Of a stretch of 64,000 nt of DNA, positions 1 through 64,000 are shown one piece after another. This DNA is from Chthoniobacterales bacterium (lineage in GTDB: Bacteria > Verrucomicrobiota > Verrucomicrobiia > Chthoniobacterales > DASVRZ01): positions 62,001 through 126,000 of the forward strand of contig JBDSQB010000017.1 of NCBI GenBank assembly GCA_039930045.1. Direction: 5' to 3'. How positions within the stretch are numbered: position 1 is the stretch's first letter; every line of letters starts with the position of its first letter. The notes under the pieces are model-generated. The model had not been told where the DNA came from, did not search any database, and saw only the letters and a program-made list of their open reading frames with translations. A program made the position numbers and the translations under genes.

Positions 1-175
1 CGATCCGAGTTTCAATCGATTGGATCGCCGTCACGCGACCCGGCACTTCGGCGACCACGCAGGTCACGGCGGTGAGCCCGTAAACGCCGAAATGGGAAAA
101 CGTCTTCAAGTCCGCCTGAATGCCCGCCCCGGCGGAATTATCCGAGCCGGCAATAGTCAGCGCGACCGGCGTCAT
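1..175 (-). CDS. thiD: Hydroxymethylpyrimidine/phosphomethylpyrimidine kinase, N-terminal part (runs off the window)
   Basis: The reverse strand reads from an ATG at 175 into a peptide starting [20 protein letters not shown], followed by ADLKTF and GVYGLTAVT. This is the N-terminal ribokinase-fold signature of ThiD, which phosphorylates HMP and HMP-P in thiamine pyrophosphate synthesis in the cytoplasm. The [18 protein letters not shown] segment forms the substrate and nucleotide pocket in the family. Only about 58 residues are in the window; the C-terminus lies to the left. The ATG overlaps the stop codon of the upstream 5-formyl-THF cyclo-ligase gene (ATGA), so the two are translationally coupled. 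Asn replaces the more usual Ser/Thr in the GSDxSGGAG loop. Family assignment is firm from motif and position. Confidence 0.88.
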
Positions 176-711
176 GGGAAACTCCTCGCCTCCGTGACGA
201 CGAAATCCATTCGCCGGTCGTGGAGTTCCATCGGGATCTGCGGAACGATTTGAAAGTCGAAGCAGACGCCCACCGTGACCACTGCCGGATGCGCCGCGAG
301 CCAGCGGTCGTAGAAGCCTTTGCCGCGCCCGAGGCGACTTCCATTGGGTTCAAAGGCCATTCCCGGAACCAGCACCAGATCGGGCACGCGCGGTTCGTCA
401 CCGGTCGGCTCGTGCAGGTTCCAGGCGCCGGGTTGCAGATCCGAATGCGACTCGACCACGAGGAAATGCAGATCATCGCCCGCCACTTTCGGGTAAAGAA
501 ACGTCTTCCCGCCGCAATGCAGATCGGACCACAGGATCGTGGTTTCCATCTCGTCGGAGCGGCCCGCGAAAAGCCCGATGACCTCCGCTTTTTGCCACGC
601 AGCGAGCGCGCTCAGCCGGGCGGCGAGGGCATGCGAGGCGGCGATCCGGTGATCGGAATCAAACTCGCCCAGCGTGCGGCGCATCGTCTGGCGCAGGAGC
701 GATTTCGTCAT
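172..711 (-). CDS. 5-formyltetrahydrofolate cyclo-ligase
   Basis: A 179-aa protein of the 5-FCL (YgfA/Fau) family, which uses ATP to convert 5-formyl-THF to 5,10-methenyl-THF in cytosolic one-carbon metabolism. The N-terminus ([14 protein letters not shown]) is the usual basic helix. The C-terminal half carries the diagnostic [13 protein letters not shown] followed by [13 protein letters not shown], the nucleotide/folate-binding signature. Length fits the family (about 180-200 aa). The reading frame stays open well upstream of 711, but the family begins at the MTKS methionine, and the upstream part lies antisense to the neighbouring hydrolase. It is coupled to thiD by a 4-bp overlap, suggesting a cofactor operon leaving the window on the left. 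Confidence 0.9.
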
Positions 712-771
712 CTGCCGGTAAACTAATTGCGCGGGCGGCGTTTGCGAATATCCTTTTCGCCTGTCCCGGCA

Positions 772-1692
772 ATGAACGAATTTCCGTCTCCTGGCTCCTC
801 CGATTCCACCCCCAAACGCAAGGTGGGCCTGCGTCCCGGCAAAGGCTGGAACAAGCGCAATTTCCTCACGGAAGTCTTTCTGCCGACGCTCCTCTCGAAG
901 CGCGAGGGAATGCCCGAAACGGTGATCTTTCCGGCGCTGCGGGAGAATGAAATCGGCATCACCTGGATCGGGCACGCGTCGTTTCTCATTCAGACCGCCG
1001 GGGTGAACATCCTGATCGATCCGAACTGGGCGAGCTGGCTGAAAGTCGTCAAGCGGATCAAGCATCCGGGCGTCCATTTGCACGATTTGCCGGACATCGA
1101 TCTCGTCCTCGTCACGCACGCCCACTTCGATCATCTCGACCGGAAAAGTCTCCGCGCCGTGGCGGCGGATCAGCCCATCGTGGTGCCGTTTGAGGTGGGA
1201 AACCTGGTGCACGACCTGGGTTTCAACCGGGTGCACGAGCTGCATTATTGGGAAACGATGACCCACGGGCCGCTGGAAATTTCCCTGACGCCGTGCCATC
1301 ACTGGGGCGCGCGAATGCTCCACGACTCGCATCGCGGCTTTGGCGGGTTTCACATCAAAATTGGCGACCGGAGCATCTTCCACTGCGGCGACACCGCGTA
1401 TTTCGATGGGTTTGCGGAGATCGGCGAGCGGTGTCCCATCGAGATCGCGCTGCTGCCGATCGGGGCCTACGACCCGCCGAGCGGGCGCGAGGTCCACATG
1501 AATCCCGAGGAGGCCGTGAAGGCGTTTCAAGAACTCGGCGCGCGGACTTTGATCCCGATGCACTACGGGAGTTTTCGGCTGAGTTACGAGCCCGTGCACG
1601 AGCCACCGGAGCGCCTGCTGCAAGAGGCGAGTCGCATGGGGATCGCAGAGAAAATCTGCATCATGCGCGAAGGCCAGCCGATGGTGTTTTAG
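772..1692 (+). CDS. Metallo-beta-lactamase-fold hydrolase (NAPE-PLD/UlaG-like)
   Basis: A 306-aa cytoplasmic MBL-fold protein. The metal-binding motif THAHFDHLD (HxHxDH) lies near residue 120, and GDTAYFD supplies the later bridging aspartate. TPCHHWGAR and LLPIGAYDP followed by HMNPEEAV are typical of the NAPE-PLD-like/beta-lactamase superfamily 2 branch, and IPMHYGSF supplies the last histidine. No signal peptide is visible. The ATG at 772 is preferred to a TTG at 727 because the extra residues look non-coding and lie in the divergent promoter region. It is transcribed away from the cyclo-ligase gene. The family acts on phospholipid-like or lactone substrates; the substrate here is unknown. 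Confidence 0.82.
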   Translation: MNEFPSPGSSDSTPKRKVGLRPGKGWNKRNFLTEVFLPTLLSKREGMPETVIFPALRENEIGITWIGHASFLIQTAGVNILIDPNWASWLKVVKRIKHPGVHLHDLPDIDLVLVTHAHFDHLDRKSLRAVAADQPIVVPFEVGNLVHDLGFNRVHELHYWETMTHGPLEISLTPCHHWGARMLHDSHRGFGGFHIKIGDRSIFHCGDTAYFDGFAEIGERCPIEIALLPIGAYDPPSGREVHMNPEEAVKAFQELGARTLIPMHYGSFRLSYEPVHEPPERLLQEASRMGIAEKICIMREGQPMVF

Positions 1693-1711
1693 GCGTCACG
1701 CCCCTTCTCGC

Positions 1712-1829
1712 GTCACCCCCGCCGGTGGACACGTCGTCCGCGAAAAATTCTCCATCGGCGACTACGACCACATCGCCCTGGTCACCGACCCCGATGGCAA
1801 CATGTTCGGCTGCACTCGATGGAATAGGT
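1712..1829 (+). pseudogene. VOC/glyoxalase-family gene remnant (C-terminal part)
   Basis: The frame starting at 1712 reads VTPAGGHVVREKFSIGDYDH and continues IALVTDPDGNMFG, which is the C-terminal signature of vicinal-oxygen-chelate (glyoxalase/bleomycin-resistance) proteins. After FG the frame is wrong. One added base after GGC near 1810 would give the normal ending LHSME-stop, so a single-base deletion is inferred. No start or N-terminal domain lies upstream; the remnant directly follows the stop of the MBL-fold gene. It is a decayed gene, not a functional CDS. Confidence 0.6.
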
Positions 1830-1865
1830 TCGCAGCCTCTGTGACTCGTCATTTAGTTTGCTCCC

Positions 1866-2357
1866 ATGCGCTACTTGATGAACCAAAAACTCTTCTGCCT
1901 CGGCGACGACTTCACCATTCGCAACGAGGCGGGCGAGGACGTCTATCTCGTCGATGGCAAAGCCTTTAGCTTCGGCGACAAACTCTCTTTCCTCGATATG
2001 GCCGGTCGCGAACTCGCCTTCATCCGCCAAAAACTCTTCGCCTGGGGACCCACCTACGAGATCCACCGCGACGGCGAGTTAGTAGCCGTGGTGAAGAAAG
2101 AAATCTTCACCCTCTTCCGCTGCCGTTTCACCGTCGACGTGGAAGGCCCCGATGACTTGGAAGCACAAGGCGACTTCATGGATCACGACTACACCTTTAG
2201 CTGCGGATCGCGACCAGTCGCGGAAGTCTCCAAGAAATGGTTTGCCCTGCGCGACAGCTACGGCGTCGAGATCGCCGACGACGCAGACGCCGTCCTCATC
2301 CTAGCTAGCACCGTCGTCATCGACATGGTGTGCCACGGAGATCAGAAGAGGCGTTAG
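1866..2357 (+). CDS. LURP-one-related (DUF567/YxjI-like) protein
   Basis: A 163-aa protein opening MRYLMNQKLFCLGDDFTIRN, with a repeated beta pattern (GEDVYLVDGKAFSFGDKLSF, then GRELAFIRQKLFAWGPTYEI). This is the start of the LURP-one/Tubby-like C-terminal beta-barrel fold. Length fits the bacterial branch. The repeated 'K-F-x-x-G' strands and the central HRDGE turn are characteristic. There is no signal peptide or membrane segment, so it is probably cytosolic or peripheral to the membrane. Function in bacteria is undefined; lipid or membrane binding is suggested for the fold. It stands alone, downstream of the VOC remnant. After its stop, 2358-2583 holds no recognisable gene. Confidence 0.78.
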   Translation: MRYLMNQKLFCLGDDFTIRNEAGEDVYLVDGKAFSFGDKLSFLDMAGRELAFIRQKLFAWGPTYEIHRDGELVAVVKKEIFTLFRCRFTVDVEGPDDLEAQGDFMDHDYTFSCGSRPVAEVSKKWFALRDSYGVEIADDADAVLILASTVVIDMVCHGDQKRR

Positions 2358-2583
2358 ACGTCTATTAAGCTGCGCTACTATCGTATATAAGTGCTCCATT
2401 TTTCTGGTTCCCAAGTTGCACTGCGTCCGATCGTATCTAACACCACTCATCGCGGTTTAACATCGAGAAAACTTTTAATCACTGCACACGCGCAAGTGCC
2501 TTCCAAGAGCGCCAGTTGGACACAATGAACTATTCCGGCATCGAGCTGCGGGGAATACGGCAGCTGAGTCGTTAGCTCAAACA

Positions 2584-3966
2584 TCAGGGTGATGGGTTGA
2601 CGGCCGTTGATTCATTGAACGAAGAAGAACTTCTTCGTGCTTCATCTCGGGCTGATTGATTATCTCCAGATAACTCTGTTACTACAAGCTTTTCTGAAAC
2701 ACCTTCATCATCCTTAGGCTCCACTTCGATTACAAAAGCTTCTCCATATATAGCTCTAAAGGCGTTCTGAAACTGATCTGTCTTGCGAAATTCATTAAAT
2801 AAAGGCCATGTCTCATATCCCACACGAGTCACTCCTTTCGCATTGGCCCCCAGCTCCCTCATAACCTTCTCAGCATCATCAAATCTATCTGTAAGAACCG
2901 CTACAGCTAACTTGAAGTTATCAGAACAATCAGACCAATCCTGATCAGTAATTAGCTTCTCTACCTTCTCAGGAACGCCGCCCCATTTATACGCTATCGC
3001 CAAGTTTATTATAAACACTCGCTTGGTAACGTTAGAGTGGTGCTTCTTAATGGTTTGGCTGGCGAATTTTGATAAGCACGCTGCAAGGCGATACTGCTGT
3101 TCTTTTAGTAGATTAAAAGTGGTATCAATCAGAGCATCATCTGCCTTTTCGAGATCTGAAGGAGCGAATTTGCGCCATAAAACTTGGCTCAGCTTTACTC
3201 CAATCTCGAACAAACAAATAAAGGCCAATGTAAAATACTTTGCGGACACATTCAACCTATCACCAATAGCGATTTCAGTAATATCAACTTTGTTGGCTCT
3301 GCACACTTCAACATATTGTCTCGAAACTACTCCGTCAGTGTGGACAAACAGATTTCTTCTTTCAGTCATCTCTAAAAAGATCGGCCAAGCTTGCAAATCT
3401 TTGCGCAGCACAATGTCGAGGCGCTTTTCCATCCAGTCGAATTGCTTGTTATGACTTTCGCGAATAACAGATTCTACTTCTTTCTCGACTAGATATTCCC
3501 GTGCATTTTGGATATCTCCCAGCTTAACCAGCTCCTCAAATGTTAATGACCGTTGGGATGCATTCAACATTTCTGGTTTTAGGTAGAAGACCGCTTTAAG
3601 TAGATCTCCCAAAAAGGCATCATAGCAACTTACCATGGCGACCAAAAAGGCTTTGGGTGTCTGATGATACGCGGCATTTAAGTTATCTCGTTTGCGATCC
3701 AGTAGCTCGAATGTAGCCACTTTGCGCATAGGAATTGTATATGTTGTTTTCTTTTCTCCTACAGCTTCCTGCACGCCACTTTTCGATACGAAATTTTTGA
3801 ACGTCTCAGACGCACGGTCTGTTTCCTCGGAAATGAGCGGCATGACAATTTCCATTGCCTGCTTGATTCCTTGCAATTTGGAAACGTACCGTTCGAGAGC
3901 AGTTGCAATTTTCTGCGAGGGTTCTGGTTCATCATCGGGAGCATTTTCCGGTAACTTTGTTTCCAT
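2584..3966 (-). CDS. HEPN-motif protein, putative RNase/defence gene
   Basis: A 460-aa soluble, mainly helical protein. Residues about 204-209 read RNLFVH inside MTERRNLFVHTDGVV, matching the HEPN Rx4-6H motif (arginine and histidine of a metal-independent RNase site) with the usual following (H/T)xG-V/I turn. N-terminal residues 1-75 look like a coiled or linker segment; residues 290-420 are helical-repeat-like. The gene is clearly richer in A/T than its neighbours, a sign of horizontal acquisition. The METKL ATG at 3966 is preferred to a GTG at 4002 that directly abuts the upstream stop. HEPN proteins often act in abortive infection or toxin-antitoxin systems; no antitoxin nucleotidyltransferase is seen next to it. 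Function is inferred from the motif only. Confidence 0.55.
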   Translation of the reverse strand: METKLPENAPDDEPEPSQKIATALERYVSKLQGIKQAMEIVMPLISEETDRASETFKNFVSKSGVQEAVGEKKTTYTIPMRKVATFELLDRKRDNLNAAYHQTPKAFLVAMVSCYDAFLGDLLKAVFYLKPEMLNASQRSLTFEELVKLGDIQNAREYLVEKEVESVIRESHNKQFDWMEKRLDIVLRKDLQAWPIFLEMTERRNLFVHTDGVVSRQYVEVCRANKVDITEIAIGDRLNVSAKYFTLAFICLFEIGVKLSQVLWRKFAPSDLEKADDALIDTTFNLLKEQQYRLAACLSKFASQTIKKHHSNVTKRVFIINLAIAYKWGGVPEKVEKLITDQDWSDCSDNFKLAVAVLTDRFDDAEKVMRELGANAKGVTRVGYETWPLFNEFRKTDQFQNAFRAIYGEAFVIEVEPKDDEGVSEKLVVTELSGDNQSARDEARRSSSSFNESTAVNPSP

Positions 3967-4002
3967 AAAATTAGAGGTGATCTTGCGTAGATAAATAACC
4001 AC

Positions 4003-4743
4003 TCAATCCACCAAAGGTCGGTCGGGCTGCAAGCCAAACGCGGTGCGTTGGGCGGCATTGATGGGGTCGCGGTGGGTGTAGACTTGGTCGGCGGTGCCTT
4101 GCAGGTCGCGTCTTAGGGGGTTGAGCACTTCGAGGATTTCTTTCTTGAGCAAGGCCAGGAGGGCGACGGCTTGGGTTTCGGCGTCGCCTTGGGCCCAGTT
4201 CGCTCCCTGATAGGTGATGCGCAGGGTGTCGAGGGTGGTGATTTCGGCGGGGAGCACGCCTTTCAGTTTATCCTTGGGCGCGGTGCCGCCGGGGCCGGCG
4301 CTGAGTTGGCCAAAGGCGTAGGCGGCGAGGTCGAGGAGTTCCTGGGTGCTGTGGCTGGAGATGGCTTCGCCGATGCCGTAGGCTTTGCGCTCGGCGCTGC
4401 CGCTGGCGTGGGTGCGGCGAGCGCCTTTCAAGATGGGGTCGAGGGCGTGAACGATGGCTTTGCGGGCGGTGTCCTCTTCGGCGGTGCGGGTGAGTTTGCC
4501 GGTGCGGAGTTCTTTGATGCGGGCTTTGTAGCCGGTGCAGACGCCGAGCGAGGCGGTGAGGAGGGTTTGGTCGGCGGCGCTCCACTCGCGGATGTCGAGG
4601 GCGGCGGCGATGTCGGTCTTGGCGGCTTCCTGCCGGCAGTCGTCGGCGAGGGTGATGTCGTCTTCGAGGCTTTGGCTGATGAATCCGCGTGGGCCGCGGG
4701 TGGTGGCTGGAGTGGGCGCTGGCGTTGGAGTTGGTTCGGACAT
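4003..4743 (-). CDS. Conserved-looking helical protein with Pro/Thr-rich N-terminus
   Basis: A 246-aa protein whose first 17 residues are a PTPTPAPTPATT-type linker, followed by a predicted all-alpha body rich in Ala, Leu and charged residues and lacking membrane segments. I recognise no catalytic motif. It lies directly upstream of the HEPN-motif gene on the same strand (37 bp to its preferred ATG, none to the GTG alternative), so the two may be co-transcribed. Its codon use is GC-rich and ordinary for the window, unlike the HEPN gene, so they do not share an origin. It could be a structural or phage-like helical protein; no function is claimed. Confidence 0.6.
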   Translation of the reverse strand: MSEPTPTPAPTPATTRGPRGFISQSLEDDITLADDCRQEAAKTDIAAALDIREWSAADQTLLTASLGVCTGYKARIKELRTGKLTRTAEEDTARKAIVHALDPILKGARRTHASGSAERKAYGIGEAISSHSTQELLDLAAYAFGQLSAGPGGTAPKDKLKGVLPAEITTLDTLRITYQGANWAQGDAETQAVALLALLKKEILEVLNPLRRDLQGTADQVYTHRDPINAAQRTAFGLQPDRPLVD

Positions 4744-4805
4744 AATGGATGTGTGTTGGTTTGGTGTTGTTGAGTGGAGTGGTTGGAGCGGTTTGGACAG
4801 GAGTT

Positions 4806-4994
4806 AGGCGGAAATGAGGTGAATTAGTCTTCCATCGACGAGAATTAGGCCGAATCGACTCGGTTTAGCGTTCCAGCGACGATAGTTATGGCTCCAACGA
4901 CGGTTACTATCGCTCCAGCGATGGGCGTTATTGTTGCAGTGACGAGTGTTAGGGTTCCGGCGACGACGGTTATGGATCCAGCGACTGGGAATAG
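4806..4994. repeat. Degenerate tandem array of nine 21-bp units
   Basis: Nine consecutive 21-bp units (4806, 4827, 4848, 4869, 4890, 4911, 4932, 4953, 4974) can be lined up without gaps. Each ends in TTA(T/G) or a close variant, and most have a core like nTCCAnCGAC. Weaker units seem to continue to about 5100. The period is a multiple of three, so every frame shows a seven-residue periodicity, but no convincing protein is encoded. It fills the gap 4744-5143 between the 246-aa gene and the palindromic element. The units are too short and spacerless for CRISPR. Confidence 0.8.
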
Positions 4995-5143
4995 CGCGGC
5001 ATCGGCTCGGCTGGAAAGGGAAGCGGGTCGCGTCGGGCGGGAAGCGAGTTCCGTTGGACTGGTGGCGAGTCGTCTCAAACTGGCTGCCGCCAGCGTCGTC
5101 CAGAGTCGGTGAGCCGCGCCCAATCTGCGGTGTCGCAGGATGA

Positions 5144-6502
5144 GTGAAGTCCGGCACGACAACGACGCAGGCGCTTCCATTCGCTCGCGAGTGGAGGGTT
5201 TTGCAGAGGAATGGTCAAGGAACAAAGACCATTTCCCCAAAAATAAATCAAAAACCCGGCGCTTCCCTCGTTCCCAAACTCCGGTTTGGGAATGCACTTG
5301 CTCGGGAAACTCTTGTTTCCCTGTCTGAATCGCCAAAACGAAACAGAGTTTCGGGCACAAGGCATTCCCAAACCGAGTTTGGGAACGAGGGGGAAAACGC
5401 TGCGAGCACTTGGGAACGGGATTGTCCCGGCAGTGGCACTGCCTCTGAGGTCTCGCTCCAAGCGGGAAGGCAGCCAAGCTGCGGGAACAAGGGCGTTACC
5501 AAGTGCAACTGGGTAACGAAGGGGGAAGGAAAGTCTCTATTTTGGGACGGGCGGCTGAACTACCACCATCGCGTCGTCCTGCTCTGCACCAGCGGCAACG
5601 ATTCCGCAGCCACGCTCACGCTGCCTGCAGACTGCATTGTCCTGCGAGTTGGCGGCGAGGAATTGGATCGCTGGGAGGCGACCGCCGCGCCCGACCACAT
5701 AGCACTGCAACTCGACTGGAAGAAGCCCGGCGTGCGCCAGCGGATTCTCTTTGTTGATGTGGCGCGTTCGCAACCTAACATCACGTCGAACTGGCCGCTG
5801 ATTTCACCCCAAGTCGGCCCGGCGCAACCGGAAGTCTGGCAGCTAACCATTCCAGCCGGATTGCGCTCGACGGTTCCGGCGGAACATCCGCTGGCCGCGT
5901 CGCTCTCCACCTGGATGCAGGGGAAATTAGGAGAAAATGACGCCCCGGTTTTCCAAGCTTTGGCGGGCGCTACCATCCCGGTGATTCCATTGAAAACCGT
6001 CGCGCTGGCTGAGGCGAGGATCGAGTCGGCAAAGTTCTCCAGCGAGCTCGCCGCCGGTGGTGGAATGCTCACCGACGCGAGCCTGGAAATTGCCGCGACA
6101 GAGAAGACGACGGTCGATCTGCAATTTGAAAAAGACACGCGCATTATTTCCTGCCGCGTCGCCGGGGAACGTCAAAATCCCGTGGATCTGGGTGAGGGTC
6201 GAATCCAACTCAGCCTGCCTGCTAACAAGGGTCGCATTGCGGTGGAACTCACTTTTTCTCAACAGCTTCCCGCGTTTGATCCGGCCAGCGGTCAGGTGCG
6301 ACTAACCATGCCGCAGACGCCGCTGCTAACCAAAGTCGCGAGCTGGGCCATTCGCCTGCCGGACGGACTTTCCCTGAGCGCCTTTGATGGCAGCGTGGCC
6401 GCCGACGCCACGGGAGGAACTGGAGGGCTGCGTTTCCGGCAGGAACTCTATCGCGACACTGCGCCACTGGCCGTTCTCTTCTACCAAAAGAAAATCAAAT
6501 GA
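5144..6502 (+). CDS. Hypothetical protein whose N-terminal third is read from repeat DNA; probably a 5'-truncated gene
   Basis: An open frame of 452 codons. Residues about 35-125 are translated from palindromic repeat elements (PKLRFGNA and similar peptides) and do not look like protein. From about residue 130 (position 5530) onward the sequence is protein-like: beta-rich, with LPDGLSLSAFDGSVAADA near the end, no catalytic motif that I know and no signal peptide. The likely history is insertion of a palindromic element into, or replacement of, the 5' end of a larger gene, leaving only its C-terminal about 325 residues in frame. It overlaps the next small open frame by ATGA and precedes a CreD-like gene, so it belongs to that operon. 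The true start is unknown. Confidence 0.45.
   Translation: MKSGTTTTQALPFAREWRVLQRNGQGTKTISPKINQKPGASLVPKLRFGNALARETLVSLSESPKRNRVSGTRHSQTEFGNEGENAASTWERDCPGSGTASEVSLQAGRQPSCGNKGVTKCNWVTKGEGKSLFWDGRLNYHHRVVLLCTSGNDSAATLTLPADCIVLRVGGEELDRWEATAAPDHIALQLDWKKPGVRQRILFVDVARSQPNITSNWPLISPQVGPAQPEVWQLTIPAGLRSTVPAEHPLAASLSTWMQGKLGENDAPVFQALAGATIPVIPLKTVALAEARIESAKFSSELAAGGGMLTDASLEIAATEKTTVDLQFEKDTRIISCRVAGERQNPVDLGEGRIQLSLPANKGRIAVELTFSQQLPAFDPASGQVRLTMPQTPLLTKVASWAIRLPDGLSLSAFDGSVAADATGGTGGLRFRQELYRDTAPLAVLFYQKKIK
5267..5389. repeat. Nested palindromic (MITE/REP-like) element
   Basis: The outer arms 5267-5295 and 5362-5389 are near-perfect reverse complements, and each arm is itself a hairpin (TTCCCAAAC/GTTTGGGAA stems at 5271-5292 and 5365-5385). 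Two further hairpins lie inside (5304-5321 and 5339-5353), and the inner halves are also inverted copies. The whole 123 bp can fold as one long cruciform. A single arm of the same family recurs at 61489-61518. The architecture resembles a non-autonomous palindromic mobile element of the REP/MITE type. No transposase is in the window. Confidence 0.75.
5432..5518. repeat. Second cluster of short hairpins
   Basis: GGCAGT-GGC-ACTGCC (5432-5446) and a longer hairpin with CGTTACC and GGTAACG arms (about 5494-5518) follow the nested palindrome directly. They belong to the same repeat-derived stretch that is read through by the open frame starting at 5144. They could be another palindromic element inserted beside the first. 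Confidence 0.45.
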
Positions 6503-6582
6503 AGCTGACTAACATCGAACTCCGACTCGCCAAACTCCTCACCTCCAAACGCAAGAAAACCACCACCCGCAAAACTAACTAA
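6499..6582 (+). CDS. Possible 27-aa basic peptide
   Basis: An ATG at 6499 overlaps the preceding stop (ATGA) and opens a 27-codon frame starting MKLTNIELRLAKLL and ending in a Lys/Arg/Thr-rich tail. It stops at 6582, and the next ATG begins at 6584. The tight packing on both sides is what translational coupling would look like. It may be a real small protein or only a coupling leader; no homologue is known to me. Confidence 0.3.
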   Translation: MKLTNIELRLAKLLTSKRKKTTTRKTN

Positions 6583-6583
6583 C

Positions 6584-7789
6584 ATGAGCATCAAACAACT
6601 TCTCACCATCGTCATCATTTTCCTTTGCACCTGCATCGCTTGGGTGATCCTGGGCACCAGTCTTTCCATGCGATCCGAGTGGTCGTCCTCCGTTTTGCGC
6701 GGCCAGGTCGCGAACCAATGGGGCGGCGCGCTGCAGCAGGTGCATCCCGAGATTTTTATCGAGGCGCCGGACGCCACGGGCGGGAAACGTTTTTTCTCGC
6801 CAGCGGAGTCGCATGTGACTGTGAATCTCGACAACGATCCGAAGCGCAAGGGGTTGCTCTGGAATCGCACTTACAATGTCGATTTCAAAGGCGAGTATCG
6901 GCTGGAGAACACGAGCCCGATCGACCAGACGATGTTTGTCGTTTTCAAGTTTCCCGCGAGTGACGCGGGTTATGAAAACTTTGCCTTCGTGATCGATGGT
7001 CGGCCCAGCACGCAAAATCCTAAGCGCGGCGAACCGCTCACCGAATCGGTCCGTGTGCCTGCTGGAAAATCGGCGAAACTCCTCATCGCCTACCGCACGC
7101 GCGGGCTGGATTCGTGGGGTTACTCGTTTGGTGATGCGACGCGCATTCGGAATTTCGAGATGCGGATGAGCACGGATTTTCGCGACTATAATTTCCCCGT
7201 GGGTACGAGTTCGCCGACGGCGCGGACGGACACGGCGAAGGGCTGCGATTTCACCTGGAGCTACCCGGATGTGATCGGCGCGCAGGCCATCGGAGTGGAA
7301 GTCCCGGTGAAGTTGAACCCCGGCCCGGTGGCGGCGAGGATTACGTTTTTTGCGCCAGTGTCGCTGCTCTTTTTCTTCGCGGTCGTTGTGCTCTGGTCGC
7401 TGGTCTCGCGGACGGCGATGCACCCGATGCACTTCTTTTTTCTGGCGGCGGGTTACTTCGCTTTCCAGTTGCTCTTCGCCTATCTGGTGGACCTGATTCC
7501 ACTTTTGGCCGCCTTCATCGTGGCGGCGGCGGTGTCGCTCGGGCTGGTCGGCGGCTACCTGCGGCTGGCCTTTGGCTGGGCGTTTACGAAATGGGTCGTG
7601 GTCGCGCAACTGGCTTACATGGTGCTCTTTAGCGCGAGCTTCTTCTTCGACGGACTCACGGGATTGACGGTCACTCTGGGCTCCATCGCGACGCTGGCCA
7701 TTCTGATGGTGACCACGGCGAAGATCGACTGGACGACCCGGTTTCAGAAGAAAACTGCCACTCCCCTCACCCCGGTCGCTGCCTCATGA
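6584..7789 (+). CDS. CreD-like inner membrane protein
   Basis: A 401-aa membrane protein. One N-terminal transmembrane helix (residues about 6-28) is followed by a large periplasmic beta domain (about 30-255) and then five or six helices packed to the C-terminus. The segment MHPMHFFFLAAGYFAFQLLF and the terminal KIDWT match the pattern of CreD (family signature HP-(I/V)-QYLLVG and a final KLDWY). CreD is an inner-membrane protein of the CreBC regulon, linked to envelope stress and colicin tolerance. No CreBC pair is seen next to it. The gene starts two bases after the 27-aa frame. The substrate or partner is unknown. Confidence 0.65.
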   Translation: MSIKQLLTIVIIFLCTCIAWVILGTSLSMRSEWSSSVLRGQVANQWGGALQQVHPEIFIEAPDATGGKRFFSPAESHVTVNLDNDPKRKGLLWNRTYNVDFKGEYRLENTSPIDQTMFVVFKFPASDAGYENFAFVIDGRPSTQNPKRGEPLTESVRVPAGKSAKLLIAYRTRGLDSWGYSFGDATRIRNFEMRMSTDFRDYNFPVGTSSPTARTDTAKGCDFTWSYPDVIGAQAIGVEVPVKLNPGPVAARITFFAPVSLLFFFAVVVLWSLVSRTAMHPMHFFFLAAGYFAFQLLFAYLVDLIPLLAAFIVAAAVSLGLVGGYLRLAFGWAFTKWVVVAQLAYMVLFSASFFFDGLTGLTVTLGSIATLAILMVTTAKIDWTTRFQKKTATPLTPVAAS

Positions 7790-7864
7790 GGACGCTCCCC
7801 GACTCCGCCCGGCGCAAAAAAGTGGCTTCCCGCTTTTCCGTTTGCCGGTTACTTTGTCCGTCCT

Positions 7865-8986
7865 ATGCGACTGCTGGATCGTTACATTCTCAAGAGCTTT
7901 TTTCTGCCATTTCTCTACTGCTTCCTCGGCATTGCGGCGATCTGGCTCATCCTCGACATGGGCGACAAACTCCCGAGCTTGATCGACGCCCACGCCTCCA
8001 TCAAAGAAATCCTCCGGTTCTATCGCATCCAGCTTCCGCAGATCGTCGTCTTTTGCCTGCCGATCGCACTCCTGCTGGCCACGCTCTACTCGCTCAGTCG
8101 GTTGTCGCGGAGCAACGAGATCGTTTCCATGGTCACGGCCGGCATCAGCATCGTGCGCATTCTCGTGCCGATCTTCGTTTTCGGCCTCATCGCAACCGGA
8201 GTTACATTGGTCTTAAATTACCAGCTCGCGCCCGAATCGGAGACCGTTCGCAAGGATTATTTCGACGAATTGACCCAGAACCGCAAGAAGTCCAACGACC
8301 TTTACGCCGTGCTTTTCCGCAACCGCGCCGAGTCGCGCACGTGGTTTTTTGAGAAACTCTCCCGCGTCGATTCCGATGCCCGCGGCATCCAGATTCTCCA
8401 GCAAAATGAAAAGGGCGACGCCAAATGGAAGATCTTCGCCAAGGCCGCGCACTACGACGTAAAAGAACACCTCTGGACCATGCAAAGCGGCGAATTTCTC
8501 GAGCTCGCCCCCGATGGTAAAATCAAGCGCCAGCGCAATTTCGACAAACGCGTCTTCCCTCTCTTCACCGAGAGTCCCTACCGGATCGCCACGATGGACC
8601 TCCAGGCGGAAAACCTCGGCGTTCCGGCACTAAAAGAATATCTCACGCTCAACAGCGACCTGCCCGCCGCGCAAAAAGCCCCATTCCAAACGCATTTCTA
8701 CTATCGCTGGGCCATGCCCTGGATGTGCGTGATCGTGCTCCTGCTCGCCGGTGCGCTAGGCATCGCGTTTTCCCGGCGCGGCGTCCTCAATGGCGTCATC
8801 GCCACGCTCGTGCTCTTTTTTGCGATGCTTTTTGTCCGCAGCATTTGCCTCTCACTCGGCCAAGGCGGACGCATCCCCGCGCTCTACGCCGCGTGGTTGC
8901 CGGTGGCGTTTTTCACGTTTCTCGGCCTGGTCCTGCTCGTCAAACGCAGCTCCGGCGGCAACCTCCCCTTCTACCGTTTCAGCTAA
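7865..8986 (+). CDS. LptF/LptG (YjgP/YjgQ) family permease
   Basis: A 373-aa inner-membrane protein with three helices in the first 120 residues and three in the last 110, separated by a periplasmic beta-jellyroll domain, the LptF/LptG plan. The N-terminus MRLLDRYILKSFFLPFLYCF and the segment PIALLLATLYSLSRLSRSNE (coupling helix to the ATPase) are diagnostic. In the LptBFG transporter it helps extract lipopolysaccharide from the inner membrane. Only one of the two paralogous subunits is here; whether it is F or G cannot be told from sequence alone. The next gene starts at the base after its stop, so they are co-transcribed. Confidence 0.87.
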   Translation: MRLLDRYILKSFFLPFLYCFLGIAAIWLILDMGDKLPSLIDAHASIKEILRFYRIQLPQIVVFCLPIALLLATLYSLSRLSRSNEIVSMVTAGISIVRILVPIFVFGLIATGVTLVLNYQLAPESETVRKDYFDELTQNRKKSNDLYAVLFRNRAESRTWFFEKLSRVDSDARGIQILQQNEKGDAKWKIFAKAAHYDVKEHLWTMQSGEFLELAPDGKIKRQRNFDKRVFPLFTESPYRIATMDLQAENLGVPALKEYLTLNSDLPAAQKAPFQTHFYYRWAMPWMCVIVLLLAGALGIAFSRRGVLNGVIATLVLFFAMLFVRSICLSLGQGGRIPALYAAWLPVAFFTFLGLVLLVKRSSGGNLPFYRFS

Positions 8987-9487
8987 ATGGCGCTTCCCAC
9001 CGACTGGCATATCCAGCGCCGGGCCAGCCGCTGCTCGGTGACCGACATCCCATTCACCGACGGCGAGGTCTTTCACACGCTGCTTTTTCATGAGAAAGAG
9101 GGCCTGCGCCGCGAGGACCTTTGCGAGGAAGCCTGGAACAAACGGCTGCCCGAGCTGGTGCCGTTCTGCTATTGGAAATCCCGCTACGAGAAACCCGCCG
9201 AGGCCGCTCCCGAAGCCATGCCGCGCCAGGGCGTCGAGAGCCTCCTTCGCCGCCTGATTCTGGAAGACGAGCCGCACACGCAGAACGTCCGCTACATCCT
9301 CGTCCTCATGCTCGAACGGAAACGCATCCTCAAGCCCATCGACGAAAAACCCTCCGACGAAGGCCGCCTCCTCATCTACGAGCACGCGAAAACCGGCGAA
9401 GCCTTCATCGTCACCGACCCCATGCTGCGCCTGGACCAGATCGAGACAATCCAGCAGGAAGTTTACGACTTGCTGACGCAGGGGTAA
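8987..9487 (+). CDS. Conserved-looking hypothetical protein in the lptF/G operon
   Basis: A 166-aa soluble protein starting MALPTDWHIQRRASRC, immediately after the stop of the Lpt-type permease. It has a short cysteine-containing N-terminus, a charged helical centre and an acidic C-terminus; no signal peptide or membrane helix. I do not recognise a domain. Coding is supported by codon use like its neighbours and the zero-base spacing to the upstream gene. A role in envelope biogenesis would be guesswork from position. Confidence 0.7.
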   Translation: MALPTDWHIQRRASRCSVTDIPFTDGEVFHTLLFHEKEGLRREDLCEEAWNKRLPELVPFCYWKSRYEKPAEAAPEAMPRQGVESLLRRLILEDEPHTQNVRYILVLMLERKRILKPIDEKPSDEGRLLIYEHAKTGEAFIVTDPMLRLDQIETIQQEVYDLLTQG

Positions 9488-9512
9488 ACGTCATCGCACT
9501 TCCATCGGGAGC

Positions 9513-9631
9513 GCACGCGTCTCGCGTGCATCCAGCGGGCGTCCCGCCCGGTGGCGTTAGATTCCACAGCGACGGAGTTAGCGATGGATCACTACAAGCC
9601 CTATGGCAGGCAAACTTCCCGGCGGGACGCC
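9513..9631. repeat. GC-rich palindromic repeat, two arms
   Basis: Hairpin GCACGCG-TCT-CGCGTGC (9513-9529) is followed 6 bp later by CGGGCG-TCC-CGCCCG (9536-9550). A complementary arm with GGCG-GGA-CGCC lies at 9621-9631. The same two hairpins in the same order recur near 60565-60599. The region 9488-9723 between genes contains nothing else that I can identify. Confidence 0.65.
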
Positions 9632-9723
9632 GGCAAGAACACGCGAATCGACAGATCGCCTCGCCAATCTCTCCCACCGAGGCAAACCGTGCGCTCCCGG
9701 GACTTTCTGCTAAAATCTTCCCC

Positions 9724-10734
9724 ATGCTTCCCTGGTTTCAAAACCAATTCCCGCTCTACCTCGCCCCCATGGCGGGAGTTACCGACCACGTCTTTCGCCA
9801 GCTTTGCAAAGAACAGGGCGCCGACGTCATGGTCACCGAGTTCGTTTCCGCCGAAGGCATCCTCCGCCGCAACGAACGCACCTGCGAATACCTCGCCTTC
9901 ACCCCCGACGAACGCCCCCTCGGCGTGCAACTCTTCGGAGCCGACCCCGAGCACCTCGGCGAAGCCGCCCGCTCCGTTATCGACTGGGTGCAACCCGACT
10001 TCATCGACCTCAACTTCGGCTGCCCCGTCAATAAAGTCGTCAGCAAACTCGGCGGCTCCGCCCTCCTGCGCGATTGCCCCCTCCTCGGCCGCGTCGCCAG
10101 CGCCGTCGTCCGGGCGGCGGGAAACGTCCCCGTCACCGGCAAAATCCGCATCGGCTGGAGCGCCACCACCATCAACGCCACCGAAACCGCCCATGTCCTT
10201 GAGGACAGCGGCATCCAGGCCATCGCCGTCCACGGACGCACCAAAGAGCAGGGCTACAGCGGACGCGCTGATTGGGACGTGATCGGTGAAGTCGCCGCCA
10301 GCGTCCAAATTCCCGTCATCGGCAACGGCGACATCGCCAGCCCCATCGACGTGGAACTCCGCCGTGCGCAAACCGGCGTCGCGGGCATCATGATCGGACG
10401 CGCCGCCATGACCGCCCCCTGGATTTTCCGAATGATCAAACACTACCTCGCCACCGGCGAAGTCCTGCCCGACATCGCATTGGAACTCAAATGGGAATTC
10501 GTCCAACGCCACGCCCGCGCCGTCGTCGCCGCTTCCATTGCCACCGGCCGCCCTGAACAACCCGCCATGCACTCCCTGCGCGCGCGCCTCATGGCCTATT
10601 CACGCGGGATGCCCGGCGGCAAACACCTCCGCAGCCGCCTGCAAAGCGTGTCGAGTTTGAGCGAATTGGAAGTCATCGCTGCCGAACACATCACGTGGTT
10701 TCAAGAACGCGAAGCCGCCGGACTTGCAGGGTAA
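9724..10734 (+). CDS. dus: tRNA-dihydrouridine synthase (DusB-like)
   Basis: A 336-aa flavoenzyme that reduces uridines in tRNA D-loops using NADPH and FMN. The N-terminus YLAPMAGVTDHVFRQLC is the family's FMN-binding start. DLNFGCPVNKV contains the catalytic cysteine (residue 100). Later motifs are KIRIGW, AIAVHGRTKEQGYSG and IPVIGNGDI followed by IMIGRAAM, all in the expected order for the TIM barrel. The ATG at 9724 gives the standard N-terminus; the frame is open further upstream only through repeat DNA. Its 3' end overlaps the 3' end of the convergent GH52 gene by 44 bp. Confidence 0.92.
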   Translation: MLPWFQNQFPLYLAPMAGVTDHVFRQLCKEQGADVMVTEFVSAEGILRRNERTCEYLAFTPDERPLGVQLFGADPEHLGEAARSVIDWVQPDFIDLNFGCPVNKVVSKLGGSALLRDCPLLGRVASAVVRAAGNVPVTGKIRIGWSATTINATETAHVLEDSGIQAIAVHGRTKEQGYSGRADWDVIGEVAASVQIPVIGNGDIASPIDVELRRAQTGVAGIMIGRAAMTAPWIFRMIKHYLATGEVLPDIALELKWEFVQRHARAVVAASIATGRPEQPAMHSLRARLMAYSRGMPGGKHLRSRLQSVSSLSELEVIAAEHITWFQEREAAGLAG

Positions 10735-12820
10735 TCAGACCCAGAACCTTGCAACTAAAGTTTTCCATCCACAGGATGCTGGTGACACCGCGCGGATAGT
10801 ATTTCGAGCCCACAGGTTTCCCGTCGATGATCTGATCGCAGAAGGCCCAATAGCCGCACCCTTCCTTCTGCCACTTCTCGTGGGCGGCATCGGCTTCGGG
10901 CTGGTCAACGTGAAACACGATGCGCGCGACATGCTGGCAAAGGGCGATCTTGCTCATCCAGGTGTTGCGGCTCGTCGAGGAGAGTTTCCAACCGCCGTCA
11001 TCGCAGAGGCAGAGGCCGGGACGAAGCACCGTGCCGAGGTGCCGTTCCAGAGCCTGGATCAAACTCCCGAATCGTCCGCTGGAGCTGACGGCGTCGGCGT
11101 CGCCCCATTCCAACGGGAAAACGAGGCACTCGATGGCGGGGATGATGGCGCTTTGGTTGGCACCTTCAAAGACCGCAGGGATAAAGCCGAGGGCTGGATC
11201 GAATTTCGCGGTGATACTTTGGGCCGCCAGTCCAGCGCCGGCTTCTGCCTGGTCGCCGGTTGCGTGATCGCCGAGCCGGTGGAGCATTCGTGCGAGGCCA
11301 AGGTAGGAGGCCCAGCATTTTACTGCGACATAGAGATTGTTCCGAGCCTGGCCGAGCGAAGCATCGAGCGAATCGTAGGTGGTGATCTCCTGTCCTGAAA
11401 CGCAGCGCGATGAGTCCAATCCCATGATGCCATTCCGCTGCGCCGGATCCGGATGATCGCGCCGCCGCATACTCTCAAGGCACGCCCGCACAACGTATTC
11501 GTTCTGCCGCAGCCACGCGTCGTCGTCCTCGCCTTCGACGTAGGTCGTAGCGCACAAGATCCAATTACAGAGCTGCTCTTGCGTCATGTAGCTGAAACAG
11601 CCCGGCTTGTCCGGCATTTCATAGGAGGAATGACCGTGTGGCGAAAAGCGATTCAACACCCCCATGTCGTGCGTGAATGAGATACCACCGGGGAATAGGT
11701 TTTCGCCCGCCGGCTCGCGCAGTTCGTCCACGTAGCTGTAATGCCGGACAAAGCTATCGAGGATGTTTCGCACGACCCATGGGTTGGTGCGCATCTCGAA
11801 GAACAATTGATCCACGGAGAGATCGAACGTGTTCATCATGCAATATTCACCCTCGTTCACGATCCAGAACGGCTCGCCCGCGACCTCGAGCAATTGGGAG
11901 GAGCCGTAGTAGCTGCGCGTGGAGTGCGCGATCAGGAAGCGCTGCGATGGGTTAAGCGGCGCGGCTTCGAGCGCGTTGTCGAGTTCGCGGGCCCACCTGG
12001 CGCGTTCAGCATGATGAGTGAGCGCGTAGTGCGTCACGTCGAGCAGCGAGGCAAAACAGCGCGTATAGTAGTAGGAGCCCTCGAGGCGGCCGGTCACGAT
12101 GCCCGGCACAAACCAGCTCAAAACCAGCGGCAAGGTGCGCTTTTCGCCAGCCGGCACGAGGACCGCAATGCCGGCGGTGCTGAACAAGACATGCGGCACG
12201 CGCGCGGCCAAAGCTTCATGCAAATCAGGGCCGACGATCACGCGCACGCCAGCGCTGGCCGGCGTCGCCACGCCCAGCGAACCGGTGAACTCCAGACCTG
12301 TCAAACTGTCGTCCGACAGCAAGTTGACTCCGGCCTTGGCGAAATGGATCGCGAAAAAGCCAGTCATCTCCGTGGTGCCGTCGGAGTTATCCCACTCGAT
12401 CTCGGCCGTGACAGCCGGCAGCAAAGATCGGCGCAAAGCTTCCACGGTTGCTGGCGCGGGCTCGGGAATCGGCCCGAAAGGAGAATCGATTCGCAGGCGA
12501 AAGCCGGGCACAGTCCACTCGTCCGCGGCCCATCCGAGTTTGCGCTGGATGTCGGCTTCCGCGAACGCCTGCAGCTTTCTGGGGACTTCCGCAGTCCCAT
12601 GCTCACCGAGGAACGCGGCGGTCGCGCTGGCGTGCTCCGGTTCAAAGAACGGCAGGCATTGCAGCGTCGCGCCGTCGCGCGTATAGCCGGCGTAAACGTG
12701 CTGATTCCCCGGCGCGCGTCCGTCGTTTACGCCGAATCCGCCGCGAGTGTGAAAGTGCCCGAGTGTGAACGTGCCGTAAGCGCCCGGCGCCGCGTGATGG
12801 GCGTTGTAGTTGATCGTCAC
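10691..12820 (-). CDS. GH52 beta-xylosidase
   Basis: A 709-aa enzyme of glycoside hydrolase family 52, which releases xylose from xylo-oligosaccharides with retention. The N-terminus INYNAHHAAPGAYGTFTLG matches the family start. IVNEGEYCMMNTFDLS carries the nucleophile glutamate (E323), and EITTYDSLDASLGQARNNLY carries the acid/base aspartate (D483). GVTSILWMEN lies at the C-terminus. No signal peptide, so it is cytoplasmic and needs imported oligosaccharides. The GTG at 12820 fits homologue N-termini; another in-frame GTG at 12862 overlaps the upstream esterase gene. It is third in a fucosidase-esterase-xylosidase operon. Geobacillus GH52 (XynB2) serves as the mental reference. Confidence 0.9.
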   Translation of the reverse strand: MTINYNAHHAAPGAYGTFTLGHFHTRGGFGVNDGRAPGNQHVYAGYTRDGATLQCLPFFEPEHASATAAFLGEHGTAEVPRKLQAFAEADIQRKLGWAADEWTVPGFRLRIDSPFGPIPEPAPATVEALRRSLLPAVTAEIEWDNSDGTTEMTGFFAIHFAKAGVNLLSDDSLTGLEFTGSLGVATPASAGVRVIVGPDLHEALAARVPHVLFSTAGIAVLVPAGEKRTLPLVLSWFVPGIVTGRLEGSYYYTRCFASLLDVTHYALTHHAERARWARELDNALEAAPLNPSQRFLIAHSTRSYYGSSQLLEVAGEPFWIVNEGEYCMMNTFDLSVDQLFFEMRTNPWVVRNILDSFVRHYSYVDELREPAGENLFPGGISFTHDMGVLNRFSPHGHSSYEMPDKPGCFSYMTQEQLCNWILCATTYVEGEDDDAWLRQNEYVVRACLESMRRRDHPDPAQRNGIMGLDSSRCVSGQEITTYDSLDASLGQARNNLYVAVKCWASYLGLARMLHRLGDHATGDQAEAGAGLAAQSITAKFDPALGFIPAVFEGANQSAIIPAIECLVFPLEWGDADAVSSSGRFGSLIQALERHLGTVLRPGLCLCDDGGWKLSSTSRNTWMSKIALCQHVARIVFHVDQPEADAAHEKWQKEGCGYWAFCDQIIDGKPVGSKYYPRGVTSILWMENFSCKVLGLITLQVRRLRVLETT

Positions 12821-12840
12821 AGGGCCGAGTGACTGTCGGA

Positions 12841-13473
12841 TTATTTCACGGCAGCCATCCACATGTCCGCCATGAGGGCATTACCGGCAGGTGAAGGATG
12901 CACCCCATCGGGCAGCCAATGTTCGGCAGGCGACTGACAGCAGGCAGCGGCAAAAATTCCATCGAATGGGATATAAGCGACCGCAAATTCCGCTGCGAGT
13001 TCCCGAATGGCCGTGATCTTTGGATCAATGTCCTCGCGCCAAGTGCGACGATCTTTCCCAACGGGCAAAAGGAACGGCTCCAGAATGATGATGCGCGCTC
13101 CGAGTTCATCGCGGACACGTTCCAAAATGCGGCGATAGCTGGCTTGGAAGGCTCCAGTTTCGGAGATGATATTGCTGTCGTAACGACGCCAGGTGTCGTT
13201 GATTCCCGCCAGAATAGAAACCACGGTCGGTTTGAAAGCGAGCAGATCGGATTCGATGCGATCCTCAATATCGTAGATGCGATTGCCGCTCATGCCGCAA
13301 TTGATAATGGTGAGTTCGGGTGATTGCAGTTCTGTGCGAATGCGTTCGCTCAACAGACGCACGTAGCCCACTCCCAGAGCGAGGGGGTCGTTTAGGGCGG
13401 CATCGCGTTTGCGCCCTCGATCGGTGATGCTGTCGCCAGTGAAAAGAATGGTGTCGGTGGGTTTGATTATCAT
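12841..13473 (-). CDS. SGNH hydrolase, Axe2-like acetylxylan esterase
   Basis: A 210-aa cytoplasmic SGNH/GDSL hydrolase. Block I FTGDSITDRG gives the nucleophile S15, MSGNRIYD supplies the oxyanion glycine, AGINDTWRRYD gives the block III asparagine (N92), and LPDGVHPSPAGN gives the D189/H192 pair. The IND-W-R-YD segment and overall length resemble Geobacillus Axe2, an intracellular acetyl-xylooligosaccharide esterase. Lying between an alpha-fucosidase and a xylosidase supports removal of acetyl groups from imported hemicellulose fragments. It begins 4 bp after the fucosidase stop (13478), so the genes are tightly coupled. Confidence 0.83.
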   Translation of the reverse strand: MIIKPTDTILFTGDSITDRGRKRDAALNDPLALGVGYVRLLSERIRTELQSPELTIINCGMSGNRIYDIEDRIESDLLAFKPTVVSILAGINDTWRRYDSNIISETGAFQASYRRILERVRDELGARIIILEPFLLPVGKDRRTWREDIDPKITAIRELAAEFAVAYIPFDGIFAAACCQSPAEHWLPDGVHPSPAGNALMADMWMAAVK

Positions 13474-13477
13474 AATT

Positions 13478-14695
13478 TTATTCAGGTATCCAAAAAGTAG
13501 TGCACGGGGTGGAGGGTTCGGGGATTCCGTCGAGTTCCAAGGCGATTGCCGTATCCAGTGGATCGGGCAAGGGAACAGGAAGATTTTTTAAAAATAATCG
13601 ATCTCCTGTCTGCTGAAAATCGACCGATTCGCCGGTCGCTACCAAACGTGCGGACAGGACGCGGTTCTTGATTTCCGCGAAGCAAAGCTCGACTCCGGTG
13701 CTGTTCCAGATATGTAGATAAACGGTATTTCCCCGCGTAGTGACGCGGCCCCAATTGCTCCACGTAAAAGGCGAACGACTGCTGCTGTAGATCGTATCGC
13801 CGTTGCGCTTTAGCCAGGCTCCGACTTCGCGCAAAATTTGTTCGGACTCTGCGGGGATTGTGCCATCGGCCTTGGGACCGACGTTGAGCAGCAGATTCCC
13901 GGCCTTTGAAGCCGTTTCTGTGAGTAACTGGACAACCTGCCGAGCGGATTTCCAATTTGTATCGCCTGCGTGATAAGCCCAGTTGTCATTAAGCGTCATA
14001 CACGCTTCCCACAGCACGTCATCCTTGGGGGCGCGGATTGCCTGTTCGCTGATCCGCACATGTGACGGCGGACCGTTGCGCTCATTGATCAGCAGATGTG
14101 GCTGCAAACGCAACAATTCCTCGTTGACTTCACGGCTCTGGAGATTTTCAGGAATGCAGCCGTCGTACCAAAGATAGTCGATTTTGCCATAGCCGGTCAT
14201 TAGTTCGATAAGCTGAGAACGATAGTAGGCTATGAATCGTTCGCGAACGGCTTTGCTTGTCCAGTCTTCTACCCCAGGCCAATCACGAAAGTAAGCTCCT
14301 GGATAGTCCGGGTGCGACCAATCGGCCGGAGAGTAGTACAATCCCACCTTCAGGCCCGCTGAACGAAACGCCTCGACGAAGGGTCCCACCAAGTCGCGTT
14401 TCGGTCCGATCTTACCGGCATGAAAATCCCCTGTTTTGGTAGGCCAGAGAGCGAACCCGTCGTGATGACGTGCTGTCAGTATCGCATACCCCATTCCGAC
14501 TTCTTTTGCGAGTTTCGCCCACGAGGCGGGATCGTAGTTTTCCGCGCGGAAATTCTCCGCATACATCCGCTTGTATTCGTCCTGCGGGATTTTCTCTCGA
14601 TTACGTATCCATTCGCCACGGCCCGCAACTGAGTAGGCCCCCCAATGAATAAACATCCCGTAACGGGCTTCGTGAAACCAAGAATTTTTACCCAT
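13478..14695 (-). CDS. GH29 alpha-L-fucosidase
   Basis: A 405-aa retaining alpha-L-fucosidase. It opens WFHEARYGMFIHWGAYSV, the family's first barrel strand, has the conserved TARHHDGFALW (residues 75-84), and carries the nucleophile D178 in IDYLWYDG. A C-terminal beta-sandwich follows (from about 320). No signal peptide, so it acts in the cytoplasm on imported fucosylated oligosaccharides such as fucosylated xyloglucan fragments. The ATG at 14695 starts the family N-terminus; residues encoded further upstream are not protein-like. First gene of the minus-strand operon with the Axe2-like esterase and GH52 xylosidase. A putative operator lies at 14840-14855. The gap 14696-15051 holds that site and no gene. 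Confidence 0.9.
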   Translation of the reverse strand: MGKNSWFHEARYGMFIHWGAYSVAGRGEWIRNREKIPQDEYKRMYAENFRAENYDPASWAKLAKEVGMGYAILTARHHDGFALWPTKTGDFHAGKIGPKRDLVGPFVEAFRSAGLKVGLYYSPADWSHPDYPGAYFRDWPGVEDWTSKAVRERFIAYYRSQLIELMTGYGKIDYLWYDGCIPENLQSREVNEELLRLQPHLLINERNGPPSHVRISEQAIRAPKDDVLWEACMTLNDNWAYHAGDTNWKSARQVVQLLTETASKAGNLLLNVGPKADGTIPAESEQILREVGAWLKRNGDTIYSSSRSPFTWSNWGRVTTRGNTVYLHIWNSTGVELCFAEIKNRVLSARLVATGESVDFQQTGDRLFLKNLPVPLPDPLDTAIALELDGIPEPSTPCTTFWIPE

Positions 14696-14839
14696 AAATT
14701 TTTTGTTTATACAACCGGGTTCTTCAAACAACTGAGGGCCATCGGAGAAAGCTAAGTAAGCGGAGCGGGATGAAGGCCGGTTGCCACTTCGATAAGGTAA
14801 TTGTATCACGGGTCGCCCCGATGACAGCATTTCCGTTGG

Positions 14840-14855
14840 ATACACAATCCATACA
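14840..14855 (-). promoter_or_regulatory. Putative operator, TGTATG-N2-WTS-TGTAT, for the GH29 operon
   Basis: In the direction of the fucosidase gene the site reads TGTATGGATTGTGTAT, a direct repeat of TGTAT spaced 11 bp apart. It lies 144 bp from the start codon, further than in the other four copies. All fixed positions of the shared motif match. The binding protein is unknown. Confidence 0.55.
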
Positions 14856-15051
14856 GAAATTCGAGCCTTATACGTTATGAGATATTGATTCCGGCCGCGC
14901 AAAGAAAACGCCGTCTAGCGAAAATGTGTGTGACGAAGACGTTTTCTTCTCGTAACGGATAAAAGAGCGCAAGCGGTTTATGAAAAGCGCGGGATTTTCG
15001 GAGCCTGTAATGAGGAAGTCTTCGCCGACATCACTGAATCGGCGAAGTTCG

Positions 15052-15963
15052 TCAATTCGACTCAGGGCGAGTTTGGAATTGCCGAGGAGACTCGTTTTGG
15101 TGGGCGGAAAACCAGTTGGAAAATTGAGAAAGATGGCGAAACCCCAGATCCACAGCAATGCATTTGACAGAAGTTCCCTGCCTGCGGAGTTGCTCGCTAG
15201 CGAATGCTACCCGCCGGCATTCATGATATTGCCGCGGGGTCATTCCGAGTTCGTGGCGCCAGAGCCGATCCAATTGACCAGCCGTAAGGCCGTACTTTGC
15301 GGCGAATGTTTGCCGCAGGTATCGCTCGCGTAAATCAATCGTGGACAAACTTCGATGGCTTTCGCGAACGCGAGGGTCATGAATAAGTGGCGGTTCGAAG
15401 CGAAATTTGTGCAACGCGGCAATTCGCAAGAGATTACGAAGAAACGCAAGAGTCAGTTCCTGAATCTCTAGCATCTCCGGCAATGAAAGAAGCACCCCGT
15501 AGATTTTTAAAGTTTGTTCCCGAGTCAGGCGTCGGATAACTTTTGCCCCACACAACCGCGTCATTGCTCGCGAAGCCACTCGGTCCGGGGCAAAACGGAC
15601 AATGGGAATCCCGCGCCACTCCGCCCCGTTTTCAGGGCTTTTAACGGCGAGATGGATGGAGATGATACGAGCGTTGTCAGAAAAGTGCTGTGTACGTTCG
15701 CCGGGAATGCAGACGATCCATTCTTTTTTCCCGGCGCAAGTGTCAACAGTGACACCGTCTTTGTGCATGGTCACGCTGCCTTCCAGCAGGTGGCAGACGG
15801 TCAAAACCGTGCCTTGAAAAGTGCCGGATTTCCCGGAGGGAGGCCCCTCGTAGCAGCGGTCGAGAACGACATGGAGAGCTTGCCAGTCAAAGAGAAAAGG
15901 TTCGATTTCCTTCACGGTAGGAGGCCCATATTTATTAACTTTATGCCCAAGGCTGTAAAGCAC
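15052..15963 (-). CDS. AraC-family transcriptional regulator
   Basis: A 303-aa regulator with an N-terminal cupin-like sensor (FLFDWQALHVVLDR to about residue 130) and a C-terminal double helix-turn-helix (about 195-290). The latter includes LRERYLRQTFAAKYGLTAGQ and the AraC hallmark VAFASEQLRRQGTSVKCIAV, then DLGFRHLSQFSNWFSAH, close to the usual 'GFxdxSyFsrxFkk'. It faces the dehydratase-SDR-GH39 operon with only about 48 bp between start codons, so it probably controls that operon and itself. The inducer is likely a sugar; which one is not shown. It is also a candidate binder of the TGTATG direct repeats. Confidence 0.85.
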   Translation of the reverse strand: MLYSLGHKVNKYGPPTVKEIEPFLFDWQALHVVLDRCYEGPPSGKSGTFQGTVLTVCHLLEGSVTMHKDGVTVDTCAGKKEWIVCIPGERTQHFSDNARIISIHLAVKSPENGAEWRGIPIVRFAPDRVASRAMTRLCGAKVIRRLTREQTLKIYGVLLSLPEMLEIQELTLAFLRNLLRIAALHKFRFEPPLIHDPRVRESHRSLSTIDLRERYLRQTFAAKYGLTAGQLDRLWRHELGMTPRQYHECRRVAFASEQLRRQGTSVKCIAVDLGFRHLSQFSNWFSAHQNESPRQFQTRPESN

Positions 15964-16011
15964 ATACGCGTGCCTTCGGCGATGATGGCTATTAGGATGC
16001 TTCTGACTTTC

Positions 16012-17184
16012 ATGAAAATCACTTCGCTTACGCCATATATTGTCGATTGTTTCCGAACAAACTGGGTTTTTCTAAAAGTGGAAACCTCCGACGGTATTTA
16101 CGGTTGGGGGGAGGCCTCGCTCGAATATCGCGAGCTGACCGTGGCAGAGGCAATGCGCGAGATTGGCCGAACAGTGATCGGACGCCGGGCCGGGGACATC
16201 GAGGCGCTTTGGCACGAAGTGAATCGGGAGGTGTATTACCGCGGTGGACCAGTTTACATGTCGGCACTGGGCGCGTTGGAGATGGCATTGTGGGACATCA
16301 AGGGCAAGGCACTGGGGGTGCCGGTGTACGAGATGCTGGGCGGGAAAGTGCGGGACGTTATCCCGTGCTACGCGAATGCGTGGTTCACCGGGGCGCGAAA
16401 GCCAGAGGAATTTGCGACCAAGGCCCGGACGGCAGTCGAGGCCGGTTACAAGGGACTCAAGTGGGATCCGTTCGGGGATGCCTATTTGGATTTAACGCCC
16501 GGGGGGCTGCGGGCAGCGGAGGCGTGTGTGGCGGCGGTGGCGGAAGCGGTGGACGGGCGCGCGGAGCTTTTGATTGAGGGGCACGGGCGTTTCAATGTCC
16601 CCGCGGCGGTGCGGGCAGCCGATATGCTGAAAGCTTTCGGCGTGGGCTGGTTTGAGGAACCGCTGCCGCCCGGGAACCTGGAGGCACTGGCCGACGTGCG
16701 ACGGCGTTCGCAGGTGCCAATTGCGGCCGGGGAACGTCTTTACAGCCGGTGGGACTATGTGCCGTTCTTTGCGTCGAAGTGCGCGGATTTCGCCCAGGCG
16801 GACGTGATCCATGCGGGAGGAATTTCCGAATTGCGGCGGATTGCCGAAATGGCGGAGGCACATTTTATTCCCTGCTGTCCTCACAATCCCTGCGGGCCAG
16901 TGGCGAATGCTGCCACGCTGCACGTCGCGGCGGTTTCCCACAATATCCCTCGCCTGGAAACGATGGCAACGGACGTGCCGTGGCGAAAAGAAGTTAGTCG
17001 GGAGGATACGCGCTTCGTGGACGGCAGTCTGACAATTCCGAATACGCCGGGACTAGGAGTGGACATCGACGTGGCCGCACTAAAGAAATATCCATATCAG
17101 CCGCATCCGCTGCGGCACTATGCTGGAACCCTGACGGACATTCGCCCCGTGGATTCGGGCTACATTTTCGAGAACCAAAAATGA
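16012..17184 (+). CDS. Mandelate racemase/muconate lactonizing-family sugar-acid dehydratase
   Basis: A 390-aa enolase-superfamily enzyme. Metal ligands appear as ELLIEGHG (E189, with H191), WFEEPLPP (E215) and IAAGERLYSR (E241). CCPHNPCGPVA carries the general-base histidine H291. GYKGLKWDPF holds the KxxK pair of the second barrel strand. These motifs resemble galactonate dehydratase (DgoD)-like members that dehydrate aldonic acids to 2-keto-3-deoxy acids. The ATG at 16012 starts the usual MKITSLTPYIV; an open frame further upstream runs antisense to araC. It overlaps the SDR gene by ATGA, so oxidation by the SDR and dehydration by this enzyme may be consecutive steps. The exact substrate is undetermined. 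Confidence 0.85.
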   Translation: MKITSLTPYIVDCFRTNWVFLKVETSDGIYGWGEASLEYRELTVAEAMREIGRTVIGRRAGDIEALWHEVNREVYYRGGPVYMSALGALEMALWDIKGKALGVPVYEMLGGKVRDVIPCYANAWFTGARKPEEFATKARTAVEAGYKGLKWDPFGDAYLDLTPGGLRAAEACVAAVAEAVDGRAELLIEGHGRFNVPAAVRAADMLKAFGVGWFEEPLPPGNLEALADVRRRSQVPIAAGERLYSRWDYVPFFASKCADFAQADVIHAGGISELRRIAEMAEAHFIPCCPHNPCGPVANAATLHVAAVSHNIPRLETMATDVPWRKEVSREDTRFVDGSLTIPNTPGLGVDIDVAALKKYPYQPHPLRHYAGTLTDIRPVDSGYIFENQK

Positions 17185-17966
17185 AGGCATCGGAAAAGCG
17201 GAAGACGGTGTTGGTGACTGGTTCCACGCAAAATCTGGGATTTGCCATTGCGACGGCTTTCACCGACACGGGCGCGTGTGTGGTGGTTCACGGACAGTGC
17301 GAGGACGAAGCTACGGATACTCGGCGGCGTTTGAAGGAACGAGCGCCGCAGGCAGAAGTGGAAGCGGTGGCCTTTGATTTGGGAAAGAGTGTGGAGATCG
17401 AGCGAGGATTTGCTGGGCTGAAAAAACGAGGCCTGTTACCTGATGTGCTAGTAAACAATGCGGCCAATTTGGGCCTGGGCGATTCCGGTTTTCTGGAACA
17501 AAGTCCAGAATTCTTTCGGAAGGTGCTGGAAGTAAATCTGTTCGGTGTTTTCTACTGCTCTCAATTGGCGGCGGCGGAAATGAAGCGCCGGGGCCGGGGC
17601 TCGATCGTGAACATTTCCTCGTTAGCCGGGGAGCGGGCTGTCTGGGGACGCAGTGCTTACAATACGAGCAAGGCGGCGCTGGACGGATTGACGCGCTCGA
17701 TGGTGCTGGAACTCGCAGAGCACGGGATTCGGATCAATACTGTGGTGCCAGGTTACGTATGGACGCCGCGCTGGGAGAAGATCGGAAGTAAGGCGACCAC
17801 GCGACGTCGAAAAAACATCCCTGTTGGAGTACCGACTACTGTGGAAGAAATCGCGCGACTAGTACTATTCCTGGCTTTGGACGAAGGGCCCACACTGCTA
17901 GGTGCTCGCGTGGTGATCGACGGGGGCCTGAGCGTTCAGCAAGTGCCGAAAGATGCAGGTGCGTGA
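17181..17966 (+). CDS. SDR-family oxidoreductase (sugar dehydrogenase-like)
   Basis: A 261-aa classical short-chain dehydrogenase. TGSTQNLGFAI (residues 13-23) is the nucleotide-binding glycine motif, VNNAANLG (91-98) the structural NNAG motif, S147 in NISSLAG and YNTSK (Y160, K164) complete the catalytic triad, and VIDGGL is the usual C-terminal strand. The gene overlaps the dehydratase by 4 bp and precedes a clan-A glycosidase, which suggests oxidation of a released sugar to its lactone or acid. A 3-oxoacyl reductase role is the default annotation for this family but does not fit the context as well. Confidence 0.85.
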   Translation: MKASEKRKTVLVTGSTQNLGFAIATAFTDTGACVVVHGQCEDEATDTRRRLKERAPQAEVEAVAFDLGKSVEIERGFAGLKKRGLLPDVLVNNAANLGLGDSGFLEQSPEFFRKVLEVNLFGVFYCSQLAAAEMKRRGRGSIVNISSLAGERAVWGRSAYNTSKAALDGLTRSMVLELAEHGIRINTVVPGYVWTPRWEKIGSKATTRRRKNIPVGVPTTVEEIARLVLFLALDEGPTLLGARVVIDGGLSVQQVPKDAGA

Positions 17967-17994
17967 TTTTTTCCTTAAACATAACCCGAGAACA

Positions 17995-19461
17995 ATGAGT
18001 AACACATCCGCCTACGCCTCCTATCCAAACTTAACGTATTTGGGCCGACTGAAAACACGCACGAGCCGGGAGATCGCTTCGTCCCGGCTGGGGGTTGGTT
18101 TTGAAACGCTGGATAGGGATATGTGGAACCCAGACCAGGCCTGGCCTGTGCTGAGCGCTCTAGGGGTGAAATGGGCACGGGTACAGACAGGATGGGCAAA
18201 GACAGAGCAACAGGAAGGCGTCTATGAGTTTGCTTGGCTCGACGAGATCGTGGATAAGCTGATCGAGCGTGGGGTGAAGCCTTGGCTGAGCCTGAGTTAC
18301 GGTAACCGACTTTATACGGAGTCAGCCTCGCCCGCGGGAGTCGGCTTTCCGCCGATCCACACGGAGAAAGAACGTCGAGCGTGGCAGAATTACGTGGAAG
18401 CGGTGGTGAGCCATTTTCGAAACCGCCTAGACCATTACGAGGTATGGAACGAGCCTGATTTGCTGTCATTCTGGAAGCCGCTGCCGCGGGCGTCCGAATA
18501 CGTCGATCTGGTGCGCCTTTCTGCCGAGTCGGTACGGAAGCACCAGCCGGAGGCCAAGATGATCGGCGGAGCGATTGCCTGGGGAATGACGCCGTGGAGC
18601 ATCAAATTCTTGGAAGATTGCCTGAAGCTAGGTATCCACGAGTGGGTCGATATTGTTTCTTACCACGGCTACAAGTCGATCCCGGAACGTCACAGCATGC
18701 AGGAGTTCCCGGCCTTTCGGCATATCTTAAACAAATACAAGCCGACGCTCGGCTTATGGCAGGGTGAGTCGGGGGTGCAGTCGTATGTGCCGGAAAAGGC
18801 GCGAGGCGTGGGGGCTCTATCGACGATGAAGTTCAGCGAGGCGATTCAGGCCCGGATGCTGCTTCGACGCTTTCTGCTGGAACTTGGGAACGACACAGGT
18901 ATGTGCAGTTATTTTCACATGGCGGACTTCGCCCACTACTCAGACTTAAAGGAGACCTTCCATTACGGCTTGGTGCGTTTGGAGGACGGGTCACTGAAGC
19001 CGGCTTATTACGCGCTTCAATCGCTGGCTACGCTCTTGAGTGATCCGATGGAGCCAGCCCACGGCCGCACTTCCTGCCATATGAGCGTGTTGAGCGACAC
19101 AGCCGACCCGCGTGCGACGAAGGTGGCCACGTGGCAGGAAAACTTCGTCTGCGGCGACGTACCGGTTCATGCGTGGTGGCTGCCGGAATCTGTGGAGACT
19201 GATCCGGAGGTCCAGCCGATGGAGATGACGTATTGGATCGCCTCTGGGCTGAAATTGGATAAGCCTGTATTGATTGATCCGTTGACCCAGGAGGTTTATG
19301 CGGTTTCCTTTGAAATGGACAAACGGACGTGCGCGGAAACGTGGATGTCGCCCGATCCGGATGCGGAAGGGGTGCGCATCTTTAAACCGCTGCCGATCAG
19401 CAACACGCCGCTGTTTTTGACGGATCGTTCGCTAGTGTCGCTTCGGGACGAGACAAAGTAG
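17995..19461 (+). CDS. Clan-A (GH39-like) glycoside hydrolase
   Basis: A 488-aa protein with a TIM-barrel start (RLGVGFETLDRDMW), the acid/base motif YEVWNEPDLLSFW (E153) and a nucleophile motif LWQGESGVQS (E258), the spacing expected for GH-A retaining enzymes such as GH39 xylosidases. KWARVQTGWAKTEQ resembles the GH39 'wxRxhG' strand. No signal peptide. The ATG at 17995 is chosen; an in-frame start at 17953 would overlap the SDR gene and adds non-family residues. Third gene of the operon divergent from araC. Xyloside or a related pentoside is a likely substrate, but GH5/GH51-like activity cannot be excluded. Confidence 0.75.
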   Translation: MSNTSAYASYPNLTYLGRLKTRTSREIASSRLGVGFETLDRDMWNPDQAWPVLSALGVKWARVQTGWAKTEQQEGVYEFAWLDEIVDKLIERGVKPWLSLSYGNRLYTESASPAGVGFPPIHTEKERRAWQNYVEAVVSHFRNRLDHYEVWNEPDLLSFWKPLPRASEYVDLVRLSAESVRKHQPEAKMIGGAIAWGMTPWSIKFLEDCLKLGIHEWVDIVSYHGYKSIPERHSMQEFPAFRHILNKYKPTLGLWQGESGVQSYVPEKARGVGALSTMKFSEAIQARMLLRRFLLELGNDTGMCSYFHMADFAHYSDLKETFHYGLVRLEDGSLKPAYYALQSLATLLSDPMEPAHGRTSCHMSVLSDTADPRATKVATWQENFVCGDVPVHAWWLPESVETDPEVQPMEMTYWIASGLKLDKPVLIDPLTQEVYAVSFEMDKRTCAETWMSPDPDAEGVRIFKPLPISNTPLFLTDRSLVSLRDETK

Positions 19462-19564
19462 CCATTTGGCGAAACCTGTTCTCGAACTTTGTCCATTACC
19501 GCTGCGCGCGGCATCAATGATTTTTTGTGGCCAACCGCTCGTGAGCTTGTTGCGGTGAATTCTC

Positions 19565-20701
19565 CTACAATGCTTCAATTGAGGAACGAAGAGAAACCTG
19601 CGGCTTATAGGTGGCTTTGAAAGTCCGTATTACGTGATCTATTATCGGCATTCGGCGAACATCATCCGCGATACAAGCCGCCATCTCTCCTGCGGAAAAC
19701 ATCACAACATCCACTTTGACATCCTTTCTATGAAAATAAGGGATTCGAAGGATTCCACGACAAAAAGCAACCCGATATCGTTGGATTAAGTCCTCCAAAA
19801 CAAGTGGGTCGCCATTGCAGATCGAATCAGATCCTTCCTGGTCAATAAACGCCAAGGCCGGAATTCCACTCCGTTCGAGTCTTTTGAAAAGGTCTGAAAG
19901 CTCTGTGGGCTGTCCTGAAAAAAAGTGTCCGCTGATGCCCGCGGCTGCAAATATCTCAAGAAAAGTTCGCTCTGCCTTCGCTGTTAGTGACCGTTTCGCT
20001 TTCGGAAAAACGACGTGCCGAATTCCGATTTCCTTCCATTTCCGCGCTAGTTCTTCATAACCTGCCTGCCAGTCTTGCAGGTACGTTGGGAGCAAAATGT
20101 CAGACACGCAGTCAGTTGGTTGAATGAGAATTTGTTGCACTCCCAAGTCCCTCAATGAAAGGATGGCACTACGCGCGGCAGGGGGAGGAGTATGCCACAA
20201 GACCGAATCAAGTCGGTGATGAATCAACCGCTCCGTGAATTCCGGTCTTTCCACTTCTTCGCCACGATAAAAAATGAGGTCTGCAACGAATCCGCTTCGA
20301 CGCAAGCCCTCCTCTAATTCGACGTAGAAGCTTCGCGAATATGGGGAGGCCACAAACGTATGCAGACGCACCGGCACTCCGACCACTGCGCGCACTTCTC
20401 TCCGCGAAGGAACCGCCCGGCCTGACAGCAAAGTCTGCGAGCCCCGAATTCGGATTAGAAGCCCTTTTCTTTCAAGGGCCTCGTACGATAAGGCGACAGT
20501 ACGCAACGGAACGTGGAAGAAGTCTGTGATCTCTCGCATCGAGTAGAACGGCTGAGAATGTTCTCTTCGCTGCTGCTTACTCACGAACTCCAACAACCGG
20601 ATCAAGGCGACCTGCTGGCTATCGTTACCCGTGAAGCCGACAAAATCCGAAAAAACTTCCGTAAGAGGAGAAAGGGAGCGTTGAATTTTTTTTCGCGCCA
20701 T
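19565..20701 (-). CDS. GntR-HTH/LacI-type sensor hybrid regulator
   Basis: A 378-aa one-component regulator. Residues about 45-95 form a GntR-like winged helix (FYSMREITDFFHVPLRTVAL, then ALERKGLLIRIRG). Residues 100-378 form a periplasmic-binding-protein-like sugar sensor (FYVELEEGLRRSGF; DWQAGYEELARKWKEIGIRH; VFPKAKRSLTAKAERTFLEI). This is the plan of AraR-like and XylR-like repressors. The ATG at 20701 is chosen because it starts a basic, HTH-linked N-terminus; the frame extends to 20746 through the promoter. It converges on the GH39-like gene and diverges from a Gfo/Idh/MocA gene, with two palindromes between them. Confidence 0.8.
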   Translation of the reverse strand: MARKKIQRSLSPLTEVFSDFVGFTGNDSQQVALIRLLEFVSKQQRREHSQPFYSMREITDFFHVPLRTVALSYEALERKGLLIRIRGSQTLLSGRAVPSRREVRAVVGVPVRLHTFVASPYSRSFYVELEEGLRRSGFVADLIFYRGEEVERPEFTERLIHHRLDSVLWHTPPPAARSAILSLRDLGVQQILIQPTDCVSDILLPTYLQDWQAGYEELARKWKEIGIRHVVFPKAKRSLTAKAERTFLEIFAAAGISGHFFSGQPTELSDLFKRLERSGIPALAFIDQEGSDSICNGDPLVLEDLIQRYRVAFCRGILRIPYFHRKDVKVDVVMFSAGEMAACIADDVRRMPIIDHVIRTFKATYKPQVSLRSSIEAL

Positions 20702-20718
20702 GAAACACGGATAGCCTA

Positions 20719-20732
20719 ACCGTTGAAACGGT
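20719..20732. promoter_or_regulatory. Perfect inverted repeat ACCGTT-GA-AACGGT
   Basis: The palindrome lies 17 bp upstream of the hybrid regulator's start codon and inside the divergent promoter region. Its size and symmetry fit a LacI/GntR-type operator, so it is the best candidate for an autoregulatory site. Confidence 0.5.
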
Positions 20733-20745
20733 AATAGTTTATGCA

Positions 20746-20761
20746 ATGTGTATATTCACAT
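20746..20761. promoter_or_regulatory. Imperfect palindrome ATGTG-N6-CACAT
   Basis: Perfect 5-bp arms around a near-symmetric core, 33 bp upstream of the Gfo/Idh/MocA start. It contains one GTGTAT half but not the second 11 bp away, so it does not belong to the five-copy direct-repeat motif. A second operator for the divergent pair is plausible. Confidence 0.4.
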
Positions 20762-20794
20762 TCTTTTGCAGGCAAGCTGTATCTTCATCGGTCT

Positions 20795-21835
20795 ATGACT
20801 AAAGGTTTTGCGCTGGTTGGACTCGGATTTGGGCAATGGGTCTTAAAAGACTTTCTGACCGGAGCAAAGGCCGATCCATTTTTCAAGCTCCAGGCCGTCT
20901 GCGATCTCGATCTGGATTTGGCAAAAAGAGTCGCCGCCGAATACGGAGTCCGGGCGGAGTCCTCGCTAGACCGGCTTCTCAGAGACAGCACTATCGAGGT
21001 GATCGGCCTTTTCACCGGGCCGACGGGCCGTGCGGCGTTAATTCGGAAAATCGTTGCGGCAGGCCGACACGTCATGACCACAAAGCCTTTCGAGACGGAT
21101 CCGGCAGCTGCGGATGTGTTGGAACTTGCCAAGGAGCGGGGCTGCGTGGTGATGATGAACTCTCCGCAAAGACCGGAGTGCCGAGTTGATCTGACGGCGA
21201 TCAGTGAGTGGCAGGTGGAATTTTCCCTCGGAGAACCCATCGCAGTGCATTCGGAAGTCTGGGCATCCTATTGCGAGAAGGCCGACGGCGGCTGGCAGGA
21301 TGATCCTCGAACCTGTCCCGCTGCCCCCTTATTCCGGCTCTCGATTTATGCCATCAACGATTTGATTTCCCTCTTTGGCAAGGTGGAGTCGGTAGGCGTG
21401 CTGACGGCGCGGCGTTTTACTGACCGCCCGACCCCCGACAACGCTTGCGCGCAGATGAAGTTTCTAAACGGCATGCTGGCCTCGTTTACCTCTTCTTTTT
21501 GCGTGGACGATACCGAGCCTTATCAATCGTCTCTGATTCTTCATTTCCAGAGGGGCACGATTTACCGGAACATGATGCGTGCCGTGCGCGGCACACCTTC
21601 TAAGGGCGTGTCGTTGAATCTCGTCTGTTCGCAAGGAGGGGAACGCCGATTAGCCCAAATGGAAATACCGATTTCCATCGGGGAATATCCGTGGGAGGTC
21701 TTGTATCAAGCGATAGCCCAAAAATCGCAGTCCTTTATGCCCGACACAGAAGTCGTTGCGGAAGGCTTGCGGGTGATTGATGCCATTCGCAGGTCGGAAC
21801 AAAGCGGTCATACGGAGCGCGTGATGAGGGGGTAA
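20795..21835 (+). CDS. Gfo/Idh/MocA-family oxidoreductase
   Basis: A 346-aa NAD(P)-dependent oxidoreductase with an N-terminal Rossmann domain (FALVGLGFGQWVLKDFL; AVCDLDLDLAKRVAAEYG) and a C-terminal alpha/beta domain. GRHVMTTKPFETD occupies the place of the family's (E)KP motif. No signal peptide. The ATG at 20795 starts the Rossmann strand; the frame is open to 20741 without coding appearance. It is divergent from the hybrid regulator and presumably controlled by it. Members oxidise or epimerise sugars and inositols; the substrate is unknown. Confidence 0.8.
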   Translation: MTKGFALVGLGFGQWVLKDFLTGAKADPFFKLQAVCDLDLDLAKRVAAEYGVRAESSLDRLLRDSTIEVIGLFTGPTGRAALIRKIVAAGRHVMTTKPFETDPAAADVLELAKERGCVVMMNSPQRPECRVDLTAISEWQVEFSLGEPIAVHSEVWASYCEKADGGWQDDPRTCPAAPLFRLSIYAINDLISLFGKVESVGVLTARRFTDRPTPDNACAQMKFLNGMLASFTSSFCVDDTEPYQSSLILHFQRGTIYRNMMRAVRGTPSKGVSLNLVCSQGGERRLAQMEIPISIGEYPWEVLYQAIAQKSQSFMPDTEVVAEGLRVIDAIRRSEQSGHTERVMRG

Positions 21836-21978
21836 AACCAAGTGAGCCTTCGGAACTTCCAATCGCGTCCGAGAATCTTTGACAGAGCATCAAACCACAC
21901 GACGTAAGTAGGACGACGCGACATCTACGCCTCGCGGGGTGGAGCCGTAAACAAAAACATTCCACTGAGGAAAGCGTG

Positions 21979-23793
21979 TCAATAAAGGCGGACTTCGAAA
22001 AGGCGCGCCTCGGCCACGCCGTGTGTCTGCTGGACGTCGATGCGGATGCGCCTGGCCACAACCGGGGTCTCCAGTTTGTGCGTCCTCTTTCTTAGAAAAT
22101 TAGCCATTTCCTTCACGATCTCGCACCCGTCCACCGAAATAGTGTAAGAACGAACCAACTCAGGCTGTGCCCCGCGAAGAATAGCCCGATTGGTCGAAAC
22201 GCTGAGCGAGAGTGTGAGTTCGCGCTGAAAGCCGGAATCGAAAGTAAGATGGATTTCCCTGATTTCAGATTCTTTAGGAAGCTCGAGTTCCACCCAAGCC
22301 GGCAGGCTCAGTGAGCGCCAGTGGTGAATCAGCCCGTCGGACCAAGAACCGAACTCTGGTGGCAGATCGCGCGTATGGCCGTCCTGGATCAGTCCGGCCT
22401 CAAACCCCTCAGTTGAATCCGAGGCGCTAACCTTTGCCGCTCGCGCCAAGTCGTTTGGATCATGGTTGTAGAGCGAAGGGATAAAAGCGTCATCTCTTAG
22501 CAACATCTGCTGAACCTTTGTCATCAAGGGGGCTCCAATAAGCTGTCGCATTTCACAGCCCTCGCGAATAGCCAAGGCAGCCGCTGTGCCAATGGCCTGG
22601 CCTACGATGGAGCAAGTTGCCATCACCCGAGTGCTCGCAAACGCCACATGCGTGGCGCTAATATTGCGACCGGCAAAAAGCAAATTTGAAACGTTCCGTG
22701 AGAAAAGTGCGCGGAGCGGTATCGTATACAAATGTGGCAGATGCGTGGGCGTAAAGGGCGGTTCCGTTTTTGCGTCCACACCGAGAGGAGGATGCAGGTC
22801 AATCGCCCAGCCTCCGTAAGCGACCGCATCGGGAAAGATTTGGCCTGACTGGAGGTCCGATTGCGAGAGAACATGGGGTCCGAGCAGCCTGCGCGATTCT
22901 CGCTTTCCCGGCACCATTCCGACCCAGTCGAGTGCCCAGTTTGCAGAGGCGGGGTAGTCGCCTGAGTTCTTGATGTAATCCCAGATTCCAACCGCGATGC
23001 GCAGAAGCTCGTGCCGGATCACTTCATTATCCCGAATCGTGTCGAGCTGTCCGCCCCACTCGAACCACCAGTATCCATACTCAAAGCCCTGAATGGGACG
23101 GCGAAAAAGATCCTCTTTCTGAAAGCGCCGCGCCCAAGAGGGAGTATGAAATTGCTGCGCGGAGGAGTATTCCCTCCCGGTCAGCAGGATTGAACTGCCC
23201 AAAGTCTGTTTATCGGCTGTCGGCTGCGCCAGACTTTCACCATATTGCTCTCGCGCCTCTCGACCGACATGAAAATCGGCCCCGGCTTCGGCACCAAGGG
23301 CGCAGTCTCCCGAGCAATCCGCAAAAATGGTGCCTTTGATTTCGAACAATTCCTCGGTCGAATGCCGCAGGGCTGAAACCGAGCAAATTAGGGTATCCTT
23401 CTTGCGGCAGGCGACAAGGGCGGTGTCCAGAAGAAGCGTAATGCGAGGCTCGGTCTTTAGCTTCTCATAGAGCAGGAGATCCCACTGAGAATAGCTGCGA
23501 TGAGGGTTACGAAAAGAATCCTCCAGCCGCAATTCTTCAATGATTCCTGATTCGCGCGCGCCCGGCCGTCGCCCGTGGCAGTCTGCGCCCACGATGTGCA
23601 TACGAATCTCGCTCGACGCATTGCCTCCGAGAACGGTGCGGTCTTGAATCAGCACGACCGAAGCCCCGTTCCTCGCGGCGGCGAGGGCGGCGCAAACACC
23701 TGCCATTCCTCCACCAACGACAACAAAGTCCGCTTCGAGCGGGACGACACGGATTCGAGGAGAGGAAAAAGCAGGTTTCATAGGATGAACCAT
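21979..23793 (-). CDS. FAD-dependent oxidoreductase with C-terminal beta domain
   Basis: A 604-aa protein. DFVVVGGGMAGVCAALAAAR (about residues 22-41) is the FAD dinucleotide motif and VLIQDRTVLGGNASSEIRM continues the typical 'GGNxSSE' region of the FAD-dependent (xanthan lyase-associated) branch. LLFAGRNISATHVAFASTRV is the second FAD contact. From about residue 460 a galactose-binding-like beta-sandwich follows (LPAWVELELPKESEIREIHL). No clear signal peptide. The operator-like site at 23837-23852 suggests its own promoter. Family members are common in verrucomicrobial and planctomycete glycan loci; the reaction is not established. Confidence 0.8.
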   Translation of the reverse strand: MVHPMKPAFSSPRIRVVPLEADFVVVGGGMAGVCAALAAARNGASVVLIQDRTVLGGNASSEIRMHIVGADCHGRRPGARESGIIEELRLEDSFRNPHRSYSQWDLLLYEKLKTEPRITLLLDTALVACRKKDTLICSVSALRHSTEELFEIKGTIFADCSGDCALGAEAGADFHVGREAREQYGESLAQPTADKQTLGSSILLTGREYSSAQQFHTPSWARRFQKEDLFRRPIQGFEYGYWWFEWGGQLDTIRDNEVIRHELLRIAVGIWDYIKNSGDYPASANWALDWVGMVPGKRESRRLLGPHVLSQSDLQSGQIFPDAVAYGGWAIDLHPPLGVDAKTEPPFTPTHLPHLYTIPLRALFSRNVSNLLFAGRNISATHVAFASTRVMATCSIVGQAIGTAAALAIREGCEMRQLIGAPLMTKVQQMLLRDDAFIPSLYNHDPNDLARAAKVSASDSTEGFEAGLIQDGHTRDLPPEFGSWSDGLIHHWRSLSLPAWVELELPKESEIREIHLTFDSGFQRELTLSLSVSTNRAILRGAQPELVRSYTISVDGCEIVKEMANFLRKRTHKLETPVVARRIRIDVQQTHGVAEARLFEVRLY

Positions 23794-23836
23794 TCATCAT
23801 TCCTGCTCAGACGGAGAAGGCAAAGGCATCCGCGTC

Positions 23837-23852
23837 ATACAGAACGCATACA
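23837..23852 (-). promoter_or_regulatory. Putative operator, TGTATG-N2-WTS-TGTAT, for the FAD oxidoreductase gene
   Basis: In gene direction it reads TGTATGCGTTCTGTAT, 43 bp from the start codon, inside the 68-bp gap between the FAD gene and the end of the upstream operon. The position matches the copies upstream of both PEP-CTERM genes. Confidence 0.6.
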
Positions 23853-23861
23853 GATTTGCAT

Positions 23862-24614
23862 TCAGTCACCGCGCGTCATTCTCACGTTCTTAATCGCATA
23901 GACGCCGCCGGGCTGGTCAAACCGGCCGGCAATGCAGCCGAATTCCAGACCGATAACTTGAAGATTCCCAAGGCTTTGGAAAGCTTCGGGAAACGGTTGC
24001 CCGTCCACGAGGGCAGCACCGTTGGCGGAGGCGCTCCAAGTCTTGGTGTCGAGGTCGAAACGGATCGTAACTTCGTAGGTTTCGCCGGAGATCACGGGCA
24101 TCGGCGAGGTGTCTTTTCCGGGAACCCACATTTTACCGTTCCGGAAAGAAACGGTCAGCGGGACCTGAGTCCAATGTTGCGGCAATCGTTTGCCTCCGTC
24201 TCCGAGCACCACGATGAACGTCCCCCCTTGAGCAGCCTCTGTTAAAAGCACTGTTTTGTAAGTAACAATGTATTTTCCAGAAGTCAGGTTAGCCGACCGG
24301 AGATCCCAAAGGACGCTGGCATTCGCCACCACCTCGGGATTCTTCTCGCTAGCGGCGACAGTCACAAGCGCATAAGGAGGCGCTAGTTGTCCAAGCTTTT
24401 CCGTGCCCAAAGCGATTGTGGAGGGCGGCACGATGAGGAGCGCGGTCGGACGTTCTAGCGGAGGCTCCGATTTTTTTTCGACGGAGATCTTCTTGCCGTC
24501 CGCTTCACGAAATGTGGTATCGACGAGAAGTTCGTTGGCGGTAGCTGACGCGGGGACTGCCAGCAGTCTAGCCACCATCAACGCGAGAAGGAGGTTTTGT
24601 TTTATATTTTTCAT
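23862..24614 (-). CDS. Secreted beta-sandwich protein, last gene of the pseudopilin operon
   Basis: A 250-aa protein with a signal peptide (MKNIKQNLLLALMVARLLAV, cleavage near ASATA) and a beta-rich body with patterns such as FDLDTKTWSASANGAALVDG and an ending AIKNVRMTRGD, reminiscent of concanavalin-like or lectin-like sandwiches. No catalytic residue pair is recognisable. Its ATG overlaps the stop of the 1324-aa gene by 4 bp, so the two are coupled and probably work together outside the inner membrane. The exported location is inferred from the signal sequence; function is unknown. Confidence 0.68.
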   Translation of the reverse strand: MKNIKQNLLLALMVARLLAVPASATANELLVDTTFREADGKKISVEKKSEPPLERPTALLIVPPSTIALGTEKLGQLAPPYALVTVAASEKNPEVVANASVLWDLRSANLTSGKYIVTYKTVLLTEAAQGGTFIVVLGDGGKRLPQHWTQVPLTVSFRNGKMWVPGKDTSPMPVISGETYEVTIRFDLDTKTWSASANGAALVDGQPFPEAFQSLGNLQVIGLEFGCIAGRFDQPGGVYAIKNVRMTRGD

Positions 24615-27600
24615 TCTAAGATAAATTCGCCCCAGGTGAGCGGGTAGAGCCATGCTTCCATGGGTTCATCATCCGCGAGACCTGTCTGTTTGTTTGACCA
24701 ATAAGTGCGGGCGATGTTTGCAAGTCCGGAAGAGTCAGAGGAAATCCAGCCAAAGTCGCCTTTCAGACGGGTGCCAGATCTAGGTTGGATCGCCAGGTCA
24801 CGCCACGGGACAACGGCGCTAACCTGATAACCGGTCGCGGTCTTTTCTGCATTGAGGTTCGCGGTCCTCAAGGGCTCTACACGGGCAAATCGCCGAGTTC
24901 CAACTGGTGAAGAATAAGTTTTTGCGGCGTCGGCGGGAGCACCTGAGTCGAACGGACGCATGAGAATGGCGACAGGTTTGCCTTCAAAAAATGAGATGAG
25001 GAGCCGTTGGTCGCCTTCGTTGGGATCTTTGCGGTTGCCAAGCGGTCCGATTTGGAGATCGACAGCGTCGCCTGTCTTGAAAAGGCGGAGCGGGTCTTTG
25101 CCTCGATTTGCCATTGGCGTGGTGTCGGCTACTTCGAAGCGAACGTAGAGATTTTCGTCGTCATACGCGAGTCGGACTGCCGCGCTCTCGGGGAAACCTT
25201 CCTTTTTGATGGGAATGGACGGAACCTCGCTCCACGATTTGGTTTCGAAGGGGCTGGCTTTCAGCAGGGTCGAGCGAGTGATGTGGCAGGAGGCGGGCTT
25301 CGTCTCCGGCGCGGTGTCTGGTTGTTTCCCGACCGCTAGGTCCGCCTCAGTCACGGTGAACGTGGTGCCATCGAAGTGCCGGATCGTATCGAGGCCGGTG
25401 ATCTTCACCACCAGGCTGGCGAAGTGGGAAAGGCTGGTATTCATCCTCACAGAGCCGTCTTTCAGCTTCCCGAACCAACCGCTAAATGGTTCCCCTCCCT
25501 CGCTTAGATGGGCCACTGATGTTCCCTGAATCTTAGCTATTGTATTCGGGAGGGATTGCGTCGGAAACCGCCGGTCGCGGAAAAGCGCGCCGACGTTCAA
25601 TCCGTCCGCGGTGAAGAAGTAGTCTTCGCCGAGGTTCCCCCGAATCGCGAACACAGTTCCTATCTCGTCGGAAATTTTCGCGGAACCCATTATTTTCAGC
25701 GGGCCGATGATAAGGCCTGGCTCCGGCATTGGCGCGAGATGAGAACCGTGCACGCCAGGATAGCGGTTTGGATAGCTCCACTTTATTTCTCCGGTTTTGC
25801 CATTGATTCCGGCGAAAGTCACTCCCGCGTTTTTCGCGAGTCCGTTGGTCTTGATTCCTATGAGCGTTTTATCTCCGGAGAGGGGCATGGGAACGAGGTC
25901 GGGGGAGGTATCGGTGACGAGTTCGATTCCGGCCGAACTGTAAACCGGCGCGCCTTTTTTTGTGAAGGAGATAGGACGTATCCGGTAAATGCCCTGCGTG
26001 TAGAAGGCGAGCGTGACGGGGTCGATGGCCGTGTTCCATCCCGAGCCAACGGGGATGGCGGGTGTTATCGGGCGCGCGCCCTTGAAAGGTGCGGCGGGGA
26101 TGATCTCGCATTCGTCGCGCTGCAGGCGACCATCCTCGTTTTTGTCATTCCAGAAAAATCCGTCCCAGGCGCTGAGCCCAGCGAATTCTCCAGAGGGTGC
26201 GGCGATCACTTCGATGCCTTTCGGCCCCACGTCGCCGGAAATCTGACCGACCAGCCCGGTCGCGGCGACGGGGCGCCACGTGCCGCCGTCGTCCTCCATG
26301 AAAAGCACGCTCGGATTGGCGTAACTGTAGCTGGGAATCTTGAAAAGGAACTCGCGTTCCACGCCGCCCGCTGCGCTGCGGAATCGCACGGGCATGGCGT
26401 TGGTGCGCGGACTGACGTCGAAGGTCGGCGGCTCGTCAGCTCGCGCCGGGTCGGATTTCCAGAGGATGCGGGCCACCGCATAGCCGCCGTTTTTGCGATC
26501 AAGCTTGATTTCCATCGGTCCCATGTAGGCGGTATCGGGATCGTCGGCGAAATAACCCCCGACGCCATTGTAGCCCGTGGGGCCGATATAATCGCGTACG
26601 AGTTGGCCGTCGCGATTCCACACGGAAACGCGGCGCGGATAGAGCGTGTGCTCGGTGGCCCAGATTTGGCCTTTCGCATCGACGGCGATCGACGTCACGC
26701 TGTTCAATGCTTCGGGCAGAAATTTTCCCCGGATGGGGCGTCCGCCTTTTAGTCCGGCCGTGTAAACTAGCCGCCCGTCGCGGTTGTAAGCCTTAATTTG
26801 CTGATCTTCTCCTGCATCGAAGATGAGTGCATTTCCATCGGCATCCACGGCTAGGGCACCAGGCTTTTTCATACCGGGCGTCACAATCGGAGAAAACGCG
26901 CCATCCTTGGCAAGAAGACCGAGCGCTCCGTCCATGATCGCGACTAGCGTTCCATTCGCGTCATAAGCGAGGGAGGAAATGGTTTTTCCCGTCGCGATAC
27001 GAGAGCGCGTCTGCGCGGATTCGCCGTCGAGCAGAATCACCTCGCCTGACGCGAAAGCCAGGGCAAGTTCTCCCTTGCCCGCGGCCATAGCGGTAATGTT
27101 TTCTTCGCCTGTTCCAATCGCCTCCGCAAGCGGCAAGGGAAACGGGCGCTCCTTGCCGTCGAGCCGGAATGGGTGATAGCCACCATCTTTGGCCGAGAGG
27201 CGGAAAAGTTTAACCCCACCAGTTTCCTTTTGCATTTCGGGATTCAGGATGCCATAAACCGCATCGCCGTCCGCGGCCAACGGATCTGCCCCGCGCAGTT
27301 CGCCCCAGATTTTCCGGCCATCGGGACCGATCCCGATGGTAGCACTGCCGCCCTCGGAAAAGTTCCAGCTTACGATCATGTGGTCTCCCGCTGCGGCGAT
27401 GTGTTTCGGCTCCAGATGATTGCTGCCCCAAGACCCGCTTCCATCGTATGTTTCCCAAGGCGGCGTCCCCGGATTGTAGTAGGTCGTGTCGTAGATCGCA
27501 TCCAGACCTTTATGCCACAAGCCTCGCACTCGGTATGTCCCGGGTTTGACGAGGTTGCCGTTGTCATCGCGGCAGTCCCACCCGGCTTTGATGTGGAAGT

Positions 27601-28585
27601 TGCCGTCTTTTTCCAACGCGGCGAATTCCTCGGGTGACCGGTCGGCGATTAGATTGCGAATGCGATGATTTTTCTCGTCTTCGATGACGAGGGTAAATTT
27701 CTTCGCTTCCTTAGGAATATCCGCGTGCGTTGTTAGCGCGCCGGTTTCCGCGACCGACGCCGCACGGTATTCGCGCAGGGGCAGATTTCCTTTCGCGAGC
27801 AACTCGATGTCACCCCAAGCCTCTTTCGTGAACCAGAAGAAAAGCCGCTTCGTGATCCCCTCCTGCATATTGTCCGCATAACGGGAAATCGGCCAGCCTT
27901 TGCCGGTGACATCCCCCCAGATGAACTCAAAGCCGACCCGAATCTTCGATCCCGCCCGCATTTCCGGCTTGTCCTTGTAAAGTAGCTTCCAAGGCAGGCG
28001 AATTTCCTGCGTGTAGCCGCCTTCTTCCTTGCGAAAGGCCATTGCGACACCGTCGCCGAGTTCCACATTTCCCGGTTTTCCGAAATACTGGGTCGCGTCC
28101 ATGCCCTCCCGAACCTTGTCTGGGTTTTTCCAGCGTTCCAACAGGATGTTGGAGGTGTCTTCTTTGTTAAAATGCCAAGCCGTGATCCAGAGCGGGTGAT
28201 CTGTCAGGACACGCATCTGAACGGAGTCGCTTTTCCAGCCGTCTTTCGGATCATATTTTGGGTCGATTTCGTTGTGAAGGGGCGAGGGATCGCGCCACCG
28301 TAGGGCGAGATAAAGGTTCTCCGCGTCCCACATTGCCGCCGTTTCCACGGAATATTCTTTGCGTATCTGAATGTCGCTGAAGCTTTGGATCCGTCCGCTG
28401 AGATCCCAATCGTTCAGGCTGCCGTCAATCGTAACAGGGCCTTGCGAAGGCAAGGCGGGAAGACCGGTATTCTGGCTCTGTGAGCCAATCATGTTTAGGC
28501 CTCGCATCCCGTCTTCCTGCGCGTGAAGGCAAGCAGTGGCGATGAGCGCGGAGAATGAGAAAAGAGAAAAAAAGAATAATCGCAT
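24611..28585 (-). CDS. Giant secreted CBM9-like / beta-propeller protein
   Basis: A 1324-aa exported protein. A hydrophobic leader (MRLLFFFSLFSFSALIATAC) ends near LHAQ. Residues 40-260 look like a CBM9-type carbohydrate-binding module (VTIDGSLNDWD; AAMWDAENLYLALRWRD). A FlgD-like Ig strand (DDNGNLVKPGTYRVRGLWHK) leads into NHL/propeller repeats from about 400 to 1000 (AVDADGNALIFDAGEDQQIK; SIAVDAKGQIWATEHTLYPR). A second CBM9-like domain lies at the C-terminus (LAYDDENLYVRFEVADTTPM). It is paralogous to the 1231-aa protein at 45220-48915; both end in YWSN-TGL and a W-G motif. It overlaps the 250-aa gene at the 3' end and lies 13 bp after the 151-aa gene. A glycan-binding surface or periplasmic scaffold is likely; an enzymatic role is not shown. 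Confidence 0.78.
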   Translation of the reverse strand: MRLFFFSLFSFSALIATACLHAQEDGMRGLNMIGSQSQNTGLPALPSQGPVTIDGSLNDWDLSGRIQSFSDIQIRKEYSVETAAMWDAENLYLALRWRDPSPLHNEIDPKYDPKDGWKSDSVQMRVLTDHPLWITAWHFNKEDTSNILLERWKNPDKVREGMDATQYFGKPGNVELGDGVAMAFRKEEGGYTQEIRLPWKLLYKDKPEMRAGSKIRVGFEFIWGDVTGKGWPISRYADNMQEGITKRLFFWFTKEAWGDIELLAKGNLPLREYRAASVAETGALTTHADIPKEAKKFTLVIEDEKNHRIRNLIADRSPEEFAALEKDGNFHIKAGWDCRDDNGNLVKPGTYRVRGLWHKGLDAIYDTTYYNPGTPPWETYDGSGSWGSNHLEPKHIAAAGDHMIVSWNFSEGGSATIGIGPDGRKIWGELRGADPLAADGDAVYGILNPEMQKETGGVKLFRLSAKDGGYHPFRLDGKERPFPLPLAEAIGTGEENITAMAAGKGELALAFASGEVILLDGESAQTRSRIATGKTISSLAYDANGTLVAIMDGALGLLAKDGAFSPIVTPGMKKPGALAVDADGNALIFDAGEDQQIKAYNRDGRLVYTAGLKGGRPIRGKFLPEALNSVTSIAVDAKGQIWATEHTLYPRRVSVWNRDGQLVRDYIGPTGYNGVGGYFADDPDTAYMGPMEIKLDRKNGGYAVARILWKSDPARADEPPTFDVSPRTNAMPVRFRSAAGGVEREFLFKIPSYSYANPSVLFMEDDGGTWRPVAATGLVGQISGDVGPKGIEVIAAPSGEFAGLSAWDGFFWNDKNEDGRLQRDECEIIPAAPFKGARPITPAIPVGSGWNTAIDPVTLAFYTQGIYRIRPISFTKKGAPVYSSAGIELVTDTSPDLVPMPLSGDKTLIGIKTNGLAKNAGVTFAGINGKTGEIKWSYPNRYPGVHGSHLAPMPEPGLIIGPLKIMGSAKISDEIGTVFAIRGNLGEDYFFTADGLNVGALFRDRRFPTQSLPNTIAKIQGTSVAHLSEGGEPFSGWFGKLKDGSVRMNTSLSHFASLVVKITGLDTIRHFDGTTFTVTEADLAVGKQPDTAPETKPASCHITRSTLLKASPFETKSWSEVPSIPIKKEGFPESAAVRLAYDDENLYVRFEVADTTPMANRGKDPLRLFKTGDAVDLQIGPLGNRKDPNEGDQRLLISFFEGKPVAILMRPFDSGAPADAAKTYSSPVGTRRFARVEPLRTANLNAEKTATGYQVSAVVPWRDLAIQPRSGTRLKGDFGWISSDSSGLANIARTYWSNKQTGLADDEPMEAWLYPLTWGEFILE

Positions 28586-28598
28586 AAAGATCGTTTTA

Positions 28599-29054
28599 TT
28601 ACTGTAACGGCAACTCCACGGGCACAGGCTTCGCATCCAGCGGCAGATAGAGGAGCCATTTGCTTCCGTCCGCGGCAGGGGGAAACGGAAACGCCACCCC
28701 CATCTGAATCGAATCCCCTTTACTTAGGACGGTCACGACATCCAGCGGACCGAAGTACGGCTTGCGAGGGACCGTCGAGAGAGCCTGGATTTTCTTTCCC
28801 GTCGCGGCATCCTGTAGCCACGCACCCGCCAAGGAAAAAGCCGGCGCCAAGGGATCGGGGTCTTCGGAGGTGGGTTTGGGCGCTACACCATGCAGAGCGA
28901 GTTGATTTCCCACGGCATAAATTTGCACCGCCACTACAAGCTCGCCGGTCCCGGCGTGCGCGGCTTTTGCTACAGTGAATCGGGCTGTTTGAGCATGAGC
29001 CGACACGACAGTTAGGCAGGCAATGGCCAAAAAAAGGTTCTTCATATTCATCAT
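28599..29054 (-). CDS. Small secreted protein downstream of Verru_Chthon A
   Basis: A 151-aa protein with a signal peptide (MMNMKNLFLAIACLTVVSAH, cleavage near AHAQ) and a beta-rich body (GELVVAVQIYAVGNQLALHG; DVVTVLSKGDSIQMGVAFPF). The ATG at 29054 overlaps the stop of the cassette A gene (ATGA), so it is translated with the cassette. No family recognised. Its place between a minor pilin-like gene and a giant glycan-binding protein suggests an adaptor or substrate of the pseudopilin system, an inference from position only. Confidence 0.62.
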   Translation of the reverse strand: MMNMKNLFLAIACLTVVSAHAQTARFTVAKAAHAGTGELVVAVQIYAVGNQLALHGVAPKPTSEDPDPLAPAFSLAGAWLQDAATGKKIQALSTVPRKPYFGPLDVVTVLSKGDSIQMGVAFPFPPAADGSKWLLYLPLDAKPVPVELPLQ

Positions 29055-32000
29055 AAAGGGACATCCTCCACTTGCACGATCCTCCAGCGATATGGGAGGG
29101 GGTAGGTCATCGCCGGATGGTAGTCGGCGTCTATTGGATCGTCTTCGGTGTTCACGATGCCATCGGGACCGGGATTGACCGAGTTGCCTGGTACGCCGTC
29201 CTTTCCGGTTTCGATGTAACGCTCGATCACATAGCGGCGTCGGATTTCGCCTGTCACCGAATCGGCCGCTTGGAAATGGCCGTAATCGGAATTCTTCGGC
29301 GATTTCCTGATGGTCTGTGCCACCACCCAAACCGAGAAAACATTGCTCTGTGTCGTCAGTCCGCCGACGATCTGACGCACGACATCGTTTCGTGAGCGAG
29401 CGTTCGTATCGACCCCGGCATAGGTGTAAGCGGCGATTTCTGGGATGTTCGAAATTTCGCCCGCTATCATCATAGAACCATTCGAGGCCAGATAATTCTG
29501 TACTCCGGCCGCCAGTGCTTTTTCATTGACGGTTTTCTGGATCGATTCGCCGGACGTATCGTATTGCGTGGATGCCTTGATTCCGAAAAAGAGCGCTTCG
29601 AGTGGGGCCGTGCGTTGGGGGGGAGTCTGAGAAACACCAGGCACGGATTCTCCAAAGGGATAAGGAACTCGCGGATTGTTGATATTAATGCGCCCCTCGG
29701 TAGATCCTCCGCCGGTCAGCATACGGATCTGGGGCAGCGCTCCGCTCCCAGCCACCGCCGGACGCTGTGGAAGAAAGGGTACGGTAAAGAGGTCGAGCAT
29801 GGCCCAGTCCGGATAGCGTCCCAGCGCTGTCGCCTGGCCCGAACCAGAAGTGGGTGTGAAGGAAAGGGAACGCCACGGGGTGCCCGCGTTGCCCGAATCG
29901 GGTAGAATGCCGGTCCGAACGGAATTCAAGGCCCCGACCGATGGAAAACGGGCGAGCTTGGGCATTTGGATATCCTGCCTCGGAAGCCAAAGCGACAGTG
30001 GGTCGCCTCCTGCACTTGGTTTGTAACCGGGGTTGTCGCCATCAAAGGATTGCGGTGCGGCGATACTCCCGGGAGGAAAATTCGCGTCCACCGCGCCAGT
30101 GCCACGCCGGTCGTAGGAACTGGTGGTCACGTTCGCCAACATCGTTATCTCGGAGGAAGAGGGATTGGGAACGGCTTCCCAATCGCCGGGATTCTTGTTC
30201 ACGAGCGGGTCTCTCACCCGCAGCAGATAACCGCCGATGCCCGGCGAAGTGACGCTGAAATCCACCGGGAGCACTGCCCCGAGGATGGAGGCAGAAATCA
30301 GCGTGGCTGATTCTGCAGTATAGGTAGGACCTCGAAGACTTTCGAGCGGCGCAAAATCGATTTGTCGCCACGTCCCGCTTGATTCGTTATGGGACCACAG
30401 GGCGAAGCCTCCTACCGCTTTCATTGACGATAAACCGGGTTTGGACGGATAGAGAAATGAGCGATTGATATTTGCAATTGCGTGATACGATCCAGGATAC
30501 CAGCTCTGCGTCGTCTGAGCCATGCTCGTCATCGTCAGGGCCGGGCGCACGCCGGTCTGTCCGAGCAGGGACCCGTCATATTTTGTGGTAGCCGCATTCA
30601 GACGGTAAGGATGATAGGCCGCCGCTTTTGCCTGATCCGGATCGGCGACGCCGGATGGAATCCCTCCTGGATTTCCCACGAGATCGAAACCGGCTGTGGC
30701 CGAGGAGCCATCCTGAATTCTCAGTAAATTGTCTCCCCATCTGCCTCCAAGCGCGGCATCGGCCGTGGTGAGCGACGAGGTTACCGTGGGACGGTCTTGG
30801 GAGTTAAGGGTATGGGGGGATGACGTGTTGCCGACATTCCAGAGAGAAGGGTCGGTGCCGTAGGGAGATTGGAGGGGTGCCCCTTCGTAGTAGCGAGGAA
30901 ACAACATCTCTACATTGACGCGAAACTGCGCGCTAACGATCGGCGTGCCCGAGACGCTGCTGGGCGTGCCCGATACCTCCATGTATACCTCGTTGAACAA
31001 GGGCGATCTGCCTATCCCGCTGACAAGCTGTGAACTGCGAAAACCGAGCGGCATGATCGACGGCAAAGTATAATTCCTGCCCTGATCCGCCATCCAGCAG
31101 GATGCGACGATATCGTGAATCTGGAGGGTGATGCTGTCGATCTGGCGAGCGGTATACTTTGCGGAAAAACCCCCCGCTGCACCGCTGAAGCGTGGCCAGA
31201 TGACCGCCTGATTCTGGGAATTCTGGCCCGCGAGATATGCGGCGGCCCGCATCGCTGTGGGGAAATTTCGGCTGGTGGACGAGAAGGACTGGGTAGCATT
31301 CGGCTTGCGAAACTCCACGAAATACTGACCGAGGGATGCCGAGGAGCCTGTGACCGTACTAGGCGGCAGTTGGGTGCTTGTGGGGTAGACGTGAGTTATC
31401 GGTGCAGAAGCGGCGATGATTGCTGTATCGGTCCAATAAGCGTCCGGACTTCCCTGCGGAGCGTAATAACCGAGCATCATGTTTCGTGTCTCACCCGCTG
31501 CGGTGCGAATGCCTGGGAAGAGCTGAATCCGAGGTTCTCCGAAGATATTCAAATCCGGGCTGCGGCTGTAATTGGTGATGTTAAATTTATTCTCCTCGAA
31601 AAAACCCGGCGGCACGCTGTCGGCGCGGCCCACTTCCGCAGTGGAGTTAAACCCCTTTTCTGTGGCATATTTCGCGATGGCCGCGGCGATCGTCTGACTC
31701 GAGCCGGGCAGGCCCGCAAGACTAATTTCAGAAGGCGTGCCAAAGCCGAAACTTTGCGTCCGGTCCTCCTTTTTGCTGCCGTCCGCCGTATTGATATTCA
31801 CCTTGCAACTCTCGTCATCCGCCCAGAATGCGATTCGCCCCACCAAAGGATTGTTCCTGGCCGGTGGCACGTCGGGGTCAGCCGTCAGTTCAATCCAGCC
31901 CACTTTCATATTGCCCGATGCCGCGATGGGGTAAGAACCGGAGAAAGAAGGTTCGTTGAGATCCACATTGCGAAGATTTTTCGTTATAGGATCGTCCGCT

Positions 32001-32329
32001 CCTGGCAGACCGGAAAAGAGATCGACGGCAGATTGGGTGATTTGCCCGCTCGCATCCATCGTGAAAAGGTGAACTCGTCCCGGCTCCGACGCCCAGGCAT
32101 GCCTTGGCTGCAAGCCTGCTTCCGTGCCTTCGCGAATGCGTTCGAGCGCGATATCGGCGCCAAAATCCGCGAATAGCCCGGCTTGGTTGCGGGCCAAATT
32201 CAGAGAAGACGACATCCGTTCAGATTTCGCTACAGTCAGCAGCGTCACGGCAAGCACGGTGATCAGGACGATGACGGCCAGAACGACGATAAGGGCGCTG
32301 GCGTTATAATGCCTGTTTGGGTGCATCAA
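29051..32329 (-). CDS. Verru_Chthon cassette protein A (large minor-pilin-like protein)
   Basis: A 1092-aa protein that begins MMHPNRHYNASALIVVLAVI, then VLITVLAVTLLTVAKSERM. The ALIVVL hydrophobic N-helix resembles GspK/PilX-type minor pilins, followed by a very large Ser/Gly/Pro-rich exported domain with SGSYPIAASGNMKVGWIELT and late conserved blocks (GGLTTQSNVFSVWVVAQTIR; RRYVIERYIETG; YPLPYRWRIVQVEDVPL). Size, order after a C-type pseudopilin and C-terminus fit TIGR02600 as I know it. It overlaps gene C by 4 bp and the 151-aa gene by 4 bp. Function of the family is unknown; a tip or initiating subunit of a pseudopilus is a fair inference. Confidence 0.83.
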   Translation of the reverse strand: MMHPNRHYNASALIVVLAVIVLITVLAVTLLTVAKSERMSSSLNLARNQAGLFADFGADIALERIREGTEAGLQPRHAWASEPGRVHLFTMDASGQITQSAVDLFSGLPGADDPITKNLRNVDLNEPSFSGSYPIAASGNMKVGWIELTADPDVPPARNNPLVGRIAFWADDESCKVNINTADGSKKEDRTQSFGFGTPSEISLAGLPGSSQTIAAAIAKYATEKGFNSTAEVGRADSVPPGFFEENKFNITNYSRSPDLNIFGEPRIQLFPGIRTAAGETRNMMLGYYAPQGSPDAYWTDTAIIAASAPITHVYPTSTQLPPSTVTGSSASLGQYFVEFRKPNATQSFSSTSRNFPTAMRAAAYLAGQNSQNQAVIWPRFSGAAGGFSAKYTARQIDSITLQIHDIVASCWMADQGRNYTLPSIMPLGFRSSQLVSGIGRSPLFNEVYMEVSGTPSSVSGTPIVSAQFRVNVEMLFPRYYEGAPLQSPYGTDPSLWNVGNTSSPHTLNSQDRPTVTSSLTTADAALGGRWGDNLLRIQDGSSATAGFDLVGNPGGIPSGVADPDQAKAAAYHPYRLNAATTKYDGSLLGQTGVRPALTMTSMAQTTQSWYPGSYHAIANINRSFLYPSKPGLSSMKAVGGFALWSHNESSGTWRQIDFAPLESLRGPTYTAESATLISASILGAVLPVDFSVTSPGIGGYLLRVRDPLVNKNPGDWEAVPNPSSSEITMLANVTTSSYDRRGTGAVDANFPPGSIAAPQSFDGDNPGYKPSAGGDPLSLWLPRQDIQMPKLARFPSVGALNSVRTGILPDSGNAGTPWRSLSFTPTSGSGQATALGRYPDWAMLDLFTVPFLPQRPAVAGSGALPQIRMLTGGGSTEGRININNPRVPYPFGESVPGVSQTPPQRTAPLEALFFGIKASTQYDTSGESIQKTVNEKALAAGVQNYLASNGSMMIAGEISNIPEIAAYTYAGVDTNARSRNDVVRQIVGGLTTQSNVFSVWVVAQTIRKSPKNSDYGHFQAADSVTGEIRRRYVIERYIETGKDGVPGNSVNPGPDGIVNTEDDPIDADYHPAMTYPLPYRWRIVQVEDVPL

Positions 32330-33276
32330 TATCCTCCGTAAATGCGGAACTTCCGAGTGAAGACCCGAAGGCTTTTGACCCCGGGATTGGCCTGCCGCAC
32401 CGCGTCTGCAAAAGCATTGGTCTCTAGCTCAAAGCTCGATGGGGAAGTCGCGCCAGTCGGTGGCAGACTCACAATGCGCAGCACGTCGGTGGGAGCCACG
32501 CAGACCAGCGCGATCTCGACAAACGGAGGCAGTGTGAGATAGCCGGACGGGTAGCGATTGATGCCGTCCGACCGGTATCCGGCGCGCGAATCGAAATGAT
32601 AGCCCGCAGTGCTTCCAGCCGCATTGAGGACGATGGGGTTCCCAGTGCGATCCAAGCACCGCACCCACATCGCCAGCACGCCATCGGCAATCCATCCCTT
32701 GTAGGCGTCGTCCTTGTCTGTCTGCGCGCTTTGCGGGGCGAACTCGCGCACGATGGTCGGCGTAATCCACTCATTCGGCTTGTCGTAGATGAGGTAATTG
32801 CTAGAAGCACCCGCCACTTCCGGGGAAATGAAGACGCGCCGGAGTTGAAAGCGGGATTGAGAGCCGTTGGCTTGCAAGTCGCTCAGCACGCAATATCCCA
32901 CAATCGCCAGATTGCCGTTCGTGGCCGCACCGCCGTGCGCCAGCGGAGCTTGCCAGAAGATTGAATGGGGTTGGCAAAGCTCTCCTGCCAGCCCGTCCGG
33001 ATTTGAAATGAACTGCAAGCTGTTGGTCGCGCTCCTCGACCAGGGCAGGGACGCAATCGCGATGTCTCTTCCGATGAGATCGAACGCCTCCCGGCTGATA
33101 CGCTCCACCTCAAGGCGCGTGGAGGCTTGGGACGAAACCCGTCCGACGCCTTCCACGACCGAGGCAAGAAGGACGGCCAGCAACAAGAAGATCGTGGAGG
33201 CAACCAGCACTTCGATGAGAGTGAAGCCTTCGTTTTCCTGTGGCGGACGCAATCGACGACTATTCATAAAGGGCAT
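32326..33276 (-). CDS. Verru_Chthon cassette protein C (pseudopilin)
   Basis: A 316-aa type IV-pilin-like protein. The prepilin peptidase site is NEG|FTLIEVLVASTIFLLL, preceded by a basic leader (MPFMNSRRLRPPQ). The N-helix continues VLLASVVEGVGRVSSQASTR. The exported domain ends LRVFTRKFRIYGGY. GspJ-like length and the TIEV-E5 glutamate are present. It overlaps gene B by 17 bp and gene A by 4 bp. Order D-B-C-A matches the described cassette of Verrucomicrobium and Chthoniobacter (TIGR02599 for C). Confidence 0.85.
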   Translation of the reverse strand: MPFMNSRRLRPPQENEGFTLIEVLVASTIFLLLAVLLASVVEGVGRVSSQASTRLEVERISREAFDLIGRDIAIASLPWSRSATNSLQFISNPDGLAGELCQPHSIFWQAPLAHGGAATNGNLAIVGYCVLSDLQANGSQSRFQLRRVFISPEVAGASSNYLIYDKPNEWITPTIVREFAPQSAQTDKDDAYKGWIADGVLAMWVRCLDRTGNPIVLNAAGSTAGYHFDSRAGYRSDGINRYPSGYLTLPPFVEIALVCVAPTDVLRIVSLPPTGATSPSSFELETNAFADAVRQANPGVKSLRVFTRKFRIYGGY

Positions 33277-33718
33277 TGCCGATCAGGTAGGGCCGTGAGG
33301 TCGAGGGATAGGAAGGAGCCGGATAGGAAATCTCTACCTTCCATATCGAGAGCCTGTTCGTGTTAGTAACGCCAGCCTTGTTCGCTGCAACCCGGTGCGA
33401 GACTGCACGGAAAGCGGCTTCCGGTGAAGTGTTCGCGACTGTGCTGCCGACTGCATTGAAAAACAATGTTAGATCGTTGGATGCTGTGAGGGATACGGAC
33501 TTGGATCTCAGTTCGACATCCATTTCGCGAAGGATTGCGCCGAAAGCAGCGTCCCGCTGCGACTCGCGAGAGGAATCCAGCCCCACCCCGAAAAGAAAGA
33601 TGATGCTCACGATGCAGAATGAAAACAGGCCGATCGACATCACGACCTCTATCAAGGTGAAACCTGCGGGCATGCCGCGGAATGTCGGCCAAGGTCGTTG
33701 ATGGTTTCTCATGGTCAT
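33260..33718 (-). CDS. Verru_Chthon cassette protein B (pseudopilin)
   Basis: A 152-aa pseudopilin with processing site PAG|FTLIEVVMSIGLFSFC and the conserved glutamate five residues into the mature protein. The leader is basic (MTMRNHQRPWPTFRGM). A short globular domain follows (SRESQRDAAFGAILREMDVE; RLSIWKVEISYPAP). Length and position fit TIGR02598. It is 18 bp downstream of D and overlaps C. It would be cleaved by a genome-encoded prepilin peptidase, which is not in the window. Confidence 0.85.
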   Translation of the reverse strand: MTMRNHQRPWPTFRGMPAGFTLIEVVMSIGLFSFCIVSIIFLFGVGLDSSRESQRDAAFGAILREMDVELRSKSVSLTASNDLTLFFNAVGSTVANTSPEAAFRAVSHRVAANKAGVTNTNRLSIWKVEISYPAPSYPSTSRPYLIGNALYE

Positions 33719-33736
33719 GCCACTCGGACGCGGCGG

Positions 33737-34351
33737 CTATTCAGAAATCACTTTCGTTCTTCCCGAGTTTTCCTGAACCAGCATCGTGTAGTCTATTCGC
33801 GAGTTTGCAGGATGACGACGCTGGAAGGTCAGGGCCGGGCCGATTCCCGCAGCGTCCACAGCGGCGTCTGGCTGAAAAACGATATATGAATAGCCGGCAT
33901 CGACATAGCCGCCGTTCAGCTTCGCGGGCAAAGCACCGGCGGGCAGGCTGCCGGTGCCGGCGATATAGAAAGTCGCGTCGCCATCCCTCTTATAAGGCTC
34001 CATCAGAGCGTCCACTGGCAGGCGCATCCAAGGCGTCACGGCCTTAAGTTGTACCGCGCTTCCCGCTTGCCGGGTCAAAGAGACCAGCAGCACCGCCTGA
34101 CCCAATGACTCGACATCATGTGCGGTGCCAGTAAGGACGATCAGAGCGACAGGCGTTCCCTTACTCATGGCTTCCTGGCGCGCGAGGACAGCGACACTGT
34201 TGAGGACGCTGACGGCCTTCGAAACATTTCGAGCTGGAAAGCTGCCTAGGCCCGCCACAGTCAGGGAACCCAGAATGGAGATCACAGCCATCACAGCCAG
34301 AAGTTCAACGAGGGAAAACCCGCACCGGGGATTGGATTTCGAATCAGTCAT
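33737..34351 (-). CDS. Verru_Chthon cassette protein D (pseudopilin)
   Basis: A 204-aa pseudopilin, GspH-like, with processing site RCG|FSLVELLAVMAVISILG. The exported domain contains SVLNSVAVLARQEAMSKGTP, the classic GspH 'LA-R-EA' helix, and ends SRIDYTMLVQENSGRTKVIS. The ATG at 34351 is preferred over a GTG two codons earlier. It overlaps the end of the Gfo/Idh/MocA gene by 8 bp, linking the cassette to the upstream metabolic gene. TIGR02596 is the matching family from memory. Confidence 0.85.
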   Translation of the reverse strand: MTDSKSNPRCGFSLVELLAVMAVISILGSLTVAGLGSFPARNVSKAVSVLNSVAVLARQEAMSKGTPVALIVLTGTAHDVESLGQAVLLVSLTRQAGSAVQLKAVTPWMRLPVDALMEPYKRDGDATFYIAGTGSLPAGALPAKLNGGYVDAGYSYIVFQPDAAVDAAGIGPALTFQRRHPANSRIDYTMLVQENSGRTKVISE

Positions 34352-35351
34352 GAGCACCCCCCGGACGTGCGATTAGGGCCTGCTTTGCCCGCAGGAGCAT
34401 CCGCAAAGAATGCATTTCTTCTTCCAGAGGCAGTAGCATCTCCGCAGCCCCCAGCAGGCTTCTGGCGTAGATGAGAAAATAGTCCAGCGAAGGTGTGGCT
34501 TGCGCTACTACCATCCCGAGATCCACTCCGGCGAAAAGGCGCGCCGAGGTTCCGCCATCGACGGACTCAATCATACCTTTCGTGCCGAAGATTCGCAGGT
34601 GATCATTCCCCCAGACTCCCGTGCCGCGGGGATTCAGGTAGTTCACTAGTGCACAGGCAAGGGCACCGTTTTCCAGAGTGCCGGAAAGTTCCGCAGCCAT
34701 CCGCAGGCCGCCCCGGCTGAAGCCTGCGAGTTGGATCTCGCGGGCACTTAAAGTCTTTAACCGGAGGCCCGACACCTGCTCGATCATGCGCACCGCATGA
34801 ATACCTGCCTGAAGGGTTAATCCCCCATCGATGTCCTCATCGTCAGGCCGGTTCGCATGATACGGATAGGATTTTTGCGCAAAGACTTGGGCCACTCCGC
34901 CGATTTTCCCGGCGGCAATGGCATCCCGCATGGCCCGCCAAGGCTGGGCGAAAGCCGTGCCCGCCGTTTCGCGAAACGATCTATCAAATCGGGACGCAGT
35001 TTCCAGGATGCGATCAAGATCCCGCTCGTTCAATGCGCACGGCTTCTCAGCGTAAACATGCTTTCCAGCCGCCAGACAGCGGATCGCGTCCTCCGCCTGA
35101 TCCGCACGCCGGGGGGAGCACAATGAGATCAAATCCAGCGAATCATCCGCGAGAAGCTCACCCAGAGACTTAGCACTCACGACGCCCCGGGCTTCCTGCG
35201 GAATCTCGATAAGCGCTGCCGCTCCGATTTCCACGACGGGGTTTTCTTTGAAGAACCTCGTTAACGGGTGCCCGTTAGCACCGTATACCCCGATGCGCAG
35301 CTTCCGGGCTGACACGAGGGAAGATTTTTGTCTCTGGGGAGAGGAAATCAC
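34344..35351 (-). CDS. Gfo/Idh/MocA-family oxidoreductase within the pseudopilin operon
   Basis: A 335-aa NAD(P)-binding protein. LRIGVYGANGHPLTRFFKEN is an unusual Rossmann start, and AGKHVYAEKPCALNERDLDR carries the family's EKP motif. The C-terminal domain ends in EEEMHSLRMLLRAKQALIAR. It is only distantly like the one at 20795 by eye. Thirteen bases separate it from the PEP-CTERM gene upstream, and it overlaps cassette D downstream. A metabolic enzyme between a surface protein and pseudopilins suggests the run is induced with sugar catabolism. Confidence 0.8.
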   Translation of the reverse strand: MISSPQRQKSSLVSARKLRIGVYGANGHPLTRFFKENPVVEIGAAALIEIPQEARGVVSAKSLGELLADDSLDLISLCSPRRADQAEDAIRCLAAGKHVYAEKPCALNERDLDRILETASRFDRSFRETAGTAFAQPWRAMRDAIAAGKIGGVAQVFAQKSYPYHANRPDDEDIDGGLTLQAGIHAVRMIEQVSGLRLKTLSAREIQLAGFSRGGLRMAAELSGTLENGALACALVNYLNPRGTGVWGNDHLRIFGTKGMIESVDGGTSARLFAGVDLGMVVAQATPSLDYFLIYARSLLGAAEMLLPLEEEMHSLRMLLRAKQALIARPGGAHD

Positions 35352-35364
35352 GGGAGACGCCTTT

Positions 35365-36555
35365 CTAACGCGCTCCCCGTTGCAACCTTCGGCGGAAAAC
35401 CCACATCATAACCATTCCTAAAATCAAGATCGCCCAAGTCGAAGGCTCAGGAATGGCAGAAATGCCGTTAAGCACGATCGAATTGCCCACCAGCGACAAG
35501 GTGGGAGTGACAGTGGGCGTAAATCCCAGCCCTGAGTAGTCGAAGTCCGGCGTTAGATCAAGCGTTGCTCCCGCTGTCGTGAAGGTGAACAACGTCATGG
35601 TTCCACCGTCCTGAAATCCGCTCGCCAAGGTGAGGTTCCAATCATTGTTCAGCGTCAACGTAGTATTCGCTTGCACCAGGTCGCCACCCTCAAAGATCGC
35701 CGTGGCTCCCGCCGTGCCGGCTCCACCCGCGAGAGTGAGGCTGGAAGCGAAGGTGAGTGTGCCGGGGCTTGTGCCGGGGGAAAGAATACCGCCGTCGTTC
35801 ACCGTCGTTGCGCCGCCGATAATCCCCGTGCCGCCAAGTTTCGCGCCTAAGGCGACGGACACATTACCCGTGGCAAGGCTTTGATCGCCGTTTATCAGCA
35901 GGGTTCCCCCACTGACCGTTGTTGTGCCCGTGTAACTGTTGTTGTTGGAAAGGGTAAGAGCGCCGGCTTCCGATTTGGCGAGCGAAAGGATAAAATTAAT
36001 ATTGCTTGCGCCATTTGACACAGCACCCGAAATCGAAGTGTTTCCGGCACCTTTGACGTTGATGGTGCGGCTTGCAGCCACGGCGGCCGTCAAAGCAACG
36101 TTTCCTGCGATACTCAGGTTGGCGGTGGTACTGTTGTTGACGAAATTAGTATTACCACCGTTTAACAAATTGGCGTTGATCGTTTGATTATTCGTCACGC
36201 CGGAATTGATCGTTATATTTGGACTTGGAGTGCCGCTGCTGTTGAAAGTGATTGATCCGGTTCCCGGCGCGGTGCCGAGTGTATAGGCTGCTGCGTTTGA
36301 GGTATTGAAAACAATGCCAAGAAGGACAAGGTTTCCAGTGTTGATCAGAGTGTTACCATTCCCTGCGTTGTCAAAGGTCGCTGTATTTGTCGATGTAGGC
36401 ACGGGTGAGGTGGACCAGTTTGTTGTAGTGCCCCAAGCGTTGCTCGGCGCGCCTAACCCTGTCCACGTGGCGTCAACAGCCTCTGCGGAATTTACAATGC
36501 ACAGAACCACTACGACGGCTGCCAAAACCCGAATGAATGGAGGGGGGATTTTCAT
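35365..36555 (-). CDS. PEP-CTERM protein with autotransporter-associated beta-strand repeats (copy 1)
   Basis: A 396-aa surface protein: signal peptide (MKIPPPFIRVLAAVVVVLCI, then VNSAEA), a Thr/Asn/Ser/Gly-rich beta-helical body with the GALTLSNNNSYTGTTTVSGG repeat of autotransporter-associated strands (TIGR02601 type), and a C-terminal IPEPSTWAILILGMVMMWVF followed by RRRLQR. The latter is the PEP-CTERM sorting signal processed by an exosortase, which is not in the window. It is first in the run leading to the pseudopilin cassette. Its first about 215 residues are near-identical to copy 2 at 36614-38497. A putative operator lies at 36605-36620. Confidence 0.85.
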   Translation of the reverse strand: MKIPPPFIRVLAAVVVVLCIVNSAEAVDATWTGLGAPSNAWGTTTNWSTSPVPTSTNTATFDNAGNGNTLINTGNLVLLGIVFNTSNAAAYTLGTAPGTGSITFNSSGTPSPNITINSGVTNNQTINANLLNGGNTNFVNNSTTANLSIAGNVALTAAVAASRTINVKGAGNTSISGAVSNGASNINFILSLAKSEAGALTLSNNNSYTGTTTVSGGTLLINGDQSLATGNVSVALGAKLGGTGIIGGATTVNDGGILSPGTSPGTLTFASSLTLAGGAGTAGATAIFEGGDLVQANTTLTLNNDWNLTLASGFQDGGTMTLFTFTTAGATLDLTPDFDYSGLGFTPTVTPTLSLVGNSIVLNGISAIPEPSTWAILILGMVMMWVFRRRLQRGAR

Positions 36556-36604
36556 AAATCCAATTCTCGCTTTTTCTTGCTATGGGGGCAAGTGATAACC
36601 GTGT

Positions 36605-36620
36605 ATACAGATCTCATACA
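36605..36620 (-). promoter_or_regulatory. Putative operator, TGTATG-N2-WTS-TGTAT, for PEP-CTERM copy 1 and the pseudopilin run
   Basis: In gene direction it reads TGTATGAGATCTGTAT, 49 bp from the ATG at 36555. It is flanked to give an overall GTGTAT...ATACAC symmetry (36601-36621). It overlaps the last codons of the upstream PEP-CTERM copy 2. Confidence 0.65.
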
Positions 36621-38497
36621 CTTTTGACACCAAAGGTCGGCGTCCAACCTCTGGAATAGCGGAGAGCACCACATAATCCGCGAATCGGTCGCCGCTGCGT
36701 CCAAACCGTCGCTGCGAGTAGAAGAATACCGCCTGCCCAAGTAGCAGGCTCGGGCACCGCCGTCATTGTCACTTCGTAGAAGCCGGAATCCAAAGCAATC
36801 TGGCTAACTCCAACGGCCGAGCCATTGAAGGTGAAGTCACCAGCGGCAATGAATGACGACATATCGGAATTGAATACCAGGCGATCATCGGTCCCATCCA
36901 CGCCGCTGATCGTAGTGCCGTTCGTGGTGGTGTTGGTGTAGCCGATGATGTTCAGCTTGAAGGCGTTGCTCGGATCGATGAAATTGGTAAAGACCATGGT
37001 GCCGATGGTGCTGCTGCCGAAGTCCAGCGTGGAGTTGCTGGTTAAGGTCAACGCGCCAAAGCCCGCGACGCTGGTTGCAGAAGCAGTTGCATAAGCACTG
37101 TTTGTGGTGGTGACTCCGCTCTTGGAAATAGCCGTTCCTTCCAGGACAGGACTGGCTCCAGAGATGGCGATGGTGCCTCCGATGCTTCCAGTAGTCGCGC
37201 CACCAGTGCCCAGCGAGACTCCCGCCGAGTTGTTGACCCGATTGGAGATGCCGCCAGGCGTTCCTCCTGTAGTTGTAGCACCGGTCAGGAGCAGAGTGCC
37301 GCCGTTATTGACCGTAATTGAAGAAGTGCTGCCCAATGCGTTATTGGAAGTGGAGTCCAGCGTGCCGCCATTCGCGGTCGCACTGGTAATGAGAGGGGCT
37401 CCGGCCGCTGACGTGCCGATCGTGGTCGCGCCGGTAAATGTATTCGCCCCGGAAAGCACCCAGGTGCCTACACCGGCCTTGGTGACACTGGTGAGATTGC
37501 TGGTGCCACTATTGTTGGCGATTACTTTCGAAAACGTGTTCGCGCCCACGTACGTGCCACCTAAGGTGAGGAGTCGGGTTTGGGTGCCCGCACTCCCTGA
37601 ACTGGTGCCGTAGGCCAAAGCCACGGTATTATCGATGGAGAGTGTTCCAGTGCCGGATGACTCAATCGTTGCACCGCCACCCGCGCCACTGCTGAGGGTA
37701 AATCCCCGGTCGATGGTTACATTGGAACTCCCGGTGTAACGTAAAGTGGCTGCGGGCGCACCGAAAACAAGACTGGCAGCCGCGTTGGAGGAAGCGCCAA
37801 TACTGCTGTTGCTACTGCCGCTGGCCAGAACGGCTGCTTCTAACACGCCCCCGTTGATGGTCGTTATTCCAGTGTAGCTGTTGTTGTTGGAAAGGGTGAG
37901 GGTGCCGGTTTCCGATTTGATGAGCGAAAGGGTAAAACCGCTGACGTTTGTGCCGTTTGACACAGAGCCTGAAATCAATGTGTTTCCGGCACCTCTGACG
38001 GTCTCGGTGCGACTGGCACCCACGGCGGCCGTCAAAGCGACGTTTCCTGCAATACTCAGAGTGGCGGTGGTGCTGTTGTTGACGAAACTAGTATTACCAC
38101 CGTTTAACAAATTGGCGTTGATCGTTTGATTATTCGTCACGCCAGAATTGATCGTTATATTTGGACTTGGAGTGCCGCTGCTGTTGAAAGTGATTGATCC
38201 GGTTCCCGGCGCGGTGCCGAGTGTATAGGCTGCTGCGCCAGTATTGAAAACAATGCCAAGAATGAGAATGTTTCCAGTGGCAATCACAGTGTTACCATTC
38301 CCCGCGTTATCAAAGGTCGCTGTTTGTGCCGATGTAGGCACGGGTGAGGTGGACCAGTTTGTTGTAGTGCTCCAAGCATTGTTGCTTGGCGAGCTTAAAC
38401 CGGTCCACGTGGCGTCAACAGCCTGCGCGGAATTTACAATGCCCAGAACCGCTGCAACGGCAGCCGAGACGCGAATGAATGGAGGGAGAATTTTCAC
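36614..38497 (-). CDS. PEP-CTERM protein with autotransporter-associated beta-strand repeats (copy 2)
   Basis: A 627-aa paralogue of copy 1 starting at a GTG (MKILPPFIRVSAAVAAVLGI). It has an extra beta-helical segment in the middle with two more strand repeats (GTWVLSGANTFTGATTIGTS) and a PEP-CTERM region AVPEPATWAGGILLLAATVW followed by TQRRP. Unlike copy 1, it runs 22 residues past RRP before a stop at 36614, inside the operator of copy 1; the normal stop seems to have been lost. Exported and probably anchored by exosortase. A putative operator lies at 38546-38561. Surface adhesion or glycan binding is the usual guess for such proteins. Confidence 0.82.
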   Translation of the reverse strand: MKILPPFIRVSAAVAAVLGIVNSAQAVDATWTGLSSPSNNAWSTTTNWSTSPVPTSAQTATFDNAGNGNTVIATGNILILGIVFNTGAAAYTLGTAPGTGSITFNSSGTPSPNITINSGVTNNQTINANLLNGGNTSFVNNSTTATLSIAGNVALTAAVGASRTETVRGAGNTLISGSVSNGTNVSGFTLSLIKSETGTLTLSNNNSYTGITTINGGVLEAAVLASGSSNSSIGASSNAAASLVFGAPAATLRYTGSSNVTIDRGFTLSSGAGGGATIESSGTGTLSIDNTVALAYGTSSGSAGTQTRLLTLGGTYVGANTFSKVIANNSGTSNLTSVTKAGVGTWVLSGANTFTGATTIGTSAAGAPLITSATANGGTLDSTSNNALGSTSSITVNNGGTLLLTGATTTGGTPGGISNRVNNSAGVSLGTGGATTGSIGGTIAISGASPVLEGTAISKSGVTTTNSAYATASATSVAGFGALTLTSNSTLDFGSSTIGTMVFTNFIDPSNAFKLNIIGYTNTTTNGTTISGVDGTDDRLVFNSDMSSFIAAGDFTFNGSAVGVSQIALDSGFYEVTMTAVPEPATWAGGILLLAATVWTQRRPIRGLCGALRYSRGWTPTFGVKSV

Positions 38498-38545
38498 AAA
38501 CTCAGCCTCATTTGACTTTGCATCGTCAACAAGAGATAACCATGT

Positions 38546-38561
38546 ATACAGAACTCATACA
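38546..38561 (-). promoter_or_regulatory. Putative operator, TGTATG-N2-WTS-TGTAT, for PEP-CTERM copy 2
   Basis: In gene direction it reads TGTATGAGTTCTGTAT, 48 bp from the GTG at 38497. Its surroundings resemble those of the 36605 site for about 35 bp, as expected for duplicated promoters, so these two copies are not independent evidence for the motif. Confidence 0.62.
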
Positions 38562-38621
38562 CTTCTGTGGAAACAGGCACGGCTTCGAGGCGGCGACGCT
38601 TGGTGACAAGCGCCGGCTTCG

Positions 38622-40214
38622 CTATTCGGGAGGGTGGATGCGAATGCGCAAATCCTCGAGAACGTCGCCTTGTTGAGGGACGATATCCAAGGCGAATTGC
38701 CAGCGCCATTGCCTGTGATTGCTTTTGAAAACAAGGCGGTTCCATCCTTTCTCAAGCTCTGTTTTCACCATGACAGGCGCTACTGCGATCATGCCGGAGC
38801 TAATTTCGTGTCCGTTCATCCAGGCGGTGAGATGATTTTTTCCGGAAATCCCCAGCGATACCACGCGCAACGAGACCGAACGTTGACGGTCGCTGTAAAT
38901 CCAGCGCGCGCCGTAACAAACATCGTTCGTCTGGAAGAATGAGACCGCCGAGATATCCAACGCCCCCTCGGCAGGGCCGCCAGCGTAACCCGTGGCGGCA
39001 AAATACCGCTTCCAGAGAATCGGATGGCCAGGGATAACCTCTTGGAGGGCGCCGAATCCTTCGCCGCGCGAGAAGGCGTCATCCACCGGCAGAGCTCCCC
39101 CCTTGGGATTGAATTCGATTCCCTTCCAGCCGTTTCCTCCCGCATTGCCGACGCCCACGATCCAGGGTGCCGGGATGCTCACCGTGCGCGAGAGGGACCC
39201 CGCCTTAAGTGCAAACCGGTTCGTCAGGCGGTCGGGAGTTCCTTCCACAACGAAAAAGCCAGTGGCCGCGGATTTCTCTGCGGTGACGATCTTCCAGCCG
39301 TCGGGCGGCTCCAAGGAGGCCCCGGCACTGCTGCCGCCGGGAATTTGATGTTCATAGGAGATTCGGAAAGTCGCGGTCTCACCCGAGCCAGAGGCGGCCT
39401 GCTCTTCGACCCACCAAGAGAGCGTTTCCTGCTTGTCGTTCCAGAATTTCGGAATCCACTCGGCCAGCAGCAGTTGCGCCGCCTTGCTTTCCCCGAGTCC
39501 TTCCAGCATTCCAGCGGCGATGGAAACATGTCCAGCCTGATTGGGATGGACGAGGTCGACCGTCACGGAAAATTCCGGGTCGCGCCGCCGGCCTTCGTTC
39601 AGCATTCGGTTCATGGCTTCGTGTGTTGGCAGAACCAAACAATTCTCCGACTTCGCGATGGCCTGAATTCGTTCGATCAACAACCGCATTACCCGGTTCT
39701 TGGTCGAATTTTCGTTTTCGGTGCAAAGGGTCGGCGTGGCAATGGCGAAAACTCTCGGATGCGCCCGCGCCCGCAAGTCGCGGATGAAATTTCGGTAATT
39801 CTCGGCCCATTTATCGAGTGCTTCCGGTTTTTCGGTGAGGCGCGGTGACAGCACGTTATTCATGCCCAGCATGACGACGATCACTTCCGCCCCCCGGTCC
39901 AGAGTCTCTTTCACATCTACATTCGGAACATCCAGAATTAACGGCTCCGTGCGACTCTTGAGTTCTACGTTTTGCCAGGATTCCAGCGTCTGCCCGCCAC
40001 CGCCGAGTGAGATAAAATCACACTTCTTTCCTGTCTTCCCGAGCGTTTCCCGGATTAAGGGCGCCCAGCCTTTTGCCGCCTTCGCACCCTGAGCGGTGAT
40101 GCTGTCTCCGATAAAAACGACGCGGTCATTGGCCTTCAGCGCGGATTCCGCAAAAAGACGTGGAGCCAGAACAACTAGCAAAAAGGCGACGGCACGGAAG
40201 GGGGTTGTTTTCAT
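38622..40214 (-). CDS. Secreted SGNH esterase with C-terminal beta domain
   Basis: A 530-aa exported protein. A signal peptide (MKTTPFRAVAFLLVVLAPRL, cleavage near LFAES) precedes an SGNH domain with S38 in RVVFIGDSITAQG, VVMLGMNNVLSP (N119) and the D220/H223 pair in DLVHPNQAGH. Residues about 250-530 are beta-rich (FRISYEHQIPGGSSAG; GNHLTAWMNGHEI-like turns), probably a carbohydrate-binding sandwich. Rhamnogalacturonan acetylesterase-type or carbohydrate esterase activity is likely. Last gene of the operon starting at 48915, 13 bp after the CE7-like gene. Confidence 0.8.
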   Translation of the reverse strand: MKTTPFRAVAFLLVVLAPRLFAESALKANDRVVFIGDSITAQGAKAAKGWAPLIRETLGKTGKKCDFISLGGGGQTLESWQNVELKSRTEPLILDVPNVDVKETLDRGAEVIVVMLGMNNVLSPRLTEKPEALDKWAENYRNFIRDLRARAHPRVFAIATPTLCTENENSTKNRVMRLLIERIQAIAKSENCLVLPTHEAMNRMLNEGRRRDPEFSVTVDLVHPNQAGHVSIAAGMLEGLGESKAAQLLLAEWIPKFWNDKQETLSWWVEEQAASGSGETATFRISYEHQIPGGSSAGASLEPPDGWKIVTAEKSAATGFFVVEGTPDRLTNRFALKAGSLSRTVSIPAPWIVGVGNAGGNGWKGIEFNPKGGALPVDDAFSRGEGFGALQEVIPGHPILWKRYFAATGYAGGPAEGALDISAVSFFQTNDVCYGARWIYSDRQRSVSLRVVSLGISGKNHLTAWMNGHEISSGMIAVAPVMVKTELEKGWNRLVFKSNHRQWRWQFALDIVPQQGDVLEDLRIRIHPPE

Positions 40215-40227
40215 ATTCTATAAGAGT

Positions 40228-41571
40228 TTATTTGCGGGGATTTAGTGTTGCCTCGAGCCATCGCCATGCGTAACGGTCGAAAGCCGGGGACCAGTCGTGA
40301 GCGGTGTTCGGCAGCGGGATAATCTGCTTCTCCCCACCAAGCGCCCGGTAAACGGCGTAGATGCCGGTCGGCGGGGAAACACGGTCGATCAAGCCTGCGT
40401 TCATCAGAACCGGGCAACGAACAAGCGGAGCGAAGTTGAGCACATCGAAATAGCCTTCAATGCGCAAGCTCGGCGATGGATCGGCGTTGCCGACAAAAGG
40501 ACCGTCACCCGGCAATTTCGCCGCGTTGAGTCGATCCGTGTCCCGCAACCAAGGGAGATAGGCAAAATGGGTGATGGCGGGAATGGCAGCTCGAAAATCC
40601 GAATCAAAGGCTGCCACAATCAGAGTCAAACGCCCTCCCTGACTTCCTCCAAGGACCGCAAGCCTGCTTCGATCCACTGCTGGCAATAGCTTCAGGGCTC
40701 TCGCCGCCTGGAGAGCGTGCAAATAAAGGCCAAAGTGAGCTTTTTCCTCTGGATGTTTCGCCCCCATGTCGTCGGGAACAGGAGGGTATTCGGTCGCATC
40801 GACCGGAAAACCATGAATCTGGACGTCCAAGGCCGCGAATCCGTGTCTCGCGTGTTCGATTGGTATTGCACGTGCGACGTTGCCCGCGCCGGGCAACACG
40901 AGCAAAGTCGGGAACGGTCCGGGCCCGGGAGGTTTTGCGAACCAGCCTTCGATTGTTTTGCCGCCGTATGATGCAAAGCGGACTTTGTAAACCTCCACCT
41001 CGCTCACTCGCTCGCCTTCCGGATCGTAGTTCTCCGGCATGCGGGCCGACGTGACGTTATACCTGCCAAGTTCATCGCCTCGTAACACGCGCTCGAACGT
41101 TACTTGCGGGTCGGGCGGGATCGCTTCGAGATGCTTGCGAGCGGCGCTCCAGAATGCCAGAAAATCTGCGGGCAGAAGCGGATGGACTTTGGTCTCCGTC
41201 TCACGCCACCCAAATGTGGTCGCCGCCGGCAGCGTCTCATGCTCGTTAAGTTTGACCGCAACCCGCAAATCGAAGAAACCAGGTTCGAGTTTATCCCCGG
41301 GAATCGTGATCTCGAAGCTGTTGTCGAAACGAATCTTCGCCGAGCCGGAAAGAAAAGGTATGTCCACACGGTTCCGCGACACGCTCCATTCCAGGCTGAG
41401 CGCGCGTTGAAACGTGCGGCAGATGATGCGAGGGGAAGGCGGCCCGGGAAAGAGGAAGGTGTCGCTCTCTGGAGCGAAAAAAACCACGTCCCGCGAGCGC
41501 GGTGGAGAGGGCGCCGCCTGATAAGGGCCGAAGAGATTGACGGTCATCGCGATCAACCAAAGACTATTCAT
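40228..41571 (-). CDS. CE7-like acetylxylan esterase
   Basis: A 447-aa alpha/beta hydrolase. An N-terminal beta domain (residues 25-125) precedes HPLLPADFLAFWSAARKHLE, the typical CE7/AXE1 entry helix. The nucleophile S310 lies in RLAVLGGSQGGRLTLI, the acid in MNAGLIDRVSPPTGIYAVY, and the histidine in PNTAHDWSP. The QIHGFPVD region matches the 'GQG' oxyanion loop place. A short hydrophobic N-terminus may be a signal peptide. The ATG at 41571 overlaps the upstream gene by 8 bp. It would deacetylate xylan or oligosaccharides. Confidence 0.8.
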   Translation of the reverse strand: MNSLWLIAMTVNLFGPYQAAPSPPRSRDVVFFAPESDTFLFPGPPSPRIICRTFQRALSLEWSVSRNRVDIPFLSGSAKIRFDNSFEITIPGDKLEPGFFDLRVAVKLNEHETLPAATTFGWRETETKVHPLLPADFLAFWSAARKHLEAIPPDPQVTFERVLRGDELGRYNVTSARMPENYDPEGERVSEVEVYKVRFASYGGKTIEGWFAKPPGPGPFPTLLVLPGAGNVARAIPIEHARHGFAALDVQIHGFPVDATEYPPVPDDMGAKHPEEKAHFGLYLHALQAARALKLLPAVDRSRLAVLGGSQGGRLTLIVAAFDSDFRAAIPAITHFAYLPWLRDTDRLNAAKLPGDGPFVGNADPSPSLRIEGYFDVLNFAPLVRCPVLMNAGLIDRVSPPTGIYAVYRALGGEKQIIPLPNTAHDWSPAFDRYAWRWLEATLNPRK

Positions 41572-43531
41572 CTTTCCTCCAGCCAGGACCACTCGAAGCT
41601 GATTCACCCCGCCCGTCCGATGCAATCATCCAAGGCGCATCCGGACGCCAGATCACTCTTAAATGCCGATAGGGAATCGTTAGTTCGTTTGGCGTCCAGG
41701 ATCCATCGAGAAAAGGAAGCTGTTCGGCTGGCAAACCATCGGCCTCCCAAATGGGACGCGGGTAGGAACGGCCGTTGACCGTTGCGTAGCGGAGCGAATC
41801 GTCCTCTGGCGAATAGCTAATCTCCAAGCGCGTGTCGCCGACAGCGTAACGAGTGTTCCGGACGCCGAAATGCCAGTAATCGACATATTTCGCAGCCAAA
41901 ATCCGTTCCTGAAAAGCGGCAAAGCTTTCCTCGGCGGGCAAGCCGATCGTCAGTGCAAAGCCGTTGAGGGTGCGTGCCAGTTCGTCTTTCGTGAAACGGC
42001 GCGGTGCTCCCTCGTAGTTGAACAGCGAGACCTGCGTGTAACCAGGAACCTCCTCGATTCGGAGGGAGTCCGGCCCCCCCCAGTTCGAAATATTCAGAGC
42101 CCGTAACCCCAAGTAAACCCGGCCGTCGCGTACAAAGACGTGTCCGTCCCGTATCTCGACCTGCTCGGGGCGCCCGAAATGGCTCGGCAGCACCAACGCC
42201 AGCCGGAGCCGGGTCACTTCGCGCTCCGCGAGCTGGGGCTTGGGCCGGGCGAGCAACAGCGCGGTGCGTCCATCCTGCGCGACAGTCATTCTCAGGTGGT
42301 TGGGCTGGGCATGCTCGTCGGTGGGCACATCGTCATCGGTGAAGTAGCTCACGTAGGCGGTGCGCACATCCTCTGGGCCGCGCGCCGGAGCAGTCCGCCG
42401 GTATTGAAGGAAAAAACCGTCCGTCCAGCTTTCGCCCAGAGCGGAACCCAGCGCGAAATCTTCTTCCTGATAGTGCGTCAGTACTGGCTCACACGAGCGG
42501 TAATTTGGCAAACCGCAACCACGCTCGGCCGTGGCTTGCAGATGGAACGGATATTTCCGGTTTCGGCTCCACTCAACGAGATGGGCGGGAGCCTCCGCCT
42601 GGGCAGAAGCGGACCAGCAGAGCGAGCCGAGCGCGACCGGCCGCTCGTTGTGCTGATGGAGCAATCGGATAGGATCGCGGCCCAATTCCTCCAAGGGATT
42701 CGGAATGACGGCGTCGCCCAGCGCCAACCAGAGAAAAAAATTCATTCCGCTGAGGTGGGCTGTCCGATCCTGCTGATACGTCCGCGAATAAGGGCCGCCC
42801 ATCAGTCCCGTCGGCCAATGAAAATGGCCGAGAACGTCCGCCCAGATTCGTTCCACGCAGCGGGCGGCGAGGTCGCGTGCCTCAGGATGGCGGGCATGCT
42901 GGACGATCTCCGTGAGATTCACCAGAGTTAAGGGCGTGTAAACCGGACTGGTATATTCGCTCATCAGGCCTCGGCGGCTTAGGAGGTCGCCGAGTTGATG
43001 AAGATTCCAGAGACCGTGTTCTACCGCCCCCGCGTCACCAAAATACTCGCCGCCGAGGATCATGCCGAGCGAGGCCTTGGCCGGCATGTTGTCGTTGAAA
43101 CCGTGAAATTGATAATCCGCCTGCCGGTTGCCAGGAAAATCCTCCAGGCCCGCCCGTGCCCAGCCTTCCAGCTTCCCGCGCACGGCTTCCGTCAGCTTCG
43201 CGCCGTGCAAGACGAGCATCTGGGTAGTGTGATTCGTGACAAAAATATCGAAGGGGGACGTGATTTCCATCTCGCTGCGCGGCCGGACATGCAGGCGGAA
43301 CTCCAGCTTTTCCAGAATGCGGTTTGCAAGTTCGACGCTCGGCGGCTCTCCCGCCAGGAGTCCGAAGCAAAGCTGTAAGATCGTGCGCGTGAGGGTGGCG
43401 GGCCTTTCTTCCGTGAGCGTCCATTCGCCGTCCGCATCGAACCAGCGCGGGATCCATATCGCTGCCAGTTCCTGGGTCTGCTTGCAGCGGTGGATAAGGA
43501 AAGGATCGGAGGATTTCGTGGGTGTGTTCAT
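41564..43531 (-). CDS. Large predicted alpha/alpha-toroid protein, unassigned glycan enzyme
   Basis: A 655-aa soluble protein without signal peptide. Residues 30-330 are helical with aromatic-rich turns (DYQFHGFNDNMPAKASLGMI; LMSEYTSPVYTPLTLVNLTE; PTGLMGGPYSRTYQQD), typical of (alpha/alpha) toroid glycosidases and lyases. Residues 350-640 are beta-rich (VYLGLRALNISNWGGPDSLR; LEISYSPEDDSLRYATVN). That domain order is known from heparinase-like and related proteins. I cannot name a family or catalytic residues. It lies between a propeller protein and a CE7 esterase, so a role in glycan degradation is probable. Confidence 0.65.
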   Translation of the reverse strand: MNTPTKSSDPFLIHRCKQTQELAAIWIPRWFDADGEWTLTEERPATLTRTILQLCFGLLAGEPPSVELANRILEKLEFRLHVRPRSEMEITSPFDIFVTNHTTQMLVLHGAKLTEAVRGKLEGWARAGLEDFPGNRQADYQFHGFNDNMPAKASLGMILGGEYFGDAGAVEHGLWNLHQLGDLLSRRGLMSEYTSPVYTPLTLVNLTEIVQHARHPEARDLAARCVERIWADVLGHFHWPTGLMGGPYSRTYQQDRTAHLSGMNFFLWLALGDAVIPNPLEELGRDPIRLLHQHNERPVALGSLCWSASAQAEAPAHLVEWSRNRKYPFHLQATAERGCGLPNYRSCEPVLTHYQEEDFALGSALGESWTDGFFLQYRRTAPARGPEDVRTAYVSYFTDDDVPTDEHAQPNHLRMTVAQDGRTALLLARPKPQLAEREVTRLRLALVLPSHFGRPEQVEIRDGHVFVRDGRVYLGLRALNISNWGGPDSLRIEEVPGYTQVSLFNYEGAPRRFTKDELARTLNGFALTIGLPAEESFAAFQERILAAKYVDYWHFGVRNTRYAVGDTRLEISYSPEDDSLRYATVNGRSYPRPIWEADGLPAEQLPFLDGSWTPNELTIPYRHLRVIWRPDAPWMIASDGRGESASSGPGWRKDE

Positions 43532-43534
43532 GGT

Positions 43535-45223
43535 TTATTTTTGGAGTTGAAGGCGAAGAATTCGCTGATGGCCGTGGTCGTAAACGACGGCACTGCCGTT
43601 GCGGGCCGCGATTATGGTTGGCCCGTCGAGATCGAATTCGTAAACGGCGAGCGGGCGGCGGGTTTCGATGTCGTAGCAAAGTACGCGATTCCCCGATGGG
43701 TCACACACCCAGAGCGCGGAGCCATCGGCGCTCAAGTAGATTGGCTCGGAGGAAGCCAATGCATCCCATCGGGCGGTTTCCACGAATTCTCGCCCCTGTA
43801 ATTCGAGTTCAACCACGCGACCGTCGCAAGAGGCAAAGAATTTTCCGTTTCCGGCTTTTGAAATGGCCGTCAGCCGCCGGATTGGAATGGAAGTTCGGAA
43901 GGAAAGTTCCCCGAGATTTTTGAGCAACTTTCCGTCGGCGCGCAGTTGATAAGCACGTCCGGTTCCGTCTGGCTCGATCACGACTATTGCCTTCGTGCGC
44001 TCGACCAAAACTTCGACGGCTCCGACCGCGTCGCGGGAAAAGGGATCCGTGGCGACATCCCAGAATCTCGGTTCGGTTTTGAAATCATAAACCGCGAAGC
44101 CTGCCCTCCCTCCGCCCAAGACAGGAACGACGAAATTGCCATCGGCGCGTTCGCAAGGCTGCTTGAAGCCGGTGGCGTCCAACGTAAGCCCGAATTGCAA
44201 GGGTGCATCGGGTGGCGCATCCGGTTTCCAGACGCCCCCGGCCGCGAGCACAGTGCCATTCGCGCTAATGTTCAGACCTGCGCAGGTCGGCAGCGCGCCC
44301 AAGCGGCGGCCGATGGTCAGGTCGCCCCGGCTTTCGTCCCAAGAGGCTAGTAGGATTGCCCCCTTTTCTCCGCTGATAGCATAAGTCTCGTTGTGAAGCC
44401 GAGCCAGCCCAATACCCAATCCGAGGTCTGGATCCACTTTGAGCCGTCCAAAAAAGGTTCCTGTCATTCCGCCCATAACCGGTCCGGGATCGGCCTCCAA
44501 CAAGGCATTTAGCCGGTTGATGGTGCCGTTGGGGTCAAAACTAAAAAAGAAATCCCCTATCCGGACTGGATTTCTGCCCTTGATGTCCCTGGGCCAGTTG
44601 GGATCGGGTTTGCCGTCCGGCAAAAACTTCGTAACACGTCCCCGCGGTTGCATGGCTCGAGCAGAAATCCGCATAGGACTTTCGACATAAACCGAACCGT
44701 CGGGCCCGAGATCAATGGAGGCTGCAGGTGCATCAGGCAGAGGGACCTCGGTTTTATCCGTGAGATTCACCAGAAATAATTTGCCGTTTCTTCCCAATGC
44801 AACGCGGCCATTTGTCGAATTCTTGCTTAGGATGTCCGCAGCCACACCGAGGCCTTTAAACCTCGCGCCCGGCGCAGCATCTGCAGACAGCATCGAGAGC
44901 GAGCCATCGGCGAGAAGCACAATCTGGTTCCCGGCAGCAATGATCGCCTTCGGCAAATTCTCCGGCTCCGGTGTCTGGTAGGTACCGACTAGGCGACCAT
45001 CGGCGGCATATTTGTTGATTTGGCCGCGTCCTCCGGTTCCCCAGATGAAACCGGCCGCGTCCACCCCAACCCCGGCTCCCACCGGGGCCACCTCTGAAAA
45101 TTTCACGAGCGTTCCGCCTGCCTCGCCAGAGTTTCCCAGAACTCCCGAAAATATAATGCGTTCTGCGTGGAGGTTTGCAGCGAGGAGCGTCGCCGAAATT
45201 GTTAGAAAGTGTAGTGCGTTCAT
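43535..45223 (-). CDS. Secreted beta-propeller protein
   Basis: A 562-aa exported protein: signal peptide MNALHFLTISATLLAANLHA followed by ERIIFSGV. The body consists of repeated short beta units (GVDAAGFIWGTGGRGQINKY; SIDLGPDGSVYVESPMR; YLSADGSALWVCDPSGNRVL), an NHL/SMP-30-like propeller. No catalytic set is visible. The ATG overlaps the stop of the 1231-aa gene by 4 bp, so the pair is coupled in the same way as the 1324-aa/250-aa pair. Likely a binding or scaffold protein. Confidence 0.72.
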   Translation of the reverse strand: MNALHFLTISATLLAANLHAERIIFSGVLGNSGEAGGTLVKFSEVAPVGAGVGVDAAGFIWGTGGRGQINKYAADGRLVGTYQTPEPENLPKAIIAAGNQIVLLADGSLSMLSADAAPGARFKGLGVAADILSKNSTNGRVALGRNGKLFLVNLTDKTEVPLPDAPAASIDLGPDGSVYVESPMRISARAMQPRGRVTKFLPDGKPDPNWPRDIKGRNPVRIGDFFFSFDPNGTINRLNALLEADPGPVMGGMTGTFFGRLKVDPDLGLGIGLARLHNETYAISGEKGAILLASWDESRGDLTIGRRLGALPTCAGLNISANGTVLAAGGVWKPDAPPDAPLQFGLTLDATGFKQPCERADGNFVVPVLGGGRAGFAVYDFKTEPRFWDVATDPFSRDAVGAVEVLVERTKAIVVIEPDGTGRAYQLRADGKLLKNLGELSFRTSIPIRRLTAISKAGNGKFFASCDGRVVELELQGREFVETARWDALASSEPIYLSADGSALWVCDPSGNRVLCYDIETRRPLAVYEFDLDGPTIIAARNGSAVVYDHGHQRILRLQLQK

Positions 45224-48200
45224 GGAAAAATGAGGGTTCCCCAATTCGCTGGCTGAATGGTCGCCTCGCCAGGAACGTCGTTCACCAGACCCGTCTCATG
45301 GTTTGACCAATAGGAGCGCAGCAAATCCACACTTCCTGCTGCGTCGCCGTAGATCACACCGAAATCACCCGCCAGCGTTTCGCTCTGCCCAGTGCCAGGC
45401 AGACCAAGGGCGTTCGCGGGAATGTCAGCGACGACGGTGTATTCGCCCTTTCCTTGAGTAACGGTGACGCTTGCCTCCGTCACCTGCCGAACCGCGTCGA
45501 TCTTTTCCGTCCGCCAGGGACTGCTGAACAGCACGGGGTCTTTTCCGTCGGGATTTTGATAGTCGTAAAGCACCGCGATGGTTTTCTTTCCGAAGGGAGC
45601 GATCAGCAACCGCCGATCGCCACGCGTCGGGCGTTTGCGACCGACCGGGGCCGATGCGTCGGTGGAAAATTCAAAAGCGACGGCGTCGCCGGTTTTGAAA
45701 AGCTGTTTGTCATCCGCACCGCGATTAATCCACGGCGAAGGATCCTTAACTTTCCATGCGATCAACAACCGTTTCCCCTGACGTGCCAGCTTGACCCGCG
45801 CGTAAGGATATTCTGCGCCGCGTTCTCCCCATTCCGCTTGCCATTCCCCTCCCCATGAGTCGGGATCCTGCGTTAGCCCAGCAGGAATATCCGTCACCGT
45901 TAGCGTCTTCGGTGACGGTGCGATCTCCGCCTCTTTGCGAGCGTGGGATCGGGCTGCCGTCGCTTGCGCGTCCGAGACGGTGATCTCCCCACGGCTGCGC
46001 CGGAGTGTGTCGAGTCCTTCCATCTCAAAAAGCCGGTAATCTGGCTTGCCGGACTGCAGGTAATATTTTCCGTCCTTCCGAGATCGCCCAAAGTAACCTC
46101 CGAAAGGTTCGCCCTCCGTCCGGTAAGGACCCGTTTCCACGGACATGCGAATGTCGGAAAAAAATTCGTCGAGATAGATCCCGTCCGTAGTCAGGATCAT
46201 GTCCCGTCCGTAGTTGCCGTTCAGCACGGTGACGTCTCCCTCCTTGTCAAGAGGCGCCACACCAAGAAAAAACAGCGCCGCTTGTAAATCTCCAGATTTC
46301 GGCAGGGGGGCTTTGTGCGATCCTTGCACGCCCGCCCATTTGCCCGGGAGCGTCCAATCCAGATTACCTTGGGCGTTTAGGGCCGTTATCGGCTCGGCGT
46401 TTATCAGAAGCCGTCCCTGCGAATCCGTGGCCGTAGCTTGAAGGTTGGCGAAGCTTGGTGCCTCCACGGATTCCTTCAGTGCTTCAGCAAGCCGATAGTC
46501 CGGCGTCCCAGAGGGAAAGAATCCATGCGGCTTAAGCCGAAGCAGCCGCGTTCCCGACGGCGACTCCACTAGCACTTTCATCGAGAGGCCGGACTGCCCG
46601 CTTCCCCAGGAGCCGAACGCCCACCGCGTCTCTTTTGGCAAAAACTCAAATTCCTCGTTTTCCGGCAGGCCGTCACCATTGATGTCTTTCCAAAGAAAAT
46701 GGATGTCGGCTTTTTGTAAGACCTTTTGAGGAACCTCAATCCAATCGGGATTGCGGGGAGACGGTTGAAAAATCTCCTCAGGCTTTTCCCGCAATTCACG
46801 GGCCGCATCGACGAGAGCTGCCTTAACCTCGGTCACCTCCGCAATCGAGCGAGGCAAAGTCCAGCGAAAAAAGTTCGCCATGCCGGTTAGCTGTCCAAGT
46901 AGCGCGAGCGGTTTGAGCGTCTGATCGTCCATCAGTTCGAAGAGCGAAATTTGTTTCGATTGACCAAAAACGAAGGTTCTTCCTCCCTCCCGGACGAATT
47001 CGAGCCTGTAGTCGTCGGACCTGCGAATCAGTGCCGCCCCGGATTTCGGACGATAGAGAGTAGAGAGCGGGCGGGCCGTCTTCGCCGCAAAATCCAAGCT
47101 CCACAGAACTCCTGCTCCGATCCAGTGCGTCGCATCATCGGGATCAAAGCTGCCGCCCGGCGCGCCATAATCCGTCGGGCCGAACAATTCTTTAACGAGC
47201 TGACCCGAGGCAACGTCCCAGACACTGATCCGGCGCGGCGTACGATCATCTTCTGTTACCCAAAGCTTTCCCTCCTTGTCCGTTGCGATCCCAAAGGGCT
47301 GATAGACACCATTTGATTGCCACTTTCCGAGAGATGGCCGCCCGCCCTTGCGACCCAGTGTGCGAAGCAACTCCCCACGAGCAGACATAACCTTGATATC
47401 CTGGTCAGGGCCATTATCGCTGATCAAAATCTCCCCTCGCGGAGAAACGGTCATCCCGCGTGGTGCGGCCACCGCAGGGGTGCTCAACGGATGGAATATT
47501 CCGCCCTTCACTTCCAGCATGCCCAAACGGTCTCCGGAAAACGCCATTAAATTCCCGTCCGGCCCGGCTGCCAGCAAACCGGGATTCGGCAGTTGGATTT
47601 CCCGGGTCTGTTTTGCTGTGCGGGCGTCCAAGATAACGATGCGATTTTCCTTTTTTAGCGAAACAAACAACGATTCTCCGATTGCTGCGAATCCGGCCAG
47701 GTTGTCTGCGGGAGGCACCCAGAAAGGGACAGTGCCGCTACCCTCGAAAGGGTTCACGGCCACTTCTCGCTCGCCTTTCGGACCTCCGTAAGAAAGCGAC
47801 TTCCCTTCCTTGGTCCAGGCGAGAATGTTCAATGGACGCGGGCAACTCCACGTCCCATCAGGCCGCAGGACGAAGGGCGTGTAACCGGGACGCCCTTCCA
47901 CTGCCGCAAACACGCGATCGGCGGCTGCGGCGAGCATCAGCTTCCCGCTCGAAACGTGGGGAGGGATACGAATATGGCTCTGTTTCGCACCTTGCAGGTC
48001 CGTCCGGACGATATTGAATCCCGCCTCCGCAAGTGGCCATCCTAAATAGACATCCTCGCCGAAGGCGGCTGCAGCGGTGGGGTTCGAGTGATCGCCGCCC
48101 CAGCTGCCTTTCGGATCATCCAAGCCAAAAGGCGGCTTGCCTTCGTTGTAATATGAAAAGAGATACTTTGGATGAATGCCTGCGTGGCTGATAGCCTTCC

Positions 48201-48915
48201 AGCGGTAGATCCCTGATAGGACAGGCGTGCCGGAATCGTCCAGCCCGTCCCAGACCAGGCGACGCATGCCCACCGGCAATTTTAGGGCACTCACGAGACT
48301 TCGAACTCTTTTTCCCTCCGGAGTTTCGATCACCAGCGACATTAGCCCTGCAGCTGGTTGCTCAAATTCGATGGCGATTTCATTTTGTGTCGCCGCCACT
48401 GCTTCCTGATGCCCGGCTAGATCGAAGAATTCCCAATGGGATGCGTCCGTGGAGAGCGGGTCGAACCCAGCACCCGGTCCGCCGTCCCGATAACGTTGGA
48501 TGAGCCTCGGCGTCGAAGGATTTTTCCCAGGCCAGATCACCCGCAGAGCCATGCGAAATCCAGCGGCGTCTGGAGGAAGATGCAAAGCTTCTCGTGGAAA
48601 ACGAAACACCATGCGCAGGACATTGCCGAGGGAAACTATGTTCGCCTGTGAGTTGTCCTGGCGCAGATTCTTCCCGGCCCCGACAACAACTTCGGCCATG
48701 GGCTGCTTGCCGTCTGTTCCGAACCGTTCGACATCGACTGCAACTTCAAGGTCTTCCTCGGAGATATGCGCCGCAAACGCGAGCTTCGGGTCCACCGCTG
48801 TAGAAAGACGGATAAACTCTTCCTCTGTGAAAACCGATGCGGTTTTTCCTTCGGCAAAAGAGCAGGCGATCCCAAACAGTAGGGAAGCGCCCAAAAGAAA
48901 GGGGAAGCGCAGCAT
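45220..48915 (-). CDS. Giant secreted beta-propeller / CBM9-like protein (paralogue of the 1324-aa protein)
   Basis: A 1231-aa exported protein with signal peptide MLRFPFLLGASLLFGIACSF. A FlgD-like strand (RRLVWDGLDDSGTPVLSGIY) leads to SYYNEGKPPFGLDDPKGSWG, matching YYNPGTPPWETYDGSGSWG of the paralogue. Propeller repeats follow (GIATDKEGKLWVTEDDRTPR), then WAGVQGSHKAPLP and a CBM9-like C-terminus ending DLLRSYWSNHETGLVND. It differs from the paralogue mainly in the N-terminal 150 residues. First gene of a minus-strand operon of six. The divergent gap upstream holds a putative operator at 48965-48980, 49 bp from its ATG. Confidence 0.77.
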   Translation of the reverse strand: MLRFPFLLGASLLFGIACSFAEGKTASVFTEEEFIRLSTAVDPKLAFAAHISEEDLEVAVDVERFGTDGKQPMAEVVVGAGKNLRQDNSQANIVSLGNVLRMVFRFPREALHLPPDAAGFRMALRVIWPGKNPSTPRLIQRYRDGGPGAGFDPLSTDASHWEFFDLAGHQEAVAATQNEIAIEFEQPAAGLMSLVIETPEGKRVRSLVSALKLPVGMRRLVWDGLDDSGTPVLSGIYRWKAISHAGIHPKYLFSYYNEGKPPFGLDDPKGSWGGDHSNPTAAAAFGEDVYLGWPLAEAGFNIVRTDLQGAKQSHIRIPPHVSSGKLMLAAAADRVFAAVEGRPGYTPFVLRPDGTWSCPRPLNILAWTKEGKSLSYGGPKGEREVAVNPFEGSGTVPFWVPPADNLAGFAAIGESLFVSLKKENRIVILDARTAKQTREIQLPNPGLLAAGPDGNLMAFSGDRLGMLEVKGGIFHPLSTPAVAAPRGMTVSPRGEILISDNGPDQDIKVMSARGELLRTLGRKGGRPSLGKWQSNGVYQPFGIATDKEGKLWVTEDDRTPRRISVWDVASGQLVKELFGPTDYGAPGGSFDPDDATHWIGAGVLWSLDFAAKTARPLSTLYRPKSGAALIRRSDDYRLEFVREGGRTFVFGQSKQISLFELMDDQTLKPLALLGQLTGMANFFRWTLPRSIAEVTEVKAALVDAARELREKPEEIFQPSPRNPDWIEVPQKVLQKADIHFLWKDINGDGLPENEEFEFLPKETRWAFGSWGSGQSGLSMKVLVESPSGTRLLRLKPHGFFPSGTPDYRLAEALKESVEAPSFANLQATATDSQGRLLINAEPITALNAQGNLDWTLPGKWAGVQGSHKAPLPKSGDLQAALFFLGVAPLDKEGDVTVLNGNYGRDMILTTDGIYLDEFFSDIRMSVETGPYRTEGEPFGGYFGRSRKDGKYYLQSGKPDYRLFEMEGLDTLRRSRGEITVSDAQATAARSHARKEAEIAPSPKTLTVTDIPAGLTQDPDSWGGEWQAEWGERGAEYPYARVKLARQGKRLLIAWKVKDPSPWINRGADDKQLFKTGDAVAFEFSTDASAPVGRKRPTRGDRRLLIAPFGKKTIAVLYDYQNPDGKDPVLFSSPWRTEKIDAVRQVTEASVTVTQGKGEYTVVADIPANALGLPGTGQSETLAGDFGVIYGDAAGSVDLLRSYWSNHETGLVNDVPGEATIQPANWGTLIFP

Positions 48916-48964
48916 TGTTTATCACGGATACGATGAACGTCTCTGAAGGAAAGGTCCTAATTAG

Positions 48965-48980
48965 TGTATGAATTGTGTAT
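48965..48980 (+). promoter_or_regulatory. Putative operator, TGTATG-N2-WTS-TGTAT, in a divergent promoter
   Basis: On the plus strand it reads TGTATGAATTGTGTAT. It lies 51 bp from the ATG of the SIS remnant (49032) and 49 bp from the start of the 1231-aa gene on the other strand. Orientation relative to the plus-strand operon matches the other four copies; it could serve both directions. Confidence 0.6.
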
Positions 48981-49031
48981 AGACTGGAAATGCTGCCTTC
49001 CGAGCAACACGTGATATATGTGTATTTCCCT

Positions 49032-49246
49032 ATGAGCCGCCCCTCTTTCACCCCGCTTTCGCATCTCGAGGATATCATCAATCTAATTCCTGTCTTTCGA
49101 AGTGCGTGGACGAAATCCAGCAGGCTTATCATCTGCTTGCCGAATACTTTCTCAATGGAGGAAAGTTGCTTCTTTGTGGAAATGGTCCGCGCTCAAAGGT
49201 AGCGCTCTTTCCCAAAAGTTTGTCGATGGCAGCCTGTTCCCCCCGC
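49032..49246 (+). pseudogene. SIS-domain sugar isomerase (GmhA-like) remnant
   Basis: Three frames together rebuild the N-terminus of a phosphosugar isomerase. From 49032: MSRPSFTPLSHLEDIINLIP. From about 49100 in a second frame: KCVDEIQQAYHLLAEYFLNG, then GKLLLCGNG, the hallmark SIS motif. From about 49199 in a third frame: ALSQKFVDGSLFPPL, which in GmhA-like proteins follows further downstream. The part between GNG and ALSQ and the whole C-terminal half are missing. The third frame is fused by chance to the MFS gene. The upstream operator remains intact. This is a decayed gene. Confidence 0.6.
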
Positions 49247-49248
49247 TT

Positions 49249-50679
49249 ATGCAACGCAATGTAACAAAGACTTCATCTCTGGCAGCGCCCCTTGGAGACG
49301 TGATTAAGGATCCCCAAACGGGTCAGACACTGTGGTGCGTTGGTACGCTTCGCTATACCAAGGGCGGCTTAGTAATTCTGTTCGCATGGTTGATGTTCAA
49401 CGATTTCTTTTTGATGCTGATGGAAGCGGTGAAACCCGCGCTCAACGGCATCCTCATGCGCGATAATGGCGCGACCAACACCGAAATTGCTCTCTACCTT
49501 GGCACTCTAAGCGCAGTATTTACCATCTGGATAAATCCCGTCGTCAGCACCGCGTCGGATCGCACGCGTACGCGTTTGGGTCGGCGGCGTCCGTATCTCC
49601 TGGCCGCCGCACCGCCTGCGGCGCTGTTCCTCGCCCTTATTCCATGGGCACCGGACGGATGGAGATGGCTGATGGGAGTCCCATGGGTTGCCGCTCGCTT
49701 TGGTGGCGGTTCCATTAGTGGAGCCGTACTCGCCATTGGCGTGTGCAGCATGATATTTTCGATGTTCAACGCGGTTCTCCTGTCGATATTCACATATTAC
49801 TTTTGGGACGTGGTGCCCAAATCATTGCTAGGTCGTTTTAACGCCATCGGCAAAATCGTTACCACCATACAGTCGTTCATTTGGAATTACTGGATATTTG
49901 GTCTGGCTGAAAAACATATGCATTTGATTTATGCAGTGCTGGCAAGTCTATTCCTGATAGCATACGTAGGCAGTGTGATCACGGTGAAGGAAGGTGAATA
50001 TCCGCCTCCAGAACCAATCGTTAAAAAAAATCCGTTAGCTTTGATAAAAGGCTATTTCGTCGATTGTTTTAGCGAAAGCTACTATCTGTGGTTTTTCGCG
50101 GGTTACATCGCTTATCAAGTCGGAAACATCAGCAACATGTATCGCATTTTTCATTGGAATGAGACTTTAGGCCTGAGTCTTGATACCATCGGGAAAATGC
50201 AGGCATGGCCTTCCCTTGTCATCGTTCTATTAGGATACCCGCTGGGTGCTCTGGTTGACCGGCTCAATCCGATGCGTGTGCTTGGTCCCTCGCTCCTCCT
50301 TTGGGCGCTTTGCAACGTAGCAAGCTTCTTCTTCTTGCGAGGAGCGACATCGCTGCTCCTGTGCATAGGGGCGATTATGATAGCAAGTTTCATTTTCGGT
50401 ATATGTGCAAGCGTGGCCACAGTCGAAATTTTTCCGAGGGAAAAAATAGGACAATTTTGCTCGGCCAACTCCATTTCGCAGCAGGTCTTCTGCTTCCTTA
50501 TCACTCCACTTGCCGGTCTGTTCTTCGATTGGATCAAGGACTACACCTATGTCTATTTGTGGTCTGCAGTGGCCCAATTCCTCGCCGCTGCAATTTTCAC
50601 GAAAGTTTGCTTCAATTGGCGACACCGGACCGGACTATTGGCGGAGATCGAACCTCAACTACAGCCAGTGGCTCGATAG
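49249..50679 (+). CDS. MFS sugar transporter (GPH-like)
   Basis: A 476-aa inner-membrane protein with about 12 helices. The N-terminus DPQTGQTLWCVGTLRYTKGG precedes helix 1 (LVILFAWLMFNDFFLMLMEA). The loop between helices 2 and 3 reads NPVVSTASDRTRTRLGRRRPYLL, the MFS 'DRxxxRxGRR' signature. The central loop is YPPPEPIVKKNPLALIKGYF. Such transporters import oligosaccharides or glycosides by proton or cation symport. The frame is open upstream of 49249, but that part is the SIS remnant, so the MQRN ATG or a nearby later start is likely. It precedes a GH31 glycosidase. Confidence 0.82.
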   Translation: MQRNVTKTSSLAAPLGDVIKDPQTGQTLWCVGTLRYTKGGLVILFAWLMFNDFFLMLMEAVKPALNGILMRDNGATNTEIALYLGTLSAVFTIWINPVVSTASDRTRTRLGRRRPYLLAAAPPAALFLALIPWAPDGWRWLMGVPWVAARFGGGSISGAVLAIGVCSMIFSMFNAVLLSIFTYYFWDVVPKSLLGRFNAIGKIVTTIQSFIWNYWIFGLAEKHMHLIYAVLASLFLIAYVGSVITVKEGEYPPPEPIVKKNPLALIKGYFVDCFSESYYLWFFAGYIAYQVGNISNMYRIFHWNETLGLSLDTIGKMQAWPSLVIVLLGYPLGALVDRLNPMRVLGPSLLLWALCNVASFFFLRGATSLLLCIGAIMIASFIFGICASVATVEIFPREKIGQFCSANSISQQVFCFLITPLAGLFFDWIKDYTYVYLWSAVAQFLAAAIFTKVCFNWRHRTGLLAEIEPQLQPVAR

Positions 50680-50743
50680 AAGGTATTTCATCTTTGCTCT
50701 GTTCCATTTAACCACTCACCCTTTTCACTATATCAATACTGAT

Positions 50744-52507
50744 ATGAATTACTCTCGGGACCGTCTTGTCTGTCGGCTCGTTTGTGCGATCGAAAACGAG
50801 ACTGTGAATCTCTTGATGACCAGTGAGATTTCGGTGCCTCGAGGAAGCTGGATTCGATTTAACCTGGCCTCTGGCGGCTGTTGGTATGGACATGGCTTTT
50901 CGCATAGACAGCCTTATCCATTGAATGCGGAGGCAATCGTTAACACGCGTTTCGCGGTGAACAACATCCAGAGTCCCATTTGGATGTGCTCAGAGGGTTA
51001 TGCATTTCTGATCGACACGACGGAGAGCCTTGAGGTGCGATGCAACGAACAGGGTGATGGCTGGCTGCGGATTATGTGTTCTGAGACGGCGGTAACGGTC
51101 CGCGTTTTTCAAGGAAAGAGCCTTCCAGAAGCGCATGGCCAGTTGATGAAGCATCTCCATTGGCCGCCTCCGTGCCCGGAAGCACGGATGTTCGGCGACT
51201 CCATTTTTTGCACCTGGACACAGCACCCACGGGCTGTCTTGCAGGGGCGGGTTCTGGAAATGGCCAAGGCAATCAGGCAACATGGCTTTCCATGTTCGAT
51301 GCTTACCATCGACGACCGATGGGAATCGGTTTTTGGCGAATTAACGTTTTCTGATGATTTTCCAGATCCTGCCGGAATGGTGCGCGAACTGCACGAAATG
51401 GGGTTCAGCGTTTTGCTGTGGACGACGCCATTCGTCAATCAAGAGGCAGCGTCATATCGCGAACTGGCGGAGCGAGGATGGCTCGCCCCAAGGTACGATG
51501 GCTCGGGTCCGGCTCTATTGAAATGGTGGGGAGGCACGGCTGGAATCGTCGATATCACGAATCCGGAAGCGAAGGAATGGTATCGAACCCGGCTTCTGCG
51601 GCTGATGGACGAGATAGGAGTTGATGGATTCAAGATCGACGGTGGAGATGCGAAGTACATGCCGGAGCCGTCGATAACAGCCTGGCATCGAAATGTGGGG
51701 CCGTCTGGTTATGTCGACCTGTATCTGTCGCTTTATGAAGAGGTCGCTCCCGGCAAATGTGAAAGCCGAACGGCTTGGCTCTCGCAGGGCCGGAACATTC
51801 TGTGGAGAGAAGGAGGCAAGGATTCGCATTGGGGAGTCGACAACGGCCTCAAGGCTATGGTGAACCTCGGCCTTCACCTTGCTCTGTTGGGTTATGACAC
51901 GCTTATTCCGGATATGATTCCCGGAAGGGTGCAAACGATGGACGCGAACACGCCCCTCCCGAGCGATGAACTCTTTGTTCGATGGGTCGAGGCTTCCGCG
52001 CTGATGCCACTGATGCAATTCTCCTATTACCCATGGAATTACGCTGAAACCACATCCAGCATAGCCAGGCAATATGCGCTGCTTCATAAAAGCTTGGAAG
52101 ATTATCTTGTGGAGCAGGCGTTCAATCGTAGTGCACCACTTCTACGGCCATTGTGGTATGATAACCCTGACGAGGCCGACTTTTATTCTATCGACGATGA
52201 GTTTCTGCTAGGAAACGATCTTTTGGTGGCGCCGGTTCTCGAAGAATATCAAGTGGCGAGAGATATTTTTCTGCCATCGGGCAATTGGCGCGATGCATGG
52301 ACCGGGGAGTTGATTCAGGAGAAACACTTGCTGCAATACCCCGCTCCTTGCCCAGGAATTCCAATTTTCGTGCGCGCAGAAAGAAAAGATCTTCTTCAGA
52401 AGATTCGGACTGCCCTCGACGGCATCAAAAAGGGAGGCATCCTCTCTTCAACAAAGAGCGCTACTTATTCGAGCGGACTAAATCGAGACATCAGTGTGAC
52501 AGGATAA
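50744..52507 (+). CDS. GH31 family glycoside hydrolase
   Basis: A 587-aa enzyme. The N-terminal beta domain (1-140) leads to a barrel with SMLTIDDRWESVFGELTF and FSVLLWTTPFVNQEA. The nucleophile D299 lies in GVDGFKIDGGDAKYM, the GH31 'KxDxG(D)' motif of the SQM1/myogenesis-regulating-glycosidase-like branch. LLVAPVLEE and FLPSGNWRDAWTGE mark the C-terminal domains. No signal peptide. The ATG at 50744 is chosen since the frame upstream overlaps the MFS gene in another phase. With the MFS transporter it would import and cleave an alpha-glycoside; substrate (alpha-xyloside, glucoside, galactoside or sulfoquinovoside) is open. Confidence 0.85.
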   Translation: MNYSRDRLVCRLVCAIENETVNLLMTSEISVPRGSWIRFNLASGGCWYGHGFSHRQPYPLNAEAIVNTRFAVNNIQSPIWMCSEGYAFLIDTTESLEVRCNEQGDGWLRIMCSETAVTVRVFQGKSLPEAHGQLMKHLHWPPPCPEARMFGDSIFCTWTQHPRAVLQGRVLEMAKAIRQHGFPCSMLTIDDRWESVFGELTFSDDFPDPAGMVRELHEMGFSVLLWTTPFVNQEAASYRELAERGWLAPRYDGSGPALLKWWGGTAGIVDITNPEAKEWYRTRLLRLMDEIGVDGFKIDGGDAKYMPEPSITAWHRNVGPSGYVDLYLSLYEEVAPGKCESRTAWLSQGRNILWREGGKDSHWGVDNGLKAMVNLGLHLALLGYDTLIPDMIPGRVQTMDANTPLPSDELFVRWVEASALMPLMQFSYYPWNYAETTSSIARQYALLHKSLEDYLVEQAFNRSAPLLRPLWYDNPDEADFYSIDDEFLLGNDLLVAPVLEEYQVARDIFLPSGNWRDAWTGELIQEKHLLQYPAPCPGIPIFVRAERKDLLQKIRTALDGIKKGGILSSTKSATYSSGLNRDISVTG

Positions 52508-52510
52508 TTC

Positions 52511-53095
52511 ATGACTCGATTTTTGGGGTTGGAACGGAGAATCGCTGCCGGTCGAATTGGCTCGCTTTCCCACGACTACTCCAGACGCTTTGCTGGACTC
52601 TGGCTTCCTTCCTGCCGTCAGAGGAAGCCGTGCTACGCATTGGCTTTGTTCGTGGCGACCCTCTCGACTCCCAATCTGGAACCCTGCTGACTCCATCCAA
52701 CCTACCTGCCTGACATCACTTTCCCCTAGTTCGCTCCATCAAGGGCGATTCGGCATCCCGCCACCCTGATGAACGATGCCAACGTCAACGCCCTGGCTCA
52801 ATGGAAGTTCGCCGCAGGCCGCAGGCGGCAATCTCTTATTTTCCTTACTAGCGGCACCGGATCGATACGAAGCCGCCGCCAACTTTATCGACGATCCGAT
52901 GCGAGTCCAGATCGCCGGAGAAGCTCTGCCGGAGGATGTATCCGCTTGCGAAATCTTACCCGCTGCTCTTGGGTTCACCACGGAAACACGGGAGCCATCT
53001 GCGGCGCTCTTTATGAAAACTCCAACCTCTGATCTGCGAGGTGGAGGTCATCCGCAAAGCTGCCTAGCAGATGGCGTCCGCTTAGAGCGATGCTG
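52511..53095 (+). pseudogene. ROK-family sugar kinase remnant
   Basis: Pieces in several frames rebuild a ROK kinase. At 52511: MTRFLGLE, the start before the lost GGTK loop. At about 52633: RIGFVRGDPLDSQSGTLLTP then SNLPA (family: IGIScGGPLDsxxG...PNLPgW). Then QGRFGIPP in another frame. At 52769: MNDANVNALAQWKFAAGR and SLIFLTSGTG, the ROK catalytic 'NDAN' and ATP-binding 'TxGTG' blocks. At least four frame disruptions are needed to join them, and the C-terminal part is unrecognisable. It would have phosphorylated a sugar released by the GH31 enzyme. The following stretch 53096-53401 shows nothing I can identify. Confidence 0.65.
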
Positions 53096-53401
53096 TACTG
53101 GCTAGATAGCGACTAAAGTAAAACAATATATTCCTTGCGAGACCTGCAAAAGATGGGGATTATCATCCCGTCCAACCTTCAATGAGTAGTGATTGGCTCC
53201 TTCCACCGTAGTCGTGTTCCGCTTTCAGCAGGGCGAGTCTCATTTGTGAAGAACCTGCCAAATCAAAGAACGGAGTCAAACCCCCAACTCAGGTATCGCA
53301 GGTTCGAGGACATCGTTGTCTGACTTCAGCTCCTGCTATAAAAACGGGATGTCTGGGACGCGAATTGTAATCTACTTCATCTGCACCTTTCCCACTTTGA
53401 G

Positions 53402-54223
53402 ATGAACGCCGCAATTCTTTCTGAAACTCCCCACGCTGGAATGGAAATGCGGTTGTGGGAAGGTCCAGCGCCCGGTGTAGCAGCCAATCCCGGCGAAGAA
53501 ATGGTAGAGCCGAGTGGCCGGGTTTCCAATGTTAGCATACCAACTCTCACTGCCTACCTGCCGAAAGCTGAGCACGCGAGCGGCACGGCCATTATCATCT
53601 TTTCCGGCGGCGCGTATATTCATCTCGCATCAGGACCGTTAGGGCGCGCGGCAGCCGATGCATTCCTGCAGAAAGGCATCGCGATTTTTTCGCTCAGGTA
53701 TCGGCTGGCACCTCCCTCCACGAATGTTCTTCGCGACGCGCTCGCGGACGCGAAGTGCGCTGTGCGAACGGTTCGTAGCCGTGCCGCCGAGTGGCATGTT
53801 AATCGTGACTGCATTGGCATCATCGGGTTCTCGGCTGGCGCAAACCTAGCCCTGAATCTCGCTTGCGACAGCGATAAGGGTGATCCCGCCAGCACCAATC
53901 CAGTAGAGAAACAAAGCTCCCGGCCTGATTTTATAGGTTTGTTCGCACCTTGGCCTTTCAACCAGCGCATTGAGGATTTCAAAATAAAACCAGCCATGCC
54001 TCCCGCTTTCATCGCCCACGCACGCGATGACTCTACAGCGCCCTTCTCTTTTGCGGAGGAAATTGCGAGGGCATTCAAGCAGGCTGGGGTGCCGATTCGT
54101 TTCGAGCCGTACGATCAAGGCGGACACATGGCATTCAACTTTCGATTGCCTTTAATCAAGGAGTGGCCGGCGAAGTTGCTTTCATGGCTGAAAAATCACA
54201 AATTATACACAGAGTTATTGTAG
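53402..54223 (+). CDS. Alpha/beta hydrolase, carbohydrate esterase-like
   Basis: A 273-aa cytoplasmic hydrolase. TAIIIFSGGAYIHLASGPLG carries a variant oxyanion 'GGG/GGxY' motif. The nucleophile S144 lies in IGIIGFSAGANLALNLA. HARDDSTAPFSFAEE supplies the acid, and YDQGGHMAFNFRLP the histidine. The BD-FAE/acetylxylan esterase-like branch has this spacing. No signal peptide. It lies about 900 bp after the GH31 gene with the ROK remnant between, so it may have its own promoter or be the last gene of the decayed sugar operon. Confidence 0.82.
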   Translation: MNAAILSETPHAGMEMRLWEGPAPGVAANPGEEMVEPSGRVSNVSIPTLTAYLPKAEHASGTAIIIFSGGAYIHLASGPLGRAAADAFLQKGIAIFSLRYRLAPPSTNVLRDALADAKCAVRTVRSRAAEWHVNRDCIGIIGFSAGANLALNLACDSDKGDPASTNPVEKQSSRPDFIGLFAPWPFNQRIEDFKIKPAMPPAFIAHARDDSTAPFSFAEEIARAFKQAGVPIRFEPYDQGGHMAFNFRLPLIKEWPAKLLSWLKNHKLYTELL

Positions 54224-54283
54224 CCATTCAGGACTCTTCTGTCCTCCAGAAGCCTCCTTGCAGTTGCCTCTTAGTCAAATCAT

Positions 54284-54475
54284 TTGGGCAACTTATCGAA
54301 CACAAAGCATGTCAAGCTATGTCCAGTTCGGATCGACTTTGAGGTATTGATGATGTTGGCGGCCCCAATGGGCACGAGCGATCTGAGCTACAAGGTCGAG
54401 ACGCTTCAGCCGTATGCGAATGTGCTGATCGATTACGTCCGCAAATACGAGACGGTGGGCGGGCAGGGGAAGTGA
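54284..54475 (+). other. Possible C-terminal gene fragment
   Basis: A 63-codon frame ends in GTSDLSYKVETLQPYANVLI and DYVRKYETVGGQGK, which reads like the amphipathic C-terminus of a real protein. It has no ribosome-binding site and no domain that I recognise. It could be the end of a lost gene. The gap 54224-54563 holds this and the palindrome at 54513-54531. Confidence 0.25.
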
Positions 54476-54512
54476 TCTGCCGCAGGTGGAGTCTGCGGAT
54501 AGGGTGACGATT

Positions 54513-54531
54513 CGGCGGTCACAGACCGCCG
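54513..54531. repeat. Short palindrome CGGCGGTC-ACA-GACCGCCG
   Basis: A perfect 8-bp stem with a 3-bp loop between the end of the plus-strand esterase region and the convergent end of the helicase gene. It may act as a bidirectional terminator, but it lacks a T-run, and its form is like an intergenic REP palindrome. Confidence 0.5.
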
Positions 54532-54563
54532 CTACAGAGTGCGGATGAAATGCGAGACGTGGT

Positions 54564-56570
54564 CTAGCTGCCGCGGATCATTTCTTTCATCCGGGCGAAG
54601 CTGAGTTTGGCGGCTTCCTCGGTGACGGGTTTCGTCATGAGCGTGTGGTAGTTGGTGACTTCCAGGTCGTCGGGGGCGAGTTCTTTGATGAATTCGCTGG
54701 GGGTGCAACTGCTGGCGCTGCCGTATTTTAAGCGGTTCGCGCAGTGGGTGATGGTGAGCGTTTTCCGCGCGCGGGTGATGCCGACGTAGAGCAGGCGGCG
54801 TTCTTCGTCGAGGGTGCCTTCGAGTTTCGAGCGCGAGTGGGGGATGATGCCGTCCTCGAGGCCGACGAGGTGGACGTGGCCAAACTCGAGCCCCTTCGCG
54901 GCGTGCAGGGTGATGAGGGTGACGCCTTTTTGGTTGTCGTCCTGGTCCTCTTCCTCGCGCTTTTGGTCGAGGGTGAGTTCGTCGAGGAAACCTTGCAGGC
55001 CGTTGTTGTCGGAGGAGCGGTTTTGGTATTCGCCGAGGGCGTTGAGGAGTTCGTGGACGGAGCTTTCGCGCTGGAGGAGTTCGGCGGGAGTTTTGCAAGA
55101 GCGTTTGAGGTCGTCGAGGTAGCCGGTCTCCTCGATGAGGGCTTTGACGATGCTGGCGTAGTCGGCGCGGGGCTCGAGGATGCGAGTTTCATACCGATCT
55201 AGCAGCGAGGCGAAACTGCGGATGGCTCCGGCGGTTTTCTGGGAAAAGGTGGCGAGAAAGGCGTCGCTGCGGAGGGTTTCGAAGATGTTGCACCTGTCGG
55301 CGATGCTTTGCTCAAGGGCGCGGGCGGTGGTGGCGGAGCTGATGCCGCGCGCGGGGGTGTTGACGATGCGGAGGAGGGAAACGTCGTCGCTCGGGTTCAT
55401 GATCGCGCTGAGATAGGCGAGAATGTCCTTCACTTCGCGGCGGTCATAGAAGCTTTTGCCGCCGATGAGTCGGTAGGGAATCTTGAGCCGGCGGAAGTTT
55501 TCCTCGAGCAAACGCGATTGGGCGTTCATGCGGTAGAGGACGGCGAATTCCTCCCAAGGCGCGAGGGTTTCCATCTGGATGCGCTGGATTTCCTCGACGA
55601 CGAACTGGCTTTCAACGCGGTCGTCGGGCATCTGGATGAGGCGGACTTTGTCGCCGGGGCCGTTGTCGCTCCAGAGGGATTTGGGGCGGCGGCGCGGGTT
55701 GTTTTTGATGAGGCTGTTGGCCGTGTTGAGGATGGCGTTGGTGGAGCGGTAGTTTTGCTCGAGCTTGACGACGTGGGGATTGGGGAAATGGTGCTCAAAC
55801 TCGAGGATGTTGCTCACTTCGGCGCCGCGCCAGCCGTAGATGGATTGGTCGTCGTCGCCGACCACGCAGACGTTGGGCGGGCTGCCGGCGAGGAGGGAGA
55901 CCAAGTCGAGTTGCAGTCGATTCGTGTCCTGAAATTCATCGACCATGAGGTAGCGAAATTTCCCGCTCCAGAGGTCGCGCACGTCGTCGTGCTCGCGCAG
56001 GAGCTGGACGGCGAGCATGAGGAGGTCGTCGAAATCGACGGCGTTGAGGTGTTTCAAGTCCTGCTGATACTGGCGGTAGATGGCACCGATGAGGGTTTCG
56101 TCGTCCTCAGGTGGACGCCAGCCGTTGTTTTTGGCCTTGCTGATGAGGGCCTTGGCCGCGCCGGGGTCCATGTTTTCATCGCTGGCGGCGGTGCGGTTGA
56201 TGATTTTTTTGATGAGCCCGAGCTGGTCGCCCTCGCTGTAGATGGAGAAGGTGTTTTTGTAGCCAAGTTTCTCGATGGAAACGCGGAGGATGCGTAGGCA
56301 AAGCGAGTGAAACGTGGAGATGTTCAGGCCCTTGGCGTCATCGACCATGCCTTTGATGCGCTCCTTCATTTCGTTGGCGGCCTTGTTGGTGAAGGTGACG
56401 GCGAGGATCTGCGAATTGGGCACGCCCTTGGACATCAAGACGGCGATGCGGGCGGTGATGACGCGCGTTTTTCCGGTCCCGGCCCCGGCGAGAATGAGGA
56501 GCGGTCCCTCTATGGAGGTGGCGGCCTCGAGCTGGGCGGGGTTGAGGTCGAAAAGGCGGAAACGGCTCAT
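54564..56570 (-). CDS. UvrD/PcrA-family ATP-dependent DNA helicase
   Basis: A 668-aa superfamily 1A 3'-5' helicase for DNA repair and replication restart. It carries Q-motif LNPAQLEAA, Walker A AGAGTGKT (28-35), motif Ia AVTFTNKAANEMKER, motif II YLMVDEFQDTN, motif III VVGDDDQSIYGWRGA, motif IV LEQNYRSTNAIL, motif V VTLITLHAAKGLEFGHVHLV and motif VI EERRLLYVGITRARKTL. The ATG at 56570 gives the usual MSRFRLFDLNPAQ start. The protein ends shortly after motif VI and is closest to the Rep/PcrA group by layout. It diverges from the TPR gene to its right. Confidence 0.92.
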   Translation of the reverse strand: MSRFRLFDLNPAQLEAATSIEGPLLILAGAGTGKTRVITARIAVLMSKGVPNSQILAVTFTNKAANEMKERIKGMVDDAKGLNISTFHSLCLRILRVSIEKLGYKNTFSIYSEGDQLGLIKKIINRTAASDENMDPGAAKALISKAKNNGWRPPEDDETLIGAIYRQYQQDLKHLNAVDFDDLLMLAVQLLREHDDVRDLWSGKFRYLMVDEFQDTNRLQLDLVSLLAGSPPNVCVVGDDDQSIYGWRGAEVSNILEFEHHFPNPHVVKLEQNYRSTNAILNTANSLIKNNPRRRPKSLWSDNGPGDKVRLIQMPDDRVESQFVVEEIQRIQMETLAPWEEFAVLYRMNAQSRLLEENFRRLKIPYRLIGGKSFYDRREVKDILAYLSAIMNPSDDVSLLRIVNTPARGISSATTARALEQSIADRCNIFETLRSDAFLATFSQKTAGAIRSFASLLDRYETRILEPRADYASIVKALIEETGYLDDLKRSCKTPAELLQRESSVHELLNALGEYQNRSSDNNGLQGFLDELTLDQKREEEDQDDNQKGVTLITLHAAKGLEFGHVHLVGLEDGIIPHSRSKLEGTLDEERRLLYVGITRARKTLTITHCANRLKYGSASSCTPSEFIKELAPDDLEVTNYHTLMTKPVTEEAAKLSFARMKEMIRGS

Positions 56571-56664
56571 GTGCGGGGGCGAAGGTGAGTGGCAATGCGC
56601 TGGCTGGCAAGTTTGCGAGGAGGAAAAGTTGAGGAACGCGGGGAGGTCTGTCATCGTAGCGACT

Positions 56665-57327
56665 GTGATCCGTTGCATTCTTCTCTTCCTCGTCGCGCTG
56701 CTCATTCCCATGGTCGGGTTGCAGGCTAAACCAGAGGCCGGTCCCGATCCGAAGAAGCAACGGATGTTCGACATCGAGATTCACAAGGCGGCGGCGGCGT
56801 TCGACAAAAAAGATTTCACCGCCACCCGCCAGCATGTGGACGCGGCGGAGGCGTTGCTCCCCGACCAGGCGGCGACGCTCAATTTGCTCGGCGCGCTGCT
56901 CTACAAGGAGCACAAATACGACGAGGCGCTCGCGGCGTTTCGCGCCCTGATCGACCGCGACCCGAATTCGTATCCGGGCTACTTCAACACCGCCGAGGTT
57001 CTGCTCGCGCAGAAGAAATACGACGAGGCGCTGGCCGGGTTTGAGCGCATTCTGGAGGCGCGGCCCGGCGACGAGATCTGTCAGTATCGCATAGTGATCG
57101 TTCTCGCCTTGGAAAAGAAATTCGACGAGGCCCGGCTGCGCGCGAAGAAACTGCCGAACCCCGGGCAGACGGCGGCTTATTATTTTGCAAATGCCGCGAT
57201 CGAGTTTGCCGCCGGCGACAAGGCCAAAGGCCAGGACTGGCTCAAGCAGAGTGAGACTTTTTTCCCACCGGAAGCTTCCGCCAGCCTGCGCGATGTGCTG
57301 GTGGAGCAAAACTTGATTCAGAAATAA
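56665..57327 (+). CDS. TPR-repeat protein, exported or membrane-anchored
   Basis: A 220-aa protein. A GTG at 56665 opens a hydrophobic N-helix (IRCILLFLVALLIPMVGLQA) that serves as signal peptide or anchor. Three or four tetratricopeptide repeats follow (ATLNLLGALLYKEHKYDEAL; YPGYFNTAEVLLAQKKYDEA). No ATG is available at the N-terminus; the GTG is the most reasonable start. It is followed 58 bp later by a much longer TPR protein, so both may form one envelope complex. Role unknown. Confidence 0.65.
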   Translation: MIRCILLFLVALLIPMVGLQAKPEAGPDPKKQRMFDIEIHKAAAAFDKKDFTATRQHVDAAEALLPDQAATLNLLGALLYKEHKYDEALAAFRALIDRDPNSYPGYFNTAEVLLAQKKYDEALAGFERILEARPGDEICQYRIVIVLALEKKFDEARLRAKKLPNPGQTAAYYFANAAIEFAAGDKAKGQDWLKQSETFFPPEASASLRDVLVEQNLIQK

Positions 57328-57385
57328 CCGCGCGGCGGTTTTTACAGTGGAATCAGAGTCGCCGCCTCTGTATGCTCGCCAACGC

Positions 57386-60300
57386 ATGAAATCATCCTCC
57401 CTTTCCCCCAGGCTCGCGTTGCTCGGAGCGCTTCTCTTTACCGCGGCCACGGCCACTACTCTCCGAGCGCAAGACCAGGCCGCTGATCTGGCGGCGGCGA
57501 ACCAGGCGCTGAACGAGGGCAATTACCCCGACGCTGCTGCCAAGTTCGGGAAATTCGTCAAGGACTACCCGACTTCCACCGTGATCCCGGACGCGCAGTT
57601 GAAGCTGGCTTACAGCGACATGGCGATCAACAAGTTCGACGAGGCGCTGGCCGAATACAAAAAGCTTCTCGCTCCACCAGCGACCCCGGAAATTATCGAA
57701 CTCGCCTCGGGTTTGCTCCCACAGGCTCTCTCGGGAAAAGCCTCCTCGCTGCCCGAGGGCGACGCCCAGCGCACCACTCTCTTCAACGATGCGATCAAGG
57801 CCTACACCGATTTCCTCGCCAAATATCCGAAGAGCGACCTCGTCGAGAGCAACCGTTACACCCTCGCGCTTTGTTATTACCAGACCCAGCAATACGATCC
57901 AGCGATCGACAATCTGCGGAAGAATCTGGCCGAGTTTGCCCAGAGCGAATCCATTCAGGACAGCCAGTATCTGCTCGCGCTGATGCTCGCGACGAAGGCG
58001 AACCTCACCCTCAATAAAGATCGCACGGCGACCGCCACGGCCTTCCCGCTTTACGACGAAGCGCAGAAGTTTCTCCAGGACATCATTGCCAAGCGCACCG
58101 ATCTGCCGCTGATCAGCGACGCGCAATTCCAGCTCGGCGAAGTGCTCTTTAACCGGGCCGTCTTCACCACCGGACCGGACCACGCGAAGCACCTCCAGGA
58201 CGCCCTTTCCGCCTATCGCGCTGTCGAGGCGAGCGACGTGGTGGCCCGCGAGCAGCAGGGAAAAATCGACGCGTTGAAAGGCCGCACGACGGCCGTTCTC
58301 GCCACGAAAAACATCAAGGCCGTCCAGAAATTGCAGAGCCTCATCGGTCGCGAAACCGGCAAGCTGGAGACCCTGAAAAACAAGGGCAGCCAGCGCGTGG
58401 CCTCGCACCTGAAGATGGCGCAGATTTTCTACCAGCTCAGCACGCCCACCCAGCCGCGTTACGATGAAACTCGTGTCTTGCTGAGTTACCTCGAGCCGTT
58501 CGTCACCAGCGACACAGATAAAAAGACCGTCCTTTATTTCAAGACAATGACCTACGCGCTCCAGGGCAACACCGCCAAGGCCATCGCGGGTTACGATCAA
58601 TTCCAGAGCCAATACAAGGGCGATCCGATGGCGGAAAATCTCCCTCTCGCGATGGGCGCGATGTTCACCGCCGGCTCCCCCGGAACTCCGCCGAACCCGG
58701 TGAAGGCACTGGAATATTTCCAGCAGCAGTCGCAGCTTTATCCGAAGAGCGAGGCCACGGCGGTCGCGCTGTCCGAGCAGGCCCGCGCGCTCTCGCAGAT
58801 GCAGCGTTTCGACGAGGCGATCAAGACTTACCAGACGTTCCTCGCCTCCAACCCGGAGAAATCGCAGGCCGCCCGCGCCACGTCGGGGCTCGCCGAGGTT
58901 TACCGCAACACGGGCAAACTCGCCGAGGCCGACCAGCTTTACGCGAAGATCCAGAAGGACTTTGCCGATCAGTTGCCACTCGTCAAAGAGGCCAGCTTCT
59001 GGCGCGGCTTCATCCTCGTGCAGCAGCAGAAATATCCCGAGGCGATGAAGGCGCTCGCGACGTTTGTGGCCGTTTATCCCGATGATGCGAATCTGACTCC
59101 GAATGCTTATTTCACCTACGGCCAGGCCCAGCGCGGCTCGGGTGCCGTGGACACGGCGATCCAGACTTTCAAGACTCTGGTGACGAAGTTTCCGAAATCC
59201 GACGCGGCGACTTTCACCTTTTTCCAGCGGTTCGACATCGCCAAGGAAAAGAACGACGTGCCCGCGATGGATGCTGCGATGCGTGAATTCATCGACGCGT
59301 ATCCGAAGGACAACAAGCTCTTCAACGCCTACGCCAACCTCGCTCAGAACCGCATCACGGAAGGCAAAATCCAGGACGCGATCAACATTTACTACGAGTT
59401 CATCGACAAAAATATCGACAGCCCGCTCGTTCCCACCGTCCTCATGCAGACCAGCGGCCAGTGGGCTGGCATCGCCACCACCCTTGGGCGTTACGCAGGG
59501 CTGACCGAGGCCGACCGCGCCATCTGGAAGGAGTCCCTCGAGAAAAGCATCGGCGACGCCGAGCGCGTGATCGTGAAATATCCCGAGAGCGCCGAGGTCG
59601 CCAACGCCTCCCGCGCCATTCTCACCGCGCAGAAAGAATTCGTCTCCGCCAACCTCAAGAAAAACGACGACATCGAGTCGTATTTCACCCAGTTCGCGGC
59701 CAAGTTCGATGCCGCCCCGAAGACCAAGAGCAAGATTCTTTTCACCCTTGCCTCCTTCATTTACGAGCGTGACCCGGCCAAAGCCCTCGCCCAGATGACC
59801 ACCGCCTACGACCCCACGCTCGTCTATGCCGCGGGCGACCTCGATCTCTACGGCACCGCCCTCCTCGGCCAGAAGAAAATCGACGAGGCCGCCGCCATTT
59901 ATACCAAGCTCGCCACTGATTACCCGAATCTCCCCGGCACCGATCCGAAGCAGGCCCCGCTCGCCGTCCAAGAGGCGCAGGCCACCGCGATGTTTGGCCA
60001 GGGCCAGGTCTTGCAAGCCAAGGGTGACTCCGCCGGAGCCGCGAAGAATTTTGCCCAACTCAAGGCGCTCTATCCGTGGTCCACGAAAATCTTTGAGGCC
60101 GACCTCGGCATCGCCATCGGCCTCTACAACCAGAAGAAATTCGACGACGCCATGGCGCTCGTTCAAGGCATCGTCAAGGCGCAGACCGCCGCCAACGACC
60201 TGCGCGCCAAAGCCATGGTGCTCGGCGGTAAGATCCGCCGCGACGCTGGCGACCTCGACTCGGCCATCGATTTCTTCATCAAGACCGACTACTTCTACGG

Positions 60301-60484
60301 CGGCGTCCCGACCGTCGCCGCAGAGGGCCTCTTCCTCGGCGCGCAAGCCCTGGAGGCCAAGGCCGCCGCCGCCAAAGACCCGAAAACCAAAGCCGACTCC
60401 GCCGCCAAGGCCAAGAAATACTACGGAGACCTCCAGACCAAATACCCCGACAGCCCCTTCGCCGCGCAAGCCAAAGGGAAGTAG
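57386..60484 (+). CDS. Large secreted TPR-repeat protein
   Basis: A 1032-aa exported protein: signal peptide MKSSSLSPRLALLGALLFTA, cleavage near LRAQD, then more than a dozen TPR-like helical hairpins (ANQALNEGNYPDAAAKFGKF; AIKAYTDFLAKYPKSDLVES; ATKLATDYPNLP-type ends). The 'AYPKS' breaks at regular spacing resemble YbgF/BamD-like outer-membrane assembly proteins. The ATG at 57386 is chosen from the signal peptide. Strong codon bias leaves a full-length open frame on the opposite strand, which is a shadow. A scaffold in the periplasm is likely. Confidence 0.8.
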   Translation: MKSSSLSPRLALLGALLFTAATATTLRAQDQAADLAAANQALNEGNYPDAAAKFGKFVKDYPTSTVIPDAQLKLAYSDMAINKFDEALAEYKKLLAPPATPEIIELASGLLPQALSGKASSLPEGDAQRTTLFNDAIKAYTDFLAKYPKSDLVESNRYTLALCYYQTQQYDPAIDNLRKNLAEFAQSESIQDSQYLLALMLATKANLTLNKDRTATATAFPLYDEAQKFLQDIIAKRTDLPLISDAQFQLGEVLFNRAVFTTGPDHAKHLQDALSAYRAVEASDVVAREQQGKIDALKGRTTAVLATKNIKAVQKLQSLIGRETGKLETLKNKGSQRVASHLKMAQIFYQLSTPTQPRYDETRVLLSYLEPFVTSDTDKKTVLYFKTMTYALQGNTAKAIAGYDQFQSQYKGDPMAENLPLAMGAMFTAGSPGTPPNPVKALEYFQQQSQLYPKSEATAVALSEQARALSQMQRFDEAIKTYQTFLASNPEKSQAARATSGLAEVYRNTGKLAEADQLYAKIQKDFADQLPLVKEASFWRGFILVQQQKYPEAMKALATFVAVYPDDANLTPNAYFTYGQAQRGSGAVDTAIQTFKTLVTKFPKSDAATFTFFQRFDIAKEKNDVPAMDAAMREFIDAYPKDNKLFNAYANLAQNRITEGKIQDAINIYYEFIDKNIDSPLVPTVLMQTSGQWAGIATTLGRYAGLTEADRAIWKESLEKSIGDAERVIVKYPESAEVANASRAILTAQKEFVSANLKKNDDIESYFTQFAAKFDAAPKTKSKILFTLASFIYERDPAKALAQMTTAYDPTLVYAAGDLDLYGTALLGQKKIDEAAAIYTKLATDYPNLPGTDPKQAPLAVQEAQATAMFGQGQVLQAKGDSAGAAKNFAQLKALYPWSTKIFEADLGIAIGLYNQKKFDDAMALVQGIVKAQTAANDLRAKAMVLGGKIRRDAGDLDSAIDFFIKTDYFYGGVPTVAAEGLFLGAQALEAKAAAAKDPKTKADSAAKAKKYYGDLQTKYPDSPFAAQAKGK

Positions 60485-60564
60485 TCTGCGGTTGAGAGCC
60501 TGTAGTTGAGAGCCGCCTTTCTCCCAGCTTCAACGTTCAGGACAAGCGCTGCAGTTCCGAGAGC

Positions 60565-60599
60565 GCACGCGTCCCGCGTGCAGTCTTTGGCGTCCCGCC
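60565..60599. repeat. GC-rich palindromic repeat, single arm
   Basis: Hairpins GCACGCG-TCC-CGCGTGC (60565-60581) and GGCG-TCC-CGCC (60589-60599) repeat the order and spacing of the element at 9513-9550. It lies between the TPR gene and endonuclease III. Confidence 0.6.
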
Positions 60600-60662
60600 G
60601 AAGACATTCCCCTCACCCAGGCGAAGCCTCTTCAAGAAAGTGCGCCCCAATTCAACATCCCA

Positions 60663-61298
60663 ATGACCCGCCCTGAACGCGCCGCGCTGCTCGTCGAGCG
60701 CCTCCCGCGACTCTACCCCGACGCCCATTGCGAACTCGTTTTCGCCGACCCGCTCCAGCTCCTCGTCGCCACCATCCTTTCCGCGCAATGCACCGACGTG
60801 CAGGTGAATAAAATCACGCCCGCCCTCTTCGCCGCCTACCCCACCGCCGCCGATTACGCCGCCGCGAATCCATTGGAACTCGAATCCCTCGTCCAATCCA
60901 CCGGCTTCTTTCGCAACAAAGCCAAAAACATCCGCCTCGCCGCGCGCGACATCGTGGAAAAATTCGGCGGCGACGTTCCCCGGACCTTGGGCGAACTCGT
61001 CACCCTCGCCGGAGTCGGACGCAAAACCGCCAACGTCGTCCTCGGCAACGCGTTCGGACTCGAGGAAGGCATCGTCGTCGATACGCACGTCACCCGGCTC
61101 AGCACCCGGCTGCGACTGACCACGAAAAAGGACGCCGAAAAGATCGAGAGCGACCTCATTCGCCTCATTCCTCGGGGAAAATGGACCCTTTTCCCCCATT
61201 GGCTCATCGCCCACGGACGCCGCATCTGCACCGCCCGCAACCCAAAATGCACCCTCTGCGAACTAGCCGACCTCTGCCCCGGCGCCGGGAAAATCTGA
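60663..61298 (+). CDS. nth: Endonuclease III
   Basis: A 211-aa bifunctional DNA glycosylase/AP lyase that removes oxidised pyrimidines. LLVATILSAQCTDVQVNKIT is the family's N-terminal signature. The helix-hairpin-helix LVTLAGVGRKTANVVL has the catalytic lysine K121, and VVDTHVTRLSTRL gives the catalytic aspartate D140. The 4Fe-4S cluster cysteines are C189-x6-C196-x2-C199-x5-C205. Length is standard. It stands alone between two repeat-rich gaps. Confidence 0.95.
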   Translation: MTRPERAALLVERLPRLYPDAHCELVFADPLQLLVATILSAQCTDVQVNKITPALFAAYPTAADYAAANPLELESLVQSTGFFRNKAKNIRLAARDIVEKFGGDVPRTLGELVTLAGVGRKTANVVLGNAFGLEEGIVVDTHVTRLSTRLRLTTKKDAEKIESDLIRLIPRGKWTLFPHWLIAHGRRICTARNPKCTLCELADLCPGAGKI

Positions 61299-61331
61299 AT
61301 GGAGCGCATTCTAAACTCCGTGGAGGCCGCT

Positions 61332-61346
61332 GGCTCCGTAGGAGCC
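61332..61346. repeat. Short palindrome GGCTCC-GTA-GGAGCC
   Basis: A perfect 6-bp stem 33 bp after the endonuclease III stop. It could terminate transcription or be another intergenic palindrome; no T-run follows. Confidence 0.35.
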
Positions 61347-61488
61347 TGATATCTATAGAAGACATGCGAGTCATTATGAGCGCCGTAGGTGCGACACCGG
61401 ATTCCGTGCCGCCAGATGCCGGTGCTACGGACCTGATTCGACTGCTACTCGACTGATTAGAGATACCGACCCTACGGGTCTATTCGGT

Positions 61489-61518
61489 CTCGTTCCCAAA
61501 CTCCTGTTTGGGAACGAG
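61489..61518. repeat. Palindromic repeat arm, same family as 5267-5389
   Basis: CTCGTTCCCAAAC-TCCT-GTTTGGGAACGAG, a perfect 13-bp stem, almost identical to the left arm at 5267-5292. A second hairpin GAGAAT-GGC-ATTCTC (61517-61531) follows. It sits 65 bp before a 42-bp tandem array, paralleling the arrangement near 5 kb. Confidence 0.75.
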
Positions 61519-61582
61519 AGAATGGCATTCTCGACCGAGAGTTTGGGAGCCAGAGCAACTCCATTTCACTCCTCCAAAAATC

Positions 61583-61762
61583 GCCCGCGATAGTGTATCT
61601 AGCCTTCTGGCGGCTCCCCAAACGACTGCGACAGTCTGTCGAAACTTTTTCCAGCTCCCGGAAAGCACTGCGATAGCCTGTTGAAGAGATTTTTCGGTGC
61701 CTAAAATGATCGCGATAGCCTGTCGGGAACATTTCCGGGTCTCCGAAATGATTGCCATTCAC
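61583..61762. repeat. Degenerate 42-bp tandem array (4-5 units)
   Basis: The core GCGA(T/C)AG-CTGT recurs at 61628, 61670 and 61712, exactly 42 bp apart, with weaker copies near 61587 and 61754. The period is twice that of the 21-bp array at 4806. The rest of 61299-61856 holds the two palindromes listed and no gene. Confidence 0.7.
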
Positions 61763-61856
61763 TAGCGCAGACGCTTTTGGATGGCCAAAAAGCCCGTTCC
61801 CGGCCCTCAGGGGAACTTTTTTCAGCTATTTTTTGCGTCTCACGTCGAATGCAGGC

Positions 61857-62750
61857 ATGGTTTGCGGCGTGACATTTCGCCTCCTGCTCCTCGGCCTCTT
61901 TTGCGTGCTCCAGAGTGCGCTGTCGGCAGCCTCCCTGCCCTTCAGCACCGTCTTTCAGGGGCAAAAAACTTTCGACCGGCTCGTCGCCCGAGCCGACGCG
62001 GAGCATTGGAACTCGCTTCCCATCGGACTCCGCGCCGCCACTGTCGGGCACGCCCTCGTCGGCACGCCTTACAAGGGATTTACCCTGGAGATCGACGACC
62101 ACATCGAGGCTCCGTCGGTGAATCTGAACGGGCTCGACTGCTGGACATTTTTTGAGGCGTCACTCGCCTTTGCCCGGATGATCGCCGAGCCGCGTCCGAA
62201 TTGGACTCCCGAGCGGATGCTGCACTACATCGAGTTGGATCGTTATCGCGGCGGCCAGTGCGACGGCACCTACCTTTCGCGCCTGCATTATTTGGAGGAT
62301 TGGCTCTGGGATAACGACAAACGCGGACTCGTCGAGGACCTCACCCGGCGGCTCGGCGGCGTGCGCGTGATGAATATGGCCCGCGAAATGACCGTTGGCT
62401 GGAAAAATTACCGCTATCTCTGCTGCAATCCCGACCTGCGCACCGGCATCGCCCAGCACGAGGCCCGCATCGCCTCGACCCCGTTTTATCACATCCCGAA
62501 AAACAAGATCGCCAGCATCGAAAAATACCTTCAAACCGGCGACATCATCGGCATCACCGCGCGCGATGGTCCCGGCGTCGGCACGTCGCATGTCGGTTTC
62601 GCCGTGCGCGATGAAAAGGGCGTCGTCCACTTCATGCACGCCTCGGCTCCGAGGAATTACGGACGCGTCGTCGTCGATCAGCGTCTCTCCGATTACGTCG
62701 CGCATTACACCACCGACACGGGCATCCTCGTCGCCCGTCCGCTGCGCTAA
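61857..62750 (+). CDS. DUF1460 (NlpC/P60-like amidase) protein, secreted
   Basis: A 297-aa exported protein. Signal peptide VTFRLLLLGLFCVLQSALSA. LPIGLRAATVGHALVGTPYK and VNLNGLDCWTFFEASLAFAR are the DUF1460 landmarks; C95 is the presumed nucleophile, and GVGTSHVGFAVRDEKGVVHF supplies the histidine. The family is thought to be an N-acetylmuramoyl-L-alanine amidase- or peptidase-like cell-wall enzyme of the periplasm. The ATG at 61857 gives a proper signal peptide. The following histidine kinase starts at the next base after its stop. Confidence 0.85.
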   Translation: MVCGVTFRLLLLGLFCVLQSALSAASLPFSTVFQGQKTFDRLVARADAEHWNSLPIGLRAATVGHALVGTPYKGFTLEIDDHIEAPSVNLNGLDCWTFFEASLAFARMIAEPRPNWTPERMLHYIELDRYRGGQCDGTYLSRLHYLEDWLWDNDKRGLVEDLTRRLGGVRVMNMAREMTVGWKNYRYLCCNPDLRTGIAQHEARIASTPFYHIPKNKIASIEKYLQTGDIIGITARDGPGVGTSHVGFAVRDEKGVVHFMHASAPRNYGRVVVDQRLSDYVAHYTTDTGILVARPLR

Positions 62751-64000
62751 ATGACCGCGCTTCTTCTGGCGCTGGCTCTGGGGGCGAGCTGGATTTTTTT
62801 CCTCTGGCGCTACGCCCTGCCCCTGCGCCGGTTGCAGGAAGAGTTGAGTTCCATTCGATTCGGGAAAAAACGGGGCGTGACCCTCGCGGGAGCGGCAGTC
62901 ATTCGCGAAATCGCCGGAACCGTGGCCGAACTGCTCGATGAAAACGACGTTTCGCAACAACGCGCACGAGACGAGGGGCTGAACTTGCGGACGATCCTCG
63001 AAAGCATGCGGGAGGGGGTCGTTCTCCTCGACAACCAGAAGCGCATCCGGCTGGCGAACCGGGCGATTTACCGGCTGCTACCCGCCGGTTTATCGCCGGT
63101 GAACCGCACTTTGCTCGAGCTTTTTCGGAATCACGTCCTGCAACGCGCCATCGAAACGAGCTTCACCACGCCCGAGCCGCAGACCACCGAATACGTGGTG
63201 GATGTGAGCGAAAATGGACGCCTCGTGGCGAAGACATTGGAAGTCACCAGCATCGGAATCCCCGGGAGCGGCGGCGAAATCGTAGGCGCGCTGGCTGTTT
63301 TCCACGATCTCACGCGGGTGAAGGAACTCGAGGGGATGCGGAAGGATTTCGTGGCCAATGTCTCTCACGAATTGCGCACGCCGCTCTCGATCATCAGCGG
63401 CTACATCGAGACGCTGCTCGACGACGATCTGGAGGACGTGGAGTCGGGCCGGAAATTTCTGCGGATCATGCACCGGCATACACAGCGGTTGCATTTGCTG
63501 GTGGAGGATTTGCTCACGATCTCGGCGCTGGAGTCGCAGCGGGTGGCGCTGGAATTTCGCCCGGTCGAGTTACAGTCGAATCTACAAAAGATCGTCGAAC
63601 AACTCGAACCCGCCCTGTCCGCGCGCGACTTGCAGGTGAAGCTGGATTTTCCCGCAGACTTTCCCGAGCTGGAGGTGGACGCACGCCGCATCGATCAGGT
63701 GTTTTTTAATCTGCTCGAGAATGCGATCAAACACGGCCACGCCGGCGACGCTCCCATCGAGGTCATCGGCAAAGTGGGGCCGCAGGGCGTCTCTATTTCC
63801 GTGCGCGACCACGGGCCCGGCATCGCGGCGAAGGACCAGCCGCACATTTTCGAGCGTTTCTACCGGGTGGATGAGGCCCGCTCGCGCGAGGTCGGCGGCA
63901 CCGGGCTTGGGCTTTCCATTGTCAAACACGTCGTCCAGGCGCACGGCGGAACGGTGGAGGTGGCCAGCCGCCGGGGCGAGGGCGCGACCTTTGAGGTCAT
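62751..64000 (+). CDS. Sensor histidine kinase, PhoR-like (3' end outside window)
   Basis: 416 residues are present. One N-terminal helix (MTALLLALALGASWIFFLWR) anchors it in the inner membrane. Residues about 75-190 form a PAS domain (LRTILESMREGVVLLDNQKR). The H-box FVANVSHELRTPLS has H206. The ATPase domain has NLLENAIKHG (N-box), VRDHGPGI (G1), FERFYRVDEARS (F-box) and GGTGLGLSIVKH (G2). The PhoR/ResE arrangement is clear. It continues in frame beyond 64000. It begins directly after the DUF1460 stop. A partner response regulator is not in the window; phosphate sensing is a family-based guess. Confidence 0.88.
   Translation, partial: MTALLLALALGASWIFFLWRYALPLRRLQEELSSIRFGKKRGVTLAGAAVIREIAGTVAELLDENDVSQQRARDEGLNLRTILESMREGVVLLDNQKRIRLANRAIYRLLPAGLSPVNRTLLELFRNHVLQRAIETSFTTPEPQTTEYVVDVSENGRLVAKTLEVTSIGIPGSGGEIVGALAVFHDLTRVKELEGMRKDFVANVSHELRTPLSIISGYIETLLDDDLEDVESGRKFLRIMHRHTQRLHLLVEDLLTISALESQRVALEFRPVELQSNLQKIVEQLEPALSARDLQVKLDFPADFPELEVDARRIDQVFFNLLENAIKHGHAGDAPIEVIGKVGPQGVSISVRDHGPGIAAKDQPHIFERFYRVDEARSREVGGTGLGLSIVKHVVQAHGGTVEVASRRGEGATFEV

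Follow-up and report, generated by a model that had tools for sequence, protein, structure and literature searches.

A predicted stand-alone HEPN protein of a widespread, probably mobile family and the duplicated locus that carries it in a Chthoniobacterales genome

Introduction

HEPN domains of the catalytically active kind are recognized by the motif Rx4-6H, in which the arginine is followed by a polar residue, and many HEPN families, though not all, carry a second motif, Ex3[KR], according to the definitions set out in PMC3710099. The same source describes the LA2681 family of bacteria and archaea, in which an Rx4-6H-positive HEPN domain is fused to TPR. Among HEPN proteins that act alone, Tha is described as a solo prophage RNase triggered by tail proteins (PMC11087260). 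Published screens report four validated systems with HEPN domains (PMC13092281) and, for 6 of 21 systems, a remote similarity to HEPN (PMC9519451), and these screens, known here by their descriptions and not by sequence, may already hold relatives of the protein studied in this work. Another domain met at the locus described below, FRG, is presented as a member of the ART superfamily and a proposed anti-viral effector (PMC9503650).

Here, we analyze a gene from a 64,000-nucleotide stretch of DNA of a Chthoniobacterales bacterium (hereafter, the window). The original prediction had singled it out as an A/T-rich gene with an RNLFVH motif, possibly an acquired defence factor of the HEPN type with a new architecture. 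The reading that we favour, with a probability of roughly 0.68, is that it encodes a stand-alone HEPN-superfamily RNase of a horizontally moving family, nameless in the libraries searched, which would act as an abortive-infection effector. Our literature search, partial in its coverage, found no description of this HEPN family or of the genomic slot that it occupies. The features of the locus are collected in Table 1.

Table 1. Coordinates of the HEPN-family gene, its predicted domains and the surrounding features in the window
Feature	Position	Strand	Basis
HEPN-family gene, 460 aa, proposed single-gene RNase effector	2584..3966	-	ORF, composition, relatives
N-terminal long helix and beta hairpin, residues 16-87	3706..3921	-	AlphaFold2 model
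HEPN-like helical bundle, residues 88-268	3163..3705	-	AlphaFold2 domain model, pLDDT 93.5; VIA-align
C-terminal helical-repeat (TPR-like) region, residues 269-410, proposed sensor	2737..3162	-	AlphaFold2 model
E199-x3-R203 R204-NLFV-H209, proposed catalytic motif, residues 199-209	3340..3372	-	Alignments; motif definitions of PMC3710099
LURP-one-related (LOR) gene, left anchor, duplicated on contig C2 (96% aa)	1866..2357	+	Pfam E 4.4e-18
246-aa gene, function unknown, right anchor, duplicated on contig C2 (94% aa)	4003..4743	-	Own-genome search
Left homology arm, 93.2% to C2 (L111:8301-8949)	1709..2356		DNA comparison
Right homology arm, 89.7% to C2 (L111:10609-11862)	4005..5253		DNA comparison
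Segment replaced by a different A/T-rich segment at the paralogous C2 locus	2357..4004		DNA comparison

Gene composition and motif conservation

The reading frame of the gene is intact, and its translation gives 460 residues followed by a stop, with all the conserved residues in place. Counted from the ATG at 3966, R204 and H209 are numbered correctly; a GTG in the same frame, 12 codons upstream, would give an alternative product of 472 aa. The gene is present once in its genome. Its base composition departs from that of the rest of the window just as originally noted: its GC content is 0.428, whereas 1253 slides of gene length have a mean of 0.570 (sd 0.035). The eight slides of lowest GC (0.425-0.437) all overlap the gene, none elsewhere is at or below 0.47, and the adjacent genes have GC3 values of 0.76 and 0.80, the gene itself one of 0.41.

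The protein contains R204-N-L-F-V-H209, an Rx4-6H motif with a polar residue after the arginine, preceded by E199-x3-R203, which has the form Ex3[KR]. The RNLFVH motif is not a chance occurrence. When the window protein was aligned with 10 relatives retrieved by motif-blind searches, the most distant at 17% identity, P131, R204, H209 and G212 were invariant in all 11 sequences and E199 was nearly, not fully, invariant. In a larger alignment of 66 sequences, E199, R203, R204, L206, H209, G212, Y218 and P388 are identical in every row and the residue after the R204 position is always N or H; these sequences were fetched with a pattern spanning E202 to D211, which makes conservation inside that span partly circular, so only E199, G212, Y218 and P388 count as independent among the 66 rows.

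Library matches and predicted structure

Against Pfam and NCBIfam, the window protein stays below the cut-off of every model. Below the cut-offs, Pfam returns HEPN_RiboL-PSP (E 0.015) and Ist1 (E 0.0089) and NCBIfam returns Csm2 (E 0.017); PADLOC gives Csm2 (E 0.0046) and RTasHEPN (E 0.019), and PHROGs a single unknown family (E 0.15). Among the 66 aligned members, 12 match RTasHEPN weakly in PADLOC (best 3.4e-4), one matches HEPN_RiboL-PSP below E 0.01 (2.1e-4) and one matches the PADLOC family PDC-S34 at 1.6e-14, the latter not being among the ten members that were scanned singly against PDC-S34. Part of the wider family may thus already be catalogued under that label. In the libraries searched, the HEPN family is without a name, yet it is widespread.

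The full-length AlphaFold2 model has a mean pLDDT of 89.8 and a pTM of 0.86, and ends in a low-confidence tail. It divides the protein into an N-terminal helix and hairpin, a central helical bundle and a C-terminal helical repeat (Table 1), and places the R204/H209 motif at the end of a helix comprising residues 194-210. A helical bundle is thus predicted around these two residues; its absence had been named as the outcome contrary to the original prediction. Neither the full model nor the bundle domain alone has a Foldseek match in the PDB at E <= 0.001, and no HEPN protein turned up when the PDB sequences were searched with profiles. We also compared the models with VIA-align. The full model aligned with TPR proteins in many rows over about residues 268-411 with Z of about 9-10, a level common for helical repeats that leaves the TPR assignment weak. 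With the bundle alone, aligned to 505 chains in a list from which the absence of other HEPN families is uninformative, yeast She2p entries occupied the first four rows (best Z 6.0), followed by the HEPN toxins 8yuf (Z 5.2, row 5), 8xdj (Z 5.1, row 6) and 8xeh (Z 4.8, row 8) and, in row 7, by HepS of the Gifsy-1 prophage (9oij, presumably itself a HEPN protein; Z 5.0, rmsd 3.5 over 107), all with values of about 5 that fall within the range common for helical bundles. At such modest Z, the structural agreement with HEPN toxins should be taken as agreement and not as proof. Together, the Rx4H and Ex3[KR] motifs conserved throughout the family, the weak HEPN_RiboL-PSP and RTasHEPN matches and the confident model of the helical bundle support the HEPN assignment that had been made from the letters of the motif.

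Distribution and mobility of the family

Using tblastn, we identified relatives on three cyanobacterial plasmids, all of them full-length and 37-38% identical, as well as a fragment (L013), which was left out of alignment A1. Within the class, 8 of 384 genomes carry a member of the family, the genome studied here included (7 of the 383 others). With the single protein as query, a first scan of genome contigs and a scan of viral contigs yielded no relative, and neither did a tblastn search against 50,697 phage GenBank records. A pattern-guided scan built from the alignment uncovered 76 further loci distributed over many phyla; L058 and L067 lie in genomes also found by the class-genome search. 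The 66-row alignment includes 65 of these 76 loci, the other 11 (L037, L045, L050, L052, L054, L069, L070, L077, L079, L080 and L090) having been left out as partial, split, fused or truncated. Viral contigs scanned with the alignment of the HEPN region also contain relatives, carried by 16 IMG/VR contigs; all 16 ORFs (407-523 aa) align with the family profile, starting at position 3-49 and ending at 396-427. Their neighbours match, among others, integrase families (up to eight members each), repressors and terminases, in a set of 129 of 144 genes from 14 contigs from which L163 and L164 were omitted because their ORFs repeat each other and partly those of L162.

The A/T-richness of the window gene is a frequent trait of its relatives: among the 75 of 81 loci that have more than 3 kb of flank, the gene has a lower GC content than its flanks in 70, with a mean difference of -9.7 points. 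The tree requires 29 changes among the 18 phylum labels, compared with a least possible number of 17 and a mean of 39.0 for shuffled labels, counts that are no proof of transfer. The window sequence is separated from the other Verrucomicrobiota and pairs with a Chloroflexota sequence (96/81), a weak placement involving long end branches. The patchy spread across phyla, the carriage on plasmids and prophage-like contigs, and the low GC relative to the flanks support the view that this family moves horizontally.

A paralogous locus with different cargo

The HEPN gene lies between two convergent genes, the LOR gene and a gene coding for a 246-aa protein for which searches in Pfam, PADLOC, NCBIfam and PHROGs gave no family above cut-off. 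A search of the genome with both revealed one further copy of each, with similar spacing, on contig C2. The two loci share a left and a right arm of homologous DNA (Table 1), and between the arms there is no DNA match at all between the window and C2. The LOR and 246-aa genes converge, and homology ends at their stop codons; the replaced unit slightly exceeds the HEPN gene itself. As they lie on different contigs with different surroundings and diverge by 7-10%, we regard the two loci as paralogues and not as an assembly duplicate.

At the place of the HEPN gene, C2 carries cargo (L111:8958-10599) made up of a 269-aa protein with an FRG domain (Pfam PF08867, 1.2e-25), which matches the PADLOC defence candidate PDC-S15 at E 2.2e-47, and a 284-aa protein without family match in Pfam or PADLOC. 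This cargo is also A/T-rich (GC 0.420; GC3 of the FRG gene 0.41). The simplest reading is that cargo was exchanged by homologous recombination through the anchor genes, a replacement that we have seen in one genome only. The clean swap at the paralogous site, together with the base composition and the Chloroflexota pairing on the tree, supports the conclusion that the HEPN gene was recently acquired, as had been suspected from its composition.

The LOR gene was found at E <= 1e-10 in none of 27 other related genomes searched, and relatives of the 246-aa gene in one of 27 related genomes (best 44%) and in 10 other genomes of the 384 in the class. We considered whether the 246-aa gene marks defence slots in general and rejected the idea: one of these 10 genomes has four copies with no consistent defence cargo seen around them, the ORFs being judged there by listing, without a family search. 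In a related genome (L112:8914-9504), a relative of the 246-aa gene, at 44%, has next to it, on its downstream side, a 197-aa gene, the product of which looks to us like an ADP-ribosyltransferase-type protein and gave no match in a search of PDB sequences.

Several other traits of the locus deserve mention. Positions 1709-1827 of the window correspond to the 3' remnant of a gene that is complete on C2 and that we call glyoxalase-like from a reading of its translation, not from a family search; since only its last 119 bases occur in the window, it is here that truncation took place. Upstream of the 246-aa gene, positions 4856-5006 contain degenerate repeats with a partly 21-nt spacing, also present in the C2 copy, and a palindromic interspersed repeat of the CCCTCGTTCCCAAACTCCGGTTTGG type occupies positions 5265-5391. 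A similar palindromic stretch follows an integron integrase on contig C10 (L102, about 1670-1735).

This integrase (C10:677-1612) is a true one, scoring 450.7 bits with TIGR02249, over the cut-off. It lies near a contig end, with an attC-like box pair, read by eye, beside it, and the genome probably has an integron array broken by the assembly. As for the HEPN gene itself, its insertion as an integron cassette found no support: the order of the GTTRRRY and RYYYAAC boxes at 2353-2461 does not suit an attC, the fold of the candidate stretch 2425-2590 does not stand out from that of shuffled sequences (z 0.53), and the GTTRRRY nearest to the right boundary, at 4047, falls within the homologous arm. 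An 8-bp match between the segment ends, ACCACTCA, is reached in 5.5% of plain shuffles and is not evidence for a direct repeat, and the inverted repeats detected across 1600-5400 are not located at the block ends, as would be expected of transposon ends.

We tentatively propose, as an idea that could well prove wrong, that the LOR and 246-aa genes together make up a docking site, present twice, at which defence genes can be exchanged, occupied by the HEPN RNase in one copy and by the FRG pair in the other. The swap would take place exactly between the convergent stops, the cargo would be read as the gene after the 246-aa gene, and the HEPN cargo would come from an uncatalogued, cross-phylum family of sensor-fused effectors. 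If this is right, the genome provides a natural experiment: two sister loci bear different candidate defence genes between near-identical anchors, so that both the exchange of cargo and the part played by the anchors are open to direct testing.

Genomic neighbourhood and possible function

On two Nostoc plasmids, the HEPN gene belongs to a tight gene row that codes for a protein with TaqI-like specificity, probably a methyltransferase, a 183-aa protein, the HEPN protein and a helicase (L011, L012); DUF262 and EVE-domain genes are found near this row on one of the two plasmids. Four cyanobacterial loci (L011, L012, L050 and L069) have this helicase gene directly downstream, beginning 6 nt beyond the HEPN gene, and possibly represent a multi-gene defence system that recruited the HEPN family; type I restriction genes lie upstream of the relative on a Crinalium plasmid. 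Besides this cyanobacterial helicase, no ORF cluster occurs within about 1.5 kb of the gene in at least three loci; there is thus no general partner, and elsewhere the gene looks solo. The largest shared clusters were discarded: they proved to be ORFs that lie within the gene on its antisense strand (11 of 11) or response-regulator-like genes that are scattered and, for the most part, located beyond 3.5 kb. PADLOC searches with 121 of the 139 nearest flanking genes matched 107 families at E <= 1e-15, an uncontrolled tally in which the members of the families are not separable and from which we claim no enrichment.

The defence role put forward in the original prediction stands by association, through the FRG/PDC-S15 gene in the sister slot, the Nostoc operons with a helicase and a probable methyltransferase, and the prophage-like copies; on these grounds, the gene may function in defence. 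Its position invites a different interpretation, namely that it is the HEPN toxin of a toxin-antitoxin pair, with the adjacent 246-aa gene as antitoxin, or an addiction module, and not a defence gene set off by a sensor. The HEPN ATG lies about 37 nt past the stop of the 246-aa gene on the same strand, so that both are possibly co-transcribed, and HEPN toxins commonly have an adjacent antitoxin, as in HEPN-MNT, a habit that favours this interpretation. We nonetheless judge it improbable: the 246-aa gene is retained where the cargo is the unrelated FRG pair and is therefore not a HEPN-specific antitoxin, its GC3 (0.80) differs from that of the HEPN gene (0.41), it shows no match to MNT or any other antitoxin, and no general partner recurs beside the HEPN family.

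The cyanobacterial loci would also suit a subunit, RNA-cutting or regulatory, that is accessory to restriction-modification-like systems and dependent on a methyltransferase and a helicase, of which the window copy would be an orphan and perhaps inactive. The constant placement of the helicase in four loci, the TaqI-like-specificity protein upstream in two of them and the type I restriction genes of Crinalium favour this possibility, which we nevertheless consider unlikely, as the helicase neighbours the gene in just 4 of the approximately 81 loci compared, there is no other group of at least three, and the window gene is intact with all its conserved residues. That the protein is HEPN-like or simply helical, with a housekeeping role in RNA processing or as a scaffold and not in defence, as the RNA-binding She2p and the TPR scaffolds heading the structural comparisons of bundle and whole model might suggest, is very unlikely in view of its patchy occurrence in the class, its A/T-rich composition in most loci, its presence on plasmids and prophage-like contigs, and the defence candidate that takes its place at the sister site.

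The abortive-infection effector that we favour starts from features established by computation, namely an ORF of foreign composition, conserved motifs, a predicted fold, a patchy spread across phyla, prophage and plasmid carriage, and the replacement of the cargo. We infer that the gene would have been acquired as cargo in the slot between the convergent LOR and 246-aa genes and that its product would, probably, dimerise through the HEPN bundle. R204 and H209 of the two chains, supported by E199 and R203, would form one RNA-cleaving site, while the C-terminal helical-repeat domain, as a putative sensor, would keep the enzyme inactive pending a phage product or an infection response as trigger. 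The activated dimer would then cut RNA and stop the cell before phage progeny are made. If this is right, the gene represents a widespread family of HEPN effectors with a fixed architecture of hairpin, HEPN domain and helical repeat, carried from Verrucomicrobiota to Chloroflexota, Bacteroidota and Pseudomonadota.

Comparison with known systems

The suggestion that this protein has a new HEPN architecture holds insofar as the family is unnamed in the libraries searched, and does not hold insofar as the family is widespread and fusions of HEPN to TPR have already been described, as in LA2681 (PMC3710099). With LA2681, compared here by its description, the window protein shares the idea of a HEPN-TPR architecture; it differs in that no model of that name is found among the eight Pfam families matched at E <= 0.01 by the 66 members. 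The RiboL-PSP-HEPN family (PF18735) provides the best HEPN hint in Pfam, over residues 105-213 with the motif included, but with about 15.6-15.7 bits it stays below the gathering cut-off of 28.4, and the window protein has no other domain match above cut-off. The weak matches of 12 of the 66 members point to the RT-associated HEPN of DRT systems (PADLOC PDLC03820), from which the window gene differs by adjoining the LOR and 246-aa genes and no reverse transcriptase. The FRG candidates (PDC-S15, PF08867) share with it the slot, at the paralogous locus, and encode a protein unrelated to HEPN.

A further comparison is with Tha-1 and Tha-2 of Staphylococcus aureus prophages, which, as described in PMC11087260, are also single-protein HEPN RNases with an R-N-x3-H motif (R265NSIMH270 in Tha) and an abortive-infection logic. 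According to that description, Tha has 301 aa, with a C-terminal HEPN domain preceded by a part in which no domain is known, whereas the window protein has a central HEPN domain and a helical repeat at the C-terminus, the two having been compared by description and not by sequence. By analogy, Tha offers a plausible working model for how the window protein might cleave RNA once triggered.

Follow-up and report, generated by a model that had tools for sequence, protein, structure and literature searches.

LacI proteins usually bind palindromes, and AraR of Bacillus subtilis uses palindromic operators and represses. AraR controls sugar and polysaccharide genes (PMC4494728), as are also found in the locus described here. 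GntR proteins mostly bind palindromes, with direct-repeat exceptions that include FarR, NanR, NagQ and the MocR regulators (PMC4494728, PMC5320631), and the FarR repeat, TGTATTAWTT, starts with TGTAT (PMC4494728), as does the motif of the present locus. Verrucomicrobiota are important glycan degraders, and no sugar-locus operator was found described for them in the open-access papers searched. The window analyzed here is a stretch of 64,000 nucleotides from a Chthoniobacterales bacterium (GenBank assembly GCA_039930045.1, contig JBDSQB010000017.1, positions 62,001 to 126,000), to which coordinates refer unless a contig or locus is named. A preliminary description had proposed that five copies of a direct repeat of TGTAT form the operator of an undescribed glycan regulon, read by either an AraC-family protein or a GntR/LacI hybrid. 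The open-access literature searched, a weak test of novelty, yielded no earlier account of this operator or of a Verrucomicrobiota regulon of this kind. A shared operator defining a regulon of the glycan locus is well supported, and of the two outcomes named beforehand as refuting it, random copies in unrelated coding regions and a lack of conservation upstream of orthologues, neither was seen. It is probable that six sites serve as operators of one local regulon run by the chimeric regulator encoded at 19565-20701.

Putative Operators and Their Gene Units

All five proposed sites lie where they had been placed and match one 16-bp pattern with 0 mismatches (5/5 in a scan of the window). Their alignment places C or G before each TGTAT, extending the proposed direct repeat to a unit of STGTAT-N5-STGTAT in the same 11-bp register. 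TGT is present in both repeat halves and thus matches the GntR half-site type yGT (consensus NyGTM, PMC4494728). A hidden palindrome common to the operator sites was sought and none was found; the sites are direct repeats.

The gene units behind the sites were assigned by Pfam. The putative operator CTGTATGGATTGTGTAT (14840..14856, minus strand; exact match) stands before the GH29, GDSL esterase and GH52 operon (10691..14695, minus strand), 144 bp from the GH29 ATG. A sixth, one-mismatch copy, GTTTATGCAATGTGTAT (20737..20753, plus strand), had been missed; it lies where the hybrid regulator gene and a Gfo/Idh/MocA oxidoreductase gene (20796..21835, plus strand) diverge, 43 bp before the ATG of the latter at 20796. 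The exact match CTGTATGCGTTCTGTAT (23837..23853, minus strand) precedes a FAD-dependent oxidoreductase gene (21979..23793, minus strand) by 43 bp. Another exact match, GTGTATGAGATCTGTAT (36605..36621, minus strand), stands before a long unit (23862..36555, minus strand) of presumably co-transcribed genes for PEP-CTERM/PATR, Gfo/Idh, three pilin-like, 1092-aa, CBM9 and 263-aa proteins, which have homologues in hybrid loci of other genomes. The exact match GTGTATGAGTTCTGTAT (38546..38562, minus strand) precedes a PATR autotransporter-like gene (36614..38497, minus strand). Finally, the exact match GTGTATGAATTGTGTAT (48964..48980, plus strand) lies between two divergent units, namely an MFS sugar transporter and GH31 unit with a SIS remnant at its head (49102..52507 for the two genes, plus strand), and an operon for a 1231-aa FlgD_ig-type protein, 569-aa and 655-aa proteins, an AXE1 esterase and a GDSL esterase (38622..48915, minus strand), which may also be under its control; in one other genome, G015, homologues of the 1231-aa and GDSL genes carry operator-like sites of their own. 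The enzyme set suggests that the target glycan is acetylated and contains fucose and xylose.

One of the proposed start-codon distances refers to a gene remnant: the ATG 51 bp past the 48965 site opens a frame of only 56 codons, which is not the transporter gene and is followed by what remains of a frame-shifted SIS-type sugar isomerase gene. This phosphosugar isomerase remnant, between the operator and the MFS gene, covers 49032-49260 and gives a weak SIS_2 match.

The 36605 and 38546 sites are duplicates of one promoter, as had been recognized, but a second duplicated promoter pair had been overlooked: the 14840 and 48965 sites have a 66-bp ungapped stretch in common. The number of independent sites was therefore slightly overstated; because two pairs are duplicates, there are about four in the window, the sixth copy counted. 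The 36605-36621 operator shares bases with the end of the PATR frame upstream, a mark left when the PATR gene and its promoter were duplicated in tandem. Downstream of both the 14840 and the 48964 operators, at 14825-14834 and 48986-48995, a box GGAAATGCTG was observed, which recurs past operators of genome G329 as GAAATGCTG and GAAAAGCTG (L133, L111).

Occurrence of the Pattern across Genomes

At up to two mismatches, 6 matches are found in the window against 0.27 expected from shuffles, an estimate that, unlike the uniqueness across the genome and the footprints seen in other species, is not independent of the five sites from which the pattern was derived. The exact 16-bp pattern occurs five times in the whole genome of 3,523,763 bases, each time within the sugar locus and pointing toward a gene, and the reversed pattern, used as a control, gives 0 matches genome-wide. 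At the one-mismatch level, two additional copies appear, at 20738-20753 (the sixth site) and C14:161528. The latter, on another contig (L008:8528-8544, plus strand), belongs to a surface-polysaccharide cluster, where a gene of the membrane glycosyltransferase type begins 67 bp downstream of it, and may be a chance occurrence.

Among 97 genomes, comprising this one and others of the order Chthoniobacterales, only two exact matches were found besides those in the locus (G059 and G089); they stand in unrelated contexts and look like chance. An exact match in G242 faces an apparent tRNA gene and likewise looks like chance.

The Hybrid Regulator and Recurrence beside Its Homologues

The hybrid (378 aa; 19565..20701, minus strand) combines a GntR-type winged helix with a predicted LacI/AraR-like sensor. 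Its N-terminal part gives profile matches, over residues 31-94, to Lmo2241 (4ham, E=5.7e-5) and YvoA (4u0y, E=0.0043). Pfam GntR is found in 6 of 10 hybrid homologues, under the gathering cut-off, and several MocR NCBIfam models are weak matches to the hybrids. The C-terminal part has LacI-type domains as its best Foldseek matches (E 1e-6 to 1e-4), among them the AraR sensor domain 3tb6, from a model with a pLDDT of 53 and TM-scores near 0.25; in the PDB profile search, this domain gave no significant sequence match and AraR was not detected.

Conservation upstream of homologous genes was examined in loci picked by regulator homology, not by the motif. Around the closer hybrids (36-46% identity), STGTAT-N5-STGTAT recurs in degenerate or exact form 44-59 bp ahead of an ATG, and the genes so preceded are mostly homologues of window genes. 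Counting sites with up to two mismatches at 35-60 bp before ATG, 7 were found in 171 kb of close-hybrid loci, 2 in 253 kb of distant-hybrid loci, which thus show no excess, and 1 in 223 kb of AraC and other control loci; the rate by close hybrids is 6.5 times that of the distant-hybrid and control loci (P=0.005), with the mismatch threshold and distance window set after the window sites were known. A positional peak at 20-60 bp before ATG is seen in the gene direction only.

The hybrid homologues of G015 and G082 (37-38% identity to the window hybrid) lie among homologues of window genes, between the two covering GH52, CBM9, 1092-aa, 263-aa, GDSL, 569-aa, 1231-aa, pilin and PATR. Sites in G015 stand before the 263-aa, GDSL and 1231-aa homologues and are weak (two mismatches), and in G082, CBM9-like sequence follows the gene that the site precedes. 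Beside the hybrid gene itself, neither genome showed a clear site. In both, the gene divergent from the hybrid homologue (L013:539-1384, minus strand; L014:2742-3641, plus strand) encodes a protein that, by eye, looks like a LacI-type sensor domain without the DNA-binding part. Furthermore, regulator-fetched loci of G329 carry sites before a pilin gene and before the hybrid gene itself, and the site in G519 precedes a further gene adjoining a hybrid.

An exact-pattern search of 384 genomes of the class led to G252 and G329, so that the G252 sites and some of the G329 sites were found through the motif. In G252, which is outside the order, the contig encoding its best hybrid homologue has two exact copies and one near copy, 38-40 bp ahead of pilin-like genes; off that contig, no copies at up to one mismatch were found. 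G329 has four hybrid matches, two of them from contigs that look like duplicates, and 11 sites within one mismatch, compared with 0-3 in other hybrid genomes; several of the G329 sites precede CBM9 or pilin homologues. Further hybrid genomes were sought in the family of G329 and none was found. In this genome, an exact operator (L113:9930-9946, minus strand) immediately precedes what is left of a truncated CBM9/1231-aa family gene, its C-terminal part, and a triple 11-bp repeat CCGTATGGTAAGTGTATGGCTTGTGTAT (L114:9955-9982, minus strand) stands ahead of a unit that encodes a 1482-aa secreted-type protein. When other hybrid loci were searched de novo for direct repeats of 11 bp, most of the yield was composition noise.

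These data bear on two rival explanations. That the copies are promoter-duplication remnants or chance occurrences devoid of regulatory meaning is very improbable: two site pairs are indeed duplicates, but the copies occupy four unrelated contexts in their own genome and have footprints in five others, and the downstream homologues, the gene-direction peak and the density contrast all disfavor this reading. PhoB/OmpR-type activators classically use 11-bp direct repeats that abut or overlap the -35 box, as might be expected if an unlinked regulator, for example an OmpR/PhoB-type response regulator, read the repeat; this is unlikely in view of the motif density, which tracks the closeness of the hybrid homologue, and of the exact sites, which are all confined to the hybrid-encoding locus. 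The hybrid is favored as the binder because the loci of its closer homologues carry the motif before genes.

Just upstream of the hybrid gene and before the sixth operator lies a perfect palindrome, ACCGTTGAAACGGT (20719..20732), which is unique in the genome and may be a second, autoregulatory site of the hybrid. This unique palindrome could instead be its real operator; that, and the palindrome habit of GntR and LacI proteins, count against the favored assignment. Since it is a single copy and the operator sites themselves are direct repeats, the palindromic operators of the AraR subfamily were not recovered in this locus.

The AraC Protein and a Separate Conserved Element

Both candidate binders of the preliminary description were compared, and the hybrid rather than the AraC-family regulator (15052..15963, minus strand) is the favored reader, with reasonable confidence in the explanation as a whole. 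AraC-family activators typically use direct repeats in fixed orientation near the -35 box, and the gene lies approximately 200 bp from the 14840 site, so that direct binding and activation of the units by this protein has some appeal. It is nevertheless quite improbable. Near the five closest AraC orthologues (48-54% identity), no gene is preceded by a motif copy, indicating that the operator is not conserved there; four of the five adjoin MR_MLE and SDR genes, and at two of these GH39 is present as well. The AraC gene thus co-travels with an enolase-type (MR_MLE) gene, whose counterpart in the window is the unit 15514-19461, where no operator was found. A class-level search for AraC orthologues returned none from G252, G015 or G329.

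Moreover, the AraC/MR_MLE divergent region has a separate conserved 35-bp element, CATATTTATTAACTTTATGCCCAAGGCTGTAAAGC (15927..15961, plus strand), of the form CATAWTTRTTAASTYTAWGC-N7-YGTAAAGC. It is exact in the window, G258, G242 and G318 and conserved across orders (L069, L070, L071), and no second copy was found elsewhere in the window. This element is likely the AraC site, and the AraC protein was set aside as reader of the motif on account of it and the orthologue contexts. The element overlaps the GTG that is listed as start codon for AraC, and the true start is therefore probably downstream of it.

Promoter Geometry and Proposed Mechanism

The sequences downstream of the sites were pooled from several species (26 sequences, or 21 groups once duplicates were merged, from a site set partly chosen by the motif). 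TAnnnT exactly 26 bp past the operator occurs in 4 of 21 groups (rotation test 0.0096) and TTG exactly 3 bp past it also in 4 of 21 (rotation test 0.12); the joint probability of the pair at a 17-bp spacer is 0.0002 (rotation test). This suggests that the operator abuts a sigma-70 -35 box in an activator-like position. Among the window promoters, a -10 match is present at 20737 only, and five of the six sites lack an evident -35/-10 pattern; the 14840 and 48965 promoters have TA-rich hexamers 8 bp further downstream. An alternative sigma-factor promoter, with the repeats as two boxes 11 bp apart, was ruled out, as sigma-70 and sigma-54 box spacings do not match 11 bp.

We infer the following scheme for how the hybrid binds, in which sense it regulates, what induces it and where the promoter boxes lie. 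Two winged-helix domains of the hybrid would read the two STGTAT copies, which, 11 bp or one helical turn apart, would present the same face of the DNA, with the operator always facing its gene. A sugar or sugar derivative in the LacI-like domain would switch binding. Downstream of the operator, the sigma-70 -35 box would come 3 bp on and the -10 box at +26, and most start codons would fall between about +38 and +59, leaving very short leaders. This position and the fixed orientation would be those of an activator, although a repressor that obstructs the -35 region is almost as likely. Classical repression released by sugar, as in AraR, differs from the favored explanation in the sign of regulation only and is a serious, if lesser, possibility: AraR is a repressor and the site lies no farther from the start codons than a core promoter would, but repression requires neither a strict orientation nor a fixed spacing to the putative -35 box.

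More tentatively, and with the balance somewhat against it, AraR-like GntR/LacI chimeras across the class of Verrucomicrobiota might act as activators on an 11-bp direct repeat 3 bp upstream of -35, at short-leader or leaderless promoters, coupling glycan degradation to secreted CBM9/FlgD-type and pilin-like proteins.

Comparison with Known Systems

The motif and its favored regulator make a directly testable regulon and permit the genome-scale assignment of glycan loci to regulators. The regulon would connect glycan use with proteins of unknown function, both pilin-like ones and very large secreted ones, and the hybrid is a possible case of a GntR/LacI chimera as a direct-repeat activator. 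AraR has a GntR winged helix with a LacI sensor, the architecture predicted for the hybrid (whose sensor part is taken from a low-confidence model), whereas its operators are palindromic and those of the window are direct repeats in one orientation. FarR, NanR and NagQ share the GntR winged helix and the use of direct repeats, but differ in their HutC- or FadR-type sensors, repeat sequences and metabolites. Likewise, the MocR regulators GabR, TauR and PdxR have a GntR winged helix and often bind direct repeats (PMC5320631), yet possess an aminotransferase-like sensor, none of which was detected in the window hybrid. AraC/XylS-type activators of sugar loci resemble the window sites in their direct repeats near -35 and fixed orientation, whereas the AraC gene of the window has a different conserved element and different partner genes. 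A local sugar regulon under a linked chimeric regulator is known; what would be new is the orientation-locked direct-repeat operator of an AraR-like chimera.
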